Shown in pieces: positions 1-64,000 of a stretch of DNA of 64,000 bases. Location of the stretch: positions 2,757,001-2,821,000 of the forward strand of contig NZ_AP019810.1 of NCBI RefSeq assembly GCF_013394305.1, given 5' to 3'. Origin of the DNA: Enterococcus mundtii (GTDB taxonomy: Bacteria; Bacillota; Bacilli; Lactobacillales; Enterococcaceae). The translations under genes and the position numbers were made by a program. Position 1 is the stretch's first letter; every line of letters starts with the position of its first letter. The notes under the pieces were generated by a model. The model saw nothing but the letters and a program-made list of their open reading frames with translations. It ran no database searches and had not been told where the DNA came from.

Positions 1-1
1 G

Positions 2-1807
2 TCAAAGGATGATCAAGTAGATAAAAAAGAAAATATCAATCTTGGCAAAGAAAAAACAGAGACAGATCACTCTGCTACCTCTGAGCAAAGAGAAAAAGCG
101 CAGCAGAAAAAACGAGTAGCTGAATTAAAAGAAGCAGTAAACAATGAAGAAGAAAATTCCATTCTAGCTGCTTACATCAAGGCGCATCGTGAAGATACGA
201 CTGAAGAACACGCAAAAGAGCTGCTTCGAATGATCGAAACGGCGGCAGCAACGGGTGAGGATTCAGTCGACATTCGCTTGTCGGAAAATACAACGGAGCA
301 AGTTTCTCCTGAAAAATCTCAAGAGGATGCAATAAAAGAGCCACCAGTGGAAGAACCAACAGAAGAAACGATCATTGAAGATACTGTGGTCGAAGATTCT
401 TCAACAAGTACAGAAGAACAAGTAGACGTAATTACAAATATAGAAGAAACTGCCCCAGTTTCTACGGAAGAACCTGTAGAGACGACTGAACCGATCGAAG
501 AGGAAAGTTCTAAGGTTGAGAGTACGAAAGCTGCTTCAACAGATGCACCGCAACCAAAAGAAGCTCCTGAAACAACTGAACTGGTGGAAACACAGCCGAA
601 ACAGACAAAGGTTGAGGAACAAGAAACAAGCAATGCGTCCATCAAAAAAGAAGAATTGCCAAATGATCGAGGATCAAAGAAATCCAAAAAAAGATTATAC
701 CTGACGAGTGCGGCAGTGCTTTTACTTGGTGCAGGGGGTTGGATGTATTATGATCATCAGCAAAAAGTCCAAGCAGAAATCGCTGCCGAAACCCAACGTA
801 AACAAGATAAAATGGCTGATTTACAATCAGATTTAGCTGCGTTTTATTCAGATGATGATGAACAGTTCATTCGTACAAGTATGATCAATCAAGACTTATC
901 AAAATTAAGGGCATCATTGAATGAGGTCAAAGATGAAAAAGGGTATGCAGATCTGGAAAAAACCTTTGAAGATATCCAATCAAAGATCAAACAGATCCAA
1001 ACGGTCAATGAATGGTTTGTTACACCAGTTATCGCAGATGATCAACTGATCGCAGAACCCAAATTGAAAGCTGACCAAGCGATCCAAAGTTTTGAAACAG
1101 AAGATACAGCATTTGGTCAATTGATCGACAAAGCGACAGATGAAGCAACTAAACAGTATCAACAACTTCAAACAGCAAAAGAAAAAACTGCTGTGATCTA
1201 TGCAGATGGTCAAGTAAAAGATTCAGCAACGAAAGAGCAGTACGACACAGCAAAAGCAGAAGTGGCGAAAGTAAAAAATACAGAATTAGTCAAAGCACTT
1301 GTGACCGAATTGGACAAAGTCGATGAAGCTTTGACGAAAAAAGAAGAAGCGAAGAAAGCCGAAGAAGCAAAGAAAGCTGAAGAAGCGAAGAAAGCCGAAG
1401 AAGCGAAACAAGCGCAGGCGCAGGCTGAAGCGCAAGCACAAGCACAAGCTGAGGCAGCTGCTCAACAAACTGAGGCGACACAAACAACGCCAGCGACTAA
1501 CTCCGCAAACCGTCCAATCATGGAAACAAGAGCCAGTGATGTCGCAGATGCTTCTAATCCTGCTTGGAATTGGGCACCAGGAGTCAAAGAAAGTGTGATC
1601 GCAACAAGTATTGCACGAGGCTACATCGTAGAGGGCGGCTATCGATTAGAGAAAGCTCGCATCGAAAACGGTGAAGGATACTACAACCTTTATGCGACTT
1701 CTACTAAATCATCTTTGATGAATGGTATCGGTGAAAGTGCTCTACCATTTTATATTGTCACAATCAATTGTAAAACTGGTTGGTTTGGTGGGAACGGTAG
1801 TAACTAG
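2..1807 (+). CDS. mapZ: MapZ-like mid-cell division site protein (5' truncated)
   Basis: The reading frame is open from base 2, so the gene starts upstream of the window; 601 residues are visible. The N-terminal part is a long acidic cytoplasmic region rich in Glu, Thr and Val. A single membrane segment is encoded at about 692-751, preceded by Lys/Arg residues. The extracellular part has a charged helical domain, then an Ala/Glu/Lys/Gln repeat linker (about 1339-1460), then a compact C-terminal domain with Trp/Gly-rich residues. This layout matches MapZ/LocZ of streptococci and enterococci, which marks mid-cell and guides FtsZ, and whose cytoplasmic part is phosphorylated by a PASTA kinase. 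The family assignment rests on architecture and the C-terminal domain; the N-terminus is not visible. Confidence 0.75.
   Translation, partial: SKDDQVDKKENINLGKEKTETDHSATSEQREKAQQKKRVAELKEAVNNEEENSILAAYIKAHREDTTEEHAKELLRMIETAAATGEDSVDIRLSENTTEQVSPEKSQEDAIKEPPVEEPTEETIIEDTVVEDSSTSTEEQVDVITNIEETAPVSTEEPVETTEPIEEESSKVESTKAASTDAPQPKEAPETTELVETQPKQTKVEEQETSNASIKKEELPNDRGSKKSKKRLYLTSAAVLLLGAGGWMYYDHQQKVQAEIAAETQRKQDKMADLQSDLAAFYSDDDEQFIRTSMINQDLSKLRASLNEVKDEKGYADLEKTFEDIQSKIKQIQTVNEWFVTPVIADDQLIAEPKLKADQAIQSFETEDTAFGQLIDKATDEATKQYQQLQTAKEKTAVIYADGQVKDSATKEQYDTAKAEVAKVKNTELVKALVTELDKVDEALTKKEEAKKAEEAKKAEEAKKAEEAKQAQAQAEAQAQAQAEAAAQQTEATQTTPATNSANRPIMETRASDVADASNPAWNWAPGVKESVIATSIARGYIVEGGYRLEKARIENGEGYYNLYATSTKSSLMNGIGESALPFYIVTINCKTGWFGGNGSN
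1339..1460 (+). repeat. Low-complexity repeat inside mapZ (KKAEEA units, then AQAQAEAQ)
   Basis: Four tandem copies of a KKAEEA-type hexapeptide are followed by an Ala/Gln/Glu stretch. At the DNA level the units differ mainly at third positions (gcg/gcc/gct/gca). It probably forms an extended or helical spacer outside the membrane. Such arrays vary in copy number by slippage, so length differences between strains are likely. Confidence 0.8.
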
Positions 1808-1914
1808 ATCAGTGGTAGTTAGCTAGAGTATAGTTATATCAGCCTGATTTGCTATTCCTACAAAGCAAAACAACAATGGTCCAGAAGCAATTTTTCTTTC
1901 TATCATAGCGTCAA

Positions 1915-1970
1915 AAATAGGCCTTAGAATCCAAAAATATGAGGATATTTTCGGGTTTTATGGCCTATTT
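1915..1970 (+). repeat. Dispersed hairpin element, copy 1
   Basis: Outer stem AAATAGGCC (1915-1923) pairs with GGCCTATTT (1962-1970). The interior contains a second short pairing, AAAATAT with ATATTTT, followed by TCGGG. The interior shares the order ATCC, CAAAAAT, GA-GA, ATTTTCG with copies at 12736-12790 and 24069-24124, while the outer stem bases differ. It sits 108 bases after the mapZ stop and has no long T run, so it is not a standard terminator. Confidence 0.6.
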
Positions 1971-2087
1971 CAGTCGAACACTGACGGCTTAAGCTTTTAT
2001 GGAGAATCTCTATCTATAAACATGGCGTTATGTTATGATAGCAAAGAAATGTTGGAATACAAAGGCCTTTTAGAAAAGGAGAAAAAG

Positions 2088-2951
2088 ATGAACGAATTAT
2101 TAGCAAATGTCTTTACCGCAATGGTGATTGACGAAAATGAAAAAAATTATTTTGTCCAAAAAAATGGACAAACTTTCCGTTTGAGCAAAGAGGAGGGAGA
2201 GCATACGATCGGCGAAGCAGTCGAAGGTTTTGGTTATCAGAATCAAAAACAAGAGAATCGTTTTACAACGGTGATCCCGAAGAGTCGCATTGGTCATTAT
2301 GCTTTTGGAACAGTCACTTCTTCAAGAAAAGATCTAGGTGTCTTTATTGATATTGGTTTACCGGATAAAGATTTTGTTGTTTCACTGGATGAGTTACCTA
2401 CAATGACTGAGTTGTGGCCCAAAAAAGGGGATCAGTTGATGATCGCTTTGCGCGTTGACGCGAAAGATCGCATTTGGGGAAGCCTAGCAGAAGAAAGAAT
2501 CTTCAAATCACTAAGTAAGCATGGTTCAGAAGAATTGAAAAATAAAAACATCTCAGGAATCGCTTATCGTTTGAAGCTGACTGGCACGTATCTGCTGACG
2601 GATGATTTTTATATTGGGTTCATCCATCCTTCAGAACGTTACCGCGAACCACGTTTAGGTGAAAAATTAGAAGGACGCGTAGTTGGGGCTAGACCTGATG
2701 GTGTGTTGAATATCTCTTTGAAACCACGTGCACACGAAGCGATTTCTGATGATGCACAAATGATCTTAACGATTTTAGAACGTTCAGCAGATCAACAAAT
2801 CGCATTCACTGACAAATCAGATCCAGATGAGATCATGCGTGCCTTTGGGATCAGTAAAGGGGCATTTAAGCGAGCAATTGGTAATTTATTGAAACAAGGA
2901 TTGATCAAACAAGAGGATGGCGTGACGAAACTAGCGAAAAAATCTAATTGA
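2088..2951 (+). CDS. cvfB: CvfB/YitL-family S1 RNA-binding protein
   Basis: This 287-residue protein has an S1-type RNA-binding domain at about residues 60-130 (signature GTVTSSRKDLGVFIDIG), a second S1-like segment at about 150-205 (GFIHPSERYREPRLGEKLEG), and a winged-helix end (AFGISKGAFKRAIGNLLKQG). That is the CvfB/YitL layout, a conserved regulator linked to virulence gene expression in staphylococci. The start at 2088 is chosen because AAAGGAG lies just upstream; an in-frame ATG at 2022 lacks a good site. It is not tightly linked to mapZ (280 bases apart) and is followed by the strong fur promoter. Confidence 0.85.
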   Translation: MNELLANVFTAMVIDENEKNYFVQKNGQTFRLSKEEGEHTIGEAVEGFGYQNQKQENRFTTVIPKSRIGHYAFGTVTSSRKDLGVFIDIGLPDKDFVVSLDELPTMTELWPKKGDQLMIALRVDAKDRIWGSLAEERIFKSLSKHGSEELKNKNISGIAYRLKLTGTYLLTDDFYIGFIHPSERYREPRLGEKLEGRVVGARPDGVLNISLKPRAHEAISDDAQMILTILERSADQQIAFTDKSDPDEIMRAFGISKGAFKRAIGNLLKQGLIKQEDGVTKLAKKSN

Positions 2952-2958
2952 GAATGAC

Positions 2959-2987
2959 TTGCATGTTTTTCTCGTCTAGCTTATAAT
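2959..2987 (+). promoter_or_regulatory. fur promoter (TTGCAT-17-TATAAT)
   Basis: A -35 TTGCAT (2959-2964) and a perfect -10 TATAAT (2982-2987) are separated by 17 bases. The expected start point is near 2994, so the Per-box palindrome at 3023-3037 lies in the transcribed leader. Confidence 0.7.
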
Positions 2988-3022
2988 AATTTTAATCTAG
3001 AACGGTTGATTAGATATCTTAA

Positions 3023-3037
3023 TTATAATCATTATAA
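3023..3037 (+). promoter_or_regulatory. Perfect PerR-box palindrome upstream of fur
   Basis: The sequence TTATAATCATTATAA is a 7-1-7 inverted repeat and matches the published Bacillus PerR box, TTATAATNATTATAA, at every fixed position. It ends 18 bases before the fur ATG. In B. subtilis the fur gene is a PerR target, so peroxide control of fur is the simplest reading. Fur autoregulation is the alternative, because Fur boxes share the ATAATNATTAT core. Confidence 0.75.
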
Positions 3038-3055
3038 ATTGTTGGGGTTGAGAAA

Positions 3056-3529
3056 ATGGGCATGAATACAATGTCAGTAATGAAAAAAACAAAACAACAG
3101 CTACATGAATCTGGGTTTAAACTGACCCCACAACGAGAAGCAACCTTGCTCGTCCTCTTAGAGAACGAAAAAGAACACTTGTCAGCAGAAGAAGTTTTCT
3201 TTCTAGTCAAAAAGAAAAACTCAGAGATCGGTTTGGCCACCGTTTATCGGACGTTGGAGATTCTAACGGATCTAAAAGTCATCGACAAAGTTAGCTTCAA
3301 TGATGGTGTGGCTCGGTATGATCTGCGAAAAGAAGGAGCCAAACATTTTCATCATCATCTCCTGTGCTTAGATTGTGGAACGATCGAGGAAGTCGAAGAA
3401 GATCTGCTAAGTGAAGTTGAACAAGTGATCGAACAGCGTTACCACTTTTTTGTCAAAGATCATCGTTTGACCTTTCATGGTATCTGCCAAGAATGCTATA
3501 ATAAGAAAAAAGAAAGAAAGACCGTCTGA
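3056..3529 (+). CDS. fur: Ferric uptake regulator Fur
   Basis: This 157-residue Fur-family repressor has an N-terminal winged helix (KLTPQREATLLVL, then IGLATVYRTLEIL), a metal-binding HFHHHLLC segment and two Cys pairs (CLDC and CQEC) for structural zinc. The sequence follows Bacillus Fur much more closely than PerR or Zur. It should repress iron uptake genes when Fe2+ is plentiful. ATG codons at 3062, 3071 and 3080 are possible alternative starts. It is followed by a hairpin terminator overlapping its stop, and xerD comes next, an order also seen in Bacillus. Confidence 0.85.
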   Translation: MGMNTMSVMKKTKQQLHESGFKLTPQREATLLVLLENEKEHLSAEEVFFLVKKKNSEIGLATVYRTLEILTDLKVIDKVSFNDGVARYDLRKEGAKHFHHHLLCLDCGTIEEVEEDLLSEVEQVIEQRYHFFVKDHRLTFHGICQECYNKKKERKTV

Positions 3530-3550
3530 ATTGATAGACGGCTTTTTCTT
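3522..3550 (+). terminator. Terminator after fur
   Basis: Stem CCGTCT (3522-3527) pairs with AGACGG (3536-3541), followed by a T-rich run. The left arm overlaps the fur stop codon. Confidence 0.7.
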
Positions 3551-3625
3551 TGAAGTGTCTACTGAAAAATAGACTACCGAAACCAAAGGCTATCTGATAT
3601 GATAAAGAAGCATGAGGTGAGAAGG

Positions 3626-4513
3626 ATGGAAGAAGAAATCAATGAATATCTTCGCTATTTAAGTATCGAGCGTGGATTATCGTTCAATACTCGAAAAAGT
3701 TATGAACGAGACTTGAATCAATACTTGCACTATCTAAAAGAACACGAGATAACCTCTTGGCAAACAATTGATCGATTTGTCGTCATCCAATATTTAGAAA
3801 CGTTGCATGCGGAAAATAAGGCTTCTGCAACGATTACACGTATGATTACAAGTTTAAGAAAATTCCATCAATTTTTGCGACAAGAACGGTATACAGAACA
3901 AGATCCAATGCAACACATCGAGACACCGAAGAAAGCCCAAAAGTTGCCAAGTACATTGTCTTTAAAGGAAGTAGAACGGCTGATCGAAACACCTGATACA
4001 TCGAAAAGTTTAGGGATCAGAGATCGCGCTATTTTAGAAGTCATGTATGCAACAGGGATGCGTGTGAGTGAGTTAGTCGGACTGAAGTTAGGCGATTTGC
4101 ACTTGTCTTTAGGGCTGGTTCAAACCTTAGGTAAAGGAGATAAAGAACGAATCATTCCTTTAGGCGATTATGCGATCCAATGGTTAGAACGTTATTTGGA
4201 TGAGGTTCGTCCTTTACTAGTCAAAAATCCATCTGAAAACCACGTTTTTTTGAATCATCATGGTTCAAGTCTCTCTCGACAAGGAATATGGAAAAATTTA
4301 AAACAACTTGTTCGAGAAGCAGGGATCTACAAAGACGTGACCCCTCATACATTGAGGCATAGTTTTGCGACACATTTACTAGAGAATGGGGCGGATTTAC
4401 GTACCGTTCAAGAACTATTAGGTCATGCAGATATTTCAACGACACAGATCTATACACATATCACGAAAAAAAGAATGACAGATGTCTACAAGCAGCATTT
4501 CCCAAGGGCTTAG
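3626..4513 (+). CDS. xerD: Tyrosine recombinase XerD
   Basis: This 295-residue tyrosine recombinase has an N-terminal SAM-like core-binding domain (residues 1-90) and a catalytic domain with the full set R146, K170, H241, R244, H267 and Y276. With XerC (47798-48694 in this window) it resolves chromosome dimers at dif. The start at 3626 is placed after GAGGTGAG; an upstream in-frame ATG at 3599 would add nine residues and has no ribosome site. It sits between fur and the ribT-scpAB run, matching the Bacillus fur-ripX neighbourhood. The position next to fur favours XerD over XerC. Confidence 0.9.
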   Translation: MEEEINEYLRYLSIERGLSFNTRKSYERDLNQYLHYLKEHEITSWQTIDRFVVIQYLETLHAENKASATITRMITSLRKFHQFLRQERYTEQDPMQHIETPKKAQKLPSTLSLKEVERLIETPDTSKSLGIRDRAILEVMYATGMRVSELVGLKLGDLHLSLGLVQTLGKGDKERIIPLGDYAIQWLERYLDEVRPLLVKNPSENHVFLNHHGSSLSRQGIWKNLKQLVREAGIYKDVTPHTLRHSFATHLLENGADLRTVQELLGHADISTTQIYTHITKKRMTDVYKQHFPRA

Positions 4514-4532
4514 TTTATAGGATGGTGAGAAA

Positions 4533-4900
4533 ATGTTAACACATTATCGAAAAGAAAACCGAAAAATCGCGATGGGACTATTGAGCTTTCATAAAAAGTT
4601 AAATGCAGAATCAAGTTTACTAAAAGAGATCGATACCTATGAATCTGCTGAGGATTATGAACTTTTTTTCTATACGCCAGAAGATTCTACAAATATCCAA
4701 GGAATCATTGGTGTGCATTGGAATGATAAAGATCAGATGACGATTCACGATATTTCGTTGAATCCTTCCTACCGGGGGAGAATATCGGGTTTCAAATGTT
4801 GAATGAATTGCAAGCAAAATACCCCGATGTGTTGATCCATCCAACGGATATCACAGAAGCTTATTTAAGTAGATGGATCAATGAAAATAAGGAAGAGTGA
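4533..4900 (+). pseudogene. ribT: RibT-like GNAT acetyltransferase, frameshifted
   Basis: The frame from 4533 (MLTHYRKENRKIAMGLLSFH) matches Bacillus RibT, a small GNAT protein of the riboflavin neighbourhood, but stops at 4802 just after the acetyl-CoA loop. The lost C-terminal half continues in another frame (GFQMLNELQAKYPDVL to NENKEE) and ends at 4900. One extra G in the five-G run at 4774-4778 would restore YRGENIGFQ and a 122-residue product, close to the family's usual length. So either the gene is inactivated by homopolymer slippage or this is a sequencing error. It lies directly before scpA. Confidence 0.8.
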
Positions 4901-4905
4901 ATGAT

Positions 4906-5667
4906 GTGTCAGAAATCAATATCAAATTAGATGTCTTTGAAGGTCCATTAGATTTACTCCTTCATCTGATCCAAGATATGTCGATCGATATTTACGATAT
5001 CCCGATCGCCACTATCACGGAACAATACATGAACTATATCCATACGATGAAGACGCTTGAGTTAGCTGTGGCAGGAGAGTACCTTGTCATGGCAGCAACA
5101 CTGATGGCAATCAAAAGTAAGACATTATTGCCTATCCATGAAGTAAGCAATGACGAAGAAGAATTTTGGGAAGAAGATCCGCGTGACGAATTAGTCAATC
5201 AGCTGTTAGAATACCGCAAATTCAAGTATGCAGCAGAGAAGCTTACTGAAAAGGCAGAAGAACGTAGTTTGTATTTCACAAAAGAACCTTCTGCAATCGA
5301 TGAGTTATTGGGGCAAGAAAAACCATTGAAGCGTGGACAAGTGAAAAAAATCGATTTATTTCAAGCCATGCAGAAAATTTTAGAACGAAAGAAATTTGCT
5401 CAAAAAGTAGAAAAAACGATCGCACCTGATGATGCGACAATCGAAGAACGAATGACATTTATCCAACAGCGCATCGTCTCTCAAAAAAATGGCTGTTTGT
5501 TCGAATCTTTTTTTGAAACGCCTTCTAGAAACGAAGTCGTCACAACATTTTTGGCGATCCTCGAATTGATGAAAAATGGACAGATCGTGGCTCAGCAAGA
5601 AAAAAATTATGAATCAATCATGCTTTATCCAGCAGTAGGAGATACACAACATGACGAAATTAAGTGA
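4906..5667 (+). CDS. scpA: Segregation and condensation protein A
   Basis: This 253-residue kleisin has the typical start INIKLDVFEGPLDLLLHLI. Its N-terminal helical domain binds the SMC neck and the C-terminal winged helix (near FLAILELMKNGQIVAQQ) binds the SMC head. With ScpB and SMC it forms the condensin that individualises sister chromosomes. The GTG at 4906 gives a 10-base gap from AAGGAAG; a GTG at 4897 is only one base from that site. The end overlaps scpB by 17 bases, which points to translational coupling. Confidence 0.92.
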   Translation: MSEINIKLDVFEGPLDLLLHLIQDMSIDIYDIPIATITEQYMNYIHTMKTLELAVAGEYLVMAATLMAIKSKTLLPIHEVSNDEEEFWEEDPRDELVNQLLEYRKFKYAAEKLTEKAEERSLYFTKEPSAIDELLGQEKPLKRGQVKKIDLFQAMQKILERKKFAQKVEKTIAPDDATIEERMTFIQQRIVSQKNGCLFESFFETPSRNEVVTTFLAILELMKNGQIVAQQEKNYESIMLYPAVGDTQHDEIK

Positions 5668-6226
5668 ACTTGAAGCAATCTTATTTATAGTAGGAGAAGA
5701 AGGAACGACAATCGAAGAATTGAGTGCCTTACTGACCTATACACGAGAAGAAACGACTGCTTTAGTGGCAGAGTTGGCAGCTAGTTATGAAGCGAATGAC
5801 AACACAGCGTTACATCTTTTTGAAACAGAAAAACAACTCGTGCTGACTACCAAAAAGGAGTTAGCGCCGATCGTCAAAAGATACGCGCAAGGGACATCGA
5901 ATACCTTGTCACAAGCGGCAGTCGAAACACTAGCAATCATTGCATATAAACAACCGATCACTAGAAGTGAGGTCGAGTTGATTCGTGGTGTTCAAGTTTC
6001 TGGCGCGATTCAACGCTTGACTGCACACCAACTGATCGAAGAAAAAGGGCGAGTCGATGGACCAGGTCGCCCGATCCTTTACGGGACCACAAGTCATTTT
6101 TTAGATTATTTTGGTCTGAGATCGCTAAATGAGTTACCCGATATTCAAGATATCGAACGTTCACTGGAAGAAGACGCACCCCTTGATTTATTTTTTGATG
6201 GCGTGCATGAAGGAGAAAACATATAA
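5651..6226 (+). CDS. scpB: Segregation and condensation protein B
   Basis: This 191-residue ScpB has two winged-helix domains. The conserved core AAVETLAIIAYKQPITRSEV with the following IRGV, and the later GRVDGPGRPILYGTT, are diagnostic. It dimerises and binds ScpA within the SMC condensin. The gene starts inside the scpA end and its TAA shares a base with the rluB ATG, so scpA, scpB and rluB form one tightly coupled transcript. Confidence 0.92.
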   Translation: MTKLSELEAILFIVGEEGTTIEELSALLTYTREETTALVAELAASYEANDNTALHLFETEKQLVLTTKKELAPIVKRYAQGTSNTLSQAAVETLAIIAYKQPITRSEVELIRGVQVSGAIQRLTAHQLIEEKGRVDGPGRPILYGTTSHFLDYFGLRSLNELPDIQDIERSLEEDAPLDLFFDGVHEGENI

Positions 6227-6942
6227 TGGAAAGATTACAAAAAGTAATTGCTCACGCAGGAATTACCTCTCGCCGTAAAGCCGAGGAATATATTTTGGCT
6301 GGTCGAGTAAAAGTAAATGGTCAAGTCGTCAAAGAACTTGGCGTAAAAGTTGGCAAACACGATACAGTGGAAGTCGACCAAGTGCCGATCTATCAAGAAG
6401 AATATGGCTATTATTTACTTTATAAGCCAAAAGGGGTCATTTCTGCTGTAGCAGATGACAAGGGCCGGAAAGTAGTGACAGACCTATTACCAATGGTCAA
6501 AGAGCGTATCTATCCAGTTGGACGACTAGATTATGATACTTCTGGCATACTTTTATTGACGAATGATGGTGATTTTGCGCAACGATTGACGCATCCCAAG
6601 CATGAAGTTGATAAAGTATATGTTGCCAAAGTCAAAGGAATCGCCACTAAGTCAGCGCTGAACCCATTGACAAAAGGAATCAAAATTGAAGGAAAGAAAA
6701 CGTCACCTGCAAAGTATGCCATTTTATCTGTTGATCCTCATACGAATCATAGTATCGTAGAATTAACGATCCATGAAGGCCGTAACCACCAAGTAAAAAA
6801 CATGCTACAAGCCGTCGGGTTACCTGTGCAAAAATTAAAACGAGAAAAATATGGCGAATTGACCTTGCAAGGTTTACGTCCTGGTGAGTATCGTGAGCTG
6901 AATAAAAAAGAAATCAGTCAGTTATTGAATCAATCAAAATAA
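6226..6942 (+). CDS. rluB: 23S rRNA pseudouridine synthase RluB
   Basis: The 238-residue protein has an N-terminal S4 RNA-binding domain (residues 2-60, LQKVIAHAGITSRRKAE) and the RsuA/RluB catalytic domain with the active-site aspartate in GRLDYDTSGILLLTNDG. It converts a uridine to pseudouridine in the large rRNA. Placement directly after scpB is the standard Firmicute order and supports RluB rather than RsuA or RluE. A hairpin terminator follows at 6957. Confidence 0.88.
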   Translation: MERLQKVIAHAGITSRRKAEEYILAGRVKVNGQVVKELGVKVGKHDTVEVDQVPIYQEEYGYYLLYKPKGVISAVADDKGRKVVTDLLPMVKERIYPVGRLDYDTSGILLLTNDGDFAQRLTHPKHEVDKVYVAKVKGIATKSALNPLTKGIKIEGKKTSPAKYAILSVDPHTNHSIVELTIHEGRNHQVKNMLQAVGLPVQKLKREKYGELTLQGLRPGEYRELNKKEISQLLNQSK

Positions 6943-6956
6943 ATAACTTACTTTTT

Positions 6957-6981
6957 GTAAGGCTAAATACCTTGCTTTTTT
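6957..6981 (+). terminator. Terminator after rluB, overlapping the next promoter
   Basis: Stem GTAAGG (6957-6962) pairs with CCTTGC (6970-6975) with one T-G pair, followed by six T. The right arm and first T bases also form the -35 TTGCTT (6972-6977) of the riboflavin promoter. Confidence 0.7.
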
Positions 6982-7000
6982 GTTATGAAATAAGTATAAT
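6972..7000 (+). promoter_or_regulatory. Promoter of the FMN riboswitch / ribU unit
   Basis: TTGCTT (6972-6977), a 17-base spacer and a perfect TATAAT (6995-7000) lie just upstream of the riboswitch. The -35 is embedded in the rluB terminator hairpin. Confidence 0.7.
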
Positions 7001-7028
7001 AAAATGGTAAACAAAAATTAGATATGGT

Positions 7029-7150
7029 TCGTCTTCAGGGGCAGGGTGAAATTCCCGACCGGTGGTTATAGTCCACGACCTACTTTTGCGAGTAGCTGAA
7101 TCGGTGAAATTCCGATACCGACAGTAAAGTCTGGATAAAGAAGATAGAGC
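7029..7150 (+). ncRNA. FMN riboswitch (RFN element)
   Basis: The conserved RFN blocks are visible in order: TCTTCAGGGGCAGGGTGAAA at the start, TCCCGACCGGTGGT, a variable arm, GAATCGGTGAAATTCCGATA, then CCGACAGTAAAGTCTGGAT. It binds FMN and should turn off ribU when flavin is plentiful. A strong terminator hairpin lies at 7182-7217, between the aptamer and the ribU ribosome site, so control is likely by transcription attenuation. Confidence 0.95.
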
Positions 7151-7181
7151 TTATTTGGCATACGTATGTACAAATGACTCT

Positions 7182-7217
7182 AACTCTATTTTCCCCTGCG
7201 AAAATAGAGTTTTTTTG
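7182..7217 (+). terminator. Riboswitch expression-platform terminator
   Basis: AACTCTATTTTC (7182-7193) pairs with GAAAATAGAGTT (7200-7211) over 12 perfect pairs, followed by a T run. Placed downstream of the FMN aptamer and before ribU, it is the expected off-state structure. Confidence 0.88.
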
Positions 7218-7276
7218 TTTGTGTTTACGTGGTTGAATAGTTCGCTGAAGAGGAATCCCAACAGGAGGATTTCAAC

Positions 7277-7888
7277 ATGAAGAACACCCGAGTACAAAAA
7301 ATGGTTGCGGTCGCATTATTTGCTGCAATCGGATTGGTTTTGCAATTTTTCTCATTTCCAATCATGCCAACATTTAGTTTTTTGAAAATCGATTTTAGTG
7401 ATATCCCAGTTTTGATCAGCATGTTTTTATTTGGCCCGTTAGCGGGGATCGTTACCGCGTTTTTACGTTCGATCTTACATTTGATCATGACCGGTTTTAG
7501 TCCGGAGAATCTAGTTGGCGACGTCGCTAGTTTCTTTTCAACAGCGGTCTTTACTTTACCGATTTTCTACATCTTCAAAAGAAACAAATACCAAAAAGGA
7601 AAAAATCAAATTTTAGGCGTGATCAGTGGAACACTTGCACTCACCATTTTCATGAGTATTGCGAACTATTTTGTAATCACACCTCTTTATTTAACATTTT
7701 TAGGCCTAAACGCAACCCAAATGTTAGGTATGCCACTGGCAAATTACATTTTGATCGGTATTGTACCTTTTAACTTGATCAAAGGATTTATCGTTAGTGT
7801 GGCATTCCTTGTCTTACACGCCAAACTACTGCCTTGGTTGAGCAGAAAACAACACCAGTTAGAAAAACGGCATAGCGTTGTAAAATAA
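7277..7888 (+). CDS. ribU: ECF riboflavin transporter S component RibU
   Basis: This 203-residue, six-helix membrane protein matches RibU: the N-terminal helix MVAVALFAAIGLVLQFF is followed by LKIDFSDIPVLISMFLFGPL, the substrate-binding signature of the family. It captures riboflavin and works with a shared EcfA-A'-T energy module encoded elsewhere. AGGAGG lies shortly upstream of the ATG. Control by the upstream FMN riboswitch confirms the substrate. A 14-bp hairpin terminator follows, so the unit is monocistronic. Confidence 0.93.
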   Translation: MKNTRVQKMVAVALFAAIGLVLQFFSFPIMPTFSFLKIDFSDIPVLISMFLFGPLAGIVTAFLRSILHLIMTGFSPENLVGDVASFFSTAVFTLPIFYIFKRNKYQKGKNQILGVISGTLALTIFMSIANYFVITPLYLTFLGLNATQMLGMPLANYILIGIVPFNLIKGFIVSVAFLVLHAKLLPWLSRKQHQLEKRHSVVK

Positions 7889-7949
7889 AAGTAAATGACT
7901 CTTTTAAAAAAAAAGACTAGGATAGCATATAATACAAAGAATACAAGTA

Positions 7950-7987
7950 AACTTGAAAGTAGGAATTCCTACTTTCAAGTTTTTTTT
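7950..7987 (+). terminator. Terminator after ribU
   Basis: AACTTGAAAGTAGG (7950-7963) pairs perfectly with CCTACTTTCAAGTT (7968-7981), with a four-base AATT loop and an eight-T tail. Confidence 0.92.
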
Positions 7988-8188
7988 ATGAAAAAGAGCA
8001 TTTTCAGTTATTTATATAGAGACTAGATAGGTTATATGGGAGGGGAACAAATGACCAATCATAGGTATTCGCATAGCTAACACTTATTTTTTTAAAGTTT
8101 TTCTTAATATTTTGTTATGAAAAAAAATTCAATAACCGACATTGTGTAAGCGTTTTATAAACCGTGTCTGAGTATTTTTTGCCTTTTT

Positions 8189-8209
8189 GTATAAAAATGT
8201 ATTTTATAC
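8189..8209 (+). promoter_or_regulatory. Candidate operator: GTATAAAA-N5-TTTTATAC
   Basis: A perfect 8-bp inverted repeat with a five-base centre lies 47 bases upstream of the predicted -10. AT-rich palindromes of this size are typical ArgR/AhrC sites in lactic acid bacteria, and the downstream carrier and dipeptidase would fit amino acid control, but the regulator is not shown by the sequence. Confidence 0.45.
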
Positions 8210-8232
8210 GTTTTGATGTGAAATTATTCTCC

Positions 8233-8261
8233 TTTTGTTTGTTAGATGGACCTGATATAAT
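8233..8261 (+). promoter_or_regulatory. Putative promoter of the YfcC carrier gene
   Basis: A perfect -10 TATAAT at 8256-8261 has a weak -35 (TTTTGT) at 17 bases. The weak -35 suggests that an activator or regulated use is possible. Confidence 0.5.
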
Positions 8262-8445
8262 AGACGACGGAAACGCTACAATTAGTATGAATAAAGCATT
8301 TCAATTAAATAATCAAAGGAGGGACAATAAACGAGGGTTTTGAATAAAATTTATCGAATCTACTAGTTATTATTTTTGTTCTTATCATCTTTTTGATAAA
8401 ATACCGATGTGTCAAAGATTTTTGAAACAAGAAAGGAAGAAGAAA

Positions 8446-9969
8446 ATGGAACAAACAACGAAGAAGAAATTTCAAATGCCTTCAGCGTACTCGGTCTTAT
8501 TCATTATTATTGCCATTATCGCTGTACTTACATGGTTCATCCCAGCAGGACACTACAGTGTGGATGAAGCCGGTAATATCATTGCAGGGTCTTACGAAAG
8601 AGTCCAACAAAATCCACAAGGACTTTGGGATATCTTTATGGCTCCAGTCAACGGGATGTTGGGTGTACCAGCGGGTGAGTTAACGAAAGAAACACCTGCG
8701 GCAATTCCAATTTCCTTCTTTATCTTAATTGTTGGTGGTTTCTTAGGAATCATCAATAAAACTGGCGCATTAGATGCTGGGATCGCAACTGTTGTGAAAC
8801 GCTTCAAAGGAAAAGAAAAAATGTTGATCCCTGTATTGATGCTTTTATTCGCTTTAGGTGGTTCAACTTATGGAATGGCGGAAGAAACGATTCCATTTTA
8901 CGCATTATTGATTCCTGTTATGATGGCCGTCGGTTTTGATACTGTCACAGCAGTAGCCATCGTGTTGGTCGGATCTCAAGTGGGTTGTTTGGCATCAACA
9001 GTTAACCCATTTGCGACAGGAGTTGCATCACAAGCTGTTGGTATTTCAATGGGTGAAGGAATCGGGTTACGTTTCTTTATGTTCGTTGTCTTACTAGCAA
9101 TCTCTATTATTTATGTGTATCGCTATGCGTCGAAGATCGAAAAAGATCCAACCAAATCTTTAGTATATAATCAGCGCGAAGAAGACATGAAACACTTTGA
9201 TATCGAAGCAATCAATCGTCAAGAAATGATCACGAAGAAACAAAAACATGTCAATGTATTGTTCTTCCTTACTTTTGGTATCATGATCATTAGTTTGATT
9301 CCATGGACAACATTGAATGAAAACTTCACTATTTTTGAGTCATTGACAAATTGGTTAACTGGCCTACCTGTAATTGGAACTGTTTTAGGTAAAAACATGT
9401 TGCCTCTAGGTGATTGGTATTTCCCTGAAATCACAATGTTATTCTTAGTAATGTCAATCGTTGTGGCAATCACTTTTGGTATGAAAGAATCTGATTTTGT
9501 CAAAGAATTCTTAGCAGGTGCTTCAGACTTGATTGGTGTAGCAATCGTTGTTGCTGTTGCTCGTGGGATCCAAGTAGTGATGAACAACGGTTTGATCACA
9601 GATACGATCTTACATTGGGGAGAACAAGGATTAAGCTCATTATCATCAAGTGTCTTCTTGATCCTTACATTTATCTTCTATATCCCTATGTCATTCTTGA
9701 TTCCATCAACTTCTGGCTTAGCAGCTGCTACAATGGGCATCATGGGACCAATGGGAGAATTTGCTGGTGTCGGTAAAGATCTAGTAATCACTGCTTACCA
9801 ATCAGCATCTGGATTAGTGAACTTGATCACGCCAACTTCTGCTATCGTAATGGGTGCAATCGCCATTGCTCGCTTTGATATTTCCGTTTGGTGGAAATTC
9901 ACTGGGAAGTTGATTGCCATCTTATTTGTTGCTATCTGTGTGATCTTAGGTGTAGCAGCAATGTTCTAA
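8446..9969 (+). CDS. YfcC/ArcD-family membrane carrier
   Basis: This 507-residue polytopic protein has about 12 hydrophobic segments and belongs to the YfcC family (C4-dicarboxylate/arginine-ornithine antiporter-like). The start PSAYSVLFIIIAIIAVLTWF with the following IPAGHY, and the later IPSTSGLAAATMGIMGP, are family signatures. The start at 8446 follows GAAAGGAAG; an upstream ATG at 8407 has no site. The next gene is a PepV-type dipeptidase. Streptococcal arc clusters contain the same pair (arcD and a peptidase), so amino acid or peptide exchange is plausible. The substrate is unknown. Confidence 0.8.
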   Translation: MEQTTKKKFQMPSAYSVLFIIIAIIAVLTWFIPAGHYSVDEAGNIIAGSYERVQQNPQGLWDIFMAPVNGMLGVPAGELTKETPAAIPISFFILIVGGFLGIINKTGALDAGIATVVKRFKGKEKMLIPVLMLLFALGGSTYGMAEETIPFYALLIPVMMAVGFDTVTAVAIVLVGSQVGCLASTVNPFATGVASQAVGISMGEGIGLRFFMFVVLLAISIIYVYRYASKIEKDPTKSLVYNQREEDMKHFDIEAINRQEMITKKQKHVNVLFFLTFGIMIISLIPWTTLNENFTIFESLTNWLTGLPVIGTVLGKNMLPLGDWYFPEITMLFLVMSIVVAITFGMKESDFVKEFLAGASDLIGVAIVVAVARGIQVVMNNGLITDTILHWGEQGLSSLSSSVFLILTFIFYIPMSFLIPSTSGLAAATMGIMGPMGEFAGVGKDLVITAYQSASGLVNLITPTSAIVMGAIAIARFDISVWWKFTGKLIAILFVAICVILGVAAMF

Positions 9970-10345
9970 TTCTAGACAAATGACAGCCAAAGTTCTATGA
10001 TAAATGAAGAAACAATATCTATTGACTGAATAAAGAGACATGAATCCTTTATTCACCAAGTACGATGTATCACTTGTATGTAAGAGATCGTCGGTAGAAA
10101 CAAGACCTTTGAAAAAACGAGTTACTCTGTTGATGAAATGGTGACTGAAGAATCCAGCGCCAAGAAATAAGCGACAAAACCCGAAACTTGGATTTTGGGT
10201 TTTGTCGCTTATTTCCGAAGGCGTTGGCTTTTTCACAGAAAATTTCGTGAATAGTGTCCTATTGCACTCGAGCAGATGTACATGTGGATCAAAGTAGTAT
10301 TTTCTGCCGTCATCTTTTTTTTAAAATAATGAGGAGGCAAAGTTG
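9970..10345 (+). other. Intergenic region between carrier and pepV
   Basis: About 375 bases with no convincing gene. The main content is the 18-bp perfect inverted repeat at 10165-10214. No strong promoter hexamers were seen; pepV has a good GAGGAGG site at its start. Confidence 0.5.
10165..10214. repeat. Dispersed hairpin element, possible copy 2 (18-bp perfect stem)
   Basis: AAATAAGCGACAAAACCC (10165-10182) pairs perfectly with GGGTTTTGTCGCTTATTT (10197-10214). The ends AAATAAGCG/CGCTTATTT are shared with the copy at 24069-24124. Read on the - strand the loop is AAAATCCAAGTTTC, similar to the other copies but shorter. There is no T tail, so it is a poor terminator in the usual sense. Confidence 0.55.
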
Positions 10346-11686
10346 ATGAAACAATTTGTAACAGAACAACATCATGAACAAGCATTAGAATCATTAAGTG
10401 AGTTGATTAGAATTCCTTCTGTGTTGGATGAATCTGATTCTGGAGAGGGACATCCTTTTGGGAAAAAAGTTGTAGAAGCTTTAGATAAAGTGTTAGAAAT
10501 CAGTGAAGGATTAGGTTTCAAAACATTTAAAGATCCCGAAGGCTACTATGGTTATGCAGAAGTAGGCTCAGGAGACGAGTTATTTGGTATCTTATGCCAT
10601 ATAGACGTTGTCCCTGGAGGCGATGAAAAAAACTGGGAATCTAAACCTTTTGAGCCAACGATCAAAGATGGCTGGTTAGTTGGCCGTGGCTCCCAAGACG
10701 ATAAAGGACCTTCGATTGCTGCAATGTACGCAGTGAAAGCATTGATGGATGCAGGGGTAGAATTTAATACGCGCATTCGTTTCATCTTCGGAACGGACGA
10801 AGAAAATCTTTGGCGTTGTTTAGATAAATACAATGAAAAAGAAGAAGGAATCACACAAGGCTTTGCGCCAGATGCAGAGTTTCCTTTGATCTATGCAGAA
10901 AAAGGTTTGCTACAAGCTTACTTGACCGGTCCTGGCACAAATGAATTCTCTGTAAATGCTGGTGGGGCACTAAACGTAGTGCCGGATTCAGCACCTTATT
11001 CAGGTGAAAAATTGGCAGAAGTGAAAGCAGCGTTAACGAAACACAACTTCGATTTTGAAGATCAAGGTGACTCGATCACAGTGCTAGGAAAAAGTATCCA
11101 TGCAAAGGATGCCGCAGAAGGTGTCAATGCGATTTCTCGTTTAGCGATCGCTTTGTCTGAAGTTTTTGATTTTGCGCCAATCAAGTTTTTAGGAGAATTA
11201 GTCCAAGAAAATGCGACTGGTGAAAAAGTAGTCGGAAAGACTGTTGACGAACAATCTGGTGAGTTGACGATGAACTTCGCTAGTTTAGAAATCACACCTG
11301 AGCAAACAAAAATCGGGGTGGACATGCGTATCCCTGTCACCTTCAAAAAAGATGAACTTGTCGAAAAACTGACAGAAAAAATCAAAGCATACGATTTATC
11401 ATATGAAGAATTTGATTTCTTGGATTCATTATACGTTCCTTTGGAGAGTGAATTGATCCAAAACTTATTAGCAACGTACCGTGATATCACAGGGGATATG
11501 ACTGAGCCATTTGTTTCTGGTGGAGCAACCTTTGCTCGTACGATGAACCAATGTGTCGCTTTCGGTGCAATGTTCCCTGATACACCAGACTTCATGCACC
11601 AAGCCAATGAACGATGGGAATTAAGCAGTATGTACAAAGCGATGGAAATCTACGCAGAAGCGGTTTATCGCTTGTGTGGGAAGTAA
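10346..11686 (+). CDS. pepV: PepV-type dipeptidase (M20 family)
   Basis: This 446-residue M20 metallopeptidase shows the metal-binding HID in GILCHIDVVPGG, the bridging aspartate in GRGSQDDKGPS, the catalytic Glu pair in FGTDEENLW and the late His in DFMHQANE. Length and motif spacing match PepV, a cytosolic enzyme that cleaves broad dipeptides including Xaa-His. The ATG at 10346 lies eight bases after GAGGAGG. It probably functions with the upstream carrier in amino acid scavenging. A perfect 16-bp terminator follows. Confidence 0.9.
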   Translation: MKQFVTEQHHEQALESLSELIRIPSVLDESDSGEGHPFGKKVVEALDKVLEISEGLGFKTFKDPEGYYGYAEVGSGDELFGILCHIDVVPGGDEKNWESKPFEPTIKDGWLVGRGSQDDKGPSIAAMYAVKALMDAGVEFNTRIRFIFGTDEENLWRCLDKYNEKEEGITQGFAPDAEFPLIYAEKGLLQAYLTGPGTNEFSVNAGGALNVVPDSAPYSGEKLAEVKAALTKHNFDFEDQGDSITVLGKSIHAKDAAEGVNAISRLAIALSEVFDFAPIKFLGELVQENATGEKVVGKTVDEQSGELTMNFASLEITPEQTKIGVDMRIPVTFKKDELVEKLTEKIKAYDLSYEEFDFLDSLYVPLESELIQNLLATYRDITGDMTEPFVSGGATFARTMNQCVAFGAMFPDTPDFMHQANERWELSSMYKAMEIYAEAVYRLCGK

Positions 11687-11726
11687 ACCAATAGTTAGTT
11701 AAGAAACGAATAAGAGTCATAAAAGT

Positions 11727-11774
11727 AACCACCCCTATTTTGAGGAACTTTGTCAAAATAGGGGTGGTTTTTCA
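11727..11774 (+). terminator. Terminator after pepV
   Basis: AACCACCCCTATTTTG (11727-11742) pairs perfectly with CAAAATAGGGGTGGTT (11754-11769), followed by T residues. Confidence 0.9.
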
Positions 11775-11899
11775 TTGTCAGTTGTTCCTCCTTACAAAGA
11801 TATCCAATAATAACATCTTACATAAAATCATTTGCAATTTTACCGTATTTTATTTAGTGTATAAGAGTATCAAATGAAAGATGACGGAAGGTGATGTTT

Positions 11900-12631
11900 T
11901 TGAAAATATTCAAAAGAGTCCTGATAGGATTAGTGCTCGTACTGGGATTAGGTGCTATTGGAGGTTATTTTTATTGGCAACAAAGTGTGTACGAACCATC
12001 GACTCAAGCAGAGCAATCATTTAAGCAAGGAATAGATAAAGAGGATTATTTATTATTCGAATCGCAAAAATCGGCGAAACATCCAATGGTGATTTTTTAT
12101 CCTGGTGCGCTCGTCGAACCAGAAAGTTATAGTATATGGGCAGAGCAACTAGCAGAAAATGGCTATACGGTAGCCATTGCTAAAATGCCTTTTGAACTGG
12201 CGATCCTGAGTGGCAACAAAGCAGACAAAATCAGAGAGGATTTCAAAGATCAAGATTTTGTGATTGGAGGACATTCTTTAGGTGGGGTGATGGCAAGTCG
12301 TTATGCTAATGCAAATCTGGATGATGAACGATTAAAAGGTATTTATTTCATGGCAAGTTATCCGGATGAAAAGGGGACATTGGCAAAAACTGATTTACCG
12401 GTCATCAGTATCACCGGAAGTGAAGATGAAGTCATGAACCAAGAAGCAGCTGATGAAGCAAAAGCTTATTTACCTGAACAAACAGAATTTGTTTCCATCG
12501 CTGGAGGGAACCATGGCGGATTTGGTAGTTATGGTCATCAAAAAGGTGATGGTGAAGCAACAATCAGTAATGAAGACCAACAAACAGCAATCGTCACGAC
12601 CATGATGAATTGGCTGAATCAAATCAAGTAA
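11900..12631 (+). CDS. Membrane-anchored alpha/beta hydrolase
   Basis: The protein has one N-terminal membrane segment (VLIGLVLVLGLGAIGGYFYW), then an alpha/beta-hydrolase domain facing outward. The nucleophile elbow is GGHSLGG, the acid is in ITGSEDEV and the catalytic His is in GGNHGGFGSYG. The substrate is unknown; the family includes esterases and carboxylesterase-like proteins. The TTG at 11900 has the best spacing from GGAAGG (eight bases). GTG 11891 or ATG 11894 would lengthen it by two or three residues but lie too close to the site. It appears monocistronic. Confidence 0.8.
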   Translation: MKIFKRVLIGLVLVLGLGAIGGYFYWQQSVYEPSTQAEQSFKQGIDKEDYLLFESQKSAKHPMVIFYPGALVEPESYSIWAEQLAENGYTVAIAKMPFELAILSGNKADKIREDFKDQDFVIGGHSLGGVMASRYANANLDDERLKGIYFMASYPDEKGTLAKTDLPVISITGSEDEVMNQEAADEAKAYLPEQTEFVSIAGGNHGGFGSYGHQKGDGEATISNEDQQTAIVTTMMNWLNQIK

Positions 12632-12735
12632 GAGCGTCACTTTTCGGACCGGCGAAAAGAAATGATCCGTTTATAATTGAAAATTTCACAAGCTGATCGG
12701 CGGATACAGACGTCTCAAAGGAAGCTCCTAGAAAA

Positions 12736-12790
12736 ATAAGGCGTCATCCACAAAAAAATTTAAGAATCATTTTCGTGGATGACGCCTTAT
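12736..12790 (+). repeat. Dispersed hairpin element, copy 3
   Basis: ATAAGGCGTCATCCAC (12736-12751) pairs perfectly with GTGGATGACGCCTTAT (12775-12790). The interior, with AAAAATTTAAGA then CATTTTCG, closely matches the interior of the copy at 24069-24124, although the stem bases are different. It lies between two convergent genes (the hydrolase and fer), where it could also stop transcription from both sides. Confidence 0.65.
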
Positions 12791-12888
12791 CACTTGAGGG
12801 GAATACGATTACCTCATCTATTTTTGTAACATAGAAAAACAAGTAGATCATCGGACAGTCCTGCTAAAAGTTAGTTGTAAGAGAGCGG

Positions 12889-13110
12889 TCAATTTTCTTT
12901 TTCCAATAAGATTGCTCGAACCGGACATTTTTGATAAGCTTTGGTTACGTTGGCTTCTTCTAAAGGCTGAACGAATTGTTGATGTGCTTCTGGTTCTTGT
13001 GCAAATAAGACGATTCCTTCTTCATCATAATCAAAGATATCAGGCGCCTCGATTTGACATAGACCACATGCGATACAACGTTCAGGAACTAATTTACATA
13101 ATAATGACAT
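12889..13110 (-). CDS. fer: [4Fe-4S] ferredoxin
   Basis: This small acidic ferredoxin (73 residues) has the cluster motif CIACGLC, the PDIFDYDEEG segment, and the fourth Cys in KCPVRAI, as in Bacillus Fer. It transfers low-potential electrons in the cytoplasm. The start at 13110 follows AGGATGGTGA; an ATG three codons upstream is possible. It is divergent from ypbB, with only 29 bases between the starts. The fer-ypbB-recQ order is conserved in Bacilli. Confidence 0.9.
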   Translation of the reverse strand: MSLLCKLVPERCIACGLCQIEAPDIFDYDEEGIVLFAQEPEAHQQFVQPLEEANVTKAYQKCPVRAILLEKEN

Positions 13111-13139
13111 ATTCACCATCCTAACGTAAGGGGATTACT

Positions 13140-14159
13140 ATGACTGAGTTTATTTTATCTTTATTTTCTTCAAGTGACAAGTTACGAGCAAGCTCACTCT
13201 ATCAATTATTAAGTGGCAAGCGTACATCCTCGGTACTACTTTTTGGCTTTTTTCAGCGATTATTAGTTGTTCATGGTTGTTTTCCTTCACTTGAACAAGC
13301 AACGTTTGATACGCAGATCCAACAGATGATAGATGAGGGATTATTAAAGTGGGAAGACCGAGAGTTGCAACTGACGAAAAAAAGGGAAATGCGAAGAAAA
13401 AATAAATCCCTCCTTGGACTACACTATGATAAGTATGGACGTACAGCTACTGTTAGTTGGCGTTTGCTGAAATTCTATGTACAAGTCGTCTCTCACTTAT
13501 CCGCCAATGAAACAGCTTATTTACCAGTAGAGACGGGTCCTTTTTATGCTTACCAAGTTAAGAGATGGTTGAAAGAAGCAACGTGTACCAAAACGGAGCT
13601 GGTTGCTCAAGTATCAAAGGAACTTTCTACTATTTTTACTCTGATGCCAGACGAACAAGCGAACTTCTTAGCGAACCAATTTTCTGGTAAAAAGCAAACA
13701 GGCTTACTCGCGTACCAACTGACTACCCTTGAAGATGGCACAGCTCAGCAATTATTCCAAGATCAGTGTATCCATCGCTTATTAGCGATTATCGAACAGC
13801 ATTCAGATTTCTTATTATACGATTTGCTTGCACCGTTGCTTAGACAAAATTATAATCAAAGCATGTTGACGACGAGAGCATTGATTTTATCTGGGGATTC
13901 GGTGGAGCAAGTGATGGTGAAACGAGGACTGAAGAAAGGCACGATCAATGACCATTTGATTGAGTGGGCCATCTTTTTTGATGATTTTCCTTTTGAACGC
14001 CTGATCCACTCCGAGACAAGAAGATCTTTAGCTTCGTTGGATCGACCACTTCTTACGCTCAGATATAAAGATCTTGAAGGACAAACGATCGATTACGGAG
14101 AATTTCGTTTGGCACAAATCGAGGCATTTAAAGGAGGGGATAAAAATGGATTTGCTTGA
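13140..14159 (+). CDS. ypbB: YpbB-like helicase-associated HTH protein
   Basis: This 339-residue protein has no N-terminal enzyme signature. Near the C-terminus (about 255-285) lies a helix-turn-helix-like segment, ALILSGDSVEQVMVKRGLKK with the following GTINDHLIEW, as in the helicase-associated HTH domain that ends some RecQ proteins. Its position directly upstream of recQ, overlapping it by 14 bases, matches Bacillus ypbB-recS. I infer that it acts with the short RecQ helicase, supplying the missing C-terminal nucleic-acid-binding module. Function in enterococci is unproven. Confidence 0.75.
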   Translation: MTEFILSLFSSSDKLRASSLYQLLSGKRTSSVLLFGFFQRLLVVHGCFPSLEQATFDTQIQQMIDEGLLKWEDRELQLTKKREMRRKNKSLLGLHYDKYGRTATVSWRLLKFYVQVVSHLSANETAYLPVETGPFYAYQVKRWLKEATCTKTELVAQVSKELSTIFTLMPDEQANFLANQFSGKKQTGLLAYQLTTLEDGTAQQLFQDQCIHRLLAIIEQHSDFLLYDLLAPLLRQNYNQSMLTTRALILSGDSVEQVMVKRGLKKGTINDHLIEWAIFFDDFPFERLIHSETRRSLASLDRPLLTLRYKDLEGQTIDYGEFRLAQIEAFKGGDKNGFA

Positions 14160-15537
14160 TCCATTGAAACAGTACTTTGGTTTTACCTCTTTTCGCCAAG
14201 GACAGGAAGAGATCATTTCCACCTTATTGAATCAGAAAGATGTTTTAGCGATCCTGCCAACTGGTAATGGCAAAAGTTTATGTTATCAGTTGACTGGCTA
14301 TTTGCAAGATGGGATGGTATTGATCGTTTCTCCGTTACTCTCTTTGATGGAAGATCAAGTAGGGCAATTGCAAAAACGAGGGGAGAAAAGGGTGGTTGCC
14401 TATAATAGCTTACTCACTAGAAGTGAGAAACAGTATGTGTTAGCTCATTTATCCGAATATAAATTTGTCTTTGTCAGTCCCGAGATGTTGCAGCAACCGG
14501 AAGTGCTTCATGCCCTGAAGCAACAAAAAATCTCGTTGTACGTAGTCGATGAAGCTCATTGCGTGTCACAGTGGGGCATTGATTTTCGACCTGAGTATCA
14601 ATCTCTCGGAAGAGTCGCAAAAGAATTAGGATCACCAACTACTTTAGCTTTGACGGCAACAGCCACGCGACCGGTACAAGAAGAGATCGAACACATTCTC
14701 TTTCGCACACAACCTGCCCTCGTCAAACATTCAGTTAATCGAGAAAACATCTCATTATTTGTCTTTCATACAGATGAAAAAGACCAGCAATTACGTCAGT
14801 TGATGGCACAAGCAGACGGAGCAATGATCATTTATTGCGCGACTAAAAAAGAAGTCGAACGTCTTTATCAACTGCTTCGCAAAGACTATGCTGTGGGGTA
14901 TTATCATGGAGGGCTAGATGCCTCACAACGCCGCCAACTTCAACAACAATTCAGTCAAAATCAACTGCAATTTTTGATTGCGACGAATGCATTTGGTATG
15001 GGAATCGATAAAGCAGACATTCGGTATGTCATCCATTACGATCTACCAGATAGCCTGGAAAATTATATGCAAGAAATTGGTCGAGCAGGCAGAGATCAAC
15101 AACCAAGTAGCGCTATCTTACTTTATCAACCAGGGGACGAAGGGATCCATTACTTTTTCCAACAATTATCTAAAGAACAACGTCAGATTTTCGAAGAACA
15201 TCTGTCAACTGGGCAAACAGAGGCGCCCCAGTTCGATGAGATCCAGCAAAAATGGCTGATGCTGGTAAATGAAATGCAAAGTCCTGATACATGGCTTCTG
15301 CAATTAAAAAAACAAGAACAAGTGAAAATCAAGCAACTACAGCAGATGCTTGCTTATATCCATACAACATCATGTAGACGAGAACGTCTGATGGATTATT
15401 TCGGTGAAACCCTCAAAGAAAAACCTGAAAAATGTTGTGATCGAGATGGTGCGTCCTTATTTCTTTCTGAAACTGGACATACTAGTCCAACCGTAGAAGC
15501 AACAGACTGGCAAACCATTTTACTAAATTTATTTTAA
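14146..15537 (+). CDS. recQ: Short RecQ-family DNA helicase (RecS-like)
   Basis: This 463-residue superfamily 2 helicase has the Q-motif region FGFTSFRQGQEEII, Walker A LPTGNGKSLCY, the DEAH box VVDEAHC, and motif VI YMQEIGRAGRDQ. The zinc-binding segment is short (TSCRRERLMDYFGE then CCDRDG) and there is no HRDC domain, as in Bacillus RecS. It unwinds DNA 3'-5' in repair. AAAGGAGGGG precedes the ATG at 14146, inside the end of ypbB, so the two are translationally coupled. Confidence 0.9.
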   Translation: MDLLDPLKQYFGFTSFRQGQEEIISTLLNQKDVLAILPTGNGKSLCYQLTGYLQDGMVLIVSPLLSLMEDQVGQLQKRGEKRVVAYNSLLTRSEKQYVLAHLSEYKFVFVSPEMLQQPEVLHALKQQKISLYVVDEAHCVSQWGIDFRPEYQSLGRVAKELGSPTTLALTATATRPVQEEIEHILFRTQPALVKHSVNRENISLFVFHTDEKDQQLRQLMAQADGAMIIYCATKKEVERLYQLLRKDYAVGYYHGGLDASQRRQLQQQFSQNQLQFLIATNAFGMGIDKADIRYVIHYDLPDSLENYMQEIGRAGRDQQPSSAILLYQPGDEGIHYFFQQLSKEQRQIFEEHLSTGQTEAPQFDEIQQKWLMLVNEMQSPDTWLLQLKKQEQVKIKQLQQMLAYIHTTSCRRERLMDYFGETLKEKPEKCCDRDGASLFLSETGHTSPTVEATDWQTILLNLF

Positions 15538-15621
15538 AAAAATGGTGCGAGGTATTTTTTTCGTACAATCAAGATTATCCTATGGTATAATAACTAGGAA
15601 AGAATTTAGGAGGTCAATAAG

Positions 15622-16257
15622 GTGAGTAGAAAAGATAGACATCAATCATCAGAAAATAACGAAACACAAGAACCATGGGAGCAACCAATTTACGATACAG
15701 AGGATGAAGCATCTTCAAGAAGTACGCAAAGACAGCAAAAGAAAGGGAACACCCTGTTCTTATCGCTATTTTTGATTTTATTAGTTTTATGTATTGCCAT
15801 TCCGGCAGGAGCTTACTTCTGGATCAGAAACGGATCAAGTAATAGTGCGACCGCTGCATCTTCTTCCTCTACGACTTCATCGATCGTAGAAAGTTCAACT
15901 GTAGAATCAACTGTAGAATCGACGGCAGTTTCTAGTGAACCAACTTCTGATACACAATCAGTTGCTGGAGAAACAACACCCACGAGTGCTGTGACACCAG
16001 AAACAACACCATCTTCAACAGTAACAGAGCCAGAACAAACAACACCAAGCAGTGTGGCTCCACAAGAAACAACACCTACTTCAACACCAGAGGCAGGCAC
16101 AGGTGTTTCAGGCTCAACCACAGTCGTTCAAGCGGGTGAAGGTCCTAGACAAGTAGCAGAACGCGCAGGCATTACAGTCGACCAATTGTTCCAATTGAAC
16201 GGAATCGATCCAAACAACTACATGTTATATCCAGGACAAGAACTTAGAGTCCAATAA
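15622..16257 (+). CDS. Membrane-anchored LysM protein (YpbE-like)
   Basis: The 211-residue protein starts with a GTG after AGGAGG. It has a charged cytoplasmic N-terminus, one membrane helix (TLFLSLFLILLVLCIAIPAG, residues 42-61), a Ser/Thr/Val-rich extracellular linker (about 75-165) and a C-terminal LysM domain (VVQAGEGPRQVAERAGI to YPGQELRVQ). LysM binds peptidoglycan, so the protein should tether membrane to wall. It follows recQ as Bacillus ypbE does. A TATAAT at 15586-15591 suggests its own promoter. The Thr/Ser linker is likely variable between strains. Confidence 0.8.
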   Translation: MSRKDRHQSSENNETQEPWEQPIYDTEDEASSRSTQRQQKKGNTLFLSLFLILLVLCIAIPAGAYFWIRNGSSNSATAASSSSTTSSIVESSTVESTVESTAVSSEPTSDTQSVAGETTPTSAVTPETTPSSTVTEPEQTTPSSVAPQETTPTSTPEAGTGVSGSTTVVQAGEGPRQVAERAGITVDQLFQLNGIDPNNYMLYPGQELRVQ

Positions 16258-16327
16258 ATGGAGTTAAAAAGATAATACTGAAGAGTTGTTTTTCCTCAGA
16301 GTATCTTCATAAAATGTAATTAAATAA

Positions 16328-16361
16328 GGAGCAGTGGCTTGAGCCACAGCCCCTTTTTTTT
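16328..16361 (+). terminator. Terminator after the LysM gene
   Basis: An imperfect GC-rich hairpin with core GTGGC (16334-16338) and GCCAC (16343-16347), flanked by pairing G and C bases, ends in a T run at 16354-16361, just before cmk. Confidence 0.75.
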
Positions 16362-16383
16362 GAGAAAAGGGAGTTTATGAAAA

Positions 16384-17064
16384 ATGACACGAATTAGTAT
16401 CGCAATTGACGGTCCTGCCTCTTCAGGCAAAAGTACGGTAGCTAAAATCATCGCAAATGAATTGAACTATATTTATACAGATACGGGCGCGATGTATCGT
16501 GCAGTCACTTACTTGGCAATCAAACATCACATTGCTTTTTCAGATGAAACAGAGTTAGTCGATTTGATCAACAAACACCCGATTTCATTTGAGCAAATGG
16601 CGGATGGACAACATGTCTTTGTAGCTGGGCAAGACGTTACTTCAGATATTCGACAACCAGACGTTACACGAGCGGTCTCTGAAGTAGCTGCGCATTCAGA
16701 AGTACGCGAAGCTCTTGTTGCGATCCAGAAAAAAATCGGTGAAGATGGTGGTGTCGTCATGGATGGTCGAGATATCGGTACCGCTGTTTTACCAAAAGCC
16801 GAAGTGAAGATTTTCTTGGTAGCCAGCGTATCTGAACGGGCACAAAGACGACACAAAGAAAACCTTGAAAAAAATATTCCAACAGACTTAGAAGAATTGA
16901 CAAAAGAAATACAAGCACGTGATGAATATGACTCTACTAGAAAAGTTTCACCCCTGAAGCAAGCAGAAGATGCGATACGGATCGATACAACCGGTAAAAC
17001 GATTCAAGAAGTTGTCCAAGCGATCAAAGAAGTGATTCAACAAAAAGGATATTTTCTTGACTAA
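16384..17064 (+). CDS. cmk: Cytidylate kinase
   Basis: This 226-residue CMP/dCMP kinase has the P-loop IDGPASSGKSTVAK at residues 7-20, the LDTGAMYRA-type motif (YTDTGAMYRAVTYLA) and the MDGRDIGTAVLP signature. It makes CDP and dCDP from CMP and dCMP. It is followed by rpsA, the order typical of Bacilli and many other bacteria. A hairpin with a T-rich tail lies after the stop, so some transcripts may end before rpsA. Confidence 0.95.
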   Translation: MTRISIAIDGPASSGKSTVAKIIANELNYIYTDTGAMYRAVTYLAIKHHIAFSDETELVDLINKHPISFEQMADGQHVFVAGQDVTSDIRQPDVTRAVSEVAAHSEVREALVAIQKKIGEDGGVVMDGRDIGTAVLPKAEVKIFLVASVSERAQRRHKENLEKNIPTDLEELTKEIQARDEYDSTRKVSPLKQAEDAIRIDTTGKTIQEVVQAIKEVIQQKGYFLD

Positions 17065-17072
17065 ATAGAAAA

Positions 17073-17130
17073 AAAGCGAAGAATCCGACCATTTTAATGG
17101 AAAACAAACGAAATCGCTTTATTTTTTTTA
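17073..17130 (+). terminator. Possible terminator after cmk
   Basis: AAAGCGA (17073-17079) pairs with TCGCTTT (17114-17120), followed by a T-rich run. The loop is long (34 bases) and contains ATCC and CCATTTT words, which makes it a weak candidate member of the dispersed hairpin family. Confidence 0.5.
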
Positions 17131-17197
17131 AATAATCAATTAAACTATAGGCAGTACCGTAGTTAACGGCAGAATGTTGGTTAGGAGGACAAGTGTT

Positions 17198-18430
17198 ATG
17201 ACAGAATTTGAACAAAATCAGACAGATAACAACCAATCTATGGAAGATGCAATGAATAGCGTTCAAGAAGTGAGCGTTGGCGATGTCGTCAAAGGAGAAG
17301 TTTTAGTTATTGAAGACAAACAAGCCATCGTTGGAATCGAAGGAACGGGTGTTGAAGGCGTAGTTCCTGCAAAAGAATTATCTACTTTACCGGTTGAAGA
17401 TATCAACGAAGTGGTAAAGGTTGGCGATACGTTAGATCTAGTCGTGATCAGCACGATTGGTAAAGACAAAGAAAACGGAAGTTACCTTTTATCAAAACGA
17501 CGCTTAGATGCGAAAAAAGTTTGGGAGGATATCGAAAAAGATTTCCAAGCTGGAAACATCATCGAAGCACCAGTGACAAATGTAGTTAAAGGTGGTTTAG
17601 TTGTCGATGTCGGTGTTCGTGGATTTGTTCCGGCATCAATGGTAGAAGATCATTTTGTCGCTGATTTTTCTGAATACAAAGGAAAAACGATGACATTCAA
17701 AATCGTTGAAATCGAACCATCAGAAAATCGCTTGATCCTTTCACACAAAGCAGTCGTTGAAACAGAAAAAGAAGCACAGAAAAAAGAATTACTATCAACT
17801 ATCCAAGAAAATGACGTGATCGAAGGACGCGTTGCTCGTATCACAGATTTTGGTGCGTTTGTTGATTTAGGCGGCATCGATGGATTAGTACACGTTTCTG
17901 AGATTTCTCACGGACATGTTGCTAAACCCGGTGATGTTTTAGCTGTTGGCGATGAAGTGAAAGTCAAAGTTCTTTCAATCAATCCAGAACAAGGACGTAT
18001 CTCATTATCGATCAAAGACACATTGCCTGGACCTTGGACAGATATCGAAACAAAAGCTCCAGTAGGCGCTGTACTTGAAGGTAAAGTGAAACGATTAACT
18101 AGCTTTGGTGCCTTTGTTGAAGTATTCCCAACAGTGGAAGGGCTTGTCCACATCTCACAAATCTCACATAAACACATCGCGACACCACATGAAGTGTTGC
18201 ATGAGGGCGATGATGTCCAAGTGAAAGTTTTAGAAGTCAATCCAGAAGAGCATCGGATTGCATTAAGTATCAAAGCATTAGAAGAAAAACCTGCTTCTGA
18301 TAAAGAACCAAAAGAAGTTGAGTCTTATGAGTTACCTGAAGAAAACACAGGATTTACAATGGGTGACATCTTAGGCGAAGCCTTAAAAGGGGAAGTAGAA
18401 GAAACAGCAACAGATGATTCTGAAAAATAA
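17198..18430 (+). CDS. rpsA: 30S ribosomal protein S1 homologue (four S1 domains)
   Basis: The 410-residue protein has four S1 RNA-binding repeats, at about residues 20-95, 112-175, 200-270 and 285-355, followed by an acidic tail. The third and fourth have the classic forms VARITDFGAFVDLGGIDGLV and VKRLTSFGAFVEVFPTVEGL. Gram-positive S1 is shorter than the six-domain E. coli protein and may act more as an RNA-binding or ribosome-associated factor. AGGAGG precedes the ATG at 17198. It lies between cmk and der, the Bacillus order (ypfD). Confidence 0.9.
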   Translation: MTEFEQNQTDNNQSMEDAMNSVQEVSVGDVVKGEVLVIEDKQAIVGIEGTGVEGVVPAKELSTLPVEDINEVVKVGDTLDLVVISTIGKDKENGSYLLSKRRLDAKKVWEDIEKDFQAGNIIEAPVTNVVKGGLVVDVGVRGFVPASMVEDHFVADFSEYKGKTMTFKIVEIEPSENRLILSHKAVVETEKEAQKKELLSTIQENDVIEGRVARITDFGAFVDLGGIDGLVHVSEISHGHVAKPGDVLAVGDEVKVKVLSINPEQGRISLSIKDTLPGPWTDIETKAPVGAVLEGKVKRLTSFGAFVEVFPTVEGLVHISQISHKHIATPHEVLHEGDDVQVKVLEVNPEEHRIALSIKALEEKPASDKEPKEVESYELPEENTGFTMGDILGEALKGEVEETATDDSEK

Positions 18431-18495
18431 ATGAATGATCGTTCCCGAAGCGCGAATTTACAGCATCAAGGGAAGTTGTACATGTGTAAAACAAG

Positions 18496-18530
18496 TGGTC
18501 TGGGGATTACGCCCCAGACCATTTTCTTTT
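18496..18530 (+). terminator. Terminator after rpsA
   Basis: TGGTCTGGGG (18496-18505) pairs perfectly with CCCCAGACCA (18512-18521), followed by TTTTCTTTT. Confidence 0.92.
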
Positions 18531-18642
18531 GTAATAGGCAGTGATCCAGAAAAATACTTGAATGTTCACCGATCTAAGCTTGAAAGTTCGCGAAGTATTC
18601 GGTACACTAAGTGAGATTGGAAACATGTGAGGAGGAAAAAAT

Positions 18643-19953
18643 ATGGCAAATCCAACAATTGCAATCGTTGGTCGCCCAAACGTCGGTAAGTCGACGATTT
18701 TTAACCGTATCGCCGGTGAGCGTATTTCGATTGTCGAAGATACTCCAGGAGTTACTCGTGATCGTATTTATGCTAAAGGGGAATGGTTAGGTCGTGATTT
18801 CAGTATTATTGATACTGGTGGGATCGACTTAGGCGATGAACCATTTATGGATCAAATCAAGCACCAAGCAGAAATCGCAATCGATGAAGCAGACGTAATC
18901 GTCTGTGTCGTCAGTGGCCGTGAAGGCATCACTGATGCAGATGAAGTCGTAGCAAAAATTTTATATCGCAGCAATAAACCGGTGATCTTAGCCGTTAATA
19001 AAGTCGACAATCCTGAAATGAGAAACGATATCTATGAATTTTATGCACTAGGTCTAGGTGATCCTTACCCTGTATCTGGAAGTCATGGATTAGGGATCGG
19101 CGACATCTTAGATGAGGCAGTGAAATTCTTTGATGAAGAAGCAGAAGAAGAAGAGGATGATACCATCAAATTCAGTTTGATCGGTCGCCCGAATGTAGGG
19201 AAATCTTCCTTGATCAATGCGATCCTAGGTGAAGACCGAGTGATTGTTTCGGACATCGAAGGAACGACGCGTGATGCTATCGATACGCACTTCGTCTCAG
19301 AAGACGGTCAAAAATTCATGATGATCGATACAGCTGGAATGAGAAAACGTGGGAAAGTTTATGAAACCACAGAAAAATACAGCGTGATGCGTGCCATGCG
19401 TGCGATTGACCGTTCAGACATCGTGTTAATGGTCTTGAACGCAGAAGAAGGCATCCGTGAACAAGATAAACGAGTAGCTGGCTATGCGCATGAAGCTGGC
19501 CGTGGTGTGATCATCGTTGTCAATAAATGGGATCTAGTAAAAAAAGAAACGAATACGATGCGTGACTTCGAACAAGAGATCCGTGAAGAATTCCGTTACT
19601 TAGACTATGCGCCGATTCTGTTTGTTTCAGCTGTGACTAAGCAACGATTAGAACGTTTGCCTGAAATGATCGAAGAAGTGAGTATGAACCAAAACTTACG
19701 TGTTTCTTCAGCAGTCTTGAATGATGTGATCATGGATGCCGTAGCGATCAACCCGACACCGACAGATAAAGGTAAACGATTAAAGATTTTCTATGCCACA
19801 CAAGTTGCAGTTAAACCGCCAACCTTTGTTGTTTTTGTTAATGAAGAAGAATTGATGCATTTCTCTTATGAACGTTTTTTGGAAAATCAAATCAGAAAAG
19901 CATTTACGTTTGAAGGAACTTCGATCCGAATTATTCCACGTCGAAGAAAATAG
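18643..19953 (+). CDS. der: Ribosome assembly GTPase Der (EngA)
   Basis: This 436-residue GTPase has two tandem G domains, each with its own P-loop: [12 protein letters not shown] near residue 9 and [12 protein letters not shown] near 183. G3 motifs are DTGGI and DTAGM; G4 motifs are NKVD and NKWD. A C-terminal KH-like domain ends in RIIPRRRK. It is essential for 50S maturation. AGGAGG precedes the ATG. Upstream there is a 212-base gap holding the rpsA terminator, so der probably has its own promoter. Confidence 0.95.
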
Positions 19954-20089
19954 GCATTTTACCATAGTAGTCCGTTTTTTTCAAAAAAAATAAGCATATT
20001 TTTGTATTACGTTTTTATGACTAAAAAAAGCGGTTAAATAATGCCAAAAACCTTGCTATTAAGCGATTCATATGATATCGTGATAACAG

Positions 20090-20121
20090 AATATTGAAAC
20101 TTAATCAATATTTCTTATAAA
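20090..20121 (+). promoter_or_regulatory. hup promoter with inverted repeat over the -35
   Basis: TTGAAA (20094-20099), a 16-base spacer and TATAAA (20116-20121) form a good promoter. AATATTGA (20090-20097) and TCAATATT (20105-20112) are a perfect inverted repeat covering the -35 and spacer, so a repressor or other DNA-binding protein may act here. Confidence 0.55.
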
Positions 20122-20199
20122 CTTCTGGACCACTCAGAAAGTTTTTAAACTAAAATGATGTTCCTATCATATCTCTTGTTGGAGGAGGTGAATCTATCC

Positions 20200-20475
20200 A
20201 TGGCAAATAAAGCAGAATTAATCGAAAAAGTTGCTTCAGCTACAGATTTAACTAAAAAAGACGCAACTGCAGCAGTTGACGCTGTATTTTCAACTATCCA
20301 AGATGCTTTAGCTAACGGCGAAAAAGTTCAATTAATCGGTTTTGGTAACTTTGAAGTACGCGAACGCGCGGCTCGTAAAGGACGTAACCCACAAACTGGT
20401 GAAGAAATCGAAATCCCAGCTAGCAAAGTACCTGCATTTAAACCAGGTAAAGCATTGAAAGACGCTGTTAAATAA
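20200..20475 (+). CDS. hup: DNA-binding protein HU
   Basis: This 91-residue HU nucleoid protein has the conserved dimer core and DNA-binding arms: [20 protein letters not shown], then [20 protein letters not shown] with PGKALKDAV. It bends and compacts DNA. The ATG at 20200 follows an unusually strong GGAGGAGGTG site, consistent with very high expression. An in-frame ATG at 20155 is less likely. It is followed by its own terminator. Confidence 0.95.
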
Positions 20476-20485
20476 GACAGTTGAA

Positions 20486-20525
20486 AAAGCGCTTGTGGCT
20501 ACGGCTACAGGCGCTTTATTTTTTA
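20486..20525 (+). terminator. Terminator after hup
   Basis: AAAGCGC (20486-20492) pairs with GCGCTTT (20511-20517), with additional inner pairs and a T-rich tail. Confidence 0.8.
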
Positions 20526-20717
20526 TATAGATGGATAAAAGAGGCGGAAAGCAGTAGAAAGGCAACAACCAAATAGTTCAGCAACCAAATGGAACTCGTT
20601 ACATACCAAATAAAAGAATAGAGTTGATCAAAAAGGCATGGGTTCATTCACTCGTTTTTCTTATTCTTTTTTTATTTTACTTACTAATGGTAAAATAAAA
20701 GAAAAGGGGAGGGCAAC

Positions 20718-21764
20718 ATGGAGTTATCCTATCGCTACCAACAAGAAGAAACAACAATCTTTTATGGGGAAACATTTGTCAGTCAGTTGAAAAATGAATC
20801 GATTGATCAAGCGATTCTTTTTTTAACGAACCAACGTTATTATGATCTATACGCTGAGAAAATGACACAGTCATTCACGAACAAGTTAGCGATTGATTGG
20901 TATATTTGTGGCAATACGCAGTGTAATCAATTATCTGAATTGCATAGCCTCTTGTCCTATGCGAGACGCTATCCTGAAAATCGACCGCTTTTAGTAATAG
21001 GTTTTGGCAATGAGGGAATTATGGAGTTGGCGGGCTTCTTTCAAAAACATACGTATCTTCAGACTACACTTTGGTTGATCCCCGTCTCGATCCGCTCCAT
21101 GGCACGGGCACTTAATCCTCAATGCGAGATTTTACATGGGTCGAACGAATCGGCTCTTCAAACGACGAACCTTCCAGAACGGATCATTTATGATCGGACG
21201 ATCAGTGAAAAACAAATCGAAGGGAAACAAATCGATTTTTTGATTTTTATCTGTTGTGGGTTAGTCTGTGATCATCCGTTTCTTCAAAATCTTTACAAAA
21301 ATTATCCGAATCGCGAAAAATTATTCAATCGTCCTTTTGCTGGCATGTTAGAAGAAATCATTTATTTTTATCAAGAAGACGCTGAACAAGTGGCAAATTA
21401 TGGTAAACTATTTGAGCAAGCTTTTTATCTGACTGAAAATAGTCATTTGCTTTCCGCCAGTATGAAAAAATTTTTAGGTATCTTGATGCAACTTATCTGG
21501 AATTCAGAAATCAAGTCGCTTTCTTTCCAATTGAAGAATTTTTTTATCTGGCTGCAGCATCTAGGTTATCCAATTATTTGGCCTGAAGAGATATCAAAAA
21601 TGGATTATCTAGAAAATGTGCTGGTTTTAGCAGAAAAGAGCAAAAAAATTCTCGTTTTGGAAAAAATTGGTATAATAGATGGATATCAATTGCCAAACGA
21701 GCAAGAACTATTGAAAACAATGGCGTCCTATGAAAGGATCGTTCAAGAGATTAGAGGGATTTAG
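20718..21764 (+). CDS. Degenerate 3-dehydroquinate-synthase-like protein
   Basis: This 348-residue protein has no clear enzyme motif, but the order of segments follows AroB. GFGNEGIMELAGF (residues 95-107) aligns with the NAD-binding GGGvvGDLaGF; IPVSIRSM (121-128) with PTTLLAQ; GLVCDHPF (181-188) with the helix after the metal-binding Glu; GKLFEQAFY (229-237) with the GHTFGHAIE zinc motif. The glycine triplet, the DSSVGGK loop and the zinc-binding His residues are gone, so catalysis is unlikely. It abuts the TPR gene with no gap. In Bacillus, aro genes lie just before the same ypiA-ypiB pair, which supports descent from aroB. The homology is my own alignment and needs a structure or profile check. 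Confidence 0.55.
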   Translation: MELSYRYQQEETTIFYGETFVSQLKNESIDQAILFLTNQRYYDLYAEKMTQSFTNKLAIDWYICGNTQCNQLSELHSLLSYARRYPENRPLLVIGFGNEGIMELAGFFQKHTYLQTTLWLIPVSIRSMARALNPQCEILHGSNESALQTTNLPERIIYDRTISEKQIEGKQIDFLIFICCGLVCDHPFLQNLYKNYPNREKLFNRPFAGMLEEIIYFYQEDAEQVANYGKLFEQAFYLTENSHLLSASMKKFLGILMQLIWNSEIKSLSFQLKNFFIWLQHLGYPIIWPEEISKMDYLENVLVLAEKSKKILVLEKIGIIDGYQLPNEQELLKTMASYERIVQEIRGI

Positions 21765-23024
21765 ATGATGACAAATAGTGAAAAAATGCTACAAGCATTA
21801 GCAGACGAAAATTTGACAGAAGCAATTGAATATTTGGCAAAGGCGCTCCAAGAAGATCCGGCTGATGTGTTACATGAGTTAGGAGAAGAATTATTAGCCA
21901 TCGGTTTCTTAGAAGAAGCAAAAGCAATTTTTGAACATCTGCTAACTGTATCGCCTGAAAATGATGAATGGAATATTCCGTTGGCAGAGATCGCTATCGA
22001 AGACAATGAGATCGATCAGGCATTTGACTATTTAGAAAAAATCCAGCAAGATAGTGAGTACTATCCACAAGCACTATTAGCAATCGCTGACTTGTACCAA
22101 GTAATCGGTATTCCTGAAGTAAGTGAAGCAAAATTGAAAGAAGCAGCGAAGCTATTACCAGAAGAACCATTGATTCAATTTGCATTGGCTGAATTGTATT
22201 TTTCAGTTGACCGTTTCAATGAAGCTTCCGCACTTTACGAAATGTTGTTAGCAAATGGTATAGAAGAAATTTCTAGTATTTCCATGCAAGAACGCTTAGG
22301 ACAATCGTTGAGTATGCAAGGGGATTTTGAAGCAGCAATCCCACCACTGGAAGCAGCTTTAGCCGAAGAGCGGACAGATGATCGTTTGTTCCAATTAGCG
22401 TTCACGAATCTACAATTACATGAGAACGAAAAAGCTATCAATTATTTGCAAGAGTTACGGGAATTGAATCCACAGTATCAATCCTTATACCTTTATCTAG
22501 GTCAGGCCCTTCAAGAAGAAGAGATGATCGAAGAAGCACAACAAGTCTTAGAAGATGGTATCAAAGAGAATCCATTCCAAGTAGAACTTTATCACCTAGC
22601 TTCGGAAAATGCCTTTCGTCTACATGACAAAGAAAAAGCAGAGAAGTTACTACTTGATGCCTTGAACGTCGGCGACAAACAAGATGAAACGTTGTTGACG
22701 TTGAGTAATCTTTACTTGGATCAAGAACGTTATGAAGACGTTGTTCAAACAGTCAACCAAATGGAAGAAGTTGCTAATCCATATGCAGAATGGAACCTCG
22801 CTCATGCCTATAATCAATTAGAAGATTTTGCGGTAGCAGCAGTCCACTATGAACAAGCAGCCCACGAATTAGATCATGAGCCAGATTTCTTGAAAGAATA
22901 TGCTTTATTCTTACGTGAAGAGGGCCAATTAGCAAAAACACGAGAATTATTGGAACAATATTTAACTTATGAACCAGGGGATATGGAGGTATTGTCGCTA
23001 TTAGATGATTTAACAGAGAGGTGA
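21765..23024 (+). CDS. ypiA: TPR-repeat protein (YpiA-like)
   Basis: This 419-residue acidic protein consists almost entirely of tetratricopeptide repeats (for example [20 protein letters not shown] and [20 protein letters not shown]). It is cytoplasmic and acts as a protein-protein scaffold. It is wedged between the AroB-like gene (adjacent) and reoY (six-base gap to the chosen start). The TPR plus UPF0302 pair is conserved in Bacilli and Listeria, suggesting a shared function. The partner proteins are not known from sequence. Confidence 0.85.
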
Positions 23025-23029
23025 TGAAT

Positions 23030-23590
23030 ATGTTGATTGATGTTAAAGAAAAGAAGAATTTCTTAACTTGGATGGTTAACCATGTCTCTTTCAGTCGTAG
23101 AGAAGTATTTTGGATTTTGAACTATCTGGCAAATCATGAAGCAATCTTACACAATGTGCGTTTTGTTGAAGGTGCAAACTTAACAAGACGTGGTTTACAG
23201 ATCACCGATCTTTCCTATGAAGGTGAGCCGATGAAGCTATTTTTAGATGGAAAGGAATTTACTGACACTGATCAGATCTTCCACGAAATCCGTCTGAATT
23301 GGAAAAATCCACTCTATGTCGAATGCCTTTTTGAAAATGCGTGGCAAACGAAAGAATATTTAGAAATCATCGAAGATAACCCGTTAGCCTCATGGGAAGA
23401 TGCAATCAGCGAAGAATCAACAGAATTAATCGAGCATTATTTCCAAGAAAAAGAGCAAGCAGCTAAACTAAACATGCTTTACCAACAGATCGATCAGGCA
23501 TTAGAAGAAGGCGATAAAGATGCGTTTCTTGAACTATCTGATGAAGTGAACCGCATGATTCTTCAAGCGCCACAGAAGAGTAAGAGCTGA
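23030..23590 (+). CDS. reoY: UPF0302 protein, YpiB/ReoY family
   Basis: The 186-residue protein matches YpiB (UPF0302): [20 protein letters not shown] with [20 protein letters not shown]. The Listeria homologue ReoY helps ClpCP degrade MurA and so tunes peptidoglycan synthesis downstream of the PrkA kinase. The ATG at 23030 is eight bases after AGAGAGG; in-frame GTG 23021 and ATG 23024 are too close. It ends the AroB-like/ypiA/reoY run, followed by a 12-bp terminator. The family is recognised with confidence; the role here is by analogy. Confidence 0.82.
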
Positions 23591-23666
23591 GTGTGGGGAA
23601 AGCTGACCAGGGAAAAGTAACATTATGATAAGTAAGTAACTATAGTGAAAATATATATAATAAAGT

Positions 23667-23712
23667 CTAGGCTTCCTTCCGAGTAATATTCGTAAAGGAA
23701 GCCTAGTTTTTA
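23667..23712 (+). terminator. Terminator after reoY
   Basis: CTAGGCTTCCTT (23667-23678) pairs perfectly with AAGGAAGCCTAG (23695-23706), followed by TTTTTATT. Confidence 0.92.
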
Positions 23713-23776
23713 TTAAGTTTTTTGGTCAACAAAAAATGGATTTCAATAACAAAATTTCTTAAAAAGCTTATTATAA

Positions 23777-23893
23777 TCAAATTTGTTCCAGAATATCTCT
23801 GGTCGCTTCCCTAAATTCCTTTGGTTGATCCGTATGAACGAAATGTCCAGAGATCTTTACATATTCTAGATTTTTGGAAGGTGCGTTGATCTG
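23777..23893 (-). pseudogene. 3' remnant of an alpha/beta hydrolase gene
   Basis: On the - strand this stretch reads NAPSKNLEYVKISGHFVHTD then QPKEFREATRDILEQI and a stop. That is the usual C-terminal end of an alpha/beta hydrolase, including the catalytic His in the SGHFVHTDQP context. Upstream in frame there is a stop (TAA) and no recognisable hydrolase core, so only about 38 codons survive. It marks this interval as a decaying site. Confidence 0.65.
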
Positions 23894-24314
23894 TTAGAAA
23901 TGTATACATATTTGATTCCAGTGATATTTTCAGATAGTAATATAGGCTCTCTTAAATATTATCAGTTATATTTTAAATAGTTCATCTATCTTTCATTCTG
24001 TGCAAAAAAATATGAAACGATAAAGCTATTGATCAAAAAAAGATGTGACATAAGTATCCAGCTATGGGAAATAAGCGTGGATCCCAAAAATTTGAAGAGC
24101 CATTTTCGTTTTTCACGCTTATTTATGAAGGTAAGCTTGTGGAGCACCATATATTCGGTTTTAGGAAGTACAAAAGGCCTAATCGCCCAGGTACTTCTGA
24201 ATGAACTGAGAATATCTCTAAGTAGACATGTGCAACTCCTTGATCATGAAGTACGCAGAACTACGTTATTCTATATACGTAGAAAGCTTCAGTATCAGGT
24301 TGATTGATTCAAAA
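23894..24314. other. Decayed intergenic stretch between reoY and yitT
   Basis: The roughly 420 bases hold no gene I can support. A + strand open frame of 92 codons (24029-24307) runs straight through the hairpin element at 24069-24124 and has no recognisable protein features, so I do not call it. Codon use and AT content look non-coding. Confidence 0.5.
24069..24124 (+). repeat. Dispersed hairpin element, copy 4
   Basis: AAATAAGCGTG (24069-24079) pairs with CACGCTTATTT (24114-24124). The interior has the shared words ATCCC, AAAAATTTGAAGA and CATTTTCG. It is the copy that best shows the family consensus: ends as in the 10165 copy, interior as in the 1915 and 12736 copies. Confidence 0.65.
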
Positions 24315-25196
24315 TCATTCTGTTATTTTTTTAAATCGCCTCGTTTGTGGTTTAAGATAGGTAAAGCCTTCTCCTTCTACTTCATGGACATTTAGAATTG
24401 AAAGAAAGGCATGTTCGTCAATTTCATGAATGATCCGTTTTACTTCGTTTAATTCCCTGGCACTTACCACCATATAGATCATTTTTTTATCGACACCAGA
24501 AAAGCCACCTTCTCCATGCAAGAATGTGACACCACGTTGTAAGCCGGTCATCAATAAAGGTGCAATTTCCTCACTTTTATTTGAGACTACCAGAATCCCT
24601 TTGGCAGAGTAACCACCATCAAGGATAAAATCGATGACACGACTAAATACATAGGAAGCGATTAACGTGTACATCATCCGCTTCAAATCGATATAAGTTA
24701 ATGAAGCAAGTAAAACGATGACATCAAAAGCTAAAAGGGAACGTCCCATAGAGATTCCATGATTTTTTTCAAGTATCCGAGCGATGATGTCACTTCCTCC
24801 TGTAGTACCTCCCATACGATAAACGATCCCGCTGCCGACTCCGGCAATCAGTCCTGCAAGTAAAGAGACGATCAGTAAATCATGCTCTAAGTTGATTTGT
24901 AAGGGAATCCTTTGCCAAATCCATAAGAAGATAGAAAGCGAGACAGTGCCTAAGACAGTATACGCGAGTGCGCGTTTTCCTAAGATTTTTCCGCCTAGTA
25001 GGATCAATGGAATATTGATCAATAAAGTAGAATAAGCTGGATCGATATGAAAAAGAGCACGCAAAATCAGGGTAATACCTGAAACTCCACCCTCGGCTAG
25101 CTGGTTTGCGATATTCAAATAGACTAGTCCAAAAGCATAAATACTTGTTCCTAAAATAATAAAAAAAACTTCTTTCATTGTTTTCAATGATGTCAT
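24315..25196 (-). CDS. yitT: YitT-family membrane protein (DUF161/DUF2179)
   Basis: This 293-residue protein has about five to six membrane helices in the N-terminal two thirds, with the signatures YLNIANQLAEGGVSGITLIL and GIVYRMGGTTGGSDIIARIL, and a soluble C-terminal DUF2179 domain (MIYMVVSARELNEVKRIIHE). Function is unknown; these are common multi-copy membrane proteins in Firmicutes. The ATG at 25196 follows AGTGGGG; an upstream in-frame ATG at 25241 would add 15 residues with no ribosome site. It is the only - strand gene in this region. Confidence 0.85.
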   Translation of the reverse strand: MTSLKTMKEVFFIILGTSIYAFGLVYLNIANQLAEGGVSGITLILRALFHIDPAYSTLLINIPLILLGGKILGKRALAYTVLGTVSLSIFLWIWQRIPLQINLEHDLLIVSLLAGLIAGVGSGIVYRMGGTTGGSDIIARILEKNHGISMGRSLLAFDVIVLLASLTYIDLKRMMYTLIASYVFSRVIDFILDGGYSAKGILVVSNKSEEIAPLLMTGLQRGVTFLHGEGGFSGVDKKMIYMVVSARELNEVKRIIHEIDEHAFLSILNVHEVEGEGFTYLKPQTRRFKKITE

Positions 25197-25443
25197 CGAA
25201 TCCCCACTTTCTACTATATGATATGATTCATTGTGCAACAAGCGGTAAATCCTAGATATAGACCTAGGGATTAGGAAACTGGTTCTTCATTTTTATAGTT
25301 ATAGAATAGACCAAGTTGGCTTGATGCTAAGAATTTATTAAGTATACCTAACATAATGTAGCATGTATTCTTTGTTTTCACAATTGCACTTCTTGCGGTT
25401 TTGCTGTAAAGTTTTTTAGGAAGAGATGATTGGAGGGTTCTTA

Positions 25444-25782
25444 ATGAAAGAAGAGCGTTCACTAAAAAGTATGCAAGAAGAGGTCGATGCGTACATCCAA
25501 CAATTTAAAGTTGGGTATTTTTCGCCATTGGCGCAAATGGCACGTCTGACCGAAGAAGTAGGTGAATTGGCACGAGAGGTCAATCATTCATATGGCGAAA
25601 AAAGTAAAAAAGCAACAGAACCTAGTAATTCAGTGGCAGAAGAATTAGGCGATGTTCTATTTGTAACAATGATCATGGCAAACTCGTTAGGAATTGATTT
25701 GACGACGGTATTTGAAAAAAATATGGAGAAGTTCAATCGAAGGGACCATCATCGTTTTGCCCGAAAAGATGAGGAACAGTGA
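25444..25782 (+). CDS. MazG-like nucleotide pyrophosphohydrolase (YpjD-like)
   Basis: This 112-residue all-alpha NTP pyrophosphatase has the metal-binding EEVGELAREV helix and the later EELGDVLF motif. It likely hydrolyses non-canonical or excess (d)NTPs. The ATG at 25444 follows GGAGGG. It is 19 bases upstream of cca; Bacillus keeps the MazG-like ypjD in the same neighbourhood as cca, but there dapB and others lie between. Confidence 0.88.
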   Translation: MKEERSLKSMQEEVDAYIQQFKVGYFSPLAQMARLTEEVGELAREVNHSYGEKSKKATEPSNSVAEELGDVLFVTMIMANSLGIDLTTVFEKNMEKFNRRDHHRFARKDEEQ

Positions 25783-25801
25783 GAGGATAGAAGGAGTAAA
25801 A

Positions 25802-27007
25802 ATGAGACTAAATGAATTACCGATCGAATATAAAAAAGCAATTCCAGTAATAAGAAAAATTGAGGCAGCTGGATTTGAGGCGTACTTTGTTGGTGGTAGT
25901 GTGCGGGACACGTTACTCGGACAAAAAATTCATGATGTAGATATTGCTACTAGTGCGTTTCCAGAAGAAATCAAGCAGTTGTTTCCAAAAACGATCGATA
26001 TCGGGATCGAACATGGAACGGTTCTCGTCTTCCATGAAGAGGAGCAATATGAGATCACGACATTTCGTACGGAATCGACTTATCAAGATTATCGGCGTCC
26101 TGATAGTGTTTCATTTGTTCGTACACTAGAAGAGGATCTAAAGCGCAGAGACTTTACGATCAATGCTTTTGCTTTGAAAGAAGATGGTGAGATCATTGAT
26201 TTATTCGACGGGTTAACTGATTTAGAAAATCACGTCTTACGAGCAGTTGGACGACCTTTCGAGCGATTTCATGAAGATGCTTTACGAATGATGCGTGGGC
26301 TTCGTTTTGTGAGTCAGTTAGGGTTCAAATTGGAAGAAGAAACGGCCAAGGCGATCGAAGACAACCATGCGTTATTGGACAAAATCTCTGTTGAGCGAAT
26401 GAATGTTGAATTTATCAAAATGCTTTTAGGGGATTTTCGTAATCATGGCTTGGCCGCATTTGTCGAAACAAAATGTTACATCTATTGTCCACAATTAAAA
26501 GAAGATGGTGAGGCGTTATTAAGATTTGCCGATTTACCATCTATTCCATTAAAAAAAGAAAGTCAAGCTTGGGCATTATTACTCAATCAACTCGGTCGAT
26601 CTGAGCAAGAGGTGGCACCTTTCTTAAAAGCATGGAAATGTTCCAACCAAATGATTCGAGAAGTCCAACGTTTGGTCAAAGGATTGGCGAAGCGACAAGA
26701 ACGACGATTAACACCATTGGAGATTTATCATCTTGGAAAAGACGCATCGTTGGATGTGGAAGAATTGATGATTTACTTCCAACAAACCCCTGACACAACA
26801 ACTGTGCTAGACATCTATCATGCACTTCCTATCAAGACAATGGGTGAGTTGGCGATTGATGGCAAGGTGTTATTAGCTACGAGTGAAAAAAAACCAGGTA
26901 AATGGGTCAGTGAAGCGTTAGCACTTGCGGAGTCAGCGGTAGTGAACGGACTGGTACAGAATGAACAAGCTGCATTATTAACCTATCTGAAAGAGCAACA
27001 AGGTTAG
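25802..27007 (+). CDS. cca: CCA-adding tRNA nucleotidyltransferase
   Basis: The 401-residue class II nucleotidyltransferase carries YFVGGSVRDTLLG, the catalytic DVDIATSAFP, the RRDFTINAFAL motif and the EDALRMMRGLRF template segment. It repairs or adds the 3' CCA of tRNAs without a template. Length and motifs match the single bifunctional enzyme of Bacilli. The ATG at 25802 follows AAGGAG. The gene ends with a hairpin terminator. Confidence 0.95.
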   Translation: MRLNELPIEYKKAIPVIRKIEAAGFEAYFVGGSVRDTLLGQKIHDVDIATSAFPEEIKQLFPKTIDIGIEHGTVLVFHEEEQYEITTFRTESTYQDYRRPDSVSFVRTLEEDLKRRDFTINAFALKEDGEIIDLFDGLTDLENHVLRAVGRPFERFHEDALRMMRGLRFVSQLGFKLEEETAKAIEDNHALLDKISVERMNVEFIKMLLGDFRNHGLAAFVETKCYIYCPQLKEDGEALLRFADLPSIPLKKESQAWALLLNQLGRSEQEVAPFLKAWKCSNQMIREVQRLVKGLAKRQERRLTPLEIYHLGKDASLDVEELMIYFQQTPDTTTVLDIYHALPIKTMGELAIDGKVLLATSEKKPGKWVSEALALAESAVVNGLVQNEQAALLTYLKEQQG

Positions 27008-27077
27008 TCAACGAAATCGTGACAATCACTAATTACGTCTGTTTGGCGGGCTAATCATATACTGACATGGCTAAAGT

Positions 27078-27145
27078 AAGGGCATGAGAGTTATCTATAG
27101 AAGCGTTTGGCTTTTTTGTAGGATGTTTCTCATGTCCCTTTTCTC
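27078..27145 (+). terminator. Terminator after cca
   Basis: AAGGGCATGAGA (27078-27089) pairs with TCTCATGTCCCTT (27128-27140) with one G-T pair; a T-rich run follows. The loop is long and includes a second T run. Confidence 0.65.
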
Positions 27146-27272
27146 TTTTAGAGGAGGATTGTTATCAAAAAAGCTGACAGAAAAGCAAACATGAGAGATG
27201 ACCGCTTTTGTTGTTTTATGCTAAACTAGTAATGAAACAGAATATAATGCGTCAAAAAAGGAGATTTTTTTA

Positions 27273-27728
27273 ATGAGCAAAGAAATGACAGCGCTAAAAT
27301 TTTATTTCCGTAACGGCGAAACATGGACGATCAATCGTCGTCACATCGGCGACCTTTGGATCAAACAAATCACGACAAGTTTTGGTCGTATCAATGGGAG
27401 TGAATTTATTGAGATCCATCCATGTGCCGGTTTTAAAATCGAAATCTTCCATGAGGGAGATTCAGTAGCTACTCATGATATCAATCTAGGTGGTTTGGAA
27501 ATGGGTATGTTTAATCGTGCTTTGAAATATGAAGATATTGAACGTATGGAAATCTTGTATCGCAATGGTACACCTGATCTAGTATACTTCCCTTACTTGG
27601 ACAAAGGAACAGAGGGATTAGATAATCAATATCAATCAACAAAAATCAGTGAAAAAACTGGTAACTTATACATTGTGATCAACCCAGAACAACGTGTTGA
27701 CGATGTTTATGGCGAATATTTCGAATAA
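27273..27728 (+). CDS. Conserved hypothetical protein (151 residues)
   Basis: I do not recognise this family. The 151-residue protein is soluble, beta-rich by pattern, with no signal or membrane segment. It starts ALKFYFRNGETWTINRRHIG and ends VDDVYGEYFE. Its two Cys-free halves are separated by a conserved-looking segment GGLEMGMFNRALKYEDIERM. It has a clear AAGGAGA site, an own terminator, and codon use like the neighbouring core genes, so it is a real and probably well-expressed gene. Confidence 0.7.
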   Translation: MSKEMTALKFYFRNGETWTINRRHIGDLWIKQITTSFGRINGSEFIEIHPCAGFKIEIFHEGDSVATHDINLGGLEMGMFNRALKYEDIERMEILYRNGTPDLVYFPYLDKGTEGLDNQYQSTKISEKTGNLYIVINPEQRVDDVYGEYFE

Positions 27729-27751
27729 GAGCGAATGACGTTTAAAAATAG

Positions 27752-27795
27752 CACATGCAAAACTTTTGAATAGGTTTTGCATGTGTTTTTCTTTT
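27752..27795 (+). terminator. Terminator after the 27273 gene
   Basis: CACATGCAAAAC (27752-27763) pairs perfectly with GTTTTGCATGTG (27774-27785), followed by a T run. Confidence 0.9.
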
Positions 27796-27897
27796 GTCTT
27801 TATTTTACGATTACAGTTGATATTTTATAGTGATTGGACTAGAATGAGTTTCTGGAATTGAAACGAATACTTCATCCTAAAAGTAAAAAGGTTTTAG

Positions 27898-27925
27898 TTG
27901 CATTCTAAAAACTTTTTGCTATAAT
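27898..27925 (+). promoter_or_regulatory. Promoter of the 27957 gene / antiporter unit
   Basis: TTGCAT (27898-27903), a 16-base spacer and a perfect TATAAT (27920-27925). Confidence 0.7.
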
Positions 27926-27956
27926 TGGTGCAGTTTGAATATAGGAGATCTTGAAA

Positions 27957-28232
27957 ATGAGAGAGAGTTTTGAAGAACAAAAGAAACGACTGGTTGATCA
28001 CTATGGTACTTTTTCAATGGAAGATCGTCGCCAGATCTTATGTAAGTTGCGTAAAAGGAATATCTTGATGTATCGTCAATTAGGCCGCTTGAAACACGAA
28101 TTGCTCCGTTTAGAATCAAAACGTGTGCAATGTGAGTTAGATGGTCGGGTGACCCAAGCGGAAATTGTTGAAAACAAAATTTTAAAGAAAAAAGAGCAAT
28201 ATTTGAAAGTTCTTGCACAAAATAAAAAATAA
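27957..28232 (+). CDS. Small basic helical protein upstream of the antiporter
   Basis: The 91-residue protein is highly charged and predicted to be mostly coiled-coil helix (LGRLKHELLRLESKRVQCEL). It has no membrane segment and no recognisable family. The ATG at 27957 follows AGGAGA; a TTG at 27951 is an alternative. Only 12 bases separate it from the Na+/H+ antiporter gene and both follow the promoter at 27898, so a regulatory or accessory link to the antiporter is possible but unproven. Confidence 0.65.
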   Translation: MRESFEEQKKRLVDHYGTFSMEDRRQILCKLRKRNILMYRQLGRLKHELLRLESKRVQCELDGRVTQAEIVENKILKKKEQYLKVLAQNKK

Positions 28233-28244
28233 AGGGGATCAAGC

Positions 28245-30341
28245 ATGGAATTTGCAGAGTTAGTGATTGTTTTTGCAGTCACGATCACGCTATCCAACAT
28301 AGCAAGTCGTATCTTGCCAATGATCCCTGCACCACTGATCCAAATATTTCTTGGCGTGGTTTTAGGATTGACCGAATGGGGTGAATCCATCAATTTTGAA
28401 CCTGAATTATTTTTAGTGATGATCATCGCCCCCTTGCTTTTTAGAGAAGGAGAAAAAGCGGATATCGCCTCGATCCTGAAAAATTTCGATACGATATTGT
28501 TTCTCGCTTTTGGTGGGGTGATCTTGACTTTGATTGGCGTTGGAGCAACGTTATCATTTCTGTTGCCCAGTGTCCCTTTAGCCGCGTGTTTCGCTTTTGG
28601 TGCAGCACTAGGTCCGACAGATGCGGTGGCAGTCAGTTCGCTTTCCAATCGTGTGAACATTCCGAAAAAAGCCATGCATATTTTAGAAGGTGAAGGGTTA
28701 CTGAATGATGCTTCTGGCGTAACAGCCTTCCAATTTGCCTTAGCTGCTTTGATCACTGGGACGTTCTCTGCGGTAAACGCAGGCGTTACACTGATTTTAT
28801 CAAGTATTGGCGGGGCAGTAGTCGGCTTTTTGCTTGTCTGGGTAAAAAGAAAAATCATTGGTTTGATCGAGAAAGCATCGGCACGTGACGTAACAGGCTA
28901 CTTATTGATTGAATTGTTGTTGCCTTTCTTAGCGTATGTTTTAGCCGAAGTCTTTCATGTTTCAGGAATTATTGCAGCAGTGGTTGCAGGGGTATTACAA
29001 GCCTCAGGATTTAAAAAAATCTCAGTCTTTGATGCGGAGTTGTCAACTTTATCGAATAGTACATGGACAACGATTGCTTTCACATTGAATGCGCTGGTAT
29101 TTATATTTTTAGGAATTGAACTGACACAAGTCTTTACACCAGTTTGGGGAGATGGACTGTATTCGAATAGTTTGTTGCTAATGATCATTTTATTGGTTTC
29201 AATCATGCTGTTCGTCATACGCTTCGTTTCAATCAGCTTATTTTATATGTTTAAGGGCGGTTTTCAAAGTTTCAAAAAACAACTGAATGAAGTCTTGATC
29301 TTAACTTTTGGGGGTGTAAAAGGAACAGTCAGTTTAGCGACTATTTTTATTTTACCATTCACGATCAATCAAATGGCATTCAATCAACGATCATTGCTCT
29401 TATTTTTAACGGCAGGGGTTATTTTGGTCACGTTGATTATCGGGATCATTGTATTGCCAATGTTGACTGAAACAGAAGAAGCAGCGACAACTGATTTAAA
29501 AGCTTTGATGATCTTGGAAGAAGTGATTGAAACACTACGCTTAGAAAAAGAAGCGGAAGAACCAGGATCAAAAGCTTATTTAGCGATAGAAGCAGTGATT
29601 GAGACTTATCAAGAAAGAATCAGTGAGCTTTATTTATCTGATTTGAGTGGAGATGAAAAGCAAGAAGTCCAAGAAATCCAAGCGTTGATTTTATCGATTG
29701 AGCGAGATGGCTTGGATGAAAGATATCGTTCTGGGAAGTTGTCTTCTAATGGCTATCGCTTTTATTCAAGATTCCTAGCTAACTTTGAACAGTCGATCAC
29801 AAGTCAAATTTTGTCATTCATTGGATTTTGGTTTATTGTGGTACGCCGATTGATGCGGATCGTTCTCCACCCCAAAATGTTTTGGCAAAGACGGCAAAGT
29901 GATCGCCAAACTATGATCTCTGATAAAGACATTCAGGAAATTCGAGAGACGTATCAAAAGAATACGCAATTGATCATCGAAAGTTTGGAGAATCTAACGG
30001 ACGTTTATGATGATACGATGATCGGATTCTTTATCGAACAACGAAAAGCTCAGGGGATTCGGATGATGAGTGGTAATCTGATTTCCACTTGGATGATCCA
30101 ACAAGATCGTTTGTTTACGAAGAAGATGCTAAGAGGTTACTATTTAGAAAGAAAAGTCATTGATGAATATGAAGTCGCAGAAACGATCACGACTTTTTCT
30201 GCGAATCAATATAGACGAAATATCAATCTGTTGGAGTCCTATACAATGAATCAACCGACAGATCGTTTTTCATTTCGCTTTGCGTTCCAAGCGAAAGCAA
30301 AGAAATTTCAATTGAAACAAGACCAAAAGAGGAAGTTGTGA
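28245..30341 (+). CDS. Na+/H+ antiporter (CPA1 family)
   Basis: The 698-residue protein has about 12 membrane helices over residues 1-410, with the CPA1 core GPTDAVAVSSLS and the helix EGEGLLNDASGVTAFQFALA that carries the ion-binding Asp. A long cytoplasmic tail (about 410-698) is helical and charged. It resembles NhaP/NhaK-type exchangers that expel Na+ (or K+) for H+ in alkaline or salt stress. The tail probably senses pH or a ligand. AAAGGGG precedes the start. The ion specificity cannot be told from the sequence. Confidence 0.87.
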   Translation: MEFAELVIVFAVTITLSNIASRILPMIPAPLIQIFLGVVLGLTEWGESINFEPELFLVMIIAPLLFREGEKADIASILKNFDTILFLAFGGVILTLIGVGATLSFLLPSVPLAACFAFGAALGPTDAVAVSSLSNRVNIPKKAMHILEGEGLLNDASGVTAFQFALAALITGTFSAVNAGVTLILSSIGGAVVGFLLVWVKRKIIGLIEKASARDVTGYLLIELLLPFLAYVLAEVFHVSGIIAAVVAGVLQASGFKKISVFDAELSTLSNSTWTTIAFTLNALVFIFLGIELTQVFTPVWGDGLYSNSLLLMIILLVSIMLFVIRFVSISLFYMFKGGFQSFKKQLNEVLILTFGGVKGTVSLATIFILPFTINQMAFNQRSLLLFLTAGVILVTLIIGIIVLPMLTETEEAATTDLKALMILEEVIETLRLEKEAEEPGSKAYLAIEAVIETYQERISELYLSDLSGDEKQEVQEIQALILSIERDGLDERYRSGKLSSNGYRFYSRFLANFEQSITSQILSFIGFWFIVVRRLMRIVLHPKMFWQRRQSDRQTMISDKDIQEIRETYQKNTQLIIESLENLTDVYDDTMIGFFIEQRKAQGIRMMSGNLISTWMIQQDRLFTKKMLRGYYLERKVIDEYEVAETITTFSANQYRRNINLLESYTMNQPTDRFSFRFAFQAKAKKFQLKQDQKRKL

Positions 30342-30366
30342 CAAAGCACAGCTCCTCTTTTTTTTT
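30328..30366 (+). terminator. Terminator after the antiporter gene
   Basis: An imperfect stem of AGAGGAAGTTGTG with CACAGCTCCTCT (30347-30358), with one bulge, is followed by nine T. Confidence 0.8.
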
Positions 30367-30563
30367 GAGGTTGTGACAGAAGTCATTTAACCTTAATAAT
30401 TAAGTTCATCCAGGAAGTCAGGTTTTTGAATCCTGTGTATTTGGTTATATGAAGTGAGAGAACACGTATCTTCAATGCTACCTAAAAAAAAGAATATTCG
30501 AAAAAAACTATCTTTTAAACAATTGTTTTATGTTACAATATCCAAGATAAGGGGGGAGTACTG

Positions 30564-32450
30564 GTGAAAGAGCTAAAAATAACTGACCTCAAAAAAACAT
30601 ATGGAGAAAAAGAATTATTTAATCAGATCTCCTTTTTGATCCATGAACATGATCGCATCGGTTTGATTGGTACCAATGGAACTGGTAAAACAAGTCTTTT
30701 GAATATCATCGCTGGACTTGACAGTGGAGATGGTGATCAGCAGACAGTTTTTTATCCGAATGATTACCGTATCGGTTATTTATCACAAACCGATTCATTT
30801 GCAGAAAATGATACGGTCTTACAAGCTGTTTTTCAAGGGAATAGTCCATTGATCCAGACTGTACGACTCTATGAGGAAGCCTTGATTGCATTAGCTGAAA
30901 ATGGCGATGATGAAGCAGTCCAAAAACGCTACGCATTGGCAGAAGAGCGAATGAATAAAGAGGACGCTTGGACGACGGATACAAATGCCAAGATCATTTT
31001 GCAAAAACTAGGGATCAGTCAATTAGAAAAGAAAATCGGTGAGCTTTCGGGTGGACAAAAAAAACGTGTCAGCTTAGCACAGGTTTTGATCGATGAACCT
31101 GATCTTTTATTACTTGACGAGCCGACAAACCACTTAGATTATGCAGCGATCGAATGGTTGGAATCTTACTTGAAACAATATCGTGGTGCCTTATTGATGG
31201 TTACCCATGATCGTTATTTCTTAGATCGTGTCACGAATCGGATCTTTGAACTTGCCTTTGGGAATCTTTATGAATATAAAGGCAATTATGAAGCTTATCT
31301 TATTGAAAAAGCCGAGCGAGATCGTGTCGAAGTCGAACAAGAAGAAAAGCGTAAACGCCTGTATAAGCAGGAGCTTTCTTGGATGCGAGCGGGAGTACAA
31401 GCTCGTGGGACGAAACAGCAAGCACGTATCAATCGCTTTGAAGATTTAAAAGAAAACTTATATCAAGTCAATCATGATACGGATATCGAACTAAATATCG
31501 CGACACAACGTTTAGGTAAAAAAGTGATCGAGATCAAGGATGGTTCGTATTCGATTGAAGGAAAACCTTTGCTCCAACACTTGGATCTATTGATCCAATC
31601 AAGAGAGCGTCTAGGAATCACTGGAGAGAACGGTGCTGGAAAGTCAACGTTGTTAAATATCTTAGCAGGGAAATTATCCTTAGATAGTGGCATCTATACG
31701 ATTGGCGAAACTGTTCGATTAGCTTACTATACACAGGAAAATGAAAAAATGTCTCCGGACAAACGAATGATTGCTTATCTGCAAGAAGCGGCAGAAGAAG
31801 TCCAAACTGCGGATGGAACGCAAATCGGTGTCGCCGAACTTTTGGAGCGGTTCTTGTTTCCAAGATTCATGCACGGAACACTGATCCGTAAACTGTCTGG
31901 TGGGGAAAAGCGTCGTTTATATTTACTCAAATTATTGATCCAGCAACCAAATGTTCTATTGCTGGATGAGCCAACCAATGACTTAGATATCGCTACTTTA
32001 ACGATTTTGGAAGATTATTTCCGGACATTCCCTGGAGCGGTGATCACCGTTTCTCATGACCGTTATTTCTTAGATAAGGTAGTTGATAAACTGTTAGTTT
32101 TTCTAGGAGATGGCAAACAAGAGCTTTATTATGGCGATATGTCTAGCTATTTAGCCAAACGCAAAGAAGATCAACAGATTCAACCAGAAAAAGTCAAAGC
32201 TAAGATAGAAGAAAAAAAATCTGAGCCAAAGAAAAAGCTTTCTTATATGGAACAGAAAGAATGGGCAACAATCGAAGATGAGATTGCGGAACTAGATAAT
32301 CGTTTGGATGAATTGCAAGAGGAGATGAACCATCAAGGGGATGATTTCACACGATTGCAAGAATTACAAAAAGAAGTAACCACAACTGAAGAACTGCTGG
32401 AAGAAAAAATGTCACGTTGGGAATATTTAAGTGAATGGGCAGATAATTAG
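30564..32450 (+). CDS. ABC-F ATPase (Uup/YfmR type)
   Basis: The 628-residue soluble protein has two ABC domains: Walker [13 protein letters not shown] and [12 protein letters not shown]; signatures [13 protein letters not shown] and [13 protein letters not shown]; Walker [13 protein letters not shown] and [11 protein letters not shown]. The Arm-like linker ([20 protein letters not shown]) and a C-terminal coiled coil (about 550-628) match Uup/YfmR, which act on the ribosome rather than as transporters. The start is GTG after GGGGGGAG. It lies ten bases before thyA. It is not obviously a drug-resistance type ABC-F such as Msr or Vga, whose linkers differ. Confidence 0.85.
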
Positions 32451-32460
32451 GAGGGAAAAG

Positions 32461-33408
32461 ATGGAGCAAGCATATCTTGATCTAGGGAAAAAGTTGTTAT
32501 CTGATGGACATGTAAAAGGTGATCGTACGGGAACAGGAACATTTAGTTTATTCGGTTATCAAATGCGATTTGACCTGCAAAAAGGCTTTCCGTTATTGAC
32601 GACAAAACGTGTACCTTTTGGTTTGATCAAAAGCGAATTATTATGGTTTTTAAAAGGAGACACGAATATCCGTTATCTTTTACAAAATAATAACCATATT
32701 TGGGATGAATGGGCATTTGAACGGTATATCAAAAGTGAGGATTACCAAGGGCCGGATATGACAGATTTTGGACATCGTAGTTTGACTGATCCAGAATTCA
32801 ATAAAGTCTATCAAGAAGAAAGCAAGAAATTCTGGGAAAAGATAGTGGCAGATGAAGAATTTGCAGAAAAACATGGAGATCTTGGTCATATTTATGGCTA
32901 TCAATGGCGTCATTGGGAAACCAAAGAAGGTAGTTTCATCGATCAAATCAAAGAAGTGATCGAAGCTATCAAGCAGACACCTGATTCAAGACGACTGATC
33001 GTCTCAGCATGGAATCCAGAAGATGTGCCAAGTATGGCTTTACCTCCTTGCCACACGATGTTTCAATTCTATGTAAATGACAATAAACTAAGTTGCCAGC
33101 TGTATCAAAGAAGTGCTGACGTGTTTTTAGGTGTCCCGTTCAATATTGCTAGCTATGCTTTATTGACACATCTGATTGCGCATGAAACGGGATTAGAAGT
33201 TGGTGAATTTATCCATACTTTAGGCGATGCGCATCTTTACTCAAATCACGTAGAACAAATGAAAGAACAATTGTCTCGTGAAGTTCGTCCATTTCCGAAG
33301 CTAGTATTGAATACAGAAAAAAACTCTGTGTTTGATTTTGAAATGGATGATATCAAAGTTGAAGGATATGAGCCGCATCCTTCAATAAAGGCACCTATCG
33401 CGGTCTAA
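32461..33408 (+). CDS. thyA: Thymidylate synthase
   Basis: The 315-residue ThyA converts dUMP to dTMP with methylene-tetrahydrofolate. The catalytic Cys is in [14 protein letters not shown], and the folate/dUMP contacts are in [20 protein letters not shown]. It is the longer lactobacillal form, with an insert at about residues 85-135 compared with the 264-residue E. coli enzyme. GGAGGG precedes the ATG. It is 14 bases upstream of folA, the usual pairing, because ThyA makes the dihydrofolate that FolA recycles. Confidence 0.95.
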
Positions 33409-33422
33409 GAAAGGATGAGAAA

Positions 33423-33935
33423 ATGTTCGCTGCAATCTGGGCACAAGATGAAAATGGCCTGATCGGAAAAGAAGATAGACTTCCTTGGCATTTGCCGAAT
33501 GATTTGAAATTTTTTAAGCAAATGACTGAAGCGAATGTATTGATCATGGGACGAAAAACATTTATGGGGATGGGCGGTAAGCCACTACCTAATCGTAAAA
33601 CGATTGTTTTGACAAGAGACCGTGAGTTTACAGCCGAGGGCGTACTAGTGATGCATGATGTCAATGAAGTATTAGCTTATGAAAAAGAAGTAGATGAAAT
33701 TTTATTTGTTGCTGGAGGGTCAGCAATCTATGAAGAATTTTTACCTTACTGCACAATTTTGTATCGTACGGTGATCCATCACTCTTTCGAAGGAGATACG
33801 TATTTTCCTGCTGTAGACTGGCAAGCATGGTCATTGATCAATATCAGTCCGGGAGAAATAGATGAAAAAAATAGTTATGCACATCAGTTTGAGACGTATA
33901 AACGTAAAGAAGAACACACAACTGAAGAGATATAA
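33423..33935 (+). CDS. folA: Dihydrofolate reductase
   Basis: The 170-residue DHFR has the substrate-binding LPWHLPNDLKFFKQMT, the NADPH-binding MGRKTFMGMG and the VAGGSAIYEEFLPY motif. It reduces dihydrofolate to tetrahydrofolate and is the trimethoprim target. Together with thyA it forms one transcript, ending in the hairpin at 33960. It belongs to the chromosomal type, not to the plasmid-borne resistant forms. Confidence 0.95.
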   Translation: MFAAIWAQDENGLIGKEDRLPWHLPNDLKFFKQMTEANVLIMGRKTFMGMGGKPLPNRKTIVLTRDREFTAEGVLVMHDVNEVLAYEKEVDEILFVAGGSAIYEEFLPYCTILYRTVIHHSFEGDTYFPAVDWQAWSLINISPGEIDEKNSYAHQFETYKRKEEHTTEEI

Positions 33936-33959
33936 TGTTTCGTTGAACCTATAGATTCA

Positions 33960-34014
33960 AAGCGGAAGAAACCGAAATGGATTTTTTATCATTCAGGTTT
34001 CTTCTGCTTATTTT
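33960..34014. repeat. Dispersed hairpin element, possible copy 5 / terminator after folA
   Basis: AAGCGGAAGAAACC (33960-33973) pairs with GGTTTCTTCTGCTT (33996-34009) with one G-T pair, followed by ATTTTG. It works as a terminator-like structure for thyA-folA. Read on the - strand the interior is AAAAAATCCATTTCGG and the outer end is AAAATAAGC, similar to the other dispersed hairpins. Confidence 0.55.
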
Positions 34015-34199
34015 GTCGTTCCATCAAAAAAAGTAGAACAGATAAAGAAAACTGAGTAGAACCATGTTATCATAACAAACAATTTATTTTAAATTTGTTT
34101 ATAACTGAATTTGATGAAAAAACAGAAGTTCTTTGGTATACTGAAAGTGGACCTGCCTGAAAAATGCTAGGCACTTTGTGAAAGAAAGAGTGTGAAATA

Positions 34200-35042
34200 A
34201 TGACAAACGTAAAAATAGTAACAGATTCTTCTTGTACAATGGAAAAAGCAGTACGAGATCATTTGAATATTCATGTTATGCCATTATCAATTATGATCGA
34301 TGGCGTTGTATATTCTGATGACGATCAACTAGGCGGAGAGAAATTCATGGAAATGATGGCTAAATCAAAATCATTACCTAAAACAAGTCAACCGCCGATC
34401 GGCGAATTCATTTCAACGTATGATGAATTAGGACAAGATGGTAGTGAAGTGATTTCCATCCATATGACGAAAGGGTTAAGTGGAACGGTTGAAGCTGCAA
34501 GACAAGCAAGCAACTTAACGAAAACAAACGTCACAGTCATTGATAGTGATACGACTGACCAAGGTTTATCTTTCCAAGTGATTCGTGCGGCTGAAATGGC
34601 CAAAGAAGGTAAATCAGCAGAAGAGATCCTTGCTGAAATCGAGAAGATCAAAAATAATACCAAACTTTATATCGGTATCTCCACATTGGATAACTTAGTA
34701 AAAGGTGGAAGAATCAGTCGTGCAACTGGTTTACTATCAAGTATGTTAAACATTCGTGTGGTGATGAACTTTGCTCATTCAGAGCTGATTCCTGTGACAA
34801 AAGGTCGTGGGAAAAAGACTTTCGACAAGTGGTTCGATGGCTTGAAGAAAGAACTGAAGGCTCTACCGAACGTTCGCCAGATCGGTATCTCACATGCAGG
34901 TGCCACAGAGCTTGCTCGAGAGTTTGAAGAAGGCTTGAAACAATTGTTTCCCGATATGGACATCCCAGTATTGCATACAAATCCAGTGATTGCTACCCAT
35001 ACAGGGGAAAATGCTTTTGCAATCATGTATTATACCGATTGA
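34200..35042 (+). CDS. DegV-family fatty-acid-binding protein
   Basis: The 280-residue protein has the DegV start VKIVTDSSCTMEKAVRDHLN and the lipid-pocket motif near HMTKGLSGTVEAARQAS, with a second domain ending THTGENAFAIMYYTD. DegV/FakB proteins hold fatty acids for phosphorylation by FakA. No FakA gene is in this window. It is monocistronic with a strong terminator. Several DegV paralogues are usual in Firmicutes and I cannot say which acyl chain it binds. Confidence 0.88.
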   Translation: MTNVKIVTDSSCTMEKAVRDHLNIHVMPLSIMIDGVVYSDDDQLGGEKFMEMMAKSKSLPKTSQPPIGEFISTYDELGQDGSEVISIHMTKGLSGTVEAARQASNLTKTNVTVIDSDTTDQGLSFQVIRAAEMAKEGKSAEEILAEIEKIKNNTKLYIGISTLDNLVKGGRISRATGLLSSMLNIRVVMNFAHSELIPVTKGRGKKTFDKWFDGLKKELKALPNVRQIGISHAGATELAREFEEGLKQLFPDMDIPVLHTNPVIATHTGENAFAIMYYTD

Positions 35043-35067
35043 TGAATGTAAAATAAGGAACAGAAGG

Positions 35068-35117
35068 ACAGATCATGTGAAGACAAATAAACGTGTTCTT
35101 TGTGATCTGTCTTTTTT
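35068..35117 (+). terminator. Terminator after degV
   Basis: ACAGATCA (35068-35075) pairs with TGATCTGT (35103-35110), then CTTTTTTC. A second, T-tailed hairpin with AGCC and GGCT arms follows at about 35197-35235. Confidence 0.75.
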
Positions 35118-35284
35118 CGTTCAAGTGCTACTAGCATAAGGAAATGAGGAGGAAAAGACATTTTGAGATGCTCCACTTCCTTTAGCAGATGAGAAACAGC
35201 CTCTTTCTTTTTTTCAGAAAAGGGCTATTTTTTTAATTGGAATTTTGGTAATATAAGAAGCAATCATGGTCTAGAGGTGAAACA

Positions 35285-36181
35285 ATGAAACGAATGAAAC
35301 AACAGTGGTTGCTTGTTTTGATCCCTTTGTTCACTGCAGTTCTTCTATTTGTCGGACTCTCTTTGAGCGTGCCGAAAGCACAGCCTTTGTTAAAACCGGC
35401 AGCAACGGTTACTTCTGAAAGCAATCAAAAGGAAAAGTTACACTATGTAGCAATTGGCGATTCATTGACTGAAGGAGTAGGGGACCAGACGAAACAAGGT
35501 GGTTTTGTTCCGTTAGTCGCAAATGACATAAAAGAAAGATACGGTTTGACAGCCATTGAAATTGAAAACTATGGTGTAAATGGCGAACGAAGTGATCAAA
35601 TATTAAAAAGATTGAAAAGCAATGAAGAAATCCAAAAGAATATCGAAACCGCAGACATTATTACCTTGACTGTTGGTGGGAATGATTTAATGAAAGTGAT
35701 CCAAAATAACCTTTTTGGTATCAGTATCCGTTCATTCAATAAACCAATCAAGAAGTATCAAGAAAACGTCCAAGCCATCATCGAAGAGATACGAGGGTTA
35801 AATAAAGAGGTACCTATCTATATTTTAGGGATCTACAATCCATTTTATTTGAACTTCCCTGAGATTACAGATATGCAAACGATTGTGGATAACTGGAATG
35901 AAGGAACACAGCAAGTAGTAAATGAAGCAGAAAATAGCTATTTTATCCCGATCAATGATCTATTGTATCAAGGATTAAATCAAGAGGTCGGAATTACTGA
36001 AGCTTCTGATCAGTCAGCTTCTAGCGATAGTTCGAACGGGACGAAAAATAATGTGTTATATGAAGAAGATCATTTTCATCCTAATAACTTAGGCTATCAA
36101 TTGATGGCTAATGCTGTGAGAGATCAATTAATCGAAACGCATGAAAAATGGCTGGTCAAGGAGGGAAACAAGGATGGATAA
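35285..36181 (+). CDS. ypmR: SGNH/GDSL esterase-lipase (YpmR-like)
   Basis: The 298-residue protein has an N-terminal signal or anchor helix (WLLVLIPLFTAVLLFVGLSL), then an SGNH hydrolase: block I AIGDSLTEGVGD with the nucleophile Ser, block III TVGGNDLMK, and the Asp/His pair in EEDHFHPNNLGYQLMA. It likely acts at the outer face of the membrane on lipids or wall esters. It overlaps ypmS by eight bases; the ypmR-ypmS-msrA neighbourhood is shared with Bacillus. Confidence 0.85.
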   Translation: MKRMKQQWLLVLIPLFTAVLLFVGLSLSVPKAQPLLKPAATVTSESNQKEKLHYVAIGDSLTEGVGDQTKQGGFVPLVANDIKERYGLTAIEIENYGVNGERSDQILKRLKSNEEIQKNIETADIITLTVGGNDLMKVIQNNLFGISIRSFNKPIKKYQENVQAIIEEIRGLNKEVPIYILGIYNPFYLNFPEITDMQTIVDNWNEGTQQVVNEAENSYFIPINDLLYQGLNQEVGITEASDQSASSDSSNGTKNNVLYEEDHFHPNNLGYQLMANAVRDQLIETHEKWLVKEGNKDG

Positions 36182-36830
36182 ACGTAGTTCAACAGTTGTA
36201 AAAAACAAAAGGCATAACTACTGGAAATACGCATTTCTGATTTTATTAGGCCTGATCATTGGTTCGACGATTTTCTTGGGTACGCGGATATTCGCCAATC
36301 GTGAACCTGATTTGCCAGAAGTACCAGCGATTACAGAAAGACAAGGCGATCCAGTATTGACGATCAATACTCAAAAAGAAAAAGTCAACCAACTGATCAG
36401 CTTTTTCTTGACAGATTTCCAAGAAGGACAAGATATCAAGTACAAATTTTATTTAGAAAATGAAGCATTGCTTAATGGGACGTTTGAAGTGTTAGGATTC
36501 CCTATCGACTTTTACTTGTATTTTGATCCGTATGTAATGGAAAATGGTAATGTTCAGTTAAAAGCAAAAAGTCTATCGATCGGTACATTGAATCTGCCGA
36601 TCAAAGATGTGATGAATATGATCAAGCGAAATTACAAACTACCTGAATGGATCGAGATCAATACAGACGATTTAACGATCATGTTACGATTAGACCAATT
36701 CCGTATGCAAAATGGAATGTACATCAAAGCGGACAAAATTGATTTAGTCAACGATGATATTCGCTTTAGTTTGTATTTACCAAAAGATTCCTCAACGACG
36801 GAAGAAACGACCGAATCTAGTACTAATTAA
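36174..36830 (+). CDS. ypmS: YpmS-like membrane protein (DUF2140)
   Basis: The 218-residue protein has a basic N-terminus, one membrane helix ([20 protein letters not shown], about residues 16-36) and an outside domain of the DUF2140 family ([20 protein letters not shown] and [20 protein letters not shown]). Function is unknown. The ATG at 36174 follows GGAGGG and lies within the end of ypmR. It is translationally coupled to ypmR, and pairs with it in Bacilli, so joint work at the envelope is likely. Confidence 0.8.
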
Positions 36831-36862
36831 GTGATATCTCGAGAGTAAGGGAGGAATCAACA

Positions 36863-37381
36863 ATGGAACGAGCAATATTTGCAGGAGGTTGTTTTTGGTG
36901 CATGATCCAGCCTTTTGACACATTACCTGGCATCCACACGATCATGTCCGGTTATACTGGAGGTCATGTGCCAAATCCAACGTATGAACAAGTGAAAGCC
37001 AAAACAACAGGACATACTGAAGCAGTAGAAATCTTGTATGATCCTGAATTGATCTCATACGAGGCATTACTTGAGCTTTATTGGCAACAAACAGATCCTA
37101 CAGACGCTTTTGGTCAATTTGAAGACCGAGGCGACAATTACCGACCTGTGATTTTTTATACTACAGAAGAACAACGTCAAAAAGCTGAAGAAAGCAAACA
37201 ACAACTTGCAGCAAGTGGTCGCTTTAGTGATCCCATCGTTACGACGATTGAGCCAGCGGAGACCTTCTATTTAGCAGAAGATGAACATCAAGATTACTAC
37301 AAAAAAAATCCTGAGAACTTTGAGCGTAATCATGCGCGTCGTGCGGCATTTATTGCTGACAATTGGGAGGGAAAGCAATGA
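36863..37381 (+). CDS. msrA: Peptide methionine sulfoxide reductase A
   Basis: The 172-residue MsrA has the active-site motif GCFWC with catalytic Cys10, followed by [14 protein letters not shown] and [11 protein letters not shown]. It reduces the S form of oxidised methionine. No MsrB is fused or adjacent. The start follows GGGAGG. It shares an ATGA overlap with yozE, so the two are co-translated. There is no Cys near the C-terminus, so resolution must use Cys13 or thioredoxin directly. Confidence 0.95.
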
Positions 37382-37605
37382 ATCGCAGCTTCTATCACTA
37401 TCTGATGACTCTTCGTGGAGGGAAATCTTCCGATGCGTTATCAACGTTTGCAACCGAAGCTGGAAAAGATATCCAGTTTCCAAAACATAGTACGAGTTAT
37501 GAAGAAATCTCTGATTATTTAGAAATGAATGTTGATTATTTGCCCTCTATGGATATCTTTGATAAAGCTTGGGATCATTATCTAGAGAATAATCATCTCG
37601 CCTGA
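37378..37605 (+). CDS. yozE: YozE/UPF0346 family small protein
   Basis: The 75-residue protein belongs to UPF0346 (YozE, SAM-like fold): [20 protein letters not shown] and [20 protein letters not shown]. It is a small soluble helical protein with no known function. The ATG at 37378 overlaps the msrA stop and has GGGAGGG upstream. The same msrA-linked position occurs in other Bacilli. Confidence 0.85.
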
Positions 37606-37635
37606 ACAATGGATCTGGTATGAAGGGTATGACTT

Positions 37636-37749
37636 AAAAAAGACGAGACAAGTACTGCTTAGACAATATTTTTGAATAGTCCTATTTGATACAGTGATTT
37701 TGGTCTATTCAATTATTTCTAAAGCATCGTACGTATGTCCGTCTTTTTT
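37636..37749. repeat. 114-nt nested inverted repeat between yozE and lepB
   Basis: The outer arm AAAAAAGACG plus AGACAAGTACTGCTTAGA (37636-37663) pairs with the opposite arm ending CGTCTTTTTT (37718-37749), with small bulges. Inside it, TTGAATAG (37672-37679) pairs perfectly with CTATTCAA (37705-37712). The shape suggests a miniature inverted-repeat element or a structured RNA. The right arm ends in six T and could also stop transcription. No target-site duplication is visible. Confidence 0.65.
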
Positions 37750-37853
37750 CGCGTCTATCTGTAAATGATTATTGAACCATTCGCTTTTTCTGTAGTTATT
37801 CTATATAATGAGGATAATAGGTTAAGATTTTACGAGGGATGGATTGATGGGCT

Positions 37854-38405
37854 TTGACAAAAAAGCAGCGTTATATTGACCGTTTTTGGTTATTTATTAA
37901 ATTTTTACTTTGTTCCATAGTGATTGCATTTATTTTACGGGGATTTATATTGATCCCAGTACCAGTGGAAGGAAACTCGATGGAGAATGTCCTTAAGCAA
38001 GGTGATATGGTCGTTATGGAAAAATTCTCTGAAATCAGAAGATTTGATGTAGTCGTTTTCCAACTTTCAGATGGCACGATCTATATCAAGAGAGTCATTG
38101 GTCTACCGGGAGAAACTATTAGTTATGAAAAGGACCAACTAAAAATCAACGGCCAGCCAATCGAAGAACCTTATTTAAGTAAAAATATCCGTTCGGACCA
38201 TGAAAATGCACCTTATACTACCGATTTTACCTTGGAAGAGTTGATAGGATATACAGAATTACCTGAAGATAGCTATTTTGTTTTGGGGGATAATCGTCGT
38301 GTATCAAAAGATAGTCGTTCATTTGGAACAATATCTAGAGATGAAATTTTAGGAAAAGCGAGATTTGTGTATTACCCATTAAATGAAATCAAATGGATCA
38401 GGTAA
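37854..38405 (+). CDS. lepB: Signal peptidase I
   Basis: The 183-residue type I signal peptidase starts with TTG after GAGGGATGG. It has one N-terminal membrane helix (FIKFLLCSIVIAFILRGFIL, residues 15-34), the catalytic Ser42 in EGNSMENVL, Lys79 in YIKRVIGLPGE, and the GDNRRVSKDSRSFG box. It removes signal peptides outside the membrane. A perfect TATAAT lies at 37804-37809. Enterococci usually have several paralogues; which one this is cannot be decided here. Confidence 0.9.
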   Translation: MTKKQRYIDRFWLFIKFLLCSIVIAFILRGFILIPVPVEGNSMENVLKQGDMVVMEKFSEIRRFDVVVFQLSDGTIYIKRVIGLPGETISYEKDQLKINGQPIEEPYLSKNIRSDHENAPYTTDFTLEELIGYTELPEDSYFVLGDNRRVSKDSRSFGTISRDEILGKARFVYYPLNEIKWIR

Positions 38406-38410
38406 AATAA

Positions 38411-38457
38411 AAGAAGACTTCCCAATAGCAATATGTTGGAAAGTCTTCTTTTTTTGA
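38411..38457. terminator. Bidirectional terminator between lepB and the VOC gene
   Basis: AAGAAGACTTCC (38411-38422) pairs with GGAAAGTCTTCTT (38438-38450) with a one-base bulge; T runs lie to the right and A runs to the left, so it serves both convergent genes. Confidence 0.85.
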
Positions 38458-38856
38458 TTATATTTTCATCCACATTGGTTCCAATGTGTTTCCATCAGGA
38501 TCTTGTACTTCAAGAGAATACATTTCTTCTTCCGGTATTCCCATCTCGACTGTATGGTAGCTACCACCATTTTCTTTTGCAATTTCACCAAAACGTTTGA
38601 CTTCTGCAGCATTTGCTAAACTAAAAGCAATCAGTGCACCGCTCATTTTTTTTGTGTCTGCGATTTCTTTGTTTTTCAAGAATTTTTTGTAAAAGTCATG
38701 TGTCAAGAGCATCACCCAAAATGTGTCATCCCAAACCATTGCGCTTGCTTCCTCAGTTGAAAATTCTTTATTTTGTTTGAATCCTAATTTTGTATAGAAT
38801 TCGACCGAGCGACCAACATCTTGCACAGGGAAATTGACAAAAACCATTGTGTTCAT
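38458..38856 (-). CDS. VOC-family (glyoxalase-like) protein
   Basis: The 132-residue protein has the paired beta-alpha-beta-beta-beta modules of the vicinal oxygen chelate fold: VFVNFPVQDVGRSVEFYTKL at the start and LEVQDPDGNTLEPMWMKI at the end. Members include glyoxalases, dioxygenases and drug-binding proteins; the substrate is unknown. AAAGGAG precedes the start on the - strand. It is a single gene in the accessory stretch and its upstream region holds palindromes that may be operators. Confidence 0.82.
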   Translation of the reverse strand: MNTMVFVNFPVQDVGRSVEFYTKLGFKQNKEFSTEEASAMVWDDTFWVMLLTHDFYKKFLKNKEIADTKKMSGALIAFSLANAAEVKRFGEIAKENGGSYHTVEMGIPEEEMYSLEVQDPDGNTLEPMWMKI

Positions 38857-39028
38857 CTTGCTACAGCTCCTTTCAATTTTCCTCTATCATGCGCTCGTCG
38901 GTAAGCGTTGTCAAAGTATTTAACTTGGGAAAGAATTTTTTATTTTATTGGACGTATCCGCTAAATGTATAATCAACAGTACTATAAAAATAATTTTTTC
39001 ATAAGTACTCCTTTTTTGTTATTTTTTA

Positions 39029-39040
39029 GTGAACGTTCAC
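39029..39040. promoter_or_regulatory. Palindrome GTGAACGTTCAC
   Basis: A perfect 12-bp palindrome about 170 bases upstream of the VOC gene start. TetR-type operators often have TGAACGTTCA cores. No tetR gene is in the window. Confidence 0.4.
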
Positions 39041-39100
39041 CTCTTGATAATAAGTGTTTTGTTTCACATTTTCAATAGCAAGAATCCTTGTTTTACAAGG

Positions 39101-39117
39101 TGTCACAGATTGTGACA
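39101..39117. promoter_or_regulatory. Inverted repeat TGTCACA-N3-TGTGACA
   Basis: A perfect 7-3-7 inverted repeat about 65 bases upstream of the XRE gene's -10. It is a candidate operator, possibly for the XRE protein itself. Confidence 0.45.
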
Positions 39118-39214
39118 TCGAATAATCGGAAATATATCAATTCGTTTCAATAATTCGCTTTTAAGTTCTTTTATGAAATGGTTATAATGAGAGATAGAAT
39201 AAGGAGGCGATGTT

Positions 39215-39859
39215 GTGGATTTTGGTAAAATATTAAAAGAAAAAAGGCATCAAGCAGGAATTACACAGGAAGAATTGGCAAAGAGATTAAATGTTAGTCG
39301 TTCAGCTATTTCTAATTGGGAAATCGGCAGAAATTACCCAGACATACATACACTAGTGGAAATATCGACCAGCTTAGGTGTGTCTTTAGACGAACTATTG
39401 GAAAATTCTACTATGACTGAGACGATGATTGATACTACTAAAGAAATGGCGGTGAATCAGAAAAAAAAGCGAGGAAAATTGTTTTTTGTAGTAGCACTTT
39501 GTTCGATTGTTTCAGTCATGTCGCTTTTATTTTTTTCATTTTCTAAGCAACCGACGATTGTCTTGAATGCAGTTGAAAACGCCGATTCAGAAGAGGTAGC
39601 GCTCTTTAACAAAGAAGACATCAAAGATATTACCCTCAAAGACAAGAAAATGACTGTTCTTTTTACTATACCTAAAGACAGTGAATATGTTGGCTACTAT
39701 GTTGACGGAAGTAATCAAAAAGGATTTGTAAACCTTGATTTATATAAGACTGCTGATTCTGATGTCAATCAGCGGAAATTAGTACATGATGGACTGATTG
39801 AAGTAGATTTAGATATGTTTACAAAAGTGAATAAAATTAGTGTGAATTATAAAAAATAA
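39215..39859 (+). CDS. XRE-family transcriptional regulator with a membrane helix
   Basis: The 214-residue protein has an N-terminal helix-turn-helix (residues 5-60: GITQEELAKRLNVSRSAISN with WEIGRNYPDIHTLVEIS), a membrane helix at about 89-106 (LFFVVALCSIVSVMSLLFF) and an external C-terminal domain of unknown type. Such membrane-bound XRE proteins may sense an outside signal. The GTG start follows AAGGAGG. It lies alone between non-coding stretches, so its targets are not evident. Confidence 0.82.
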   Translation: MDFGKILKEKRHQAGITQEELAKRLNVSRSAISNWEIGRNYPDIHTLVEISTSLGVSLDELLENSTMTETMIDTTKEMAVNQKKKRGKLFFVVALCSIVSVMSLLFFSFSKQPTIVLNAVENADSEEVALFNKEDIKDITLKDKKMTVLFTIPKDSEYVGYYVDGSNQKGFVNLDLYKTADSDVNQRKLVHDGLIEVDLDMFTKVNKISVNYKK

Positions 39860-40536
39860 AGCGTATTGCAAGAAGTATTCAAAAATAGCTGTATGAGGAC
39901 AAATGAAGGAGTTCTATGGTTAGTGAAGGTAAGTATGGCAAAATAAAAATCTTCTAAAAAACTTTTAGAAATCATGTGAATCTTCTTGTCAACGAGCTGT
40001 ATACTTCGAGTCGGATCAGGTTAAAAAGTAAGCTTCATGAAACGAATCGTTCAGTCGATTGTTTTACGGAGCTTACTTTTTTCATTACTATGCAAATTCT
40101 TTTTTACATTGATTGCTTTCTAACGTTGGCTGATTGATCGTTTGACATTTCTTAAAACTGACTCATGGCGTACGCCAAAAGATCGGCTAGGAATCAGAAA
40201 TATGAAGTATTCCTCTTGTGAGTAGATCGGACAAAGGATTTTATCCTGTTAAGGTATTCCCTCCTCATCAAATATTTTTGTCCAGTTTACGATCTGAATA
40301 AGCATGGATTCACTTCTCCAGAGTTTCGCATCATATGTCGGTACACGTTCTGAGATAACTATGAAATAGAAGACTTGTTTCAATGGTAAATATTTCTAGG
40401 ATAGCCAACATTCTCCTTGAATGACTTTAACAAATGGAAACTTGCTTGTTGAAAGGACGTCTCTCTTTCCATTTTTAGAACATGAGGTGGAATCGATATG
40501 GTAAACTGAAGAAAAGAGTCGAAAGCGAGGAGCTAG
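39860..40536. other. Non-coding or decayed stretch before the APH-like gene
   Basis: About 675 bases without a supportable gene. It contains a T-tailed hairpin at 40023-40082 and a + strand stretch near 40240-40380 with short open pieces interrupted by stops, which looks like an eroded gene but could not be identified. Rich in stop codons in all frames. Confidence 0.45.
40023..40082 (+). terminator. Hairpin with T tail in the decayed stretch
   Basis: AAAAAGTAAGCT (40023-40034) pairs with AGCTTACTTTTT (40070-40081); inner weaker pairing is present. It is about 160 bases downstream of the XRE gene. Confidence 0.65.
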
Positions 40537-41313
40537 ATGATCGAAAAGAAACCAAAAGGAAGAGACGGTGTAGTGATCCAAGAAGAGCAAGTGATTCGTC
40601 CTAAGAAAGTCTGGTCGGAGGAGGTCCAAAAATTTTTAAGTTACCTAAGGAACCAAGGTGTAACTTATGTGCCAGAACCACTAGGCTATGATGAGCAAGG
40701 AAATGAAGTGGTATCTTATCTCGCAGGTGAGGTCTATGATTATCCTTTGCCCCCTCAATTGTTGACGGACAGTGCCATTTGTTCAGCAGGTCGGTTGTTA
40801 AGAGATTTCCACGACCAAAATCAAGGATACCTTACTTCCTTAAGTGGCACAGAACCGTGGATGCTACATTCGTTCGGAGAGCGTGAGGTAATGTGTCACA
40901 ATGATTTTGCGCCATACAATGTGACAACGAAAAATGGTATAGCCATTGGTATCATTGATTTTGACACGATCACACCAGGATCAAGAACCTGGGATGTAAG
41001 CTATGCCGCCTATCGCTGGGTACCTTTAGAGATGAATCAAGGAGATCCAATCACGGATGAAACGTGTCATCGTTTAAAAAAATTTATTGAAGCATACAGA
41101 CTAGATGAGTCCGAGTATCCAAATTTGATTCCTACGATGATCGAGCGACTTTCTTATATGATGGACTTCATCACTAAAGCAGCGAGTCGCGGGGAAGCAA
41201 ATTTTCAAAAAAATATACAAGAAGGCCATCTAAAAAAATATGAGCAAGATATTCAATGGTTGCTCGATAATGAGAAAAAAATTCTTAGAAAGTTGCAAAA
41301 TGAAGAAACTTGA
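40537..41313 (+). CDS. Aminoglycoside-phosphotransferase-fold kinase
   Basis: The 258-residue protein has the APH/choline-kinase fold: the catalytic loop CHNDFAPYNV and the metal-binding IGIIDFDTITPGSRTWDVSY. The N-terminal lobe is short. These folds phosphorylate many small molecules (antibiotics, choline, thiamine, sugars); the sequence does not tell which. There is no linked resistance gene or mobile element, so a housekeeping or metabolic role is as likely as drug modification. The start follows GAGGAG. Confidence 0.8.
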   Translation: MIEKKPKGRDGVVIQEEQVIRPKKVWSEEVQKFLSYLRNQGVTYVPEPLGYDEQGNEVVSYLAGEVYDYPLPPQLLTDSAICSAGRLLRDFHDQNQGYLTSLSGTEPWMLHSFGEREVMCHNDFAPYNVTTKNGIAIGIIDFDTITPGSRTWDVSYAAYRWVPLEMNQGDPITDETCHRLKKFIEAYRLDESEYPNLIPTMIERLSYMMDFITKAASRGEANFQKNIQEGHLKKYEQDIQWLLDNEKKILRKLQNEET

Positions 41314-41324
41314 GAATAAGCCGT

Positions 41325-41352
41325 TTGATTTTTAGTTTTTTTCTTGTATACT
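41325..41352 (+). promoter_or_regulatory. Promoter of rbgA
   Basis: TTGATT (41325-41330), a 16-base spacer and TATACT (41347-41352) lie upstream of the rbgA-rnhB unit. Confidence 0.6.
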
Positions 41353-41433
41353 CCTAGAAGTGTAGTTCATTCAAGTACTGTATAAGTAAAGAGCAACTTT
41401 TTTAGATTTTAAGTTTTAGAGGAGGAAACACCA

Positions 41434-42294
41434 ATGACTATTCAATGGTTCCCAGGACACATGGCGAAAGCTAGACGTGAAGTTTCAGAAAAGATGAAAT
41501 ATGTTGATATCGTCTTTGAGTTAGTTGATGCACGACTACCTTTGTCTTCACGTAATCCAATGTTAGATCAAATCATCCAACAAAAACCAAGACTTGTTTT
41601 ATTGAATAAAGCTGATCTAGCGGATCCGCAACAAACAAAATTATGGCAACAATACTTTAGAAAGCAAGGACATCAAGCCTTAGCAATCACCGCTCAAGAA
41701 AGTAAAGGAATCAAAGCGTTGATCCCTGCGGCAAAAGAAGCATTGAAAGAAAAACGCGAAAGAGACGCAGCTCGTGGCATCAAACCTCGAGCAATCCGCG
41801 CGATGGTCCTAGGAATTCCTAATGTAGGAAAATCGACATTGATGAATCGTTTAGTGGGCAAAAAGATTGCACAAACAGGGAATAAGCCTGGGGTAACGAA
41901 AGGGCAACAATGGCTTCGTTTAGGAAGTGAATTAGAACTATTAGATACACCTGGTATTTTATGGCCTAAGTTTGAAGATGAAGAAATCGGTAAAAAACTA
42001 GCCTTGACTGGTGCAATCAAAGACCAATTGGTACACCTTGATGATCTAGCAATTTACGGCTTAGATTTCTTTGCCAGTTACTACCCTAATAAAATCAGCG
42101 AACGTTATGGACTATCAATAGAAGAAGAGCAACAAGTTGCACCTGAGTTATTGATGACGATCACGGAACGTAGAGGGTATCGCCAAGATTATGACCGTGG
42201 GAGCGAGCTAGTCGTTTTTGATATCCGCCAAGGGAAACTTGGTCGCTATACTTTAGATCGTTGTGAAGAAATGGAAGAGACTACTCATGAGTGA
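41434..42294 (+). CDS. rbgA: Ribosome biogenesis GTPase RbgA (YlqF)
   Basis: The 286-residue circularly permuted GTPase has the G4 motif NKADL before the P-loop [14 protein letters not shown], then the G3 motif DTPG ([10 protein letters not shown]). The N-terminal [13 protein letters not shown] is typical. It is needed for late 50S assembly. AGGAGG precedes the start. It overlaps rnhB by eight bases, as in Bacillus ylqF-rnhB. Confidence 0.94.
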
Positions 42295-43054
42295 ATCGAT
42301 CCAGAGTATCAAAGAAAAACTGAAACAACTCACAACGCTTGATGATCCGATAGTCACACAACTAAGATTAGACACAAGAAAAGGTGTCCAACAAGCGTTA
42401 AGCTCTTTTGAAAAACGCTTAGCAAAGGAAGCTTTGCTTCGTGAAAAATATGAGACGATGTCCTTCTACGAAAATGAAGGATACGCTCAAGGGTATGACC
42501 TGATTGCAGGGATCGACGAGGTAGGAAGAGGCCCCTTGGCTGGCCCTGTTGTAGCCGCAGCTGTTATTTTACCTAAAGGTGTAGAGATTTACGGATTGAA
42601 CGATTCCAAGCAATTATCTGAAAAAAAACGTGAAGAACTGTATGAACAGATTCAAGAAAAAGCCCTCTCCGTCGGGATTGGTGTGATCGATGAGCAGACG
42701 ATCGATCGTGTCAATATTTACGAAGCAAGTAAATTAGCGATGTGTGAAGCTCTTAAAGAATTGACACCAGAACCTACGTATTTATTGATCGATGCGATGA
42801 CTTTAGATCTGCCGATTGCACAAAATAAATTGATCAAAGGAGATGCCCGTTCAATTTCGATTGCTGCTGCAAGTATCATTGCAAAAGTCTATCGCGACCG
42901 TTTGATGAAAGAATACGAGTTACAATATCCTGGCTATGGTTTTGCCAAGAATGCAGGTTATGGAACAAAAGAACATCTGTTAGGATTAGCACAACATGGC
43001 ATCACGCCAATCCATCGTAAAAGTTTTGCACCAGTCAAACAATATTTATCATAA
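42287..43054 (+). CDS. rnhB: Ribonuclease HII
   Basis: The 255-residue RNase HII carries the catalytic [17 protein letters not shown] and the later [10 protein letters not shown] and [16 protein letters not shown]. It removes RNA from DNA duplexes, including misincorporated ribonucleotides. The ATG at 42287 overlaps the rbgA end. An upstream in-frame ATG at 42263 is unlikely. It is followed by the hairpin at 43060-43106 that ends just before dprA. Confidence 0.94.
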
Positions 43055-43059
43055 GCGAT

Positions 43060-43106
43060 GCGCCACTTTTTACGTATCTTATAAAAAAGATTAGAAAAGG
43101 TGGCGC
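43060..43106 (+). promoter_or_regulatory. Hairpin covering the dprA ribosome binding site
   Basis: GCGCCACTTTT (43060-43070) pairs with AAAAGGTGGCGC (43095-43106), with one bulged G. The right arm contains the only good dprA Shine-Dalgarno (AAAGGTGG) and lies four bases before the ATG at 43110. There is no T tail, so it is more likely a translation-control structure than a terminator. Confidence 0.6.
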
Positions 43107-43109
43107 TTT

Positions 43110-43967
43110 ATGGTTATATACAATGAATTTATTACAAAGTTGGCATTAGTCAAAGGACTGAGCGGAGAGCAAAAATGGCGTGTGATCAGTCATCTATTAA
43201 GTGAAAAGAAAGAATGGTTGTCGGTTGATGATATGTTGACAGTTTCGCACTTCAATCGCTCTAGAGCAATTTTTTATGACTATTGGAGCCAGATCAACTA
43301 TACTTGGCGGAATAGAATAGGAGAGAATCCATACATAACTTTTCTTTATCCGATCTACCCTTCACAATTGCTTCATTTGGCAAATCCCCCGATCTTATTA
43401 TTTTATCAAGGGGATCTTTCGCTGATGAAACGAAAAATGATCGCTGTCGTTGGTGGTAGACAAACATCTGGTTATGCGCGAAAAATCGTAGAGCGAGTGA
43501 TCACTCCTGTGATTGACCAAGACTATCTAGTTGTTAGTGGCTGTGCGAAAGGCGTAGACACTTATGCGCATCAAGTAGCGATCCGCTGTTCAGGCAGAAC
43601 GATTGCAGTGATCGGTACGGGGATCAATCATAGTTATCCGAAAGAAAATCAGCAGTTGCAACGAGGGATTGCTAGAGATCATCTTTTATTAAGTGAGTTT
43701 TTACCAGATGTTGGTCCACAAAAATTTCATTTTCCTATGAGAAATCGTCTGATTGCCGCTTTATCAAGTGGAATCTGTGTGATTGAAGCAAAAGCAAAAA
43801 GCGGCTCATTGATCACAGCAGAGCAAGGCTTAGAGATTGGACGTCCGATTTTTTCTGTCCCTGGGAATATTTTGACAGGTCAATCCACTGGTTGTCACCA
43901 ATTGATCCAAGATGGAGCGATATGTACCTTTTCAGGACAAGATATCCTTAATGAATTGGAATCATAA
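43110..43967 (+). CDS. dprA: DNA processing protein DprA
   Basis: The 285-residue DprA has the Rossmann-fold signature IAVIGTGINHSYPKENQQLQ and the FHFPMRNRLIAALSSGICVI segment. DprA loads RecA on incoming single-stranded DNA during transformation; it also persists in species not known to be competent. The ribosome site sits inside the hairpin at 43060-43106. The dprA-topA order is standard in Firmicutes. Confidence 0.93.
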   Translation: MVIYNEFITKLALVKGLSGEQKWRVISHLLSEKKEWLSVDDMLTVSHFNRSRAIFYDYWSQINYTWRNRIGENPYITFLYPIYPSQLLHLANPPILLFYQGDLSLMKRKMIAVVGGRQTSGYARKIVERVITPVIDQDYLVVSGCAKGVDTYAHQVAIRCSGRTIAVIGTGINHSYPKENQQLQRGIARDHLLLSEFLPDVGPQKFHFPMRNRLIAALSSGICVIEAKAKSGSLITAEQGLEIGRPIFSVPGNILTGQSTGCHQLIQDGAICTFSGQDILNELES

Positions 43968-43990
43968 CGATTGATTTATTATTGCTTTCC

Positions 43991-44019
43991 TTGACAAACG
44001 ATTTCTGAATGGATATGAT
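43991..44019 (+). promoter_or_regulatory. topA promoter (TTGACA-17-TATGAT)
   Basis: A consensus -35 TTGACA (43991-43996) and -10 TATGAT (44014-44019) with a 17-base spacer. It is the strongest promoter match in this region. Confidence 0.75.
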
Positions 44020-44093
44020 AAGCTACGATTTGTAAAAGTCCTTGTAACATATATATAGTAGGAACCCGAAAATGGAAAGGAGTCCATTCAGGA

Positions 44094-46172
44094 ATGGCAT
44101 ATAAATATTTAGTGATCGTAGAATCACCTGCAAAAGCCAAGACGATTGAAAAATATCTTGGCCGTAATTATAAAGTAATGGCTAGTGTAGGACATATTCG
44201 TGACTTACCTAAAAGTAAGATGGGGATCGATTTTGAAAATAATTATGAACCGCATTATATCTCGATTCGAGGAAAAGGCGATGTCATCAAAAGTCTAAAA
44301 GCAGCAGCAAAAAAAGCGCAAAAAGTTTACCTCGCAAGTGACCCGGATAGAGAAGGAGAAGCAATTGCTTGGCATTTGGCTTACTTGTTAGGCTTGGATC
44401 TCAACGATAAAAATCGTGTTGTCTTCAATGAAATCACCAAGGATGCAGTCAAAGCGGCATTTAAAGAACCACGTACGATCGATGTGGATCTTGTCGATGC
44501 GCAACAAGCACGTCGAACGCTTGACCGTATCGTTGGTTATTCGATTAGTCCTATCTTATGGCGTAAAGTAAAAAAAGGCTTGAGTGCTGGTCGAGTCCAG
44601 TCGATCGCATTGAAGATCATCATTGAACGCGAAAAAGAGATCCGTGATTTTACGCCGGAAGAGTATTGGAGTATTGACGGAAACTTTAAGAAAGAACGTA
44701 AGAAGTTCAAAGCAAACTTTTGGGGAGTCGATGGCAAAAAGAAAAAATTGTCCGATGCCGAAACTGTCAAAGAAGTGACTGACCGGATCACTGGTAAAGA
44801 GTTTGCAGTAACAAAAGTCGAAAAGAAGGAACGCAAGCGAAATCCTGCGAACCCATTCACGACAAGTAGTTTGCAACAAGAAGCCGCTCGTAAATTGAAT
44901 TTCAGAACACGTAAAACCATGATGGTGGCGCAACAGTTGTATGAAGGAATCTCACTTGGAAAACAAGGCACGATCGGGTTGATCACGTATATGCGTACCG
45001 ATTCTACACGGATCGCCGATACTGCTAAAGCCGAAGTCGCAACGTTCATCGAAGAAACATACGGAAAAGAATTCTCCAGTCATTCGGAACGTAAAGCAAC
45101 GAACTCTAAAGGGGCACAAGATGCCCATGAAGCAGTGCGTCCAACCAGTGCATTACGTACACCAGATGAGTTGAAACAATACTTGGATAAAGACCAATTG
45201 AAATTATATACATTGATTTGGTCACGATTTGTTGCAAGTCAAATGACGCCAGCTGTATTGGATACGATGAAAGTCACGTTGGAACAAAATGATGTAAGAT
45301 TCATTGCGAATGGCTCAAAAATCAAATTCAAAGGGTTCATGCAAGTGTATGTTGAAGGCCGCGATGATGGGAAAGAAGAAAAAGAAAACATTTTGCCAGA
45401 GTTAGCAGAAGGCGATACGGTGCAATCTGTCGATATCGAACCGAAACAACATTTCACACAACCGCCTGCACGTTATAGTGAAGCGACATTGATCCGTGCA
45501 TTGGAAGAAAACGGGGTAGGTCGTCCCTCGACTTATGCGCCAACGTTAGATACGATCCAACGACGATATTATGTGAAGTTGACACAAAAACGTTTTGAAC
45601 CAACCGAATTAGGTGAGATCGTCAATTCGTTGATCTGTGAGTTCTTCCCACAAATCGTAGATATCCATTTTACAGCTGAAATGGAAGATGACTTGGATAA
45701 AGTCGAAGAAGGAAAAGAAGAATGGATCGAAGTCGTCGATCGTTTTTATAAACCATTTGAAAAAGAATTATCGAATGCCGAAGAAAAAATCGAGAAAATC
45801 CAGATCAAAGATGAACCAGCTGGTTTTGATTGTGATTTGTGTGGGCATCCGATGGTGATAAAATTAGGGAAGTATGGTAAATTCTATGCATGTAGTAATT
45901 TTCCAGATTGCCGAAACACCAAACCAATCGTCAAGGAAATCGGCGTCACTTGTCCTGTGTGTCATGAAGGACAAGTCATCGAACGTAAATCTAAGAAAAA
46001 TCGTCTATTCTATGGCTGCTCTCGTTTCCCAGAATGTGAATTCACCTCTTGGGAAAAACCAATCGGCAGAAATTGTCCGAAATGTGACCATTATTTGGTC
46101 GAGAAAAAAGTCAAAGGCGGCAAACAAGTGGTTTGTACGAATGGCGATTACGAAGAAGATGTTCAAAAATAA
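44094..46172 (+). CDS. topA: DNA topoisomerase I
   Basis: The 692-residue type IA topoisomerase has the TOPRIM start [20 protein letters not shown] and the [15 protein letters not shown] acidic motif. The nucleophile Tyr is in [12 protein letters not shown]. The C-terminus has three zinc-ribbon units with CDLC, CPVC and CPKC, the last lacking its fourth Cys. It relaxes negative supercoils behind RNA polymerase. It has its own strong promoter and leads into trmFO 22 bases later. Confidence 0.96.
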
Positions 46173-46194
46173 AGAAATGAGAAGAGGTTTTTAG

Positions 46195-47520
46195 TTGAAA
46201 ATCGTCAATGTAGTAGGTGCAGGTCTAGCTGGAAGCGAAGCAGCATGGCAAATCGCTCAAGCGGGTGTACCTGTAAAGTTATATGAAATGAGACCAGTTA
46301 AGAAGACAGAAGCGCATCATACAGATAATTTTGCTGAATTAGTCTGTTCCAATTCTCTAAGAGGGAATAGTCTTGCGAACGCAGTTGGTTTATTGAAAGA
46401 AGAAATGCGTCGCTTAGATTCAGTGATCATCCATTCAGCAGATGAAACAGCTGTACCTGCAGGCGGTGCCTTAGCAGTGGACCGCGATTCATTTTCTGAA
46501 ACTATCACTCGTAAGGTCAAAGAGCATCCTTTAGTCACAGTGGTGAATGAAGAAATCACTGAGATACCAGAAGGAATCACGGTGATAGCGACAGGACCTC
46601 TGACTTCTCATCCTTTAGCAGAAAGCATCAAAGCATTCAATGGCTCAGACGGTTTCTATTTCTACGATGCTGCGGCACCGATCGTCGACAAATCAACGAT
46701 CGATATGGACAAGGTGTATTTAAAATCACGTTATGACAAAGGCGAGGCGGCTTACTTAAACTGTCCGATGACCGAAGAAGAATTTAAAGCTTTCCATGAA
46801 GCCTTGGTCAATGCGGAAGTTGCTGAATTGAAATCTTTTGAAAAAGAAAAATATTTTGAAGGTTGTATGCCAATCGAAGTAATGGCGCAACGTGGCTTTA
46901 AGACAATGCTATTCGGACCAATGAAACCAGTCGGCCTAGAAGATCCTAAAACAGGAAAAAGACCATATGCAGTCATCCAGTTAAGACAAGATAATGCAGC
47001 CGCTTCTCTTTATAATATCGTTGGGTTCCAGACGCATTTAAAATGGGGCGAACAAAAGCGCGTGTTCCGCATGATCCCAGGATTAGAAAATGCAGAATTT
47101 GTCCGTTATGGTGTAATGCATCGCAACAGTTTCATGAATTCACCAGAACTCTTGAAGCCGACTTATCAATCGACTAAACGCGAAGATCTATTTTTTGCAG
47201 GACAAATGACGGGTGTAGAGGGTTATGTTGAAAGTGCGGCAAGTGGCTTGCTTGCAGGGATCAACGCTGCTCGCTTAGCGAAAGAATTGGAACCTGTGAC
47301 GTTGCCACAAGAAACAGCCATGGGAAGTATGGCCTACTACATCACACATGCGGAAGGCAAACATTTCCAACCAATGAATGCAAACTACGGATTATTCCCA
47401 GAATTACCTGAACGAATCCGTGATAAAAAATCTCGGTATGAAGCAATTGCACAACGTGCCTTAGCAGCCAATGAAAAAGTGAAGCAAGAAGTCTTGAATA
47501 AAGAATTTGCTTCTCGTTAA
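46195..47520 (+). CDS. trmFO: tRNA (uracil-5-)-methyltransferase TrmFO
   Basis: The 441-residue flavoprotein has the FAD-binding [20 protein letters not shown] and [14 protein letters not shown]. It methylates U54 of tRNA using methylene-tetrahydrofolate. The start is TTG at 46195 after AGAGG. Being 22 bases after topA suggests one transcript. The older name Gid is the same protein. It is followed by a long hairpin. Confidence 0.95.
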
Positions 47521-47531
47521 ATGGATGTTAT

Positions 47532-47590
47532 GTAATAAGTCGAAGTGTCTCAGGATGGTGTTTGCCATTTTTGAGTACTTCGGCTTATTT
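47532..47590 (+). terminator. Nested hairpin after trmFO
   Basis: AATAAGTCGAAGT pairs with ACTTCGGCTTATT (one G-T pair), with inner CTCA/TGAG and ATGG/CCAT pairs. The ends AATAAG/CTTATT recall the dispersed hairpins, but the interior is not similar. Confidence 0.65.
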
Positions 47591-47732
47591 CTCGGTTATT
47601 GACTGAACTCATGCCAATTTATATAATAACCATGGTTTTTTTATGTTGATTCTGGACAGCTCATCCCTTAATTGTCAAGCAAACGAATTGAATTGTGAAC
47701 AAACTTAGAAATATTAGTTAAATTCTGACAAT

Positions 47733-47760
47733 TTGTTTGTTTTTTCTCTGGGGCTATGCT
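47733..47760 (+). promoter_or_regulatory. Promoter of the xerC-hslVU-codY operon
   Basis: TTGTTT (47733-47738), a 16-base spacer and TATGCT (47755-47760). A TTCTGA-ACAATTT sequence just upstream resembles a CodY box poorly, with about four mismatches. Confidence 0.5.
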
Positions 47761-47797
47761 AAATTTATTTTGGGATCTAAAGGTAGGTGTAAAAAGA

Positions 47798-48694
47798 ATG
47801 AAGCCAACTTTACAAGAAGATTTTTTGCGTTATTTAATCATAGAGCGCGGGTATTCAGAAAAAACCAAATCTGCCTATGAAGAAGATATCAATGATTTTC
47901 AACGATTCTTGGCGGAATCGGGGGAATCGGATCTACTGAAAGTCAGCTATTTGGATGTACGAGTTTATCTAAGTTATCTATCTGATAAGTCGTACAGTCG
48001 AAATTCGGTGAGTCGGAAAATTGCGAGTTTACGCTCATTTTATCAATACCTTCTTCGTGAAGAAAAAATCGCTGAAAATCCATTTTCGTATGTTCATTTG
48101 AAGAAAAAAAATGTTAAACTTCCTCGTTTTTTTTATGAGAATGAGATGCAAAGCTTATTTGAAAGTGTGACAGGGGATAGTCCTTTAGCATTAAGAGATC
48201 GAGCATTATTAGAAGTACTATATGGATCAGGTATCCGTTTGAGTGAATGTAGCCAATTGACGATGTCTGCCATCGATTTTGGCTCAGAGGTGATGTTGAT
48301 CCATGGAAAAGGAAATAAAGAACGCTATGCGCCGTTGGGTTCATTTGCGCAAGATGCTTTGCAAGAGTATTTTGCCAAAGGGCGCAGCGTCTTAATGACG
48401 AAATACCATAAGTCACATGACTATGTCTTCGTGAATCATCATGGAGAACCAATCACACCTACTGGGATCGAGTATGTATTAAATCAAATCATTAAAAAGA
48501 GTAGTTTGGATAGTGATATCCATCCTCACATGTTACGTCATACTTTTGCGACGCACTTATTGAATAATGGTGCCGATATGCGTACAGTGCAAGAACTTTT
48601 AGGTCATGCAAATTTATCAACGACTCAAATCTATGCGCATGTCACAAAAGAAAGCTTACAAAAAAATTATCGCTCTTTCCATCCACGAGCGTGA
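47798..48694 (+). CDS. xerC: Tyrosine recombinase XerC
   Basis: The 298-residue tyrosine recombinase has R147, K171, H244, R247, H270 and Y279. It pairs with XerD (3626-4513) at dif. Position as the first gene before hslV-hslU-codY is the CodV/XerC locus of Bacilli, which separates it from XerD. The ATG at 47798 is preceded by AGGTAGGTG; an in-frame start at 47756 has no site. Confidence 0.92.
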   Translation: MKPTLQEDFLRYLIIERGYSEKTKSAYEEDINDFQRFLAESGESDLLKVSYLDVRVYLSYLSDKSYSRNSVSRKIASLRSFYQYLLREEKIAENPFSYVHLKKKNVKLPRFFYENEMQSLFESVTGDSPLALRDRALLEVLYGSGIRLSECSQLTMSAIDFGSEVMLIHGKGNKERYAPLGSFAQDALQEYFAKGRSVLMTKYHKSHDYVFVNHHGEPITPTGIEYVLNQIIKKSSLDSDIHPHMLRHTFATHLLNNGADMRTVQELLGHANLSTTQIYAHVTKESLQKNYRSFHPRA

Positions 48695-48718
48695 TCACAT
48701 TATTAGGAGGAAATATCT

Positions 48719-49267
48719 ATGGTAGAATCACAGTTTCATTCAACAACCATTTGTGCAGTTGAAAAAAACGGGAAATTCGCGATGGCAGGTGATGGCCAAG
48801 TAACGATGGGCGAATCTGTCGTGATGAAGGGCAGTGCGAGAAAAGTACGTCGCATTTACAACGATGAAGTAGTCGTTGGCTTTGCAGGAAGCGTTGCTGA
48901 CGCGTTTACTTTAGAAGAAAAATTTGAAGGTAAACTAAATGAATACAACGGAAATCTCCAACGAGCAGCCGTTGAATTAGCCCAAGAATGGCGTACACAA
49001 CAGTCGATGCAAAAGCTAGAAGCGATGTTGATCGTGATGAATGACAAAGAAATGTTACTAGTTTCTGGTACAGGTGAAGTGATTACACCGGATGATGGGA
49101 TCTTAGCCATTGGTTCTGGTGGGAACTTTGCGTTAGCTGCCGCACGAGCAATGAAAAACTATGCACAAAATGAGATGAGTGCAAAAGAGATTGCTGAAAA
49201 TGCGTTGAATATTGCAGCAGACATCTGCGTCTTTACAAATCACAACATTATTGTAGAAGAATTATAG
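48719..49267 (+). CDS. hslV: ATP-dependent protease subunit HslV (ClpQ)
   Basis: The 182-residue proteasome-like peptidase has a short propeptide (MVESQFHS) before TTICAV, where an N-terminal Thr is the nucleophile, then GDGQVTMG. It forms the core of the HslUV protease. AGGAGG precedes the ATG. It lies 11 bases before the chosen hslU start, and both follow xerC, as in Bacillus codV-clpQ-clpY-codY. Confidence 0.95.
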
Positions 49268-49278
49268 AGGTGAATGAC

Positions 49279-50676
49279 ATGTATGAATTAAAACAAACAC
49301 CAAAACAAATCGTCAGTGAATTAGATCAATATATCATTGGCCAACAAGCAGCAAAAAAATCAGTGGCAGTTGCCCTTAGAAATCGTTATCGACGTCTTCA
49401 ATTAGATGAAAAGATGCAACAAGATATCACACCTAAAAATATGTTGATGATCGGGCCAACTGGGGTCGGTAAAACAGAGATCGCTCGTCGTCTGGCAAAA
49501 ATCGTCAACGCACCTTTTGTTAAGGTTGAAGCAACGAAGTTTACTGAAGTTGGTTACGTAGGACGTGACGTGGAATCGATGGTTCGTGATCTTGTCGAAA
49601 ATGCAATCCAGATCGTTGAAAAAGATCAGTATCTTCGTGTTCGTCCACAAGCCAAGAAAAATGCGGAAAAACAATTAGTGAAGATCCTTGTACCAGGTAT
49701 CAAAAAAGAACAAAAACAATCAAACAACCAGTTTGAGCAAATGATGAATATGTTCAATGCTTCGCAACAACCGGCAGAAACACAAGAAGAAGTCACAGAA
49801 GAGATTCGAGTGAATCGTCGCACGGTGTTAGAACAATTGCAAAAAGGCTTGCTTGACAACCGAGAAGTGACGATCGAAGTCCAAGATCAAAAAAAACCAG
49901 CACCGATGATGAACAATGGACTGGAACAAATGGGAATCGATTTGAATGAAACACTTGGTGCGTTGACGCCGAAGAAAAAAATCGAACGAACAGTGACCGT
50001 CAAAGAAGCCTTAGAATTATTGATCAAAGAAGAATCAGCAAAATTAGTCAATGATGCGGATATCCATAGTGAGGCAATCAAATTAGCTGAATCAAGCGGC
50101 ATCATTTTTATTGATGAAATCGATAAAATCACTTCTAAATCGCAACAATCTGGGGAAGTATCAAGAGAAGGTGTCCAAAGAGATATCTTGCCGATCGTTG
50201 AAGGTTCACAAGTCAATACGAAATACGGTACCTTACAAACAGACCACATTTTATTTATCGCTTCAGGAGCGTTCCACTTATCAAAACCAAGCGATTTGAT
50301 TCCTGAATTACAAGGTCGTTTCCCAATCCGTGTTGAGTTAGATGACTTAACTGCTGAGGACTTTGTCAAGATCTTGACTGAACCAAACAATGCGTTAGTC
50401 AAACAATATATTGCCTTGATTGGTACTGAAAATGTGACTGTCACATTTACTAAAGAAGCAATCGAACGGATTGCCCAAATCGCTTATGATGTGAATCGTG
50501 ATACCGATAATATCGGTGCACGACGTTTACACACGATATTAGAGAAATTGTTGGAAGACTTGTTATTCGAAGCGCCAGAAATGCAAATGGGAGAAATTAC
50601 CATTACAGAAGCCTATGTCAATGATAAATTAGGATCAATTGCGGCAAATGAAGATCTAAGTCGCTATATATTATAA
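49279..50676 (+). CDS. hslU: ATPase subunit HslU (ClpY)
   Basis: The 465-residue AAA+ unfoldase has the Walker [17 protein letters not shown], the pore-region [10 protein letters not shown], the Walker [11 protein letters not shown], an intermediate domain (about 110-245) and the sensor-2 region [10 protein letters not shown]. It feeds substrates to HslV. The ATG at 49279 is eight bases after AGAGG; a GTG at 49270 overlaps that site. Downstream codY is 15 bases away. Confidence 0.95.
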
Positions 50677-50691
50677 AATCGGAGGAAAAAA

Positions 50692-51483
50692 ATGACGGAT
50701 TTGTTGACGAACACTCGAAAGATAAACAAATTATTGCAACAAAAAAATACGTTTGATATGCAGGCGGATTTACCTTACGATAAAATGGCGGTCACTTTAG
50801 GTGCTGTTTTAGACAGCAATACGTATATCATTGGCAGTGAAGGGGTTTTACTTGGTTATAATGAACGGCACGATGTGAACAATGATCGTGTGAAAACAAT
50901 GTTTGTGCAAAAACAATTTCCTGATGCCTACACAGAAACAGTCGATATGATCACGAAAACAGAGTCCAATATCCCAATCACAAGCGATATGACGGCATTT
51001 CCATTTGAAAGTCGCGAAAAATATCCTTTTGGATTGACGACAGTAGTGCCGATCTTTGGCGCTGGTGAACGCTTAGGAACGATCATTTTAGCAAGAATGG
51101 AACAAGCCTTTAACGATGAAGACCTTGTTTTAGCAGAATACGGCGCGACAGTAGTAGGGATGCAGATCCTTTATCAAAAATCACGAGATATCGAAGCGGA
51201 TGTTCGCAGTACGACCGCTGTCCAAATGGCGATCAATACGTTGTCATACAGTGAATTAAAAGCAGTTCAAGCCATTTTTGATGCTTTAGAAGGTAATGAA
51301 GGCCGATTGACTGCCTCAAATATTGCGGACAAGATCGGTATTACTCGTTCGGTCATCGTAAATGCCTTACGTAAATTAGAATCAGCTGGAATCATTGAAT
51401 CCCGCTCTTTGGGAATGAAAGGCACGTATTTAAAAGTATTGAATGCTCGTTTTAAAGATGAGCTGACGAAGCATAGTTATTAA
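50692..51483 (+). CDS. codY: GTP/BCAA-responsive regulator CodY
   Basis: The 263-residue CodY has the N-terminal GAF domain (DLPYDKMAVTLGAVLDSNTY) that binds branched-chain amino acids, and the C-terminal winged helix (ASNIADKIGITRSVIVNALR then KLESAGIIESRSLGMKGTYL). It represses nutrient-acquisition genes when amino acids and GTP are plentiful. AGGAGG precedes the ATG. It ends the xerC-hslVU-codY operon. Confidence 0.97.
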   Translation: MTDLLTNTRKINKLLQQKNTFDMQADLPYDKMAVTLGAVLDSNTYIIGSEGVLLGYNERHDVNNDRVKTMFVQKQFPDAYTETVDMITKTESNIPITSDMTAFPFESREKYPFGLTTVVPIFGAGERLGTIILARMEQAFNDEDLVLAEYGATVVGMQILYQKSRDIEADVRSTTAVQMAINTLSYSELKAVQAIFDALEGNEGRLTASNIADKIGITRSVIVNALRKLESAGIIESRSLGMKGTYLKVLNARFKDELTKHSY

Positions 51484-51549
51484 AAGGAAGATTTTTCAGA
51501 GGCTTGCTACTCGAAGAAGTGAGTGTCTGAGAAAAGATGGAGGATGACG

Positions 51550-52425
51550 ATGACTGTTATTATTCAAAATGATCAGCTGATTGCTGAAATTTCCGAACAT
51601 GGAGCAGAATTGATCAGTTTGAAATCAAAAGAACATGATCTAGAATATATTTGGCAAGGCGATCCTAAGTATTGGGGAAGACATGCCCCCGTTCTTTTCC
51701 CTATTGTTGGACGTTTGAAAAACGATCAATATGTGTACCAAGGAAAAACGTATTCAATGGGTCAACATGGTTTTGCTCGTGATATGGATTTTGAGATGGT
51801 GGAGCACGAACAAGAACGTGCGAAGTTTGTCCTGAAAAGTACCCCTGAAACAAAAGAGAATTATCCGTTTGATTTTGAATTGGTACTTGTTTATGAATTA
51901 GGGGGAGACGGGATCACTGTTCATTATCAAGTTGAAAATATTGGGGAAGAAGAGATGTATTTCTCGATTGGCGGTCATCCAGCATTCAATGTGCCATTAG
52001 AAGAAGGTTTGACTTTTGAAGACTTTTATTTGGCTTTCTCTCCTAGAAAATCACGTTTGCGTTTACCATTAGCTGGACCATTCATCGACATGGAACAAAA
52101 AACGATTGGACAAACGAACACCAACCTTGCGTTATTTCGGGAGCTGTTTGACCAGGATGCGTTAGTATTTGAAACAAGGGGTTTGAATGCTTACAGTATC
52201 CGTAGTGAAAAGTCTAGTCACAGTGTCACCCTCAGTTACAAAGATATGCCTTACGTTGGGATATGGTCGCCCTATCCTAAAGAAGCACCATTTGTTTGTA
52301 TCGAGCCGTGGTTTGGAATCGCAGACACTGTTGATAGTAATGGGCAGTTGAACGAAAAAGCAGGAATCAATCAATTAGGCGCTCACGAATTATTCAAGAC
52401 GAAATATTCGATCACTGTCAAGTAA
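51550..52425 (+). CDS. Aldose 1-epimerase family protein (LacX-like)
   Basis: The 291-residue galactose-mutarotase-fold protein starts IIQNDQLIAEISEHGAELIS, has RHAPVLFPIVGRLKNDQY, the His-rich core SIGGHPAFNVPLEEG and FVCIEPWFGIADT near the end. It resembles LacX/YeaD-type hexose epimerases rather than classical GalM. The ATG at 51550 is six bases after GGAGG; the ATG at 51544 touches that site. It stands between codY and plsY (convergent), with a 19-bp bidirectional terminator. Confidence 0.85.
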   Translation: MTVIIQNDQLIAEISEHGAELISLKSKEHDLEYIWQGDPKYWGRHAPVLFPIVGRLKNDQYVYQGKTYSMGQHGFARDMDFEMVEHEQERAKFVLKSTPETKENYPFDFELVLVYELGGDGITVHYQVENIGEEEMYFSIGGHPAFNVPLEEGLTFEDFYLAFSPRKSRLRLPLAGPFIDMEQKTIGQTNTNLALFRELFDQDALVFETRGLNAYSIRSEKSSHSVTLSYKDMPYVGIWSPYPKEAPFVCIEPWFGIADTVDSNGQLNEKAGINQLGAHELFKTKYSITVK

Positions 52426-52475
52426 ACACAAGTCGATTACATGTGTTCTCTTGATCTAGTTCGATGAAACAAAAC

Positions 52476-52545
52476 ATGCCTTCTGAACAAATGAACGAAT
52501 TGTTGAGCAATCGATCAGTCATTTGTTTAGAAGGCATTGTTTTTT
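52476..52545. terminator. Bidirectional terminator between the epimerase and plsY
   Basis: A 19-bp stem (52476-52494 with 52519-52537) has one G-T pair and a short inner CGA/TCG, TTG/CAA stem. T-rich flanks lie on the right and A-rich on the left. Confidence 0.9.
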
Positions 52546-52562
52546 ATCATTCATCAAAAAGA

Positions 52563-53198
52563 TTATTTCTTTTTGCTACTATTCAAACCGAATGGGATTC
52601 GGCTTTCTGTTTTATTTTTGATACGCTTGATATTGTCTTTATGACGGTAAAAAATAAAAGCGGAGACACCACAAGCAATCAACGTCAAAAGTAAATTTGG
52701 TTCTGGTAAGATTGCTGGTGCAATGTATGGTAAGAAGATGGTGGATAAAGTGATCAAGACCGCACTGATCATGCTCGTTAAGCTTACCATGCTCGTGCAG
52801 TATAAACTGATCACGAAAATTGCTGATGAATAAAGAAAGAACAGTGGATTGAAGCCTAATAACATACCGGCACTTGTCGCCACTGCTTTGCCACCTTTGA
52901 ACTTAGCAAAGATTGGAAATGTATGTCCTAAGATCGCACAGACACCAAACCATAGCGGGTTGACAGAAGTGACATGGAAAATGACGGGTAAGGCAGTAGC
53001 TAATGTTCCCTTTAAGATGTCCATAAATAATACCACTGTTCCAGCGGTTTTACCTAAAACACGAAATGTATTGGTCGTTCCCATATTTCCACTACCGTGT
53101 TCACGGATGTCTTTTTTAAAAAAGATTTTACCAACCCATACTCCAGATGGAATGGAACCCAAAAGATATGCTACAATAAACAATAAGATTATTTTCAT
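52563..53198 (-). CDS. plsY: Glycerol-3-phosphate acyltransferase PlsY
   Basis: The 211-residue membrane enzyme has five hydrophobic segments, the motifs [20 protein letters not shown] and [16 protein letters not shown], and [17 protein letters not shown]. It transfers acyl groups from acyl-phosphate to glycerol-3-phosphate, the first step of phospholipid synthesis. AAAGAGG precedes the - strand ATG. It is divergent from the CoA-binding gene and one gene away from parE, as in other Firmicutes. Confidence 0.95.
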
Positions 53199-53295
53199 TT
53201 TTTAACCTCTTTCAAGTTGAAACTAATGTATATTTTAGCATGAAAGAATGCTTCAAACAATCGAAAAAATCGAACGATCGAAAGGAGTCATCCAC

Positions 53296-53721
53296 ATGTC
53301 ATTTAAAAATCCAGAACAAGCGAATATCTTTCGCTATCTTCAAGAAGCAAAAACGATCGCGGTCGTTGGTTTAAGTAATAAGCCTGAACGGACAAGTTAT
53401 CAGATCGCACAATTACTACAAGAACACGGCTATCGTATCATTCCAGTCAATCCAGTATTGGCAGGGGAAGAAGTGTTAGGCGAAACCGTTGTCGCACAGC
53501 TGACAGATATCAATGAACCTATTGATATCGTGGATATTTTCCGCCGTAGTGAGTTTTTACCAGAAGTAGCGGTAGATTTTCTGAAAACAGATGCGAAAGT
53601 CTTCTGGGCACAGTTAGGCATTGAGAATGAAGAAGCTGCTGAAATGCTCCAAGCAGCTGGAAGAAATGATATCGTCATGGATCGCTGTATCAAGATCGAA
53701 TTAGCAAAAATGGAACAATAA
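53296..53721 (+). CDS. CoA-binding protein (YccU-like)
   Basis: The 141-residue Rossmann-like domain has AKTIAVVGLSNKPERTSYQI and GYRIIPVNPVLAGEEVLGE, matching the CoA-binding YccU family. Function is unknown. The ATG at 53296 follows AAAGGAG; an in-frame ATG at 53248 is unlikely. It is divergent from plsY. The gap to parE (53722-53999) contains only a weak T-rich hairpin near 53920 and a TATGAT at 53947. Confidence 0.87.
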   Translation: MSFKNPEQANIFRYLQEAKTIAVVGLSNKPERTSYQIAQLLQEHGYRIIPVNPVLAGEEVLGETVVAQLTDINEPIDIVDIFRRSEFLPEVAVDFLKTDAKVFWAQLGIENEEAAEMLQAAGRNDIVMDRCIKIELAKMEQ

Positions 53722-53999
53722 AAAACAGGAATAACAGAAATAACAGAAGCACATATCCTGATAGTCAGTGACACTTTTACTGGCAAACGGTTTAGCTAAG
53801 TGATGAAAAATGTTTTGACCTGTTATCAAAAAAGAGTAAGTGATCGTTACCACTGACAAGCTGAGAGAAAAGAAAGAAAAAAGCGGGAGAGTTGGTTGTT
53901 TCTTGTAATTCTGACCTTCCCTCTTTTTTTTTGAAGACTTTTCTAGTATGATAAGCGTGGTGCGGTTATATCGCAAGTATTATTGAAGGAGCGTTTGCC

Positions 54000-56045
54000 T
54001 TGGCAAAAAAAATTAAAAATGAATACAATGATGCCTCGATCCAAGTTCTTGAAGGATTAGAAGCAGTAAGAAAACGACCAGGGATGTATATCGGGTCGAC
54101 TGATAGCCGAGGCTTGCATCATTTAGTCTATGAAATCGTTGATAATGCCGTAGATGAAGCTTTATCAGGCTACGGAAATGAAATCGCTGTGACGATCCAC
54201 GAGGATAACAGTGTGACTGTTACGGATAGTGGACGTGGTATGCCTGTTGGCATGCATGCTTCAGGTATCCCAACGGTCGAAGTTATTTTCACTGTGCTAC
54301 ATGCCGGCGGTAAATTTGGCCAAGGAGGATATAAAACTTCTGGTGGACTTCATGGTGTAGGTGCCAGTGTCGTCAATGCTTTATCTAAATGGCTAACAGT
54401 GACGATCGTCCGAGATGGTATCGAATACCAACAAACATTCAAACAAGGTGGAAAACCAGACGGAACGTTGAAAAAAATTGGCAAAACGAAGAAAGCCAAT
54501 GGGACGTCTGTTCATTTCTTACCAGATGATAGTATTTTCTCAACCACGAAATTTTCCTATGATACGTTATCTGAACGTTTAAGAGAGTCTGCATTTCTGT
54601 TAAAAGGTGTAAAAATCACTTTGACAGATCTAAGAGGTGACGAAACAGTTCAAGAAGTCTTTCATTACGAAGAAGGAATCAAAGAATTCGTTGCGTATTT
54701 AAATGAAGAAAAAGATACGTTGACGCCAGTAGTCTATTTCTATGGTGAAAAAGAAGGAATCGAAGTAGAAGTGGCCTATCAGTATAATGATGGCTATTCT
54801 GAAAATGTCCTGTCGTTTGTTAACAACGTGCGAACAAAAGATGGTGGGACACATGAAGTCGGCATGAAAACAGCAATGACCAAAGCCTACAATGAATATG
54901 CCCGTAAAGTAGGCTTGTTGAAAGAACGAGATAAGAACCTAGAAGGTAGTGACTTCCGTGAAGGACTTGCGACAGTCTTGTCGATCCGGGTACCTGAACA
55001 TTTGCTACAATTTGAAGGACAAACGAAAGAAAAACTAGGTACACCGATTGCTCGCTCCGTCGTTGATAATGTCATGAGCGAACAAATGGGCTTCTACTTA
55101 CAAGAAAATAGCGAAATGAGCCAAATGCTGATCCGTAAAGCAATCAAAGCGAGAGAAGCAAGGGAAGCCGCTCGTAAAGCCAGAGAAGAAAGCCGTAATG
55201 GGAAAAAACGTAAAAAGGGCGAATCATTACTTTCTGGAAAATTAACACCTGCACAATCGAGAAACCCTAAGAAAAATGAATTGTATCTTGTCGAAGGAGA
55301 TTCAGCCGGTGGATCAGCCAAACAAGGGAGAGATCGGAAATTTCAAGCGATATTGCCACTTCGAGGAAAAGTCATCAATACCGAAAAAGCAAAAATGCAA
55401 GATATCTTAAAAAATGAAGAAATCAATACGATGATCTATACGATCGGTGCCGGCGTCGGGCCTGAATTTTCACTTGAAGATTGCAACTATGACAAGATCA
55501 TCATCATGACCGATGCGGATACCGATGGTGCCCATATCCAAGTCTTGTTGTTGACATTTTTCTATCGCTATATGAAACCATTGATCGAAGCAGGGAAAGT
55601 TTACATTGCTTTACCGCCGCTATATAAAGTATCTAAAGGCCAAGGGAAAAAACAAGTAGTCGAGTATGCATGGACCGATGACGAATTAGCTGCAGTCATC
55701 AAGACTGTCGGTAAAGGCTATATGTTGCAACGGTACAAAGGTCTTGGGGAGATGAATGCGGAGCAGTTATGGGAAACGACGATGGACCCAACCTCTCGGA
55801 CCTTGATCCGGGTGAGGATCGATGATGCTGCGCAAGCAGAGCGACGCGTAACCACCTTGATGGGGGATAAAGTCGAACCACGTCGTAAATGGATCGAAAA
55901 CCATGTCCAATTCAGCTTAGAAGAAGAACGTAGTATTCTAGACAAAAAAGAAGAAACTGAGACTTCCGCGTCTGTTTCTAATGACCTATTAGAAGAAGAA
56001 CGCGCAGAAGAAAACAAAAATGAACAATCAGTAGAGGTAGAATAG
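54000..56045 (+). CDS. parE: DNA topoisomerase IV subunit B
   Basis: The 681-residue GHKL ATPase subunit starts from TTG, with EIVDNAVDEALSGYG, GLHGVGASVVNALS, the TOPRIM EGDSAGGSAKQGRDRKFQAI and MTDADTDGAHIQVLL. It decatenates chromosomes with ParC. It is parE rather than gyrB because parC follows 11 bases later and plsY lies nearby. The acidic Glu-rich tail (last 40 residues) is typical of Gram-positive ParE. Confidence 0.94.
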   Translation: MAKKIKNEYNDASIQVLEGLEAVRKRPGMYIGSTDSRGLHHLVYEIVDNAVDEALSGYGNEIAVTIHEDNSVTVTDSGRGMPVGMHASGIPTVEVIFTVLHAGGKFGQGGYKTSGGLHGVGASVVNALSKWLTVTIVRDGIEYQQTFKQGGKPDGTLKKIGKTKKANGTSVHFLPDDSIFSTTKFSYDTLSERLRESAFLLKGVKITLTDLRGDETVQEVFHYEEGIKEFVAYLNEEKDTLTPVVYFYGEKEGIEVEVAYQYNDGYSENVLSFVNNVRTKDGGTHEVGMKTAMTKAYNEYARKVGLLKERDKNLEGSDFREGLATVLSIRVPEHLLQFEGQTKEKLGTPIARSVVDNVMSEQMGFYLQENSEMSQMLIRKAIKAREAREAARKAREESRNGKKRKKGESLLSGKLTPAQSRNPKKNELYLVEGDSAGGSAKQGRDRKFQAILPLRGKVINTEKAKMQDILKNEEINTMIYTIGAGVGPEFSLEDCNYDKIIIMTDADTDGAHIQVLLLTFFYRYMKPLIEAGKVYIALPPLYKVSKGQGKKQVVEYAWTDDELAAVIKTVGKGYMLQRYKGLGEMNAEQLWETTMDPTSRTLIRVRIDDAAQAERRVTTLMGDKVEPRRKWIENHVQFSLEEERSILDKKEETETSASVSNDLLEEERAEENKNEQSVEVE

Positions 56046-56056
56046 GAGGTCACCTA

Positions 56057-58507
56057 ATGGAAGAACGTCAAGAAATCCAAGAATTAACGTTAGAAGAAGT
56101 GATGGGTGACCGCTTCGGACGTTACTCGAAATATATTATTCAAGAACGTGCTTTGCCGGATATCCGTGATGGTCTGAAACCCGTTCAACGTCGTATTTTA
56201 TTTGCGATGAACAAAGACGGCAATACGTTTGATAAAGGATTCCGTAAATCAGCAAAATCTGTCGGGAATATCATGGGTAATTATCATCCTCATGGTGACA
56301 GCAGTATCTATGATGCAATGGTTCGTATGAGCCAAGATTGGAAACTACGAGAAGTACTCGTAGAAATGCACGGAAACAACGGAAGTATGGACGGAGACCC
56401 ACCAGCGGCGATGCGTTATACAGAAGCGCGCTTATCGAAATTGAGTGGTGAGATGCTTGCTGATATCGAAAAAAATACGGTCGACCTTGTGTGGAACTTT
56501 GATGACACTGAAAAAGAGCCGACTGTATTACCAGCGAGATACCCCAATCTATTAGTCAATGGATCAACCGGTATCTCTGCGGGCTATGCTACTGAGATAC
56601 CAACGCACAATCTCGCGGAAGTCATTGATGGAACGGTCTATATGATCGACCATCCACAAGCCAGCTTAGACAAATTGATGGAATTCATTCCAGGTCCTGA
56701 TTTTCCAACTGGGGGCATTTTACAAGGAAAAGATGAAATCAAGAAAGCTTATGAAACTGGTCGTGGGAAAGTGATCCTACGCTCAAAAACGGCGATCGAA
56801 TCTATCAAAGGAAACAAGCAACAAATCGTGATCACTGAGATTCCTTACGAAGTGAACAAAGCGACTCTTGTCAAAAAAATGGATGAGATACGCTTGAACA
56901 AGAAAATCGATGGGATCGCAGAAGTTCGTGACGAAAGTGATCGTACGGGTCTACAGATCGTTGTGGAATTGAAAAAAGACGCTAACGCTCAAGGAATCTT
57001 GAATTATTTATTCAAGAATACCGAATTACAGATCAACTACAACTTCAATATGGTGGCAATCGATCATATGACCCCTCATCAAGTAGGGTTGAAGGATATT
57101 TTAAGTAGTTACATCGAGCACCGCAAACAAGTGATCACCAAACGTAGTCAGTTTGACTTGGAGAAAGCGCAAAGAAGACAACATATCGTTGAAGGGCTGA
57201 TGAAAGCTCTATCGATTTTAGATGAAGTCATTGCAACGATCCGTGAGAGTAAAGATAAAAAAGATGCGAAGCACAATTTAGTCCAAATGTTCCAATTTAC
57301 AGAAGAACAAGCTGAAGCAATCGTTACGTTACAGCTTTATCGTTTGACGAATACAGACATTACCGAACTACGCCGTGAATCGCAAGAATTGATTGCTCTG
57401 ATCACTGAATTAAATAAAATCCTTTCAAACGATAAAGAATTATTTTCTGTCATGAAAAAAGAACTACGTGAAGTCAAGAAGAAATATGCTTCTTCTCGCT
57501 TGACGTTGATCGAAGATGAAATCGAAGAAATCAAAATCGATACACAAGTATTAGTTGCGCAAGAGGATGTCATTGTCAGTGTCACACGTGAAGGCTATGT
57601 GAAACGAACAAGCCTTCGTTCCTATAGTGCATCAAAACCAGAAGAAATCGGTATGCGTGAAGGAGATTATCTTCTATATGCTGGGGAACTGAATACGTTA
57701 GATCATTTATTACTGGTCACCAATAAAGCCAATGTGATCTATCGACCAGTTCACGAACTACCAGATTTGAAATGGAAAGATGCCGGTGAGCATATCTCAC
57801 AAACGATAGTGAATCTAGCTGTTGATGAATCCATTTTAGCGGTATTCCCCTATCAGAAAATCGATTCCGAAAAAACATTTGTATTTATCAGTAAAAACGG
57901 CTTGATCAAACAGACGCGGATGACAGATTTTGAACCATGGCGTACGTATAAGAGTCGTCCATTGAGTGGCATGAAGCTAAAAGCCAGTGAAGATGAATTA
58001 GTGGCTGTCTATCTTGAAAAAGAACAAACAGATCGTGATATTTTCCTTGTTACGCATCAAGGAATGGGCCTACGCTATCCGTTGACTGAAGTGCCAGTTG
58101 TTGGAACGAAGGCTGCAGGTGTCAAATCGATCAATTTGAAAGAAGAAGATTATGTCGTTAATGGTTTACTTGTCTTAGCAGAAGGAGATACGCCTATCGT
58201 TATCGTCAGCCAGCGTGGGGCAGTAAAACGAATGCTTGCACAAGAAATCAGTCAGACTTCTCGTGCCAAACGAGGTGTGACTGTATTGCGAGAATTGAAG
58301 AAACAACCACATCGAGTGATCTATATGTCAGAGGGGCATGCCAAAACGATGACGTTGATCAATCAAAAAGGACAAGAATTACCAATCGATCCGACGGATT
58401 ATCCAATTGGTGATCGTACGTCCAACGGTTCATTTGTTTTAGATGAGAAAAAAGGCGGAGAAGTACAAATGGTGATTGATTCTCCAACGATGTATATCAA
58501 GGAATAA
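56057..58507 (+). CDS. parC: DNA topoisomerase IV subunit A
   Basis: The 816-residue subunit has the catalytic Tyr region AAMRYTEARLSKLSGEMLAD and six-blade C-terminal beta-pinwheel repeats (about 500-805). The quinolone-contact loop HPHGDSSIYDAM has Ser82 and Asp86, the usual wild-type serine at the position most often changed in resistant isolates. AGGAGG precedes the ATG. It is in one transcript with parE and ends at a perfect terminator. Confidence 0.95.
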   Translation: MEERQEIQELTLEEVMGDRFGRYSKYIIQERALPDIRDGLKPVQRRILFAMNKDGNTFDKGFRKSAKSVGNIMGNYHPHGDSSIYDAMVRMSQDWKLREVLVEMHGNNGSMDGDPPAAMRYTEARLSKLSGEMLADIEKNTVDLVWNFDDTEKEPTVLPARYPNLLVNGSTGISAGYATEIPTHNLAEVIDGTVYMIDHPQASLDKLMEFIPGPDFPTGGILQGKDEIKKAYETGRGKVILRSKTAIESIKGNKQQIVITEIPYEVNKATLVKKMDEIRLNKKIDGIAEVRDESDRTGLQIVVELKKDANAQGILNYLFKNTELQINYNFNMVAIDHMTPHQVGLKDILSSYIEHRKQVITKRSQFDLEKAQRRQHIVEGLMKALSILDEVIATIRESKDKKDAKHNLVQMFQFTEEQAEAIVTLQLYRLTNTDITELRRESQELIALITELNKILSNDKELFSVMKKELREVKKKYASSRLTLIEDEIEEIKIDTQVLVAQEDVIVSVTREGYVKRTSLRSYSASKPEEIGMREGDYLLYAGELNTLDHLLLVTNKANVIYRPVHELPDLKWKDAGEHISQTIVNLAVDESILAVFPYQKIDSEKTFVFISKNGLIKQTRMTDFEPWRTYKSRPLSGMKLKASEDELVAVYLEKEQTDRDIFLVTHQGMGLRYPLTEVPVVGTKAAGVKSINLKEEDYVVNGLLVLAEGDTPIVIVSQRGAVKRMLAQEISQTSRAKRGVTVLRELKKQPHRVIYMSEGHAKTMTLINQKGQELPIDPTDYPIGDRTSNGSFVLDEKKGGEVQMVIDSPTMYIKE

Positions 58508-58527
58508 CTGTTATAGTTTTTTATGGG

Positions 58528-58569
58528 ATAGCTGGCAACTGTATTATTACAGTTGCCAGCTATTTTTTA
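58528..58569 (+). terminator. Terminator after parC
   Basis: ATAGCTGGCAACTGTA (58528-58543) pairs perfectly with TACAGTTGCCAGCTAT (58548-58563) with a four-base loop and a T tail. Confidence 0.95.
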
Positions 58570-58604
58570 TTTATTAACATAAAATTAAGACTTGCACAAA
58601 TAAA

Positions 58605-58622
58605 ATATGAATAGATTCACAA
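58605..58622 (-). promoter_or_regulatory. Rex-like operator upstream of pflB
   Basis: Read on the - strand the site is TTGTGAATCTATTCATAT, which matches the Rex consensus TTGTGAA-N4-TTCACAA at 12 of 14 defined bases. It lies about 83 bases upstream of the pflB -35. pfl is a known Rex target in Firmicutes, where the repressor leaves when NADH is high. Confidence 0.55.
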
Positions 58623-58705
58623 TAGATAAATGCCTATGTATCAGCTTTAATAACTACTATTATTTTATATTTGCTTTATTTGTTAATAAAAAAACAAGAA
58701 AACCC

Positions 58706-58733
58706 TTGCATTGGAGGCGACATGTGTTATACT
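58706..58733 (+). promoter_or_regulatory. pflB promoter (TTGCAT-16-TATACT)
   Basis: TTGCAT (58706-58711), a 16-base spacer and TATACT (58728-58733). The ATG follows 47 bases after the -10. Confidence 0.7.
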
Positions 58734-58780
58734 TATCACGTAAAAACTGTTACATAAAACAGAAACGGGAGGTCCATACG

Positions 58781-61012
58781 ATGGAACAATGGAATGGATT
58801 TAAAGGAACTAAGTGGAAAGAAGGCGTGGATACACGTGACTTTATCCAAAACAACTATACAGAATACCGCGGTGATGACAGCTTTTTAGAAAAACCCACT
58901 GAAGCAACAGAAAATTTGTGGGAAAAATTACAAAAATTGAATGATATCCAATTTGAACGTAATGGTGTATATGACATGGATACAGATGTCGTATCAACAA
59001 TCACTTCTCACGAAGCAGGATACCTAGACAAAGATTTAGAAAAAATCGTCGGTCTGCAAACTGAAACTCCTTTGAAACAAGCATTCATGCCATTTGGTGG
59101 CATCAACATGGCGAATCATGCGTTAACAAGTAACGGCTATGAGCCAAAAGAAGAGTTAACACATATTTTCACAGACTGGAGAAAAACACATAACCAAGGT
59201 GTATTCGATGCTTATACTGCAGAAATGCGTGCTGCACGTAAAAACAAGATCATCACTGGACTTCCTGACGCTTACGGACGTGGCCGCATCATCGGTGACT
59301 ACCGTCGTATCGCATTATACGGAATCGACTATTTGATGGCTCAAAAGAAAAAAGACCATGACAATACAGGCTACCATACGATGAGTGAAGAGGTTATCCG
59401 TCTTCGTGAAGAAATCTCAGAACAATATCGTGCATTAGCTCAAATGAAAGAAATGGCTGCAAAATATGGGTATGACATTTCAAAACCAGCTGCAAACGCA
59501 AAAGAAGCCGTTCAATGGTTATACTTTGGTTATCTAGCTGCAATCAAATCTCAAAATGGTGCAGCTATGTCGATCGGACGTATCTCTGCATTCTTAGACA
59601 TTTATATCCAACGTGATTTAGACAACGGTGTGATCACTGAAAAAGAAGCACAAGAATTAATCGACCATTTAGTAATGAAATTACGTATGGTGAAATTTGC
59701 ACGTACGCCTGAATACAACCAATTGTTCTCTGGCTTCCCGATCTGGGCAACCTTATCAATCGCTGGTATGGGCTTAGACGGACGTTCATTAGTCACAAAA
59801 AATGATTTCCGTATGTTGCACACATTGACAAATATGGGACCTTCACCAGAACCAAACTTGACTGTTTTATACTCAGAAAACTTACCAGAAGGCTTCAGAA
59901 CGTATGCAAGTAAAATTGCGATCGAAAGTTCTTCGATCCAATTTGAAAATGATAACTTGCTTCGTGAACAATGGGGTTCAGATGACTGTGCGATTGCATG
60001 TTGTGTATCTGGAACGGTTGTTGGTAAAGATATGCAATTCTTCGGTGCTCGCGCAAACTTAGCTAAGGCTTTGTTATACGCGATCAACGGTGGCGTGGAT
60101 GAAATGACAGGCGCACAAGTAGGTCCTGAGTATCGTCCGATCACAAGCGACACATTAGACTTTGAAGAAGTAAAACACAACTTCATGAACATCATGGACT
60201 GGTTAGCTGAGCTTTATGTCAATACGCTAAACATCATCCACTATATGCACGACAAATATTCTTATGAAGCAGCACAATTAGCTGTCATGGATACAGACTT
60301 GAAACGTACATTTGCGACAGGTATCGCAGGTATCTCTCACGCAGCAGATAGCTTATCTGCAATCAAATATGCACAAGTTAAACCAATCCGTAATGACAAA
60401 GGGATCACAGTTGACTTTGAAGTAACTGGTGACTTCCCTAAATATGGTAATGACGATGACCGTGCCGATGAGATCGCTGAATGGATCTTAGAATACTTCA
60501 TGGGTCAAATCAAACGTCATAAAACTTACCGTAATTCAACTCCGACAACTTCATTATTAACGATCACATCAAATGTCGTTTACGGGAAAAATACTGGGAA
60601 TACACCTGACGGACGTGAAGCTGGTAAACCTTTAGCACCTGGTGCAAACCCAAGTTATCAAGCAGAACAAAATGGGTTGCTTGCAAGCTTGAACTCAACT
60701 GCGAAATTCAACTATGCACACGCACGTGATGGTATCTCTAATACACAAACAATCAACCCTTCTGGTTTAGGGAAAGATGAAGAAACAAGAATCGACAACT
60801 TACGTAACGTCTTAGATGGTTACTTCTCAAGAGGAGCATACCACTTGAACGTGAACGTATTCAGTAATGACTTATTGCGTGATGCCATGGAAAAACCAAT
60901 GAAATATCCAAACTTAACGATCCGTGTTTCTGGATATGCGGTTAAATTCCGTGACTTGACAAGAGAACAACAATTAGACGTATTAATGAGAACGTCACAC
61001 GACAGAATGTAA
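58781..61012 (+). CDS. pflB: Pyruvate formate-lyase
   Basis: The 743-residue glycyl-radical enzyme has the adjacent active-site cysteines in [10 protein letters not shown] and the C-terminal radical loop [16 protein letters not shown]. It splits pyruvate with CoA into acetyl-CoA and formate under anaerobic conditions. The ATG at 58781 follows GGGAGG; an upstream in-frame ATG at 58607 would cover the promoter and is rejected. It is followed by pflA, the activase, after a terminator-like hairpin that may let most transcripts end. Confidence 0.97.
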
Positions 61013-61030
61013 GACAATTAATGCAGTGTA

Positions 61031-61076
61031 AAAAGGAAAGGCAAAAGTTCCGCATGAGCTTTTGTCTTCCTTTTTT
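61031..61076 (+). terminator. Terminator-like hairpin between pflB and pflA
   Basis: AAAAGGAAAGGCAAAAG pairs with CTTTTGTCTTCCTTTTTT with one bulge, and the right arm ends in T. It could reduce read-through into pflA, giving less activase than lyase. Confidence 0.75.
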
Positions 61077-61210
61077 ACAACTATATGTAAAAAAAGGATA
61101 TATAGAGTGTTAGAGGCAAACAGATAGATCTCCTCTTCACAGCATGTTGAGAAGTCGCAACATTGTCCGTGGCTCATAACGAAAGAAACTAAAGAAAAGA
61201 AGTGATTAAA

Positions 61211-61972
61211 ATGGAAGAACAAACAAAAGGCTATGTCCATTCGATTGAAACATTTGGGTCTGTAGATGGACCAGGCGTTCGCTTTGTCGTCTTCATGCAA
61301 GGTTGTCGCATGCGTTGTGAATTTTGCCATAACCCAGACACCTGGAATATTGGTGGAGGAAAAGAATATACCACAGATGCAATTTTAGACCAAGCAGAAC
61401 GTTACCGTTCTTATTGGGGGAAACAAGGAGGGATCACGATCAGTGGTGGTGAACCTTTATTGCAGATCGATTTCCTGATCGAATTATTCCAAAAGGCGAA
61501 AAAACGTGGCATTCATACAACAATCGACACATGTGGAAAACCATTTAGCCATGATGAGCCTTTCTTTTCTCGTTTTGAAGAGTTGATGAACTATACGGAC
61601 TTACTGTTATTCGATATCAAACACATCGATAACGAAGCACATAAAAAATTAACTCATTGGGGCAATGAAAATATCTTAGAAATGGCTCAGTATCTTTCAG
61701 ATATCAAGAAACCTGTCTGGATTCGTCATGTGTTAGTCCCAGAACGTAGTGACTATGATGAGTATTTGATCCGCCTTGATGCATTCATCAAAACACTTGA
61801 AAATGTCGATCGTGTCGAAATCCTTCCTTATCATACAATGGGTAAATACAAATGGGAAACGCTTGGTTTGACGTATCCATTAGAAGGAATCGAACCACCG
61901 ACAAAAGAACGAGTAGAAAATGCAAAACGTCTTCTTCATATCGAAGATTATACAAAGTATTTAACTAGATAG
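61211..61972 (+). CDS. pflA: Pyruvate formate-lyase activating enzyme
   Basis: The 253-residue radical SAM enzyme has the cluster motif C-x3-C-x2-C at Cys32, Cys36, Cys39 (GCRMRCEFCHNPDTW) and the SAM-binding GGITISGGEPLLQ. It makes the glycyl radical on PflB using reduced flavodoxin or ferredoxin. The ATG at 61211 is chosen; a GTG at 61202 is possible. No separate promoter is obvious, so it may depend on read-through from pflB. Confidence 0.95.
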   Translation: MEEQTKGYVHSIETFGSVDGPGVRFVVFMQGCRMRCEFCHNPDTWNIGGGKEYTTDAILDQAERYRSYWGKQGGITISGGEPLLQIDFLIELFQKAKKRGIHTTIDTCGKPFSHDEPFFSRFEELMNYTDLLLFDIKHIDNEAHKKLTHWGNENILEMAQYLSDIKKPVWIRHVLVPERSDYDEYLIRLDAFIKTLENVDRVEILPYHTMGKYKWETLGLTYPLEGIEPPTKERVENAKRLLHIEDYTKYLTR

Positions 61973-61977
61973 ACGCG

Positions 61978-62017
61978 AACGGAAGGAAGATAAGTATTGC
62001 TTCTTTCCGTTTTTTTG
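61978..62017 (+). terminator. Terminator after pflA, overlapping the ppaC promoter
   Basis: AACGGAAGGAAG (61978-61989) pairs with CTTCTTTCCGTT (62000-62011), with one G-T pair, then a T run. Confidence 0.85.
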
Positions 62018-62024
62018 CTATTAT
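61997..62024 (+). promoter_or_regulatory. Putative ppaC promoter embedded in the terminator
   Basis: TTGCTT (61997-62002), a 16-base spacer and TATTAT (62019-62024). The -35 overlaps the right arm of the pflA terminator. Confidence 0.55.
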
Positions 62025-62056
62025 TGAATAGGAGAAAACAAAAAGGAGCGAGTCAA

Positions 62057-62983
62057 ATGTCAAAAGTTTTAGTTTTTGGTCATCAAAATCCTGATACAGA
62101 TGCAATTGGAGCAGCGATTGCATTTTCATATTTGCAAAATCAATTAGGAGTAAACGCTGAGCCTGTCGCTTTAGGCACGCCAAGTGAAGAAACACAATTT
62201 GCAATAGATTACTTCAAATTAGAGGCGCCTCGAGTGATCACATCGATCAAAGAGGAACAAGCAGATGTCATGCTTGTCGATCATAATGAATTCCAACAAA
62301 GCGTAATAGATATTGCGGAAGCTACGATTCTAGCAGTAGTTGACCATCATCGTATCGCCAACTTTGAAACAGCGAATCCATTGTATTATCGTGCTGAACC
62401 AGTGGGTTGTACAAGTACGATCATTCTAAAATTATTTAAAGAAAATCAAATTGAGATTCCGAAAGAAATCGCTGGAATCATGTTATCAGCAATCATTTCA
62501 GATACATTGTTGTTCAAATCACCAACTTCAACAGAAGCAGATCAATTGGCTGCAAAAGAGCTAGTTGAAATCTCTGGTGTAGACTTAGAAGCGTATGGTT
62601 TAGACATGTTGAAAGCAGGTACAAATCTAAGTGATAAACCAGCAGAAGTATTACTTGATCTAGATGCGAAAAGTTTCCCTATGGGTGAAGCAAGTGTTCG
62701 TATCGCTCAAGTCAATACAGTTGATCTAAATGAAGTAATGGATCGTCAAGCTGAACTTGAAACTGCTATGCAAACAGAGATCGCGACAAATGGGTATGAT
62801 CTTTTTGTTCTTGTTGTAACAGACATCTTGAACAGCAACTCAGAATTATTGATTGCTGGTGAAAGAAAAGAACAAGTTGAACAAGCTTTTGGCGTGAAGT
62901 TAGAAAATAATCGCGCATTTTTACAAGGGGTCGTTTCACGTAAAAAACAAGTGGTACCTCAATTAACAGAAGTTTTCAATTAG
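62057..62983 (+). CDS. ppaC: Manganese-dependent inorganic pyrophosphatase
   Basis: The 308-residue family II pyrophosphatase has the DHH motifs [28 protein letters not shown] and [20 protein letters not shown], with VGCTSTII. It hydrolyses pyrophosphate in the cytoplasm using Mn2+. AAAAGGAG precedes the ATG at 62057; an in-frame ATG at 61997 lies inside the promoter. The gene is next to a DUF1803-like gene, as in streptococci. Confidence 0.96.
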
Positions 62984-63005
62984 GCAATGAGATTGGAAGA
63001 AGGGA

Positions 63006-63045
63006 GTGGGAGTGTAACCAGTTGGCTGGGACCTCCCGCTTTTTT
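63006..63045 (+). terminator. Terminator after ppaC
   Basis: GTGGGAG (63006-63012) pairs with CTCCCGC (63033-63039) with one T-G pair, then six T. Confidence 0.75.
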
Positions 63046-63081
63046 CATTCAAGGTGTCACATAGAAAGCAGGTAAACAGAT

Positions 63082-63933
63082 ATGCAATATTTTTATTCTT
63101 TAGAGAACGAACGAAAACTAATTGAGCATCCGCTCTTCCAACCAATGATCGACTATTTGATCGAACAAGGCTCACAAGAGGTCATTTTACGCCAACTAAA
63201 GAAAGCATTTCCCCAAAAGAAAATGGAACACTTTCTTGATCAAATGATCGATAGTGGCTTGATCATCCGAGAAAATCGCCGTTACCGCTGTGCTTTTCCG
63301 GTCTATGACCAAGGAGATTTCCAAACAGAGATCAATCAACTGACTAAAGAATTGATCAATGAATTAATGAAACAACCGGAACACCTCAGAAATCTCTTCT
63401 TATCAGAAGAAATTTGGGATTTCTGCCATGAAACAACGTCTCCTTATTTTTATGCCACTACTTTTTCAGTTCCTACGATTGTGCGGTTGGAAGCAGGAAA
63501 TGAGAACTATCGCTTTGTAACGCTCAACCAAGGAGAGAACGTGGTTTCTTTACCAACGTATTTCCATCTCCAAAAACAGCAAACCCCACTATATGAGGAA
63601 TTTCAGGCTCTAGGGCAGTTGATTGGCGATGTGAATGAAACCTATTTTTTTGACCAAATAGAAGTGATTATCGAACGAATTTGTGAAAACAAATACAAAA
63701 AACGCCGTGAGTCGATTTTTTTAGATGCCTTATTATTAGCGGGGGTTGTTGTCCAACAGGAGCAATATCAATTGCTCTTGCCTGTAACAGAGGATAGGAA
63801 TGACGCATTGCTACAAAAATATAAACCTTCAACGGAAACACCGATGCAAGCCGCCTTTATTAAAGAACAAGCGTTGGTCGAAGTCATGCGGCAATTGGAT
63901 TTAAAATCTTATTCTTATATCAAGAAAATATGA
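63082..63933 (+). CDS. DUF1803-like protein
   Basis: The 283-residue soluble protein begins YSLENERKLIEHPLFQPMID and has a winged-helix-like charged N-terminal third, similar to streptococcal DUF1803 proteins found next to ppaC. This copy is longer than the streptococcal ones, with an extra C-terminal half I do not recognise. Function is unknown. It starts after a terminator, so it is probably transcribed separately or by read-through. The last 67 bases of the window (63934-64000) hold no gene. Confidence 0.6.
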   Translation: MQYFYSLENERKLIEHPLFQPMIDYLIEQGSQEVILRQLKKAFPQKKMEHFLDQMIDSGLIIRENRRYRCAFPVYDQGDFQTEINQLTKELINELMKQPEHLRNLFLSEEIWDFCHETTSPYFYATTFSVPTIVRLEAGNENYRFVTLNQGENVVSLPTYFHLQKQQTPLYEEFQALGQLIGDVNETYFFDQIEVIIERICENKYKKRRESIFLDALLLAGVVVQQEQYQLLLPVTEDRNDALLQKYKPSTETPMQAAFIKEQALVEVMRQLDLKSYSYIKKI

Positions 63934-64000
63934 CCTCAACAATTGTCGGGGATCCCGCCGACTAAAACCGAAAAAAGTGAGAACAGAAGGAACTACTTCG

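Follow-up and report, generated by a model that had tools for sequence, protein, structure and literature searches.

Three hairpins lie at positions 1915, 12736 and 24069 of the window, the 64-kb stretch of the Enterococcus mundtii genome (G000) analysed here, where an earlier note had located them. The note took a hairpin of about 55 nt as the repeated unit; the hairpin itself stands, but it is only the apex of an element of ~160 bp with two hairpins. A covariance model of 160 positions, R1, was built on 24 full copies and used to scan the window with filters off. Three old copies are found, at 10135..10266 on the minus strand (67.8 bits, E 2.7e-12; apex hairpin 10165–10214), 12664..12821 on the plus strand (51.8 bits, E 7.2e-9; apex hairpin about 12736–12790) and 24039..24194 on the minus strand (61.2 bits, E 7.1e-11; apex hairpin 24069–24124), the last locus scoring lower on the plus strand (24008–24151, 49.6 bits). 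Alignment places the first two at orthologous positions in the relatives G004, G008 and G011; the third is retained in G011, and G004 and G008 carry a different hairpin there. The hairpin at 1915..1971, downstream of the stop codon of ORF 230–1807, is an apex-only remnant on the plus strand (R1 positions 73–131, 44.1 bits, E 3.2e-7) that is also present in G004, G008 and G011.

A well-preserved and better-scoring copy, absent from the earlier note, starts at 63930 on the plus strand; only its 5' part (63930..64000) lies within the window, and the full copy is G000:C1:2820930-2821089 (100.2 bits in the whole-genome search). The note had named two possible further copies, of which that at 10165 is confirmed by the 67.8 bits given above. 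The other, at 33960..34014 with no strand assigned, was dropped as a family member and is kept as a candidate hairpin of unproven membership (19.6 bits over 33960–34009, apex positions 77–126 only, E 0.058). A marginal match at 30367..30480 on the minus strand (23.5 bits, E 0.0084) may be a decayed copy or an ordinary hairpin.

Copy number and covarying fold of the family

The core pattern CAAAAAWNTGARGANNCATTTTCG, derived from the three main window copies (1915, 12736, 24069), occurs at 65 places in G000 with up to three mismatches, compared with 2 for a reversed control pattern. With R1, at least 149 matches are obtained in G000, 147 of them with E ≤ 0.01, and merging yields about 125 distinct copies (2 of the 125 with E > 0.01), a lower bound since the best 150 of 2201 candidates were scored. 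The further copies and the covariation on which the earlier note had staked its proposal of a family were thus both looked for and both found. R1 matches are present in all 16 Enterococcus genomes searched, G000 included, and in 14 of 20 other Enterococcaceae genomes; in the relatives the best 50 candidates per genome were scored under stricter filters, and the counts there are lower bounds. Two records labelled E. faecalis score highly, L323 with 122.5 bits over 163 nt and two hairpins, and L135 with 129.4 bits.

Distinct stems occur within A1, and plasmids show a two-unit array and a one-unit allele. The plasmid pair L133/L139 was rejected as an occupied/unoccupied comparison, as an array of two units is compared there with a single unit, and the missing 126 bp lie between AATAAACGACG repeats. 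No clean unoccupied plasmid site was seen among the best 60 of 181 records for L132 and all 47 records for L137.

The compensatory stem change around a constant loop, claimed from the hairpins of the window, is borne out by the family. Of the stem cells, 93.0% are paired compared with 83.3% after shuffling, 17 pairs show double changes, and covariation is 0.283 against 0.115 in controls (0/500); the stem covariation largely consists of blocks separating subfamilies, so that the cell counts overstate the number of independent events. The three copies that were folded give z-scores of -7.8 to -12.6. The loop is near-constant while the stem varies by compensatory changes, a combination compatible with a hairpin that is retained in a mobile element and in a terminator.

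Insertion at terminator-like hairpins

Most copies lie at gene 3' ends: 48 of the 125 are between convergent genes and 65 between codirectional genes, and the distance from stop codon to element has a median of 24 bp in these 113 cases. For comparison, 144 element-free gaps include 20 convergent and 37 divergent ones. The placement at 3' ends, which the earlier note had stated for all of its copies, holds for the majority genome-wide; 11 copies were scored as divergent and one as inside an ORF, assignments that rest on a crude ORF caller, and a pure terminator target would not lead one to expect these twelve. Likewise, the lack of T tails is correct in part, in that A and T runs, where found, sit in the flanks outside the element. 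In the 74 of 125 copies that score at least 80 bits, the arms on the two flanks pair with each other better than mismatched ones do (0/1000).

Insertions differ among genomes that are 94–99% identical around the sites, and the comparison of sites covers 4 of the 125 copies together with 4 window copies. Site A is unoccupied in all three relatives (G011, G004 and G008), site B in G008 and site C in G011, and the unoccupied sites A, B and C fold as terminator-like hairpins with -24.2, -16.2 and -26.9 kcal/mol, respectively. At the filled sites the apical part of the relatives' hairpin is missing and the element stands in its place; the basal stem arms are kept at sites A and C, and site B retains little or no stem. 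At site C, G004 holds the element in reverse orientation. The presence/absence among relatives and the terminator-like hairpins at unoccupied sites support the mobile half of the earlier suggestion of a small mobile or REP-like element.

The location of the hairpins at gene ends is what ordinary intrinsic terminators, made alike by convergence or gene conversion, would also display, and the weakest candidates, 33960 and 30367, may be such terminators. However, the copies share ~160 bp of sequence, a large part of which lies beyond the hairpin, and they are present or absent at orthologous sites, so for the family as a whole this reading is refuted and we give it next to no credence. A class of structured regulatory RNAs that act within 3' UTRs through a bound protein or ligand, and are selected for their conserved apical loop, would agree with the near-constant loop region and covarying stem, and with the orientation bias of the codirectional copies, of which 45/65 are oriented against the upstream gene and 20/65 along with it. 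Such a class is difficult to reconcile with insertions that vary among closely related genomes and take the place of terminator-like hairpins, with both orientations at the single site C, and with conserved positions that reach out to IS-like termini. Over the element, Rfam has no family at cut-off (the window searched at cut-off, five loci at E ≤ 1), and the sub-threshold matches at the five loci are to microRNA hairpin families, far under their cut-offs. We therefore regard the RNA class, which the earlier note had offered as an alternative, as very improbable and not needed to account for the data.

Termini and the candidate parent transposon

The ends and the two-hairpin layout of the element match the type-2 branch of the IS1182 family (ISSau3/IS1272 type) and do not match the type-1 enterococcal branch; its hairpin replacement matches the insertion mode in print for IS1272. 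The type-2 IS (L100/L088 in G015, L101, L103, L110, L111, L115, L130) and ISSau3 (L324) resemble the element in having termini of the GAG..TGGGACA type, with one hairpin close to the left end and another, whose stem varies, ahead of the right terminus. They differ in encoding a transposase of ~530–610 aa, whereas the element has ~160 bp and no transposase gene, and the conserved CCGAATAAACGG hairpin of the element was not seen in the type-2 IS ends examined.

Position weight matrices (PWMs; 18 nt for the left end) were derived from the termini of 44 copies with at least 120 bits and applied to 10 of 30 type-2 loci plus the plasmid copy L131, and to 4 type-1 elements. The left-end PWM finds the left end of 8/11 type-2 IS (p ≤ 0.0036) and the right end of 9/11 (p < 0.05), and 0/4 type-1 IS; failures include L106 and L112 in the left-end test, and L104 (cut by contig) and L106 in the right-end test. 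The right-end PWM gives values below 0.05 at 6/11 type-2 right ends, one of them (L100) off the terminus, and at 3/11 in a narrower scan whose window started beyond the IS end in several loci; it fits the IS right ends worse than the left-end PWM does. In several type-2 IS, R1 finds matches where the transposase gene has its 3' end; the scores on the IS right ends are low (about 15–34 bits) and partly due to a generic hairpin. The generic-hairpin background can be gauged from the window match at 30367 (23.5 bits) and the type-1 IS L072 (15.3 bits). In G015, a stretch of ~205 bp joins left- and right-end matches without a transposase gene between them, its outermost bases being decayed.

No type-2 transposase was detected at E ≤ 1e-20 in G000, G004, G008 or G011, hence the mobiliser would have to reside on a plasmid, have been lost or be a different enzyme. 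The last case corresponds to a terminator-targeting repeat moved by the type-1 IS1182 transposase of G000 or by an HUH enzyme, with a convergent likeness to type 2; G000 does carry a type-1 IS1182, whose open frame has 488 aa, and type-1 elements likewise sit at hairpins. However, the type-1 ends CAGACTGTAGAC are unlike those of the element, and 10/12 type-1 copies have a repeated hairpin-like target on their flanks, in contrast to the element, which removes part of its target; we consider this assignment improbable. Since ends and layout match type-2 IS1182, and the hairpin-replacing insertion matches that in print for IS1272, the element is most likely a MITE of such an IS.

Relation to known repeats and significance

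REP/BIME sequences are short single palindromes tied to a REP-associated tyrosine (HUH) transposase; the size of the element, its two hairpins and its IS1182-type ends argue against a strict REP assignment. Elements of the Efa-1/EFAR kind have ~163–170 bp with two adjacent stem-loops. EFAR insertion reportedly deletes most of the target stem-loop while part of the stems stays, and EFAR is said to be assembled modularly from several sequence types; sites A and C of the element show partial stem retention of this kind, and site B little or none. Efa-1 of E. faecalis is described, in the accessible part of the source, as a 163-bp model with an adjacent stem-loop pair, intergenic and with 65 copies listed (PMC2267715). 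The element, with ~160 bp, two adjacent stem-loops and intergenic location, is similar, and the R1 scores on L323 (over 163 nt) and L135 show sequence homology with elements in these two E. faecalis records; it differs in host (E. mundtii group) and in number (about 125 copies by R1). Efa-1 and EFAR probably constitute one family. A link between Efa-1/EFAR and IS1182 is found neither in the accessible text of PMC2267715, PMC5678879, PMC9208149, PMC10969869 and PMC4923244 nor in a wider search, which missed most subscription papers, including that on EFAR (Venditti et al. 2007, FEMS Microbiol Lett).

The insertion mode at sites A–C resembles that in print for the staphylococcal IS1182-family elements IS1272 and TnSha1, which, in the parts of the sources available, insert at terminator hairpins without sequence consensus, with partial deletion of the stem-loop and no target duplication (PMC4923244, PMC5678879). 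TnSha1 occurs in both orientations in one terminator (PMC4923244), as does the element at site C; IS1272 and TnSha1 are, in contrast, kilobase elements with a transposase gene. The pneumococcal BOX, RUP and SPRITE are dispersed intergenic repeats too, and SPRITE is called terminator-like in the accessible text (PMC10969869), but their host differs from that of the element and the comparison is by description alone.

Taken together, the element is very likely a ~160-bp two-hairpin MITE of the Efa-1/EFAR kind that inserts at terminators, and an IS1182 transposase of the ISSau3/IS1272-like branch most likely mobilises it in trans. A type-2 transposase would act in trans on an element that bears the left- and right-end hairpins of the IS without the gene, and the target would be recognised as a DNA hairpin or cruciform. 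On entry into an intrinsic terminator, the element supplants the apex of the stem-loop it hits, while the flanking A/T runs stay and, as seen at sites A and C but not at B, so do the arms of the basal stem. The site would then once more hold a large hairpin in terminator surroundings; the 3' end of the upstream gene probably stays functional, with termination continuing and the insertion being tolerated. A broader and rather doubtful extension is that hairpin-replacing elements drive terminator turnover in Enterococcaceae, with IS1182 transposases seeing hairpins as DNA structures, ~160-bp derivatives having overwritten ~100 terminators in G000, and the apical hairpin of the element being itself replaceable; such replacement would account for wholesale stem differences alongside a near-constant loop and flanks.

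What we propose as new is a probable parent transposon for an enterococcal repeat of an already known kind, which gives the family a testable mechanism and joins Efa-1/EFAR of E. faecalis and staphylococcal IS1272 by one insertion mode, stem-loop replacement. The case is also a warning that covariation of a hairpin in a 3' region need not point to regulatory RNA, since mobile DNA can show it too. If the proposal is right, insertions into terminators would be nearly neutral because the element supplies its own hairpin, and this would explain both the high copy number and the position at gene 3' ends.

Extent and fold of the repeat

The three hairpins named in the earlier note are present at 1915-1970, 12736-12790 and 24069-24124, and a core pattern taken from them occurs at 65 places in the genome, compared with 2 for the reversed pattern (≤3 mismatches). 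The proposed unit of about 55 nt is a real hairpin. Conservation extends far past 55 nt in most of the 30 loci examined, and their flanks delimit an element of about 160 bp, from about GNGTCTGGGACATTAGTC to CTTCTGTCCCGACCTC, with the 55-nt hairpin as its apex. Loci sharing the hairpin or one half only are few, and include L018, L006 and L030. In the alignment of 24 full copies the element folds as a long main stem bearing the apical hairpin, and the alignment and folds also contain a GGGAC-type hairpin near the left end and a small conserved hairpin, CCGAATAAACGG.

Pairing and covariation were counted over 38 base pairs in the 24 aligned copies. Paired cells amount to 93.0%, versus 83.3% after shuffling, and in 17 of the 38 pairs both partners have changed. 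Covariation scores 0.283, compared with 0.115 for shuffled alignments (0 of 500 shuffles as high) and 0.053-0.098 for slid structures; since the stem changes are largely blocks that separate subfamilies, independent events are fewer than the cell counts. The apex stem is variable and the loop nearly invariant, as the earlier note had described, and the covariation expected from it stands above both controls. Its expectation of further copies is also borne out: a covariance model built from the 24 copies (R1) gave 149 matches at E ≤ 1 (147 with E ≤ 0.01), corresponding after merging to at least 125 distinct copies (64 plus, 61 minus), a list that may be incomplete, as it draws on the best 150 of 2201 candidates scored.

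Replacement of hairpins at gene ends

With genes called by a simple ORF finder, 48 of the 125 copies fall in convergent gaps, 65 in codirectional and 11 in divergent ones, and one is inside an ORF; the corresponding numbers for 144 element-free gaps in the same loci are 20, 87 and 37. The median distance from stop codon to element is 24 bp (113 cases), and the element is oriented against the upstream gene in 45 of the 65 codirectional copies. The two 30-nt flanking arms of a copy, taken for 74 copies, pair with each other at a mean of -7.59 kcal/mol, versus -6.38 (s.d. 0.28) when combined with the arms of other copies (0/1000). A-runs precede the element in 37 of the 74, versus T-runs on this wrong side in 17, and T-runs follow it in 20, versus A-runs on the wrong side in 9.

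Four copies (sites A-D) were compared with the close relatives G004, G008 and G011; in long matches at the compared loci, identity to our genome is 88-96% for G008 and 94-99% for G004 and G011. At site A (C1:592730) all three relatives lack the element and have a terminator instead (AAAAAAAGGGTTTGATCGGCGCATCAGCGTCTTTCAAATCCTTTTTTT in G011, -24.2 kcal/mol), of which our genome keeps the basal arms but has the element where the apical part would be. Site B (C1:595089) is likewise filled in G011. The hairpin found there in G008 (-16.2 kcal/mol) is mostly absent from the filled form, and a longer stretch in G004, with a diverged apex core by eye, is probably another copy. For site C (C1:2026032), the G011 sequence folds as a hairpin of -26.9 kcal/mol, and our genome retains both CAACTGCGA/TCGCAGTTG arms. 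At sites A-C the element thus stands in for the apex, or for the greater part, of a hairpin, and no target duplication was seen. Site D (C1:2032450) is filled in G004 and G011; in G008 the stretch is shorter and, judged by eye, forms a hairpin. Element orientation at site C is opposite in our genome (C1:2026032, L201) and in G004 (C1:150994-151164, L203), which reflects either independent insertion or inversion.

In the window, the copies at 1915, 10165 and 12736 occupy the same place in all three relatives and are therefore older. The copy at 24069 is present in G011, and G004 and G008 have another hairpin. Compared with window 24039-24194, these two genomes (L286, L289) retain one element end with an unrelated hairpin at the apex position, which looks like a replacement of the apex itself. 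The sole Rfam match above cut-off in the window is an FMN riboswitch at 7027-7149 (102.3 bits).

Two branches of IS1182-type elements

Of 36 genomes searched with PF13751, 15 have IS1182-type transposases, and the elements whose ends were read fall into two types. Type 1 has CAGACTGTAGAC ends and includes L070, L085, L074, L086, L077, L089, L098, L076, L072 and L073; one type-1 element, in our genome, has a 488-aa open frame. Direct repeats of 18-33 bp, mostly a complete stem-loop, flank 10 of 12 copies; at L095 and L097 the hairpins on the two sides differ. The flanking whole-stem-loop repeats indicate that this branch duplicates its hairpin target, whereas the other probably deletes it. Insertion of IS1272 and TnSha1 removes part of a terminator hairpin and generates no target duplication; in one terminator, TnSha1 has inserted both ways round (PMC4923244, PMC5678879).

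Type 2, found in G015 among others, terminates in sequences such as GAGAGTGGGACAATAGTC / ACTATTGTCCCACTCTC. One hairpin lies close to its left end, and another, with a variable stem, precedes the right end and is matched weakly by R1 in several loci; S. aureus ISSau3 is laid out in the same way. The G015 transposase scores 413.6 bits with NCBIfam IS1182 (cut-off 270), and shares 99.1% identity with a protein named 'IS1182 family transposase' on an E. hirae plasmid and 49.2% with ISSau3. Of 106 genomes of the family, 35 contain relatives, and none was found at 1e-20 in our genome, G004, G008 or G011.

The left-end weight matrix of the element matches type-2 left ends in 8 of 11 cases at p ≤ 0.0036 and in 9 below 0.02 (L106 and L112 fail), and on type-2 right ends it reaches p < 0.05 in 9 of 11, the exceptions being L106 (0.0501) and L104, which its contig truncates. 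The right-end matrix of the element is weaker on the IS right ends, falling below 0.05 in 6 of 11, including one match away from the terminus, and in 3 of 11 in a narrower scan window. No end of the four type-1 elements used as controls scores below 0.09. In G015, a stretch of about 205 bp combines a left-end match (IS positions 27-110) and a right-end match (1728-1793) with no transposase gene between them. Lone type-2 left-end hairpins occur at L309, L311 and L321 (G015) and L298 (G102); L309 and L311 have A and T runs at their borders and look like free-standing terminators. From sequence, we infer an IS1182-type parent for the element; no paper listed in the literature searches makes this assignment.

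Host range and known families

R1 matches 31 of 59 genomes searched, our own included: 16/16 in the genus, 14/20 others in the family and 1/23 outside it. Plasmids labelled E. faecium, E. faecalis and Lactiplantibacillus plantarum also carry copies. Lactobacillus plasmid records concerned are L132 (L. plantarum) and six more. In L132 the element adjoins the aspT 3' end, and this stretch recurs in L. pentosus and L. paracasei records, which suggests spread outside the enterococci. One record whose label is Escherichia coli plasmid (L138, OL539428.1) has the element beside a gene annotated efrB and resembles enterococcal chromosome; it is probably mislabelled or chimeric. An E. faecium plasmid (L133:1467-1743) has a two-unit array and a Lactococcus plasmid (L139) a one-unit allele, in which 126 bp between AATAAACGACG repeats are missing.

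In one E. faecalis-labelled record, a copy matches R1 over 163 nt (122.5 bits) and has both the left-end hairpin and the main hairpin. The 2007 EFAR paper of Venditti et al. reportedly describes insertion with loss of most of the target stem-loop. Efa-1 of E. faecalis is a 163-bp intergenic family of two adjacent stem-loops with 65 copies listed (PMC2267715). Given the Efa-1 and EFAR descriptions, the family is not new. The element is real, mobile and terminator-replacing, and represents a kind already known from enterococci, here in a new host, the E. mundtii group; its parent is probably of the IS1182 type, through which it would have been mobilised.
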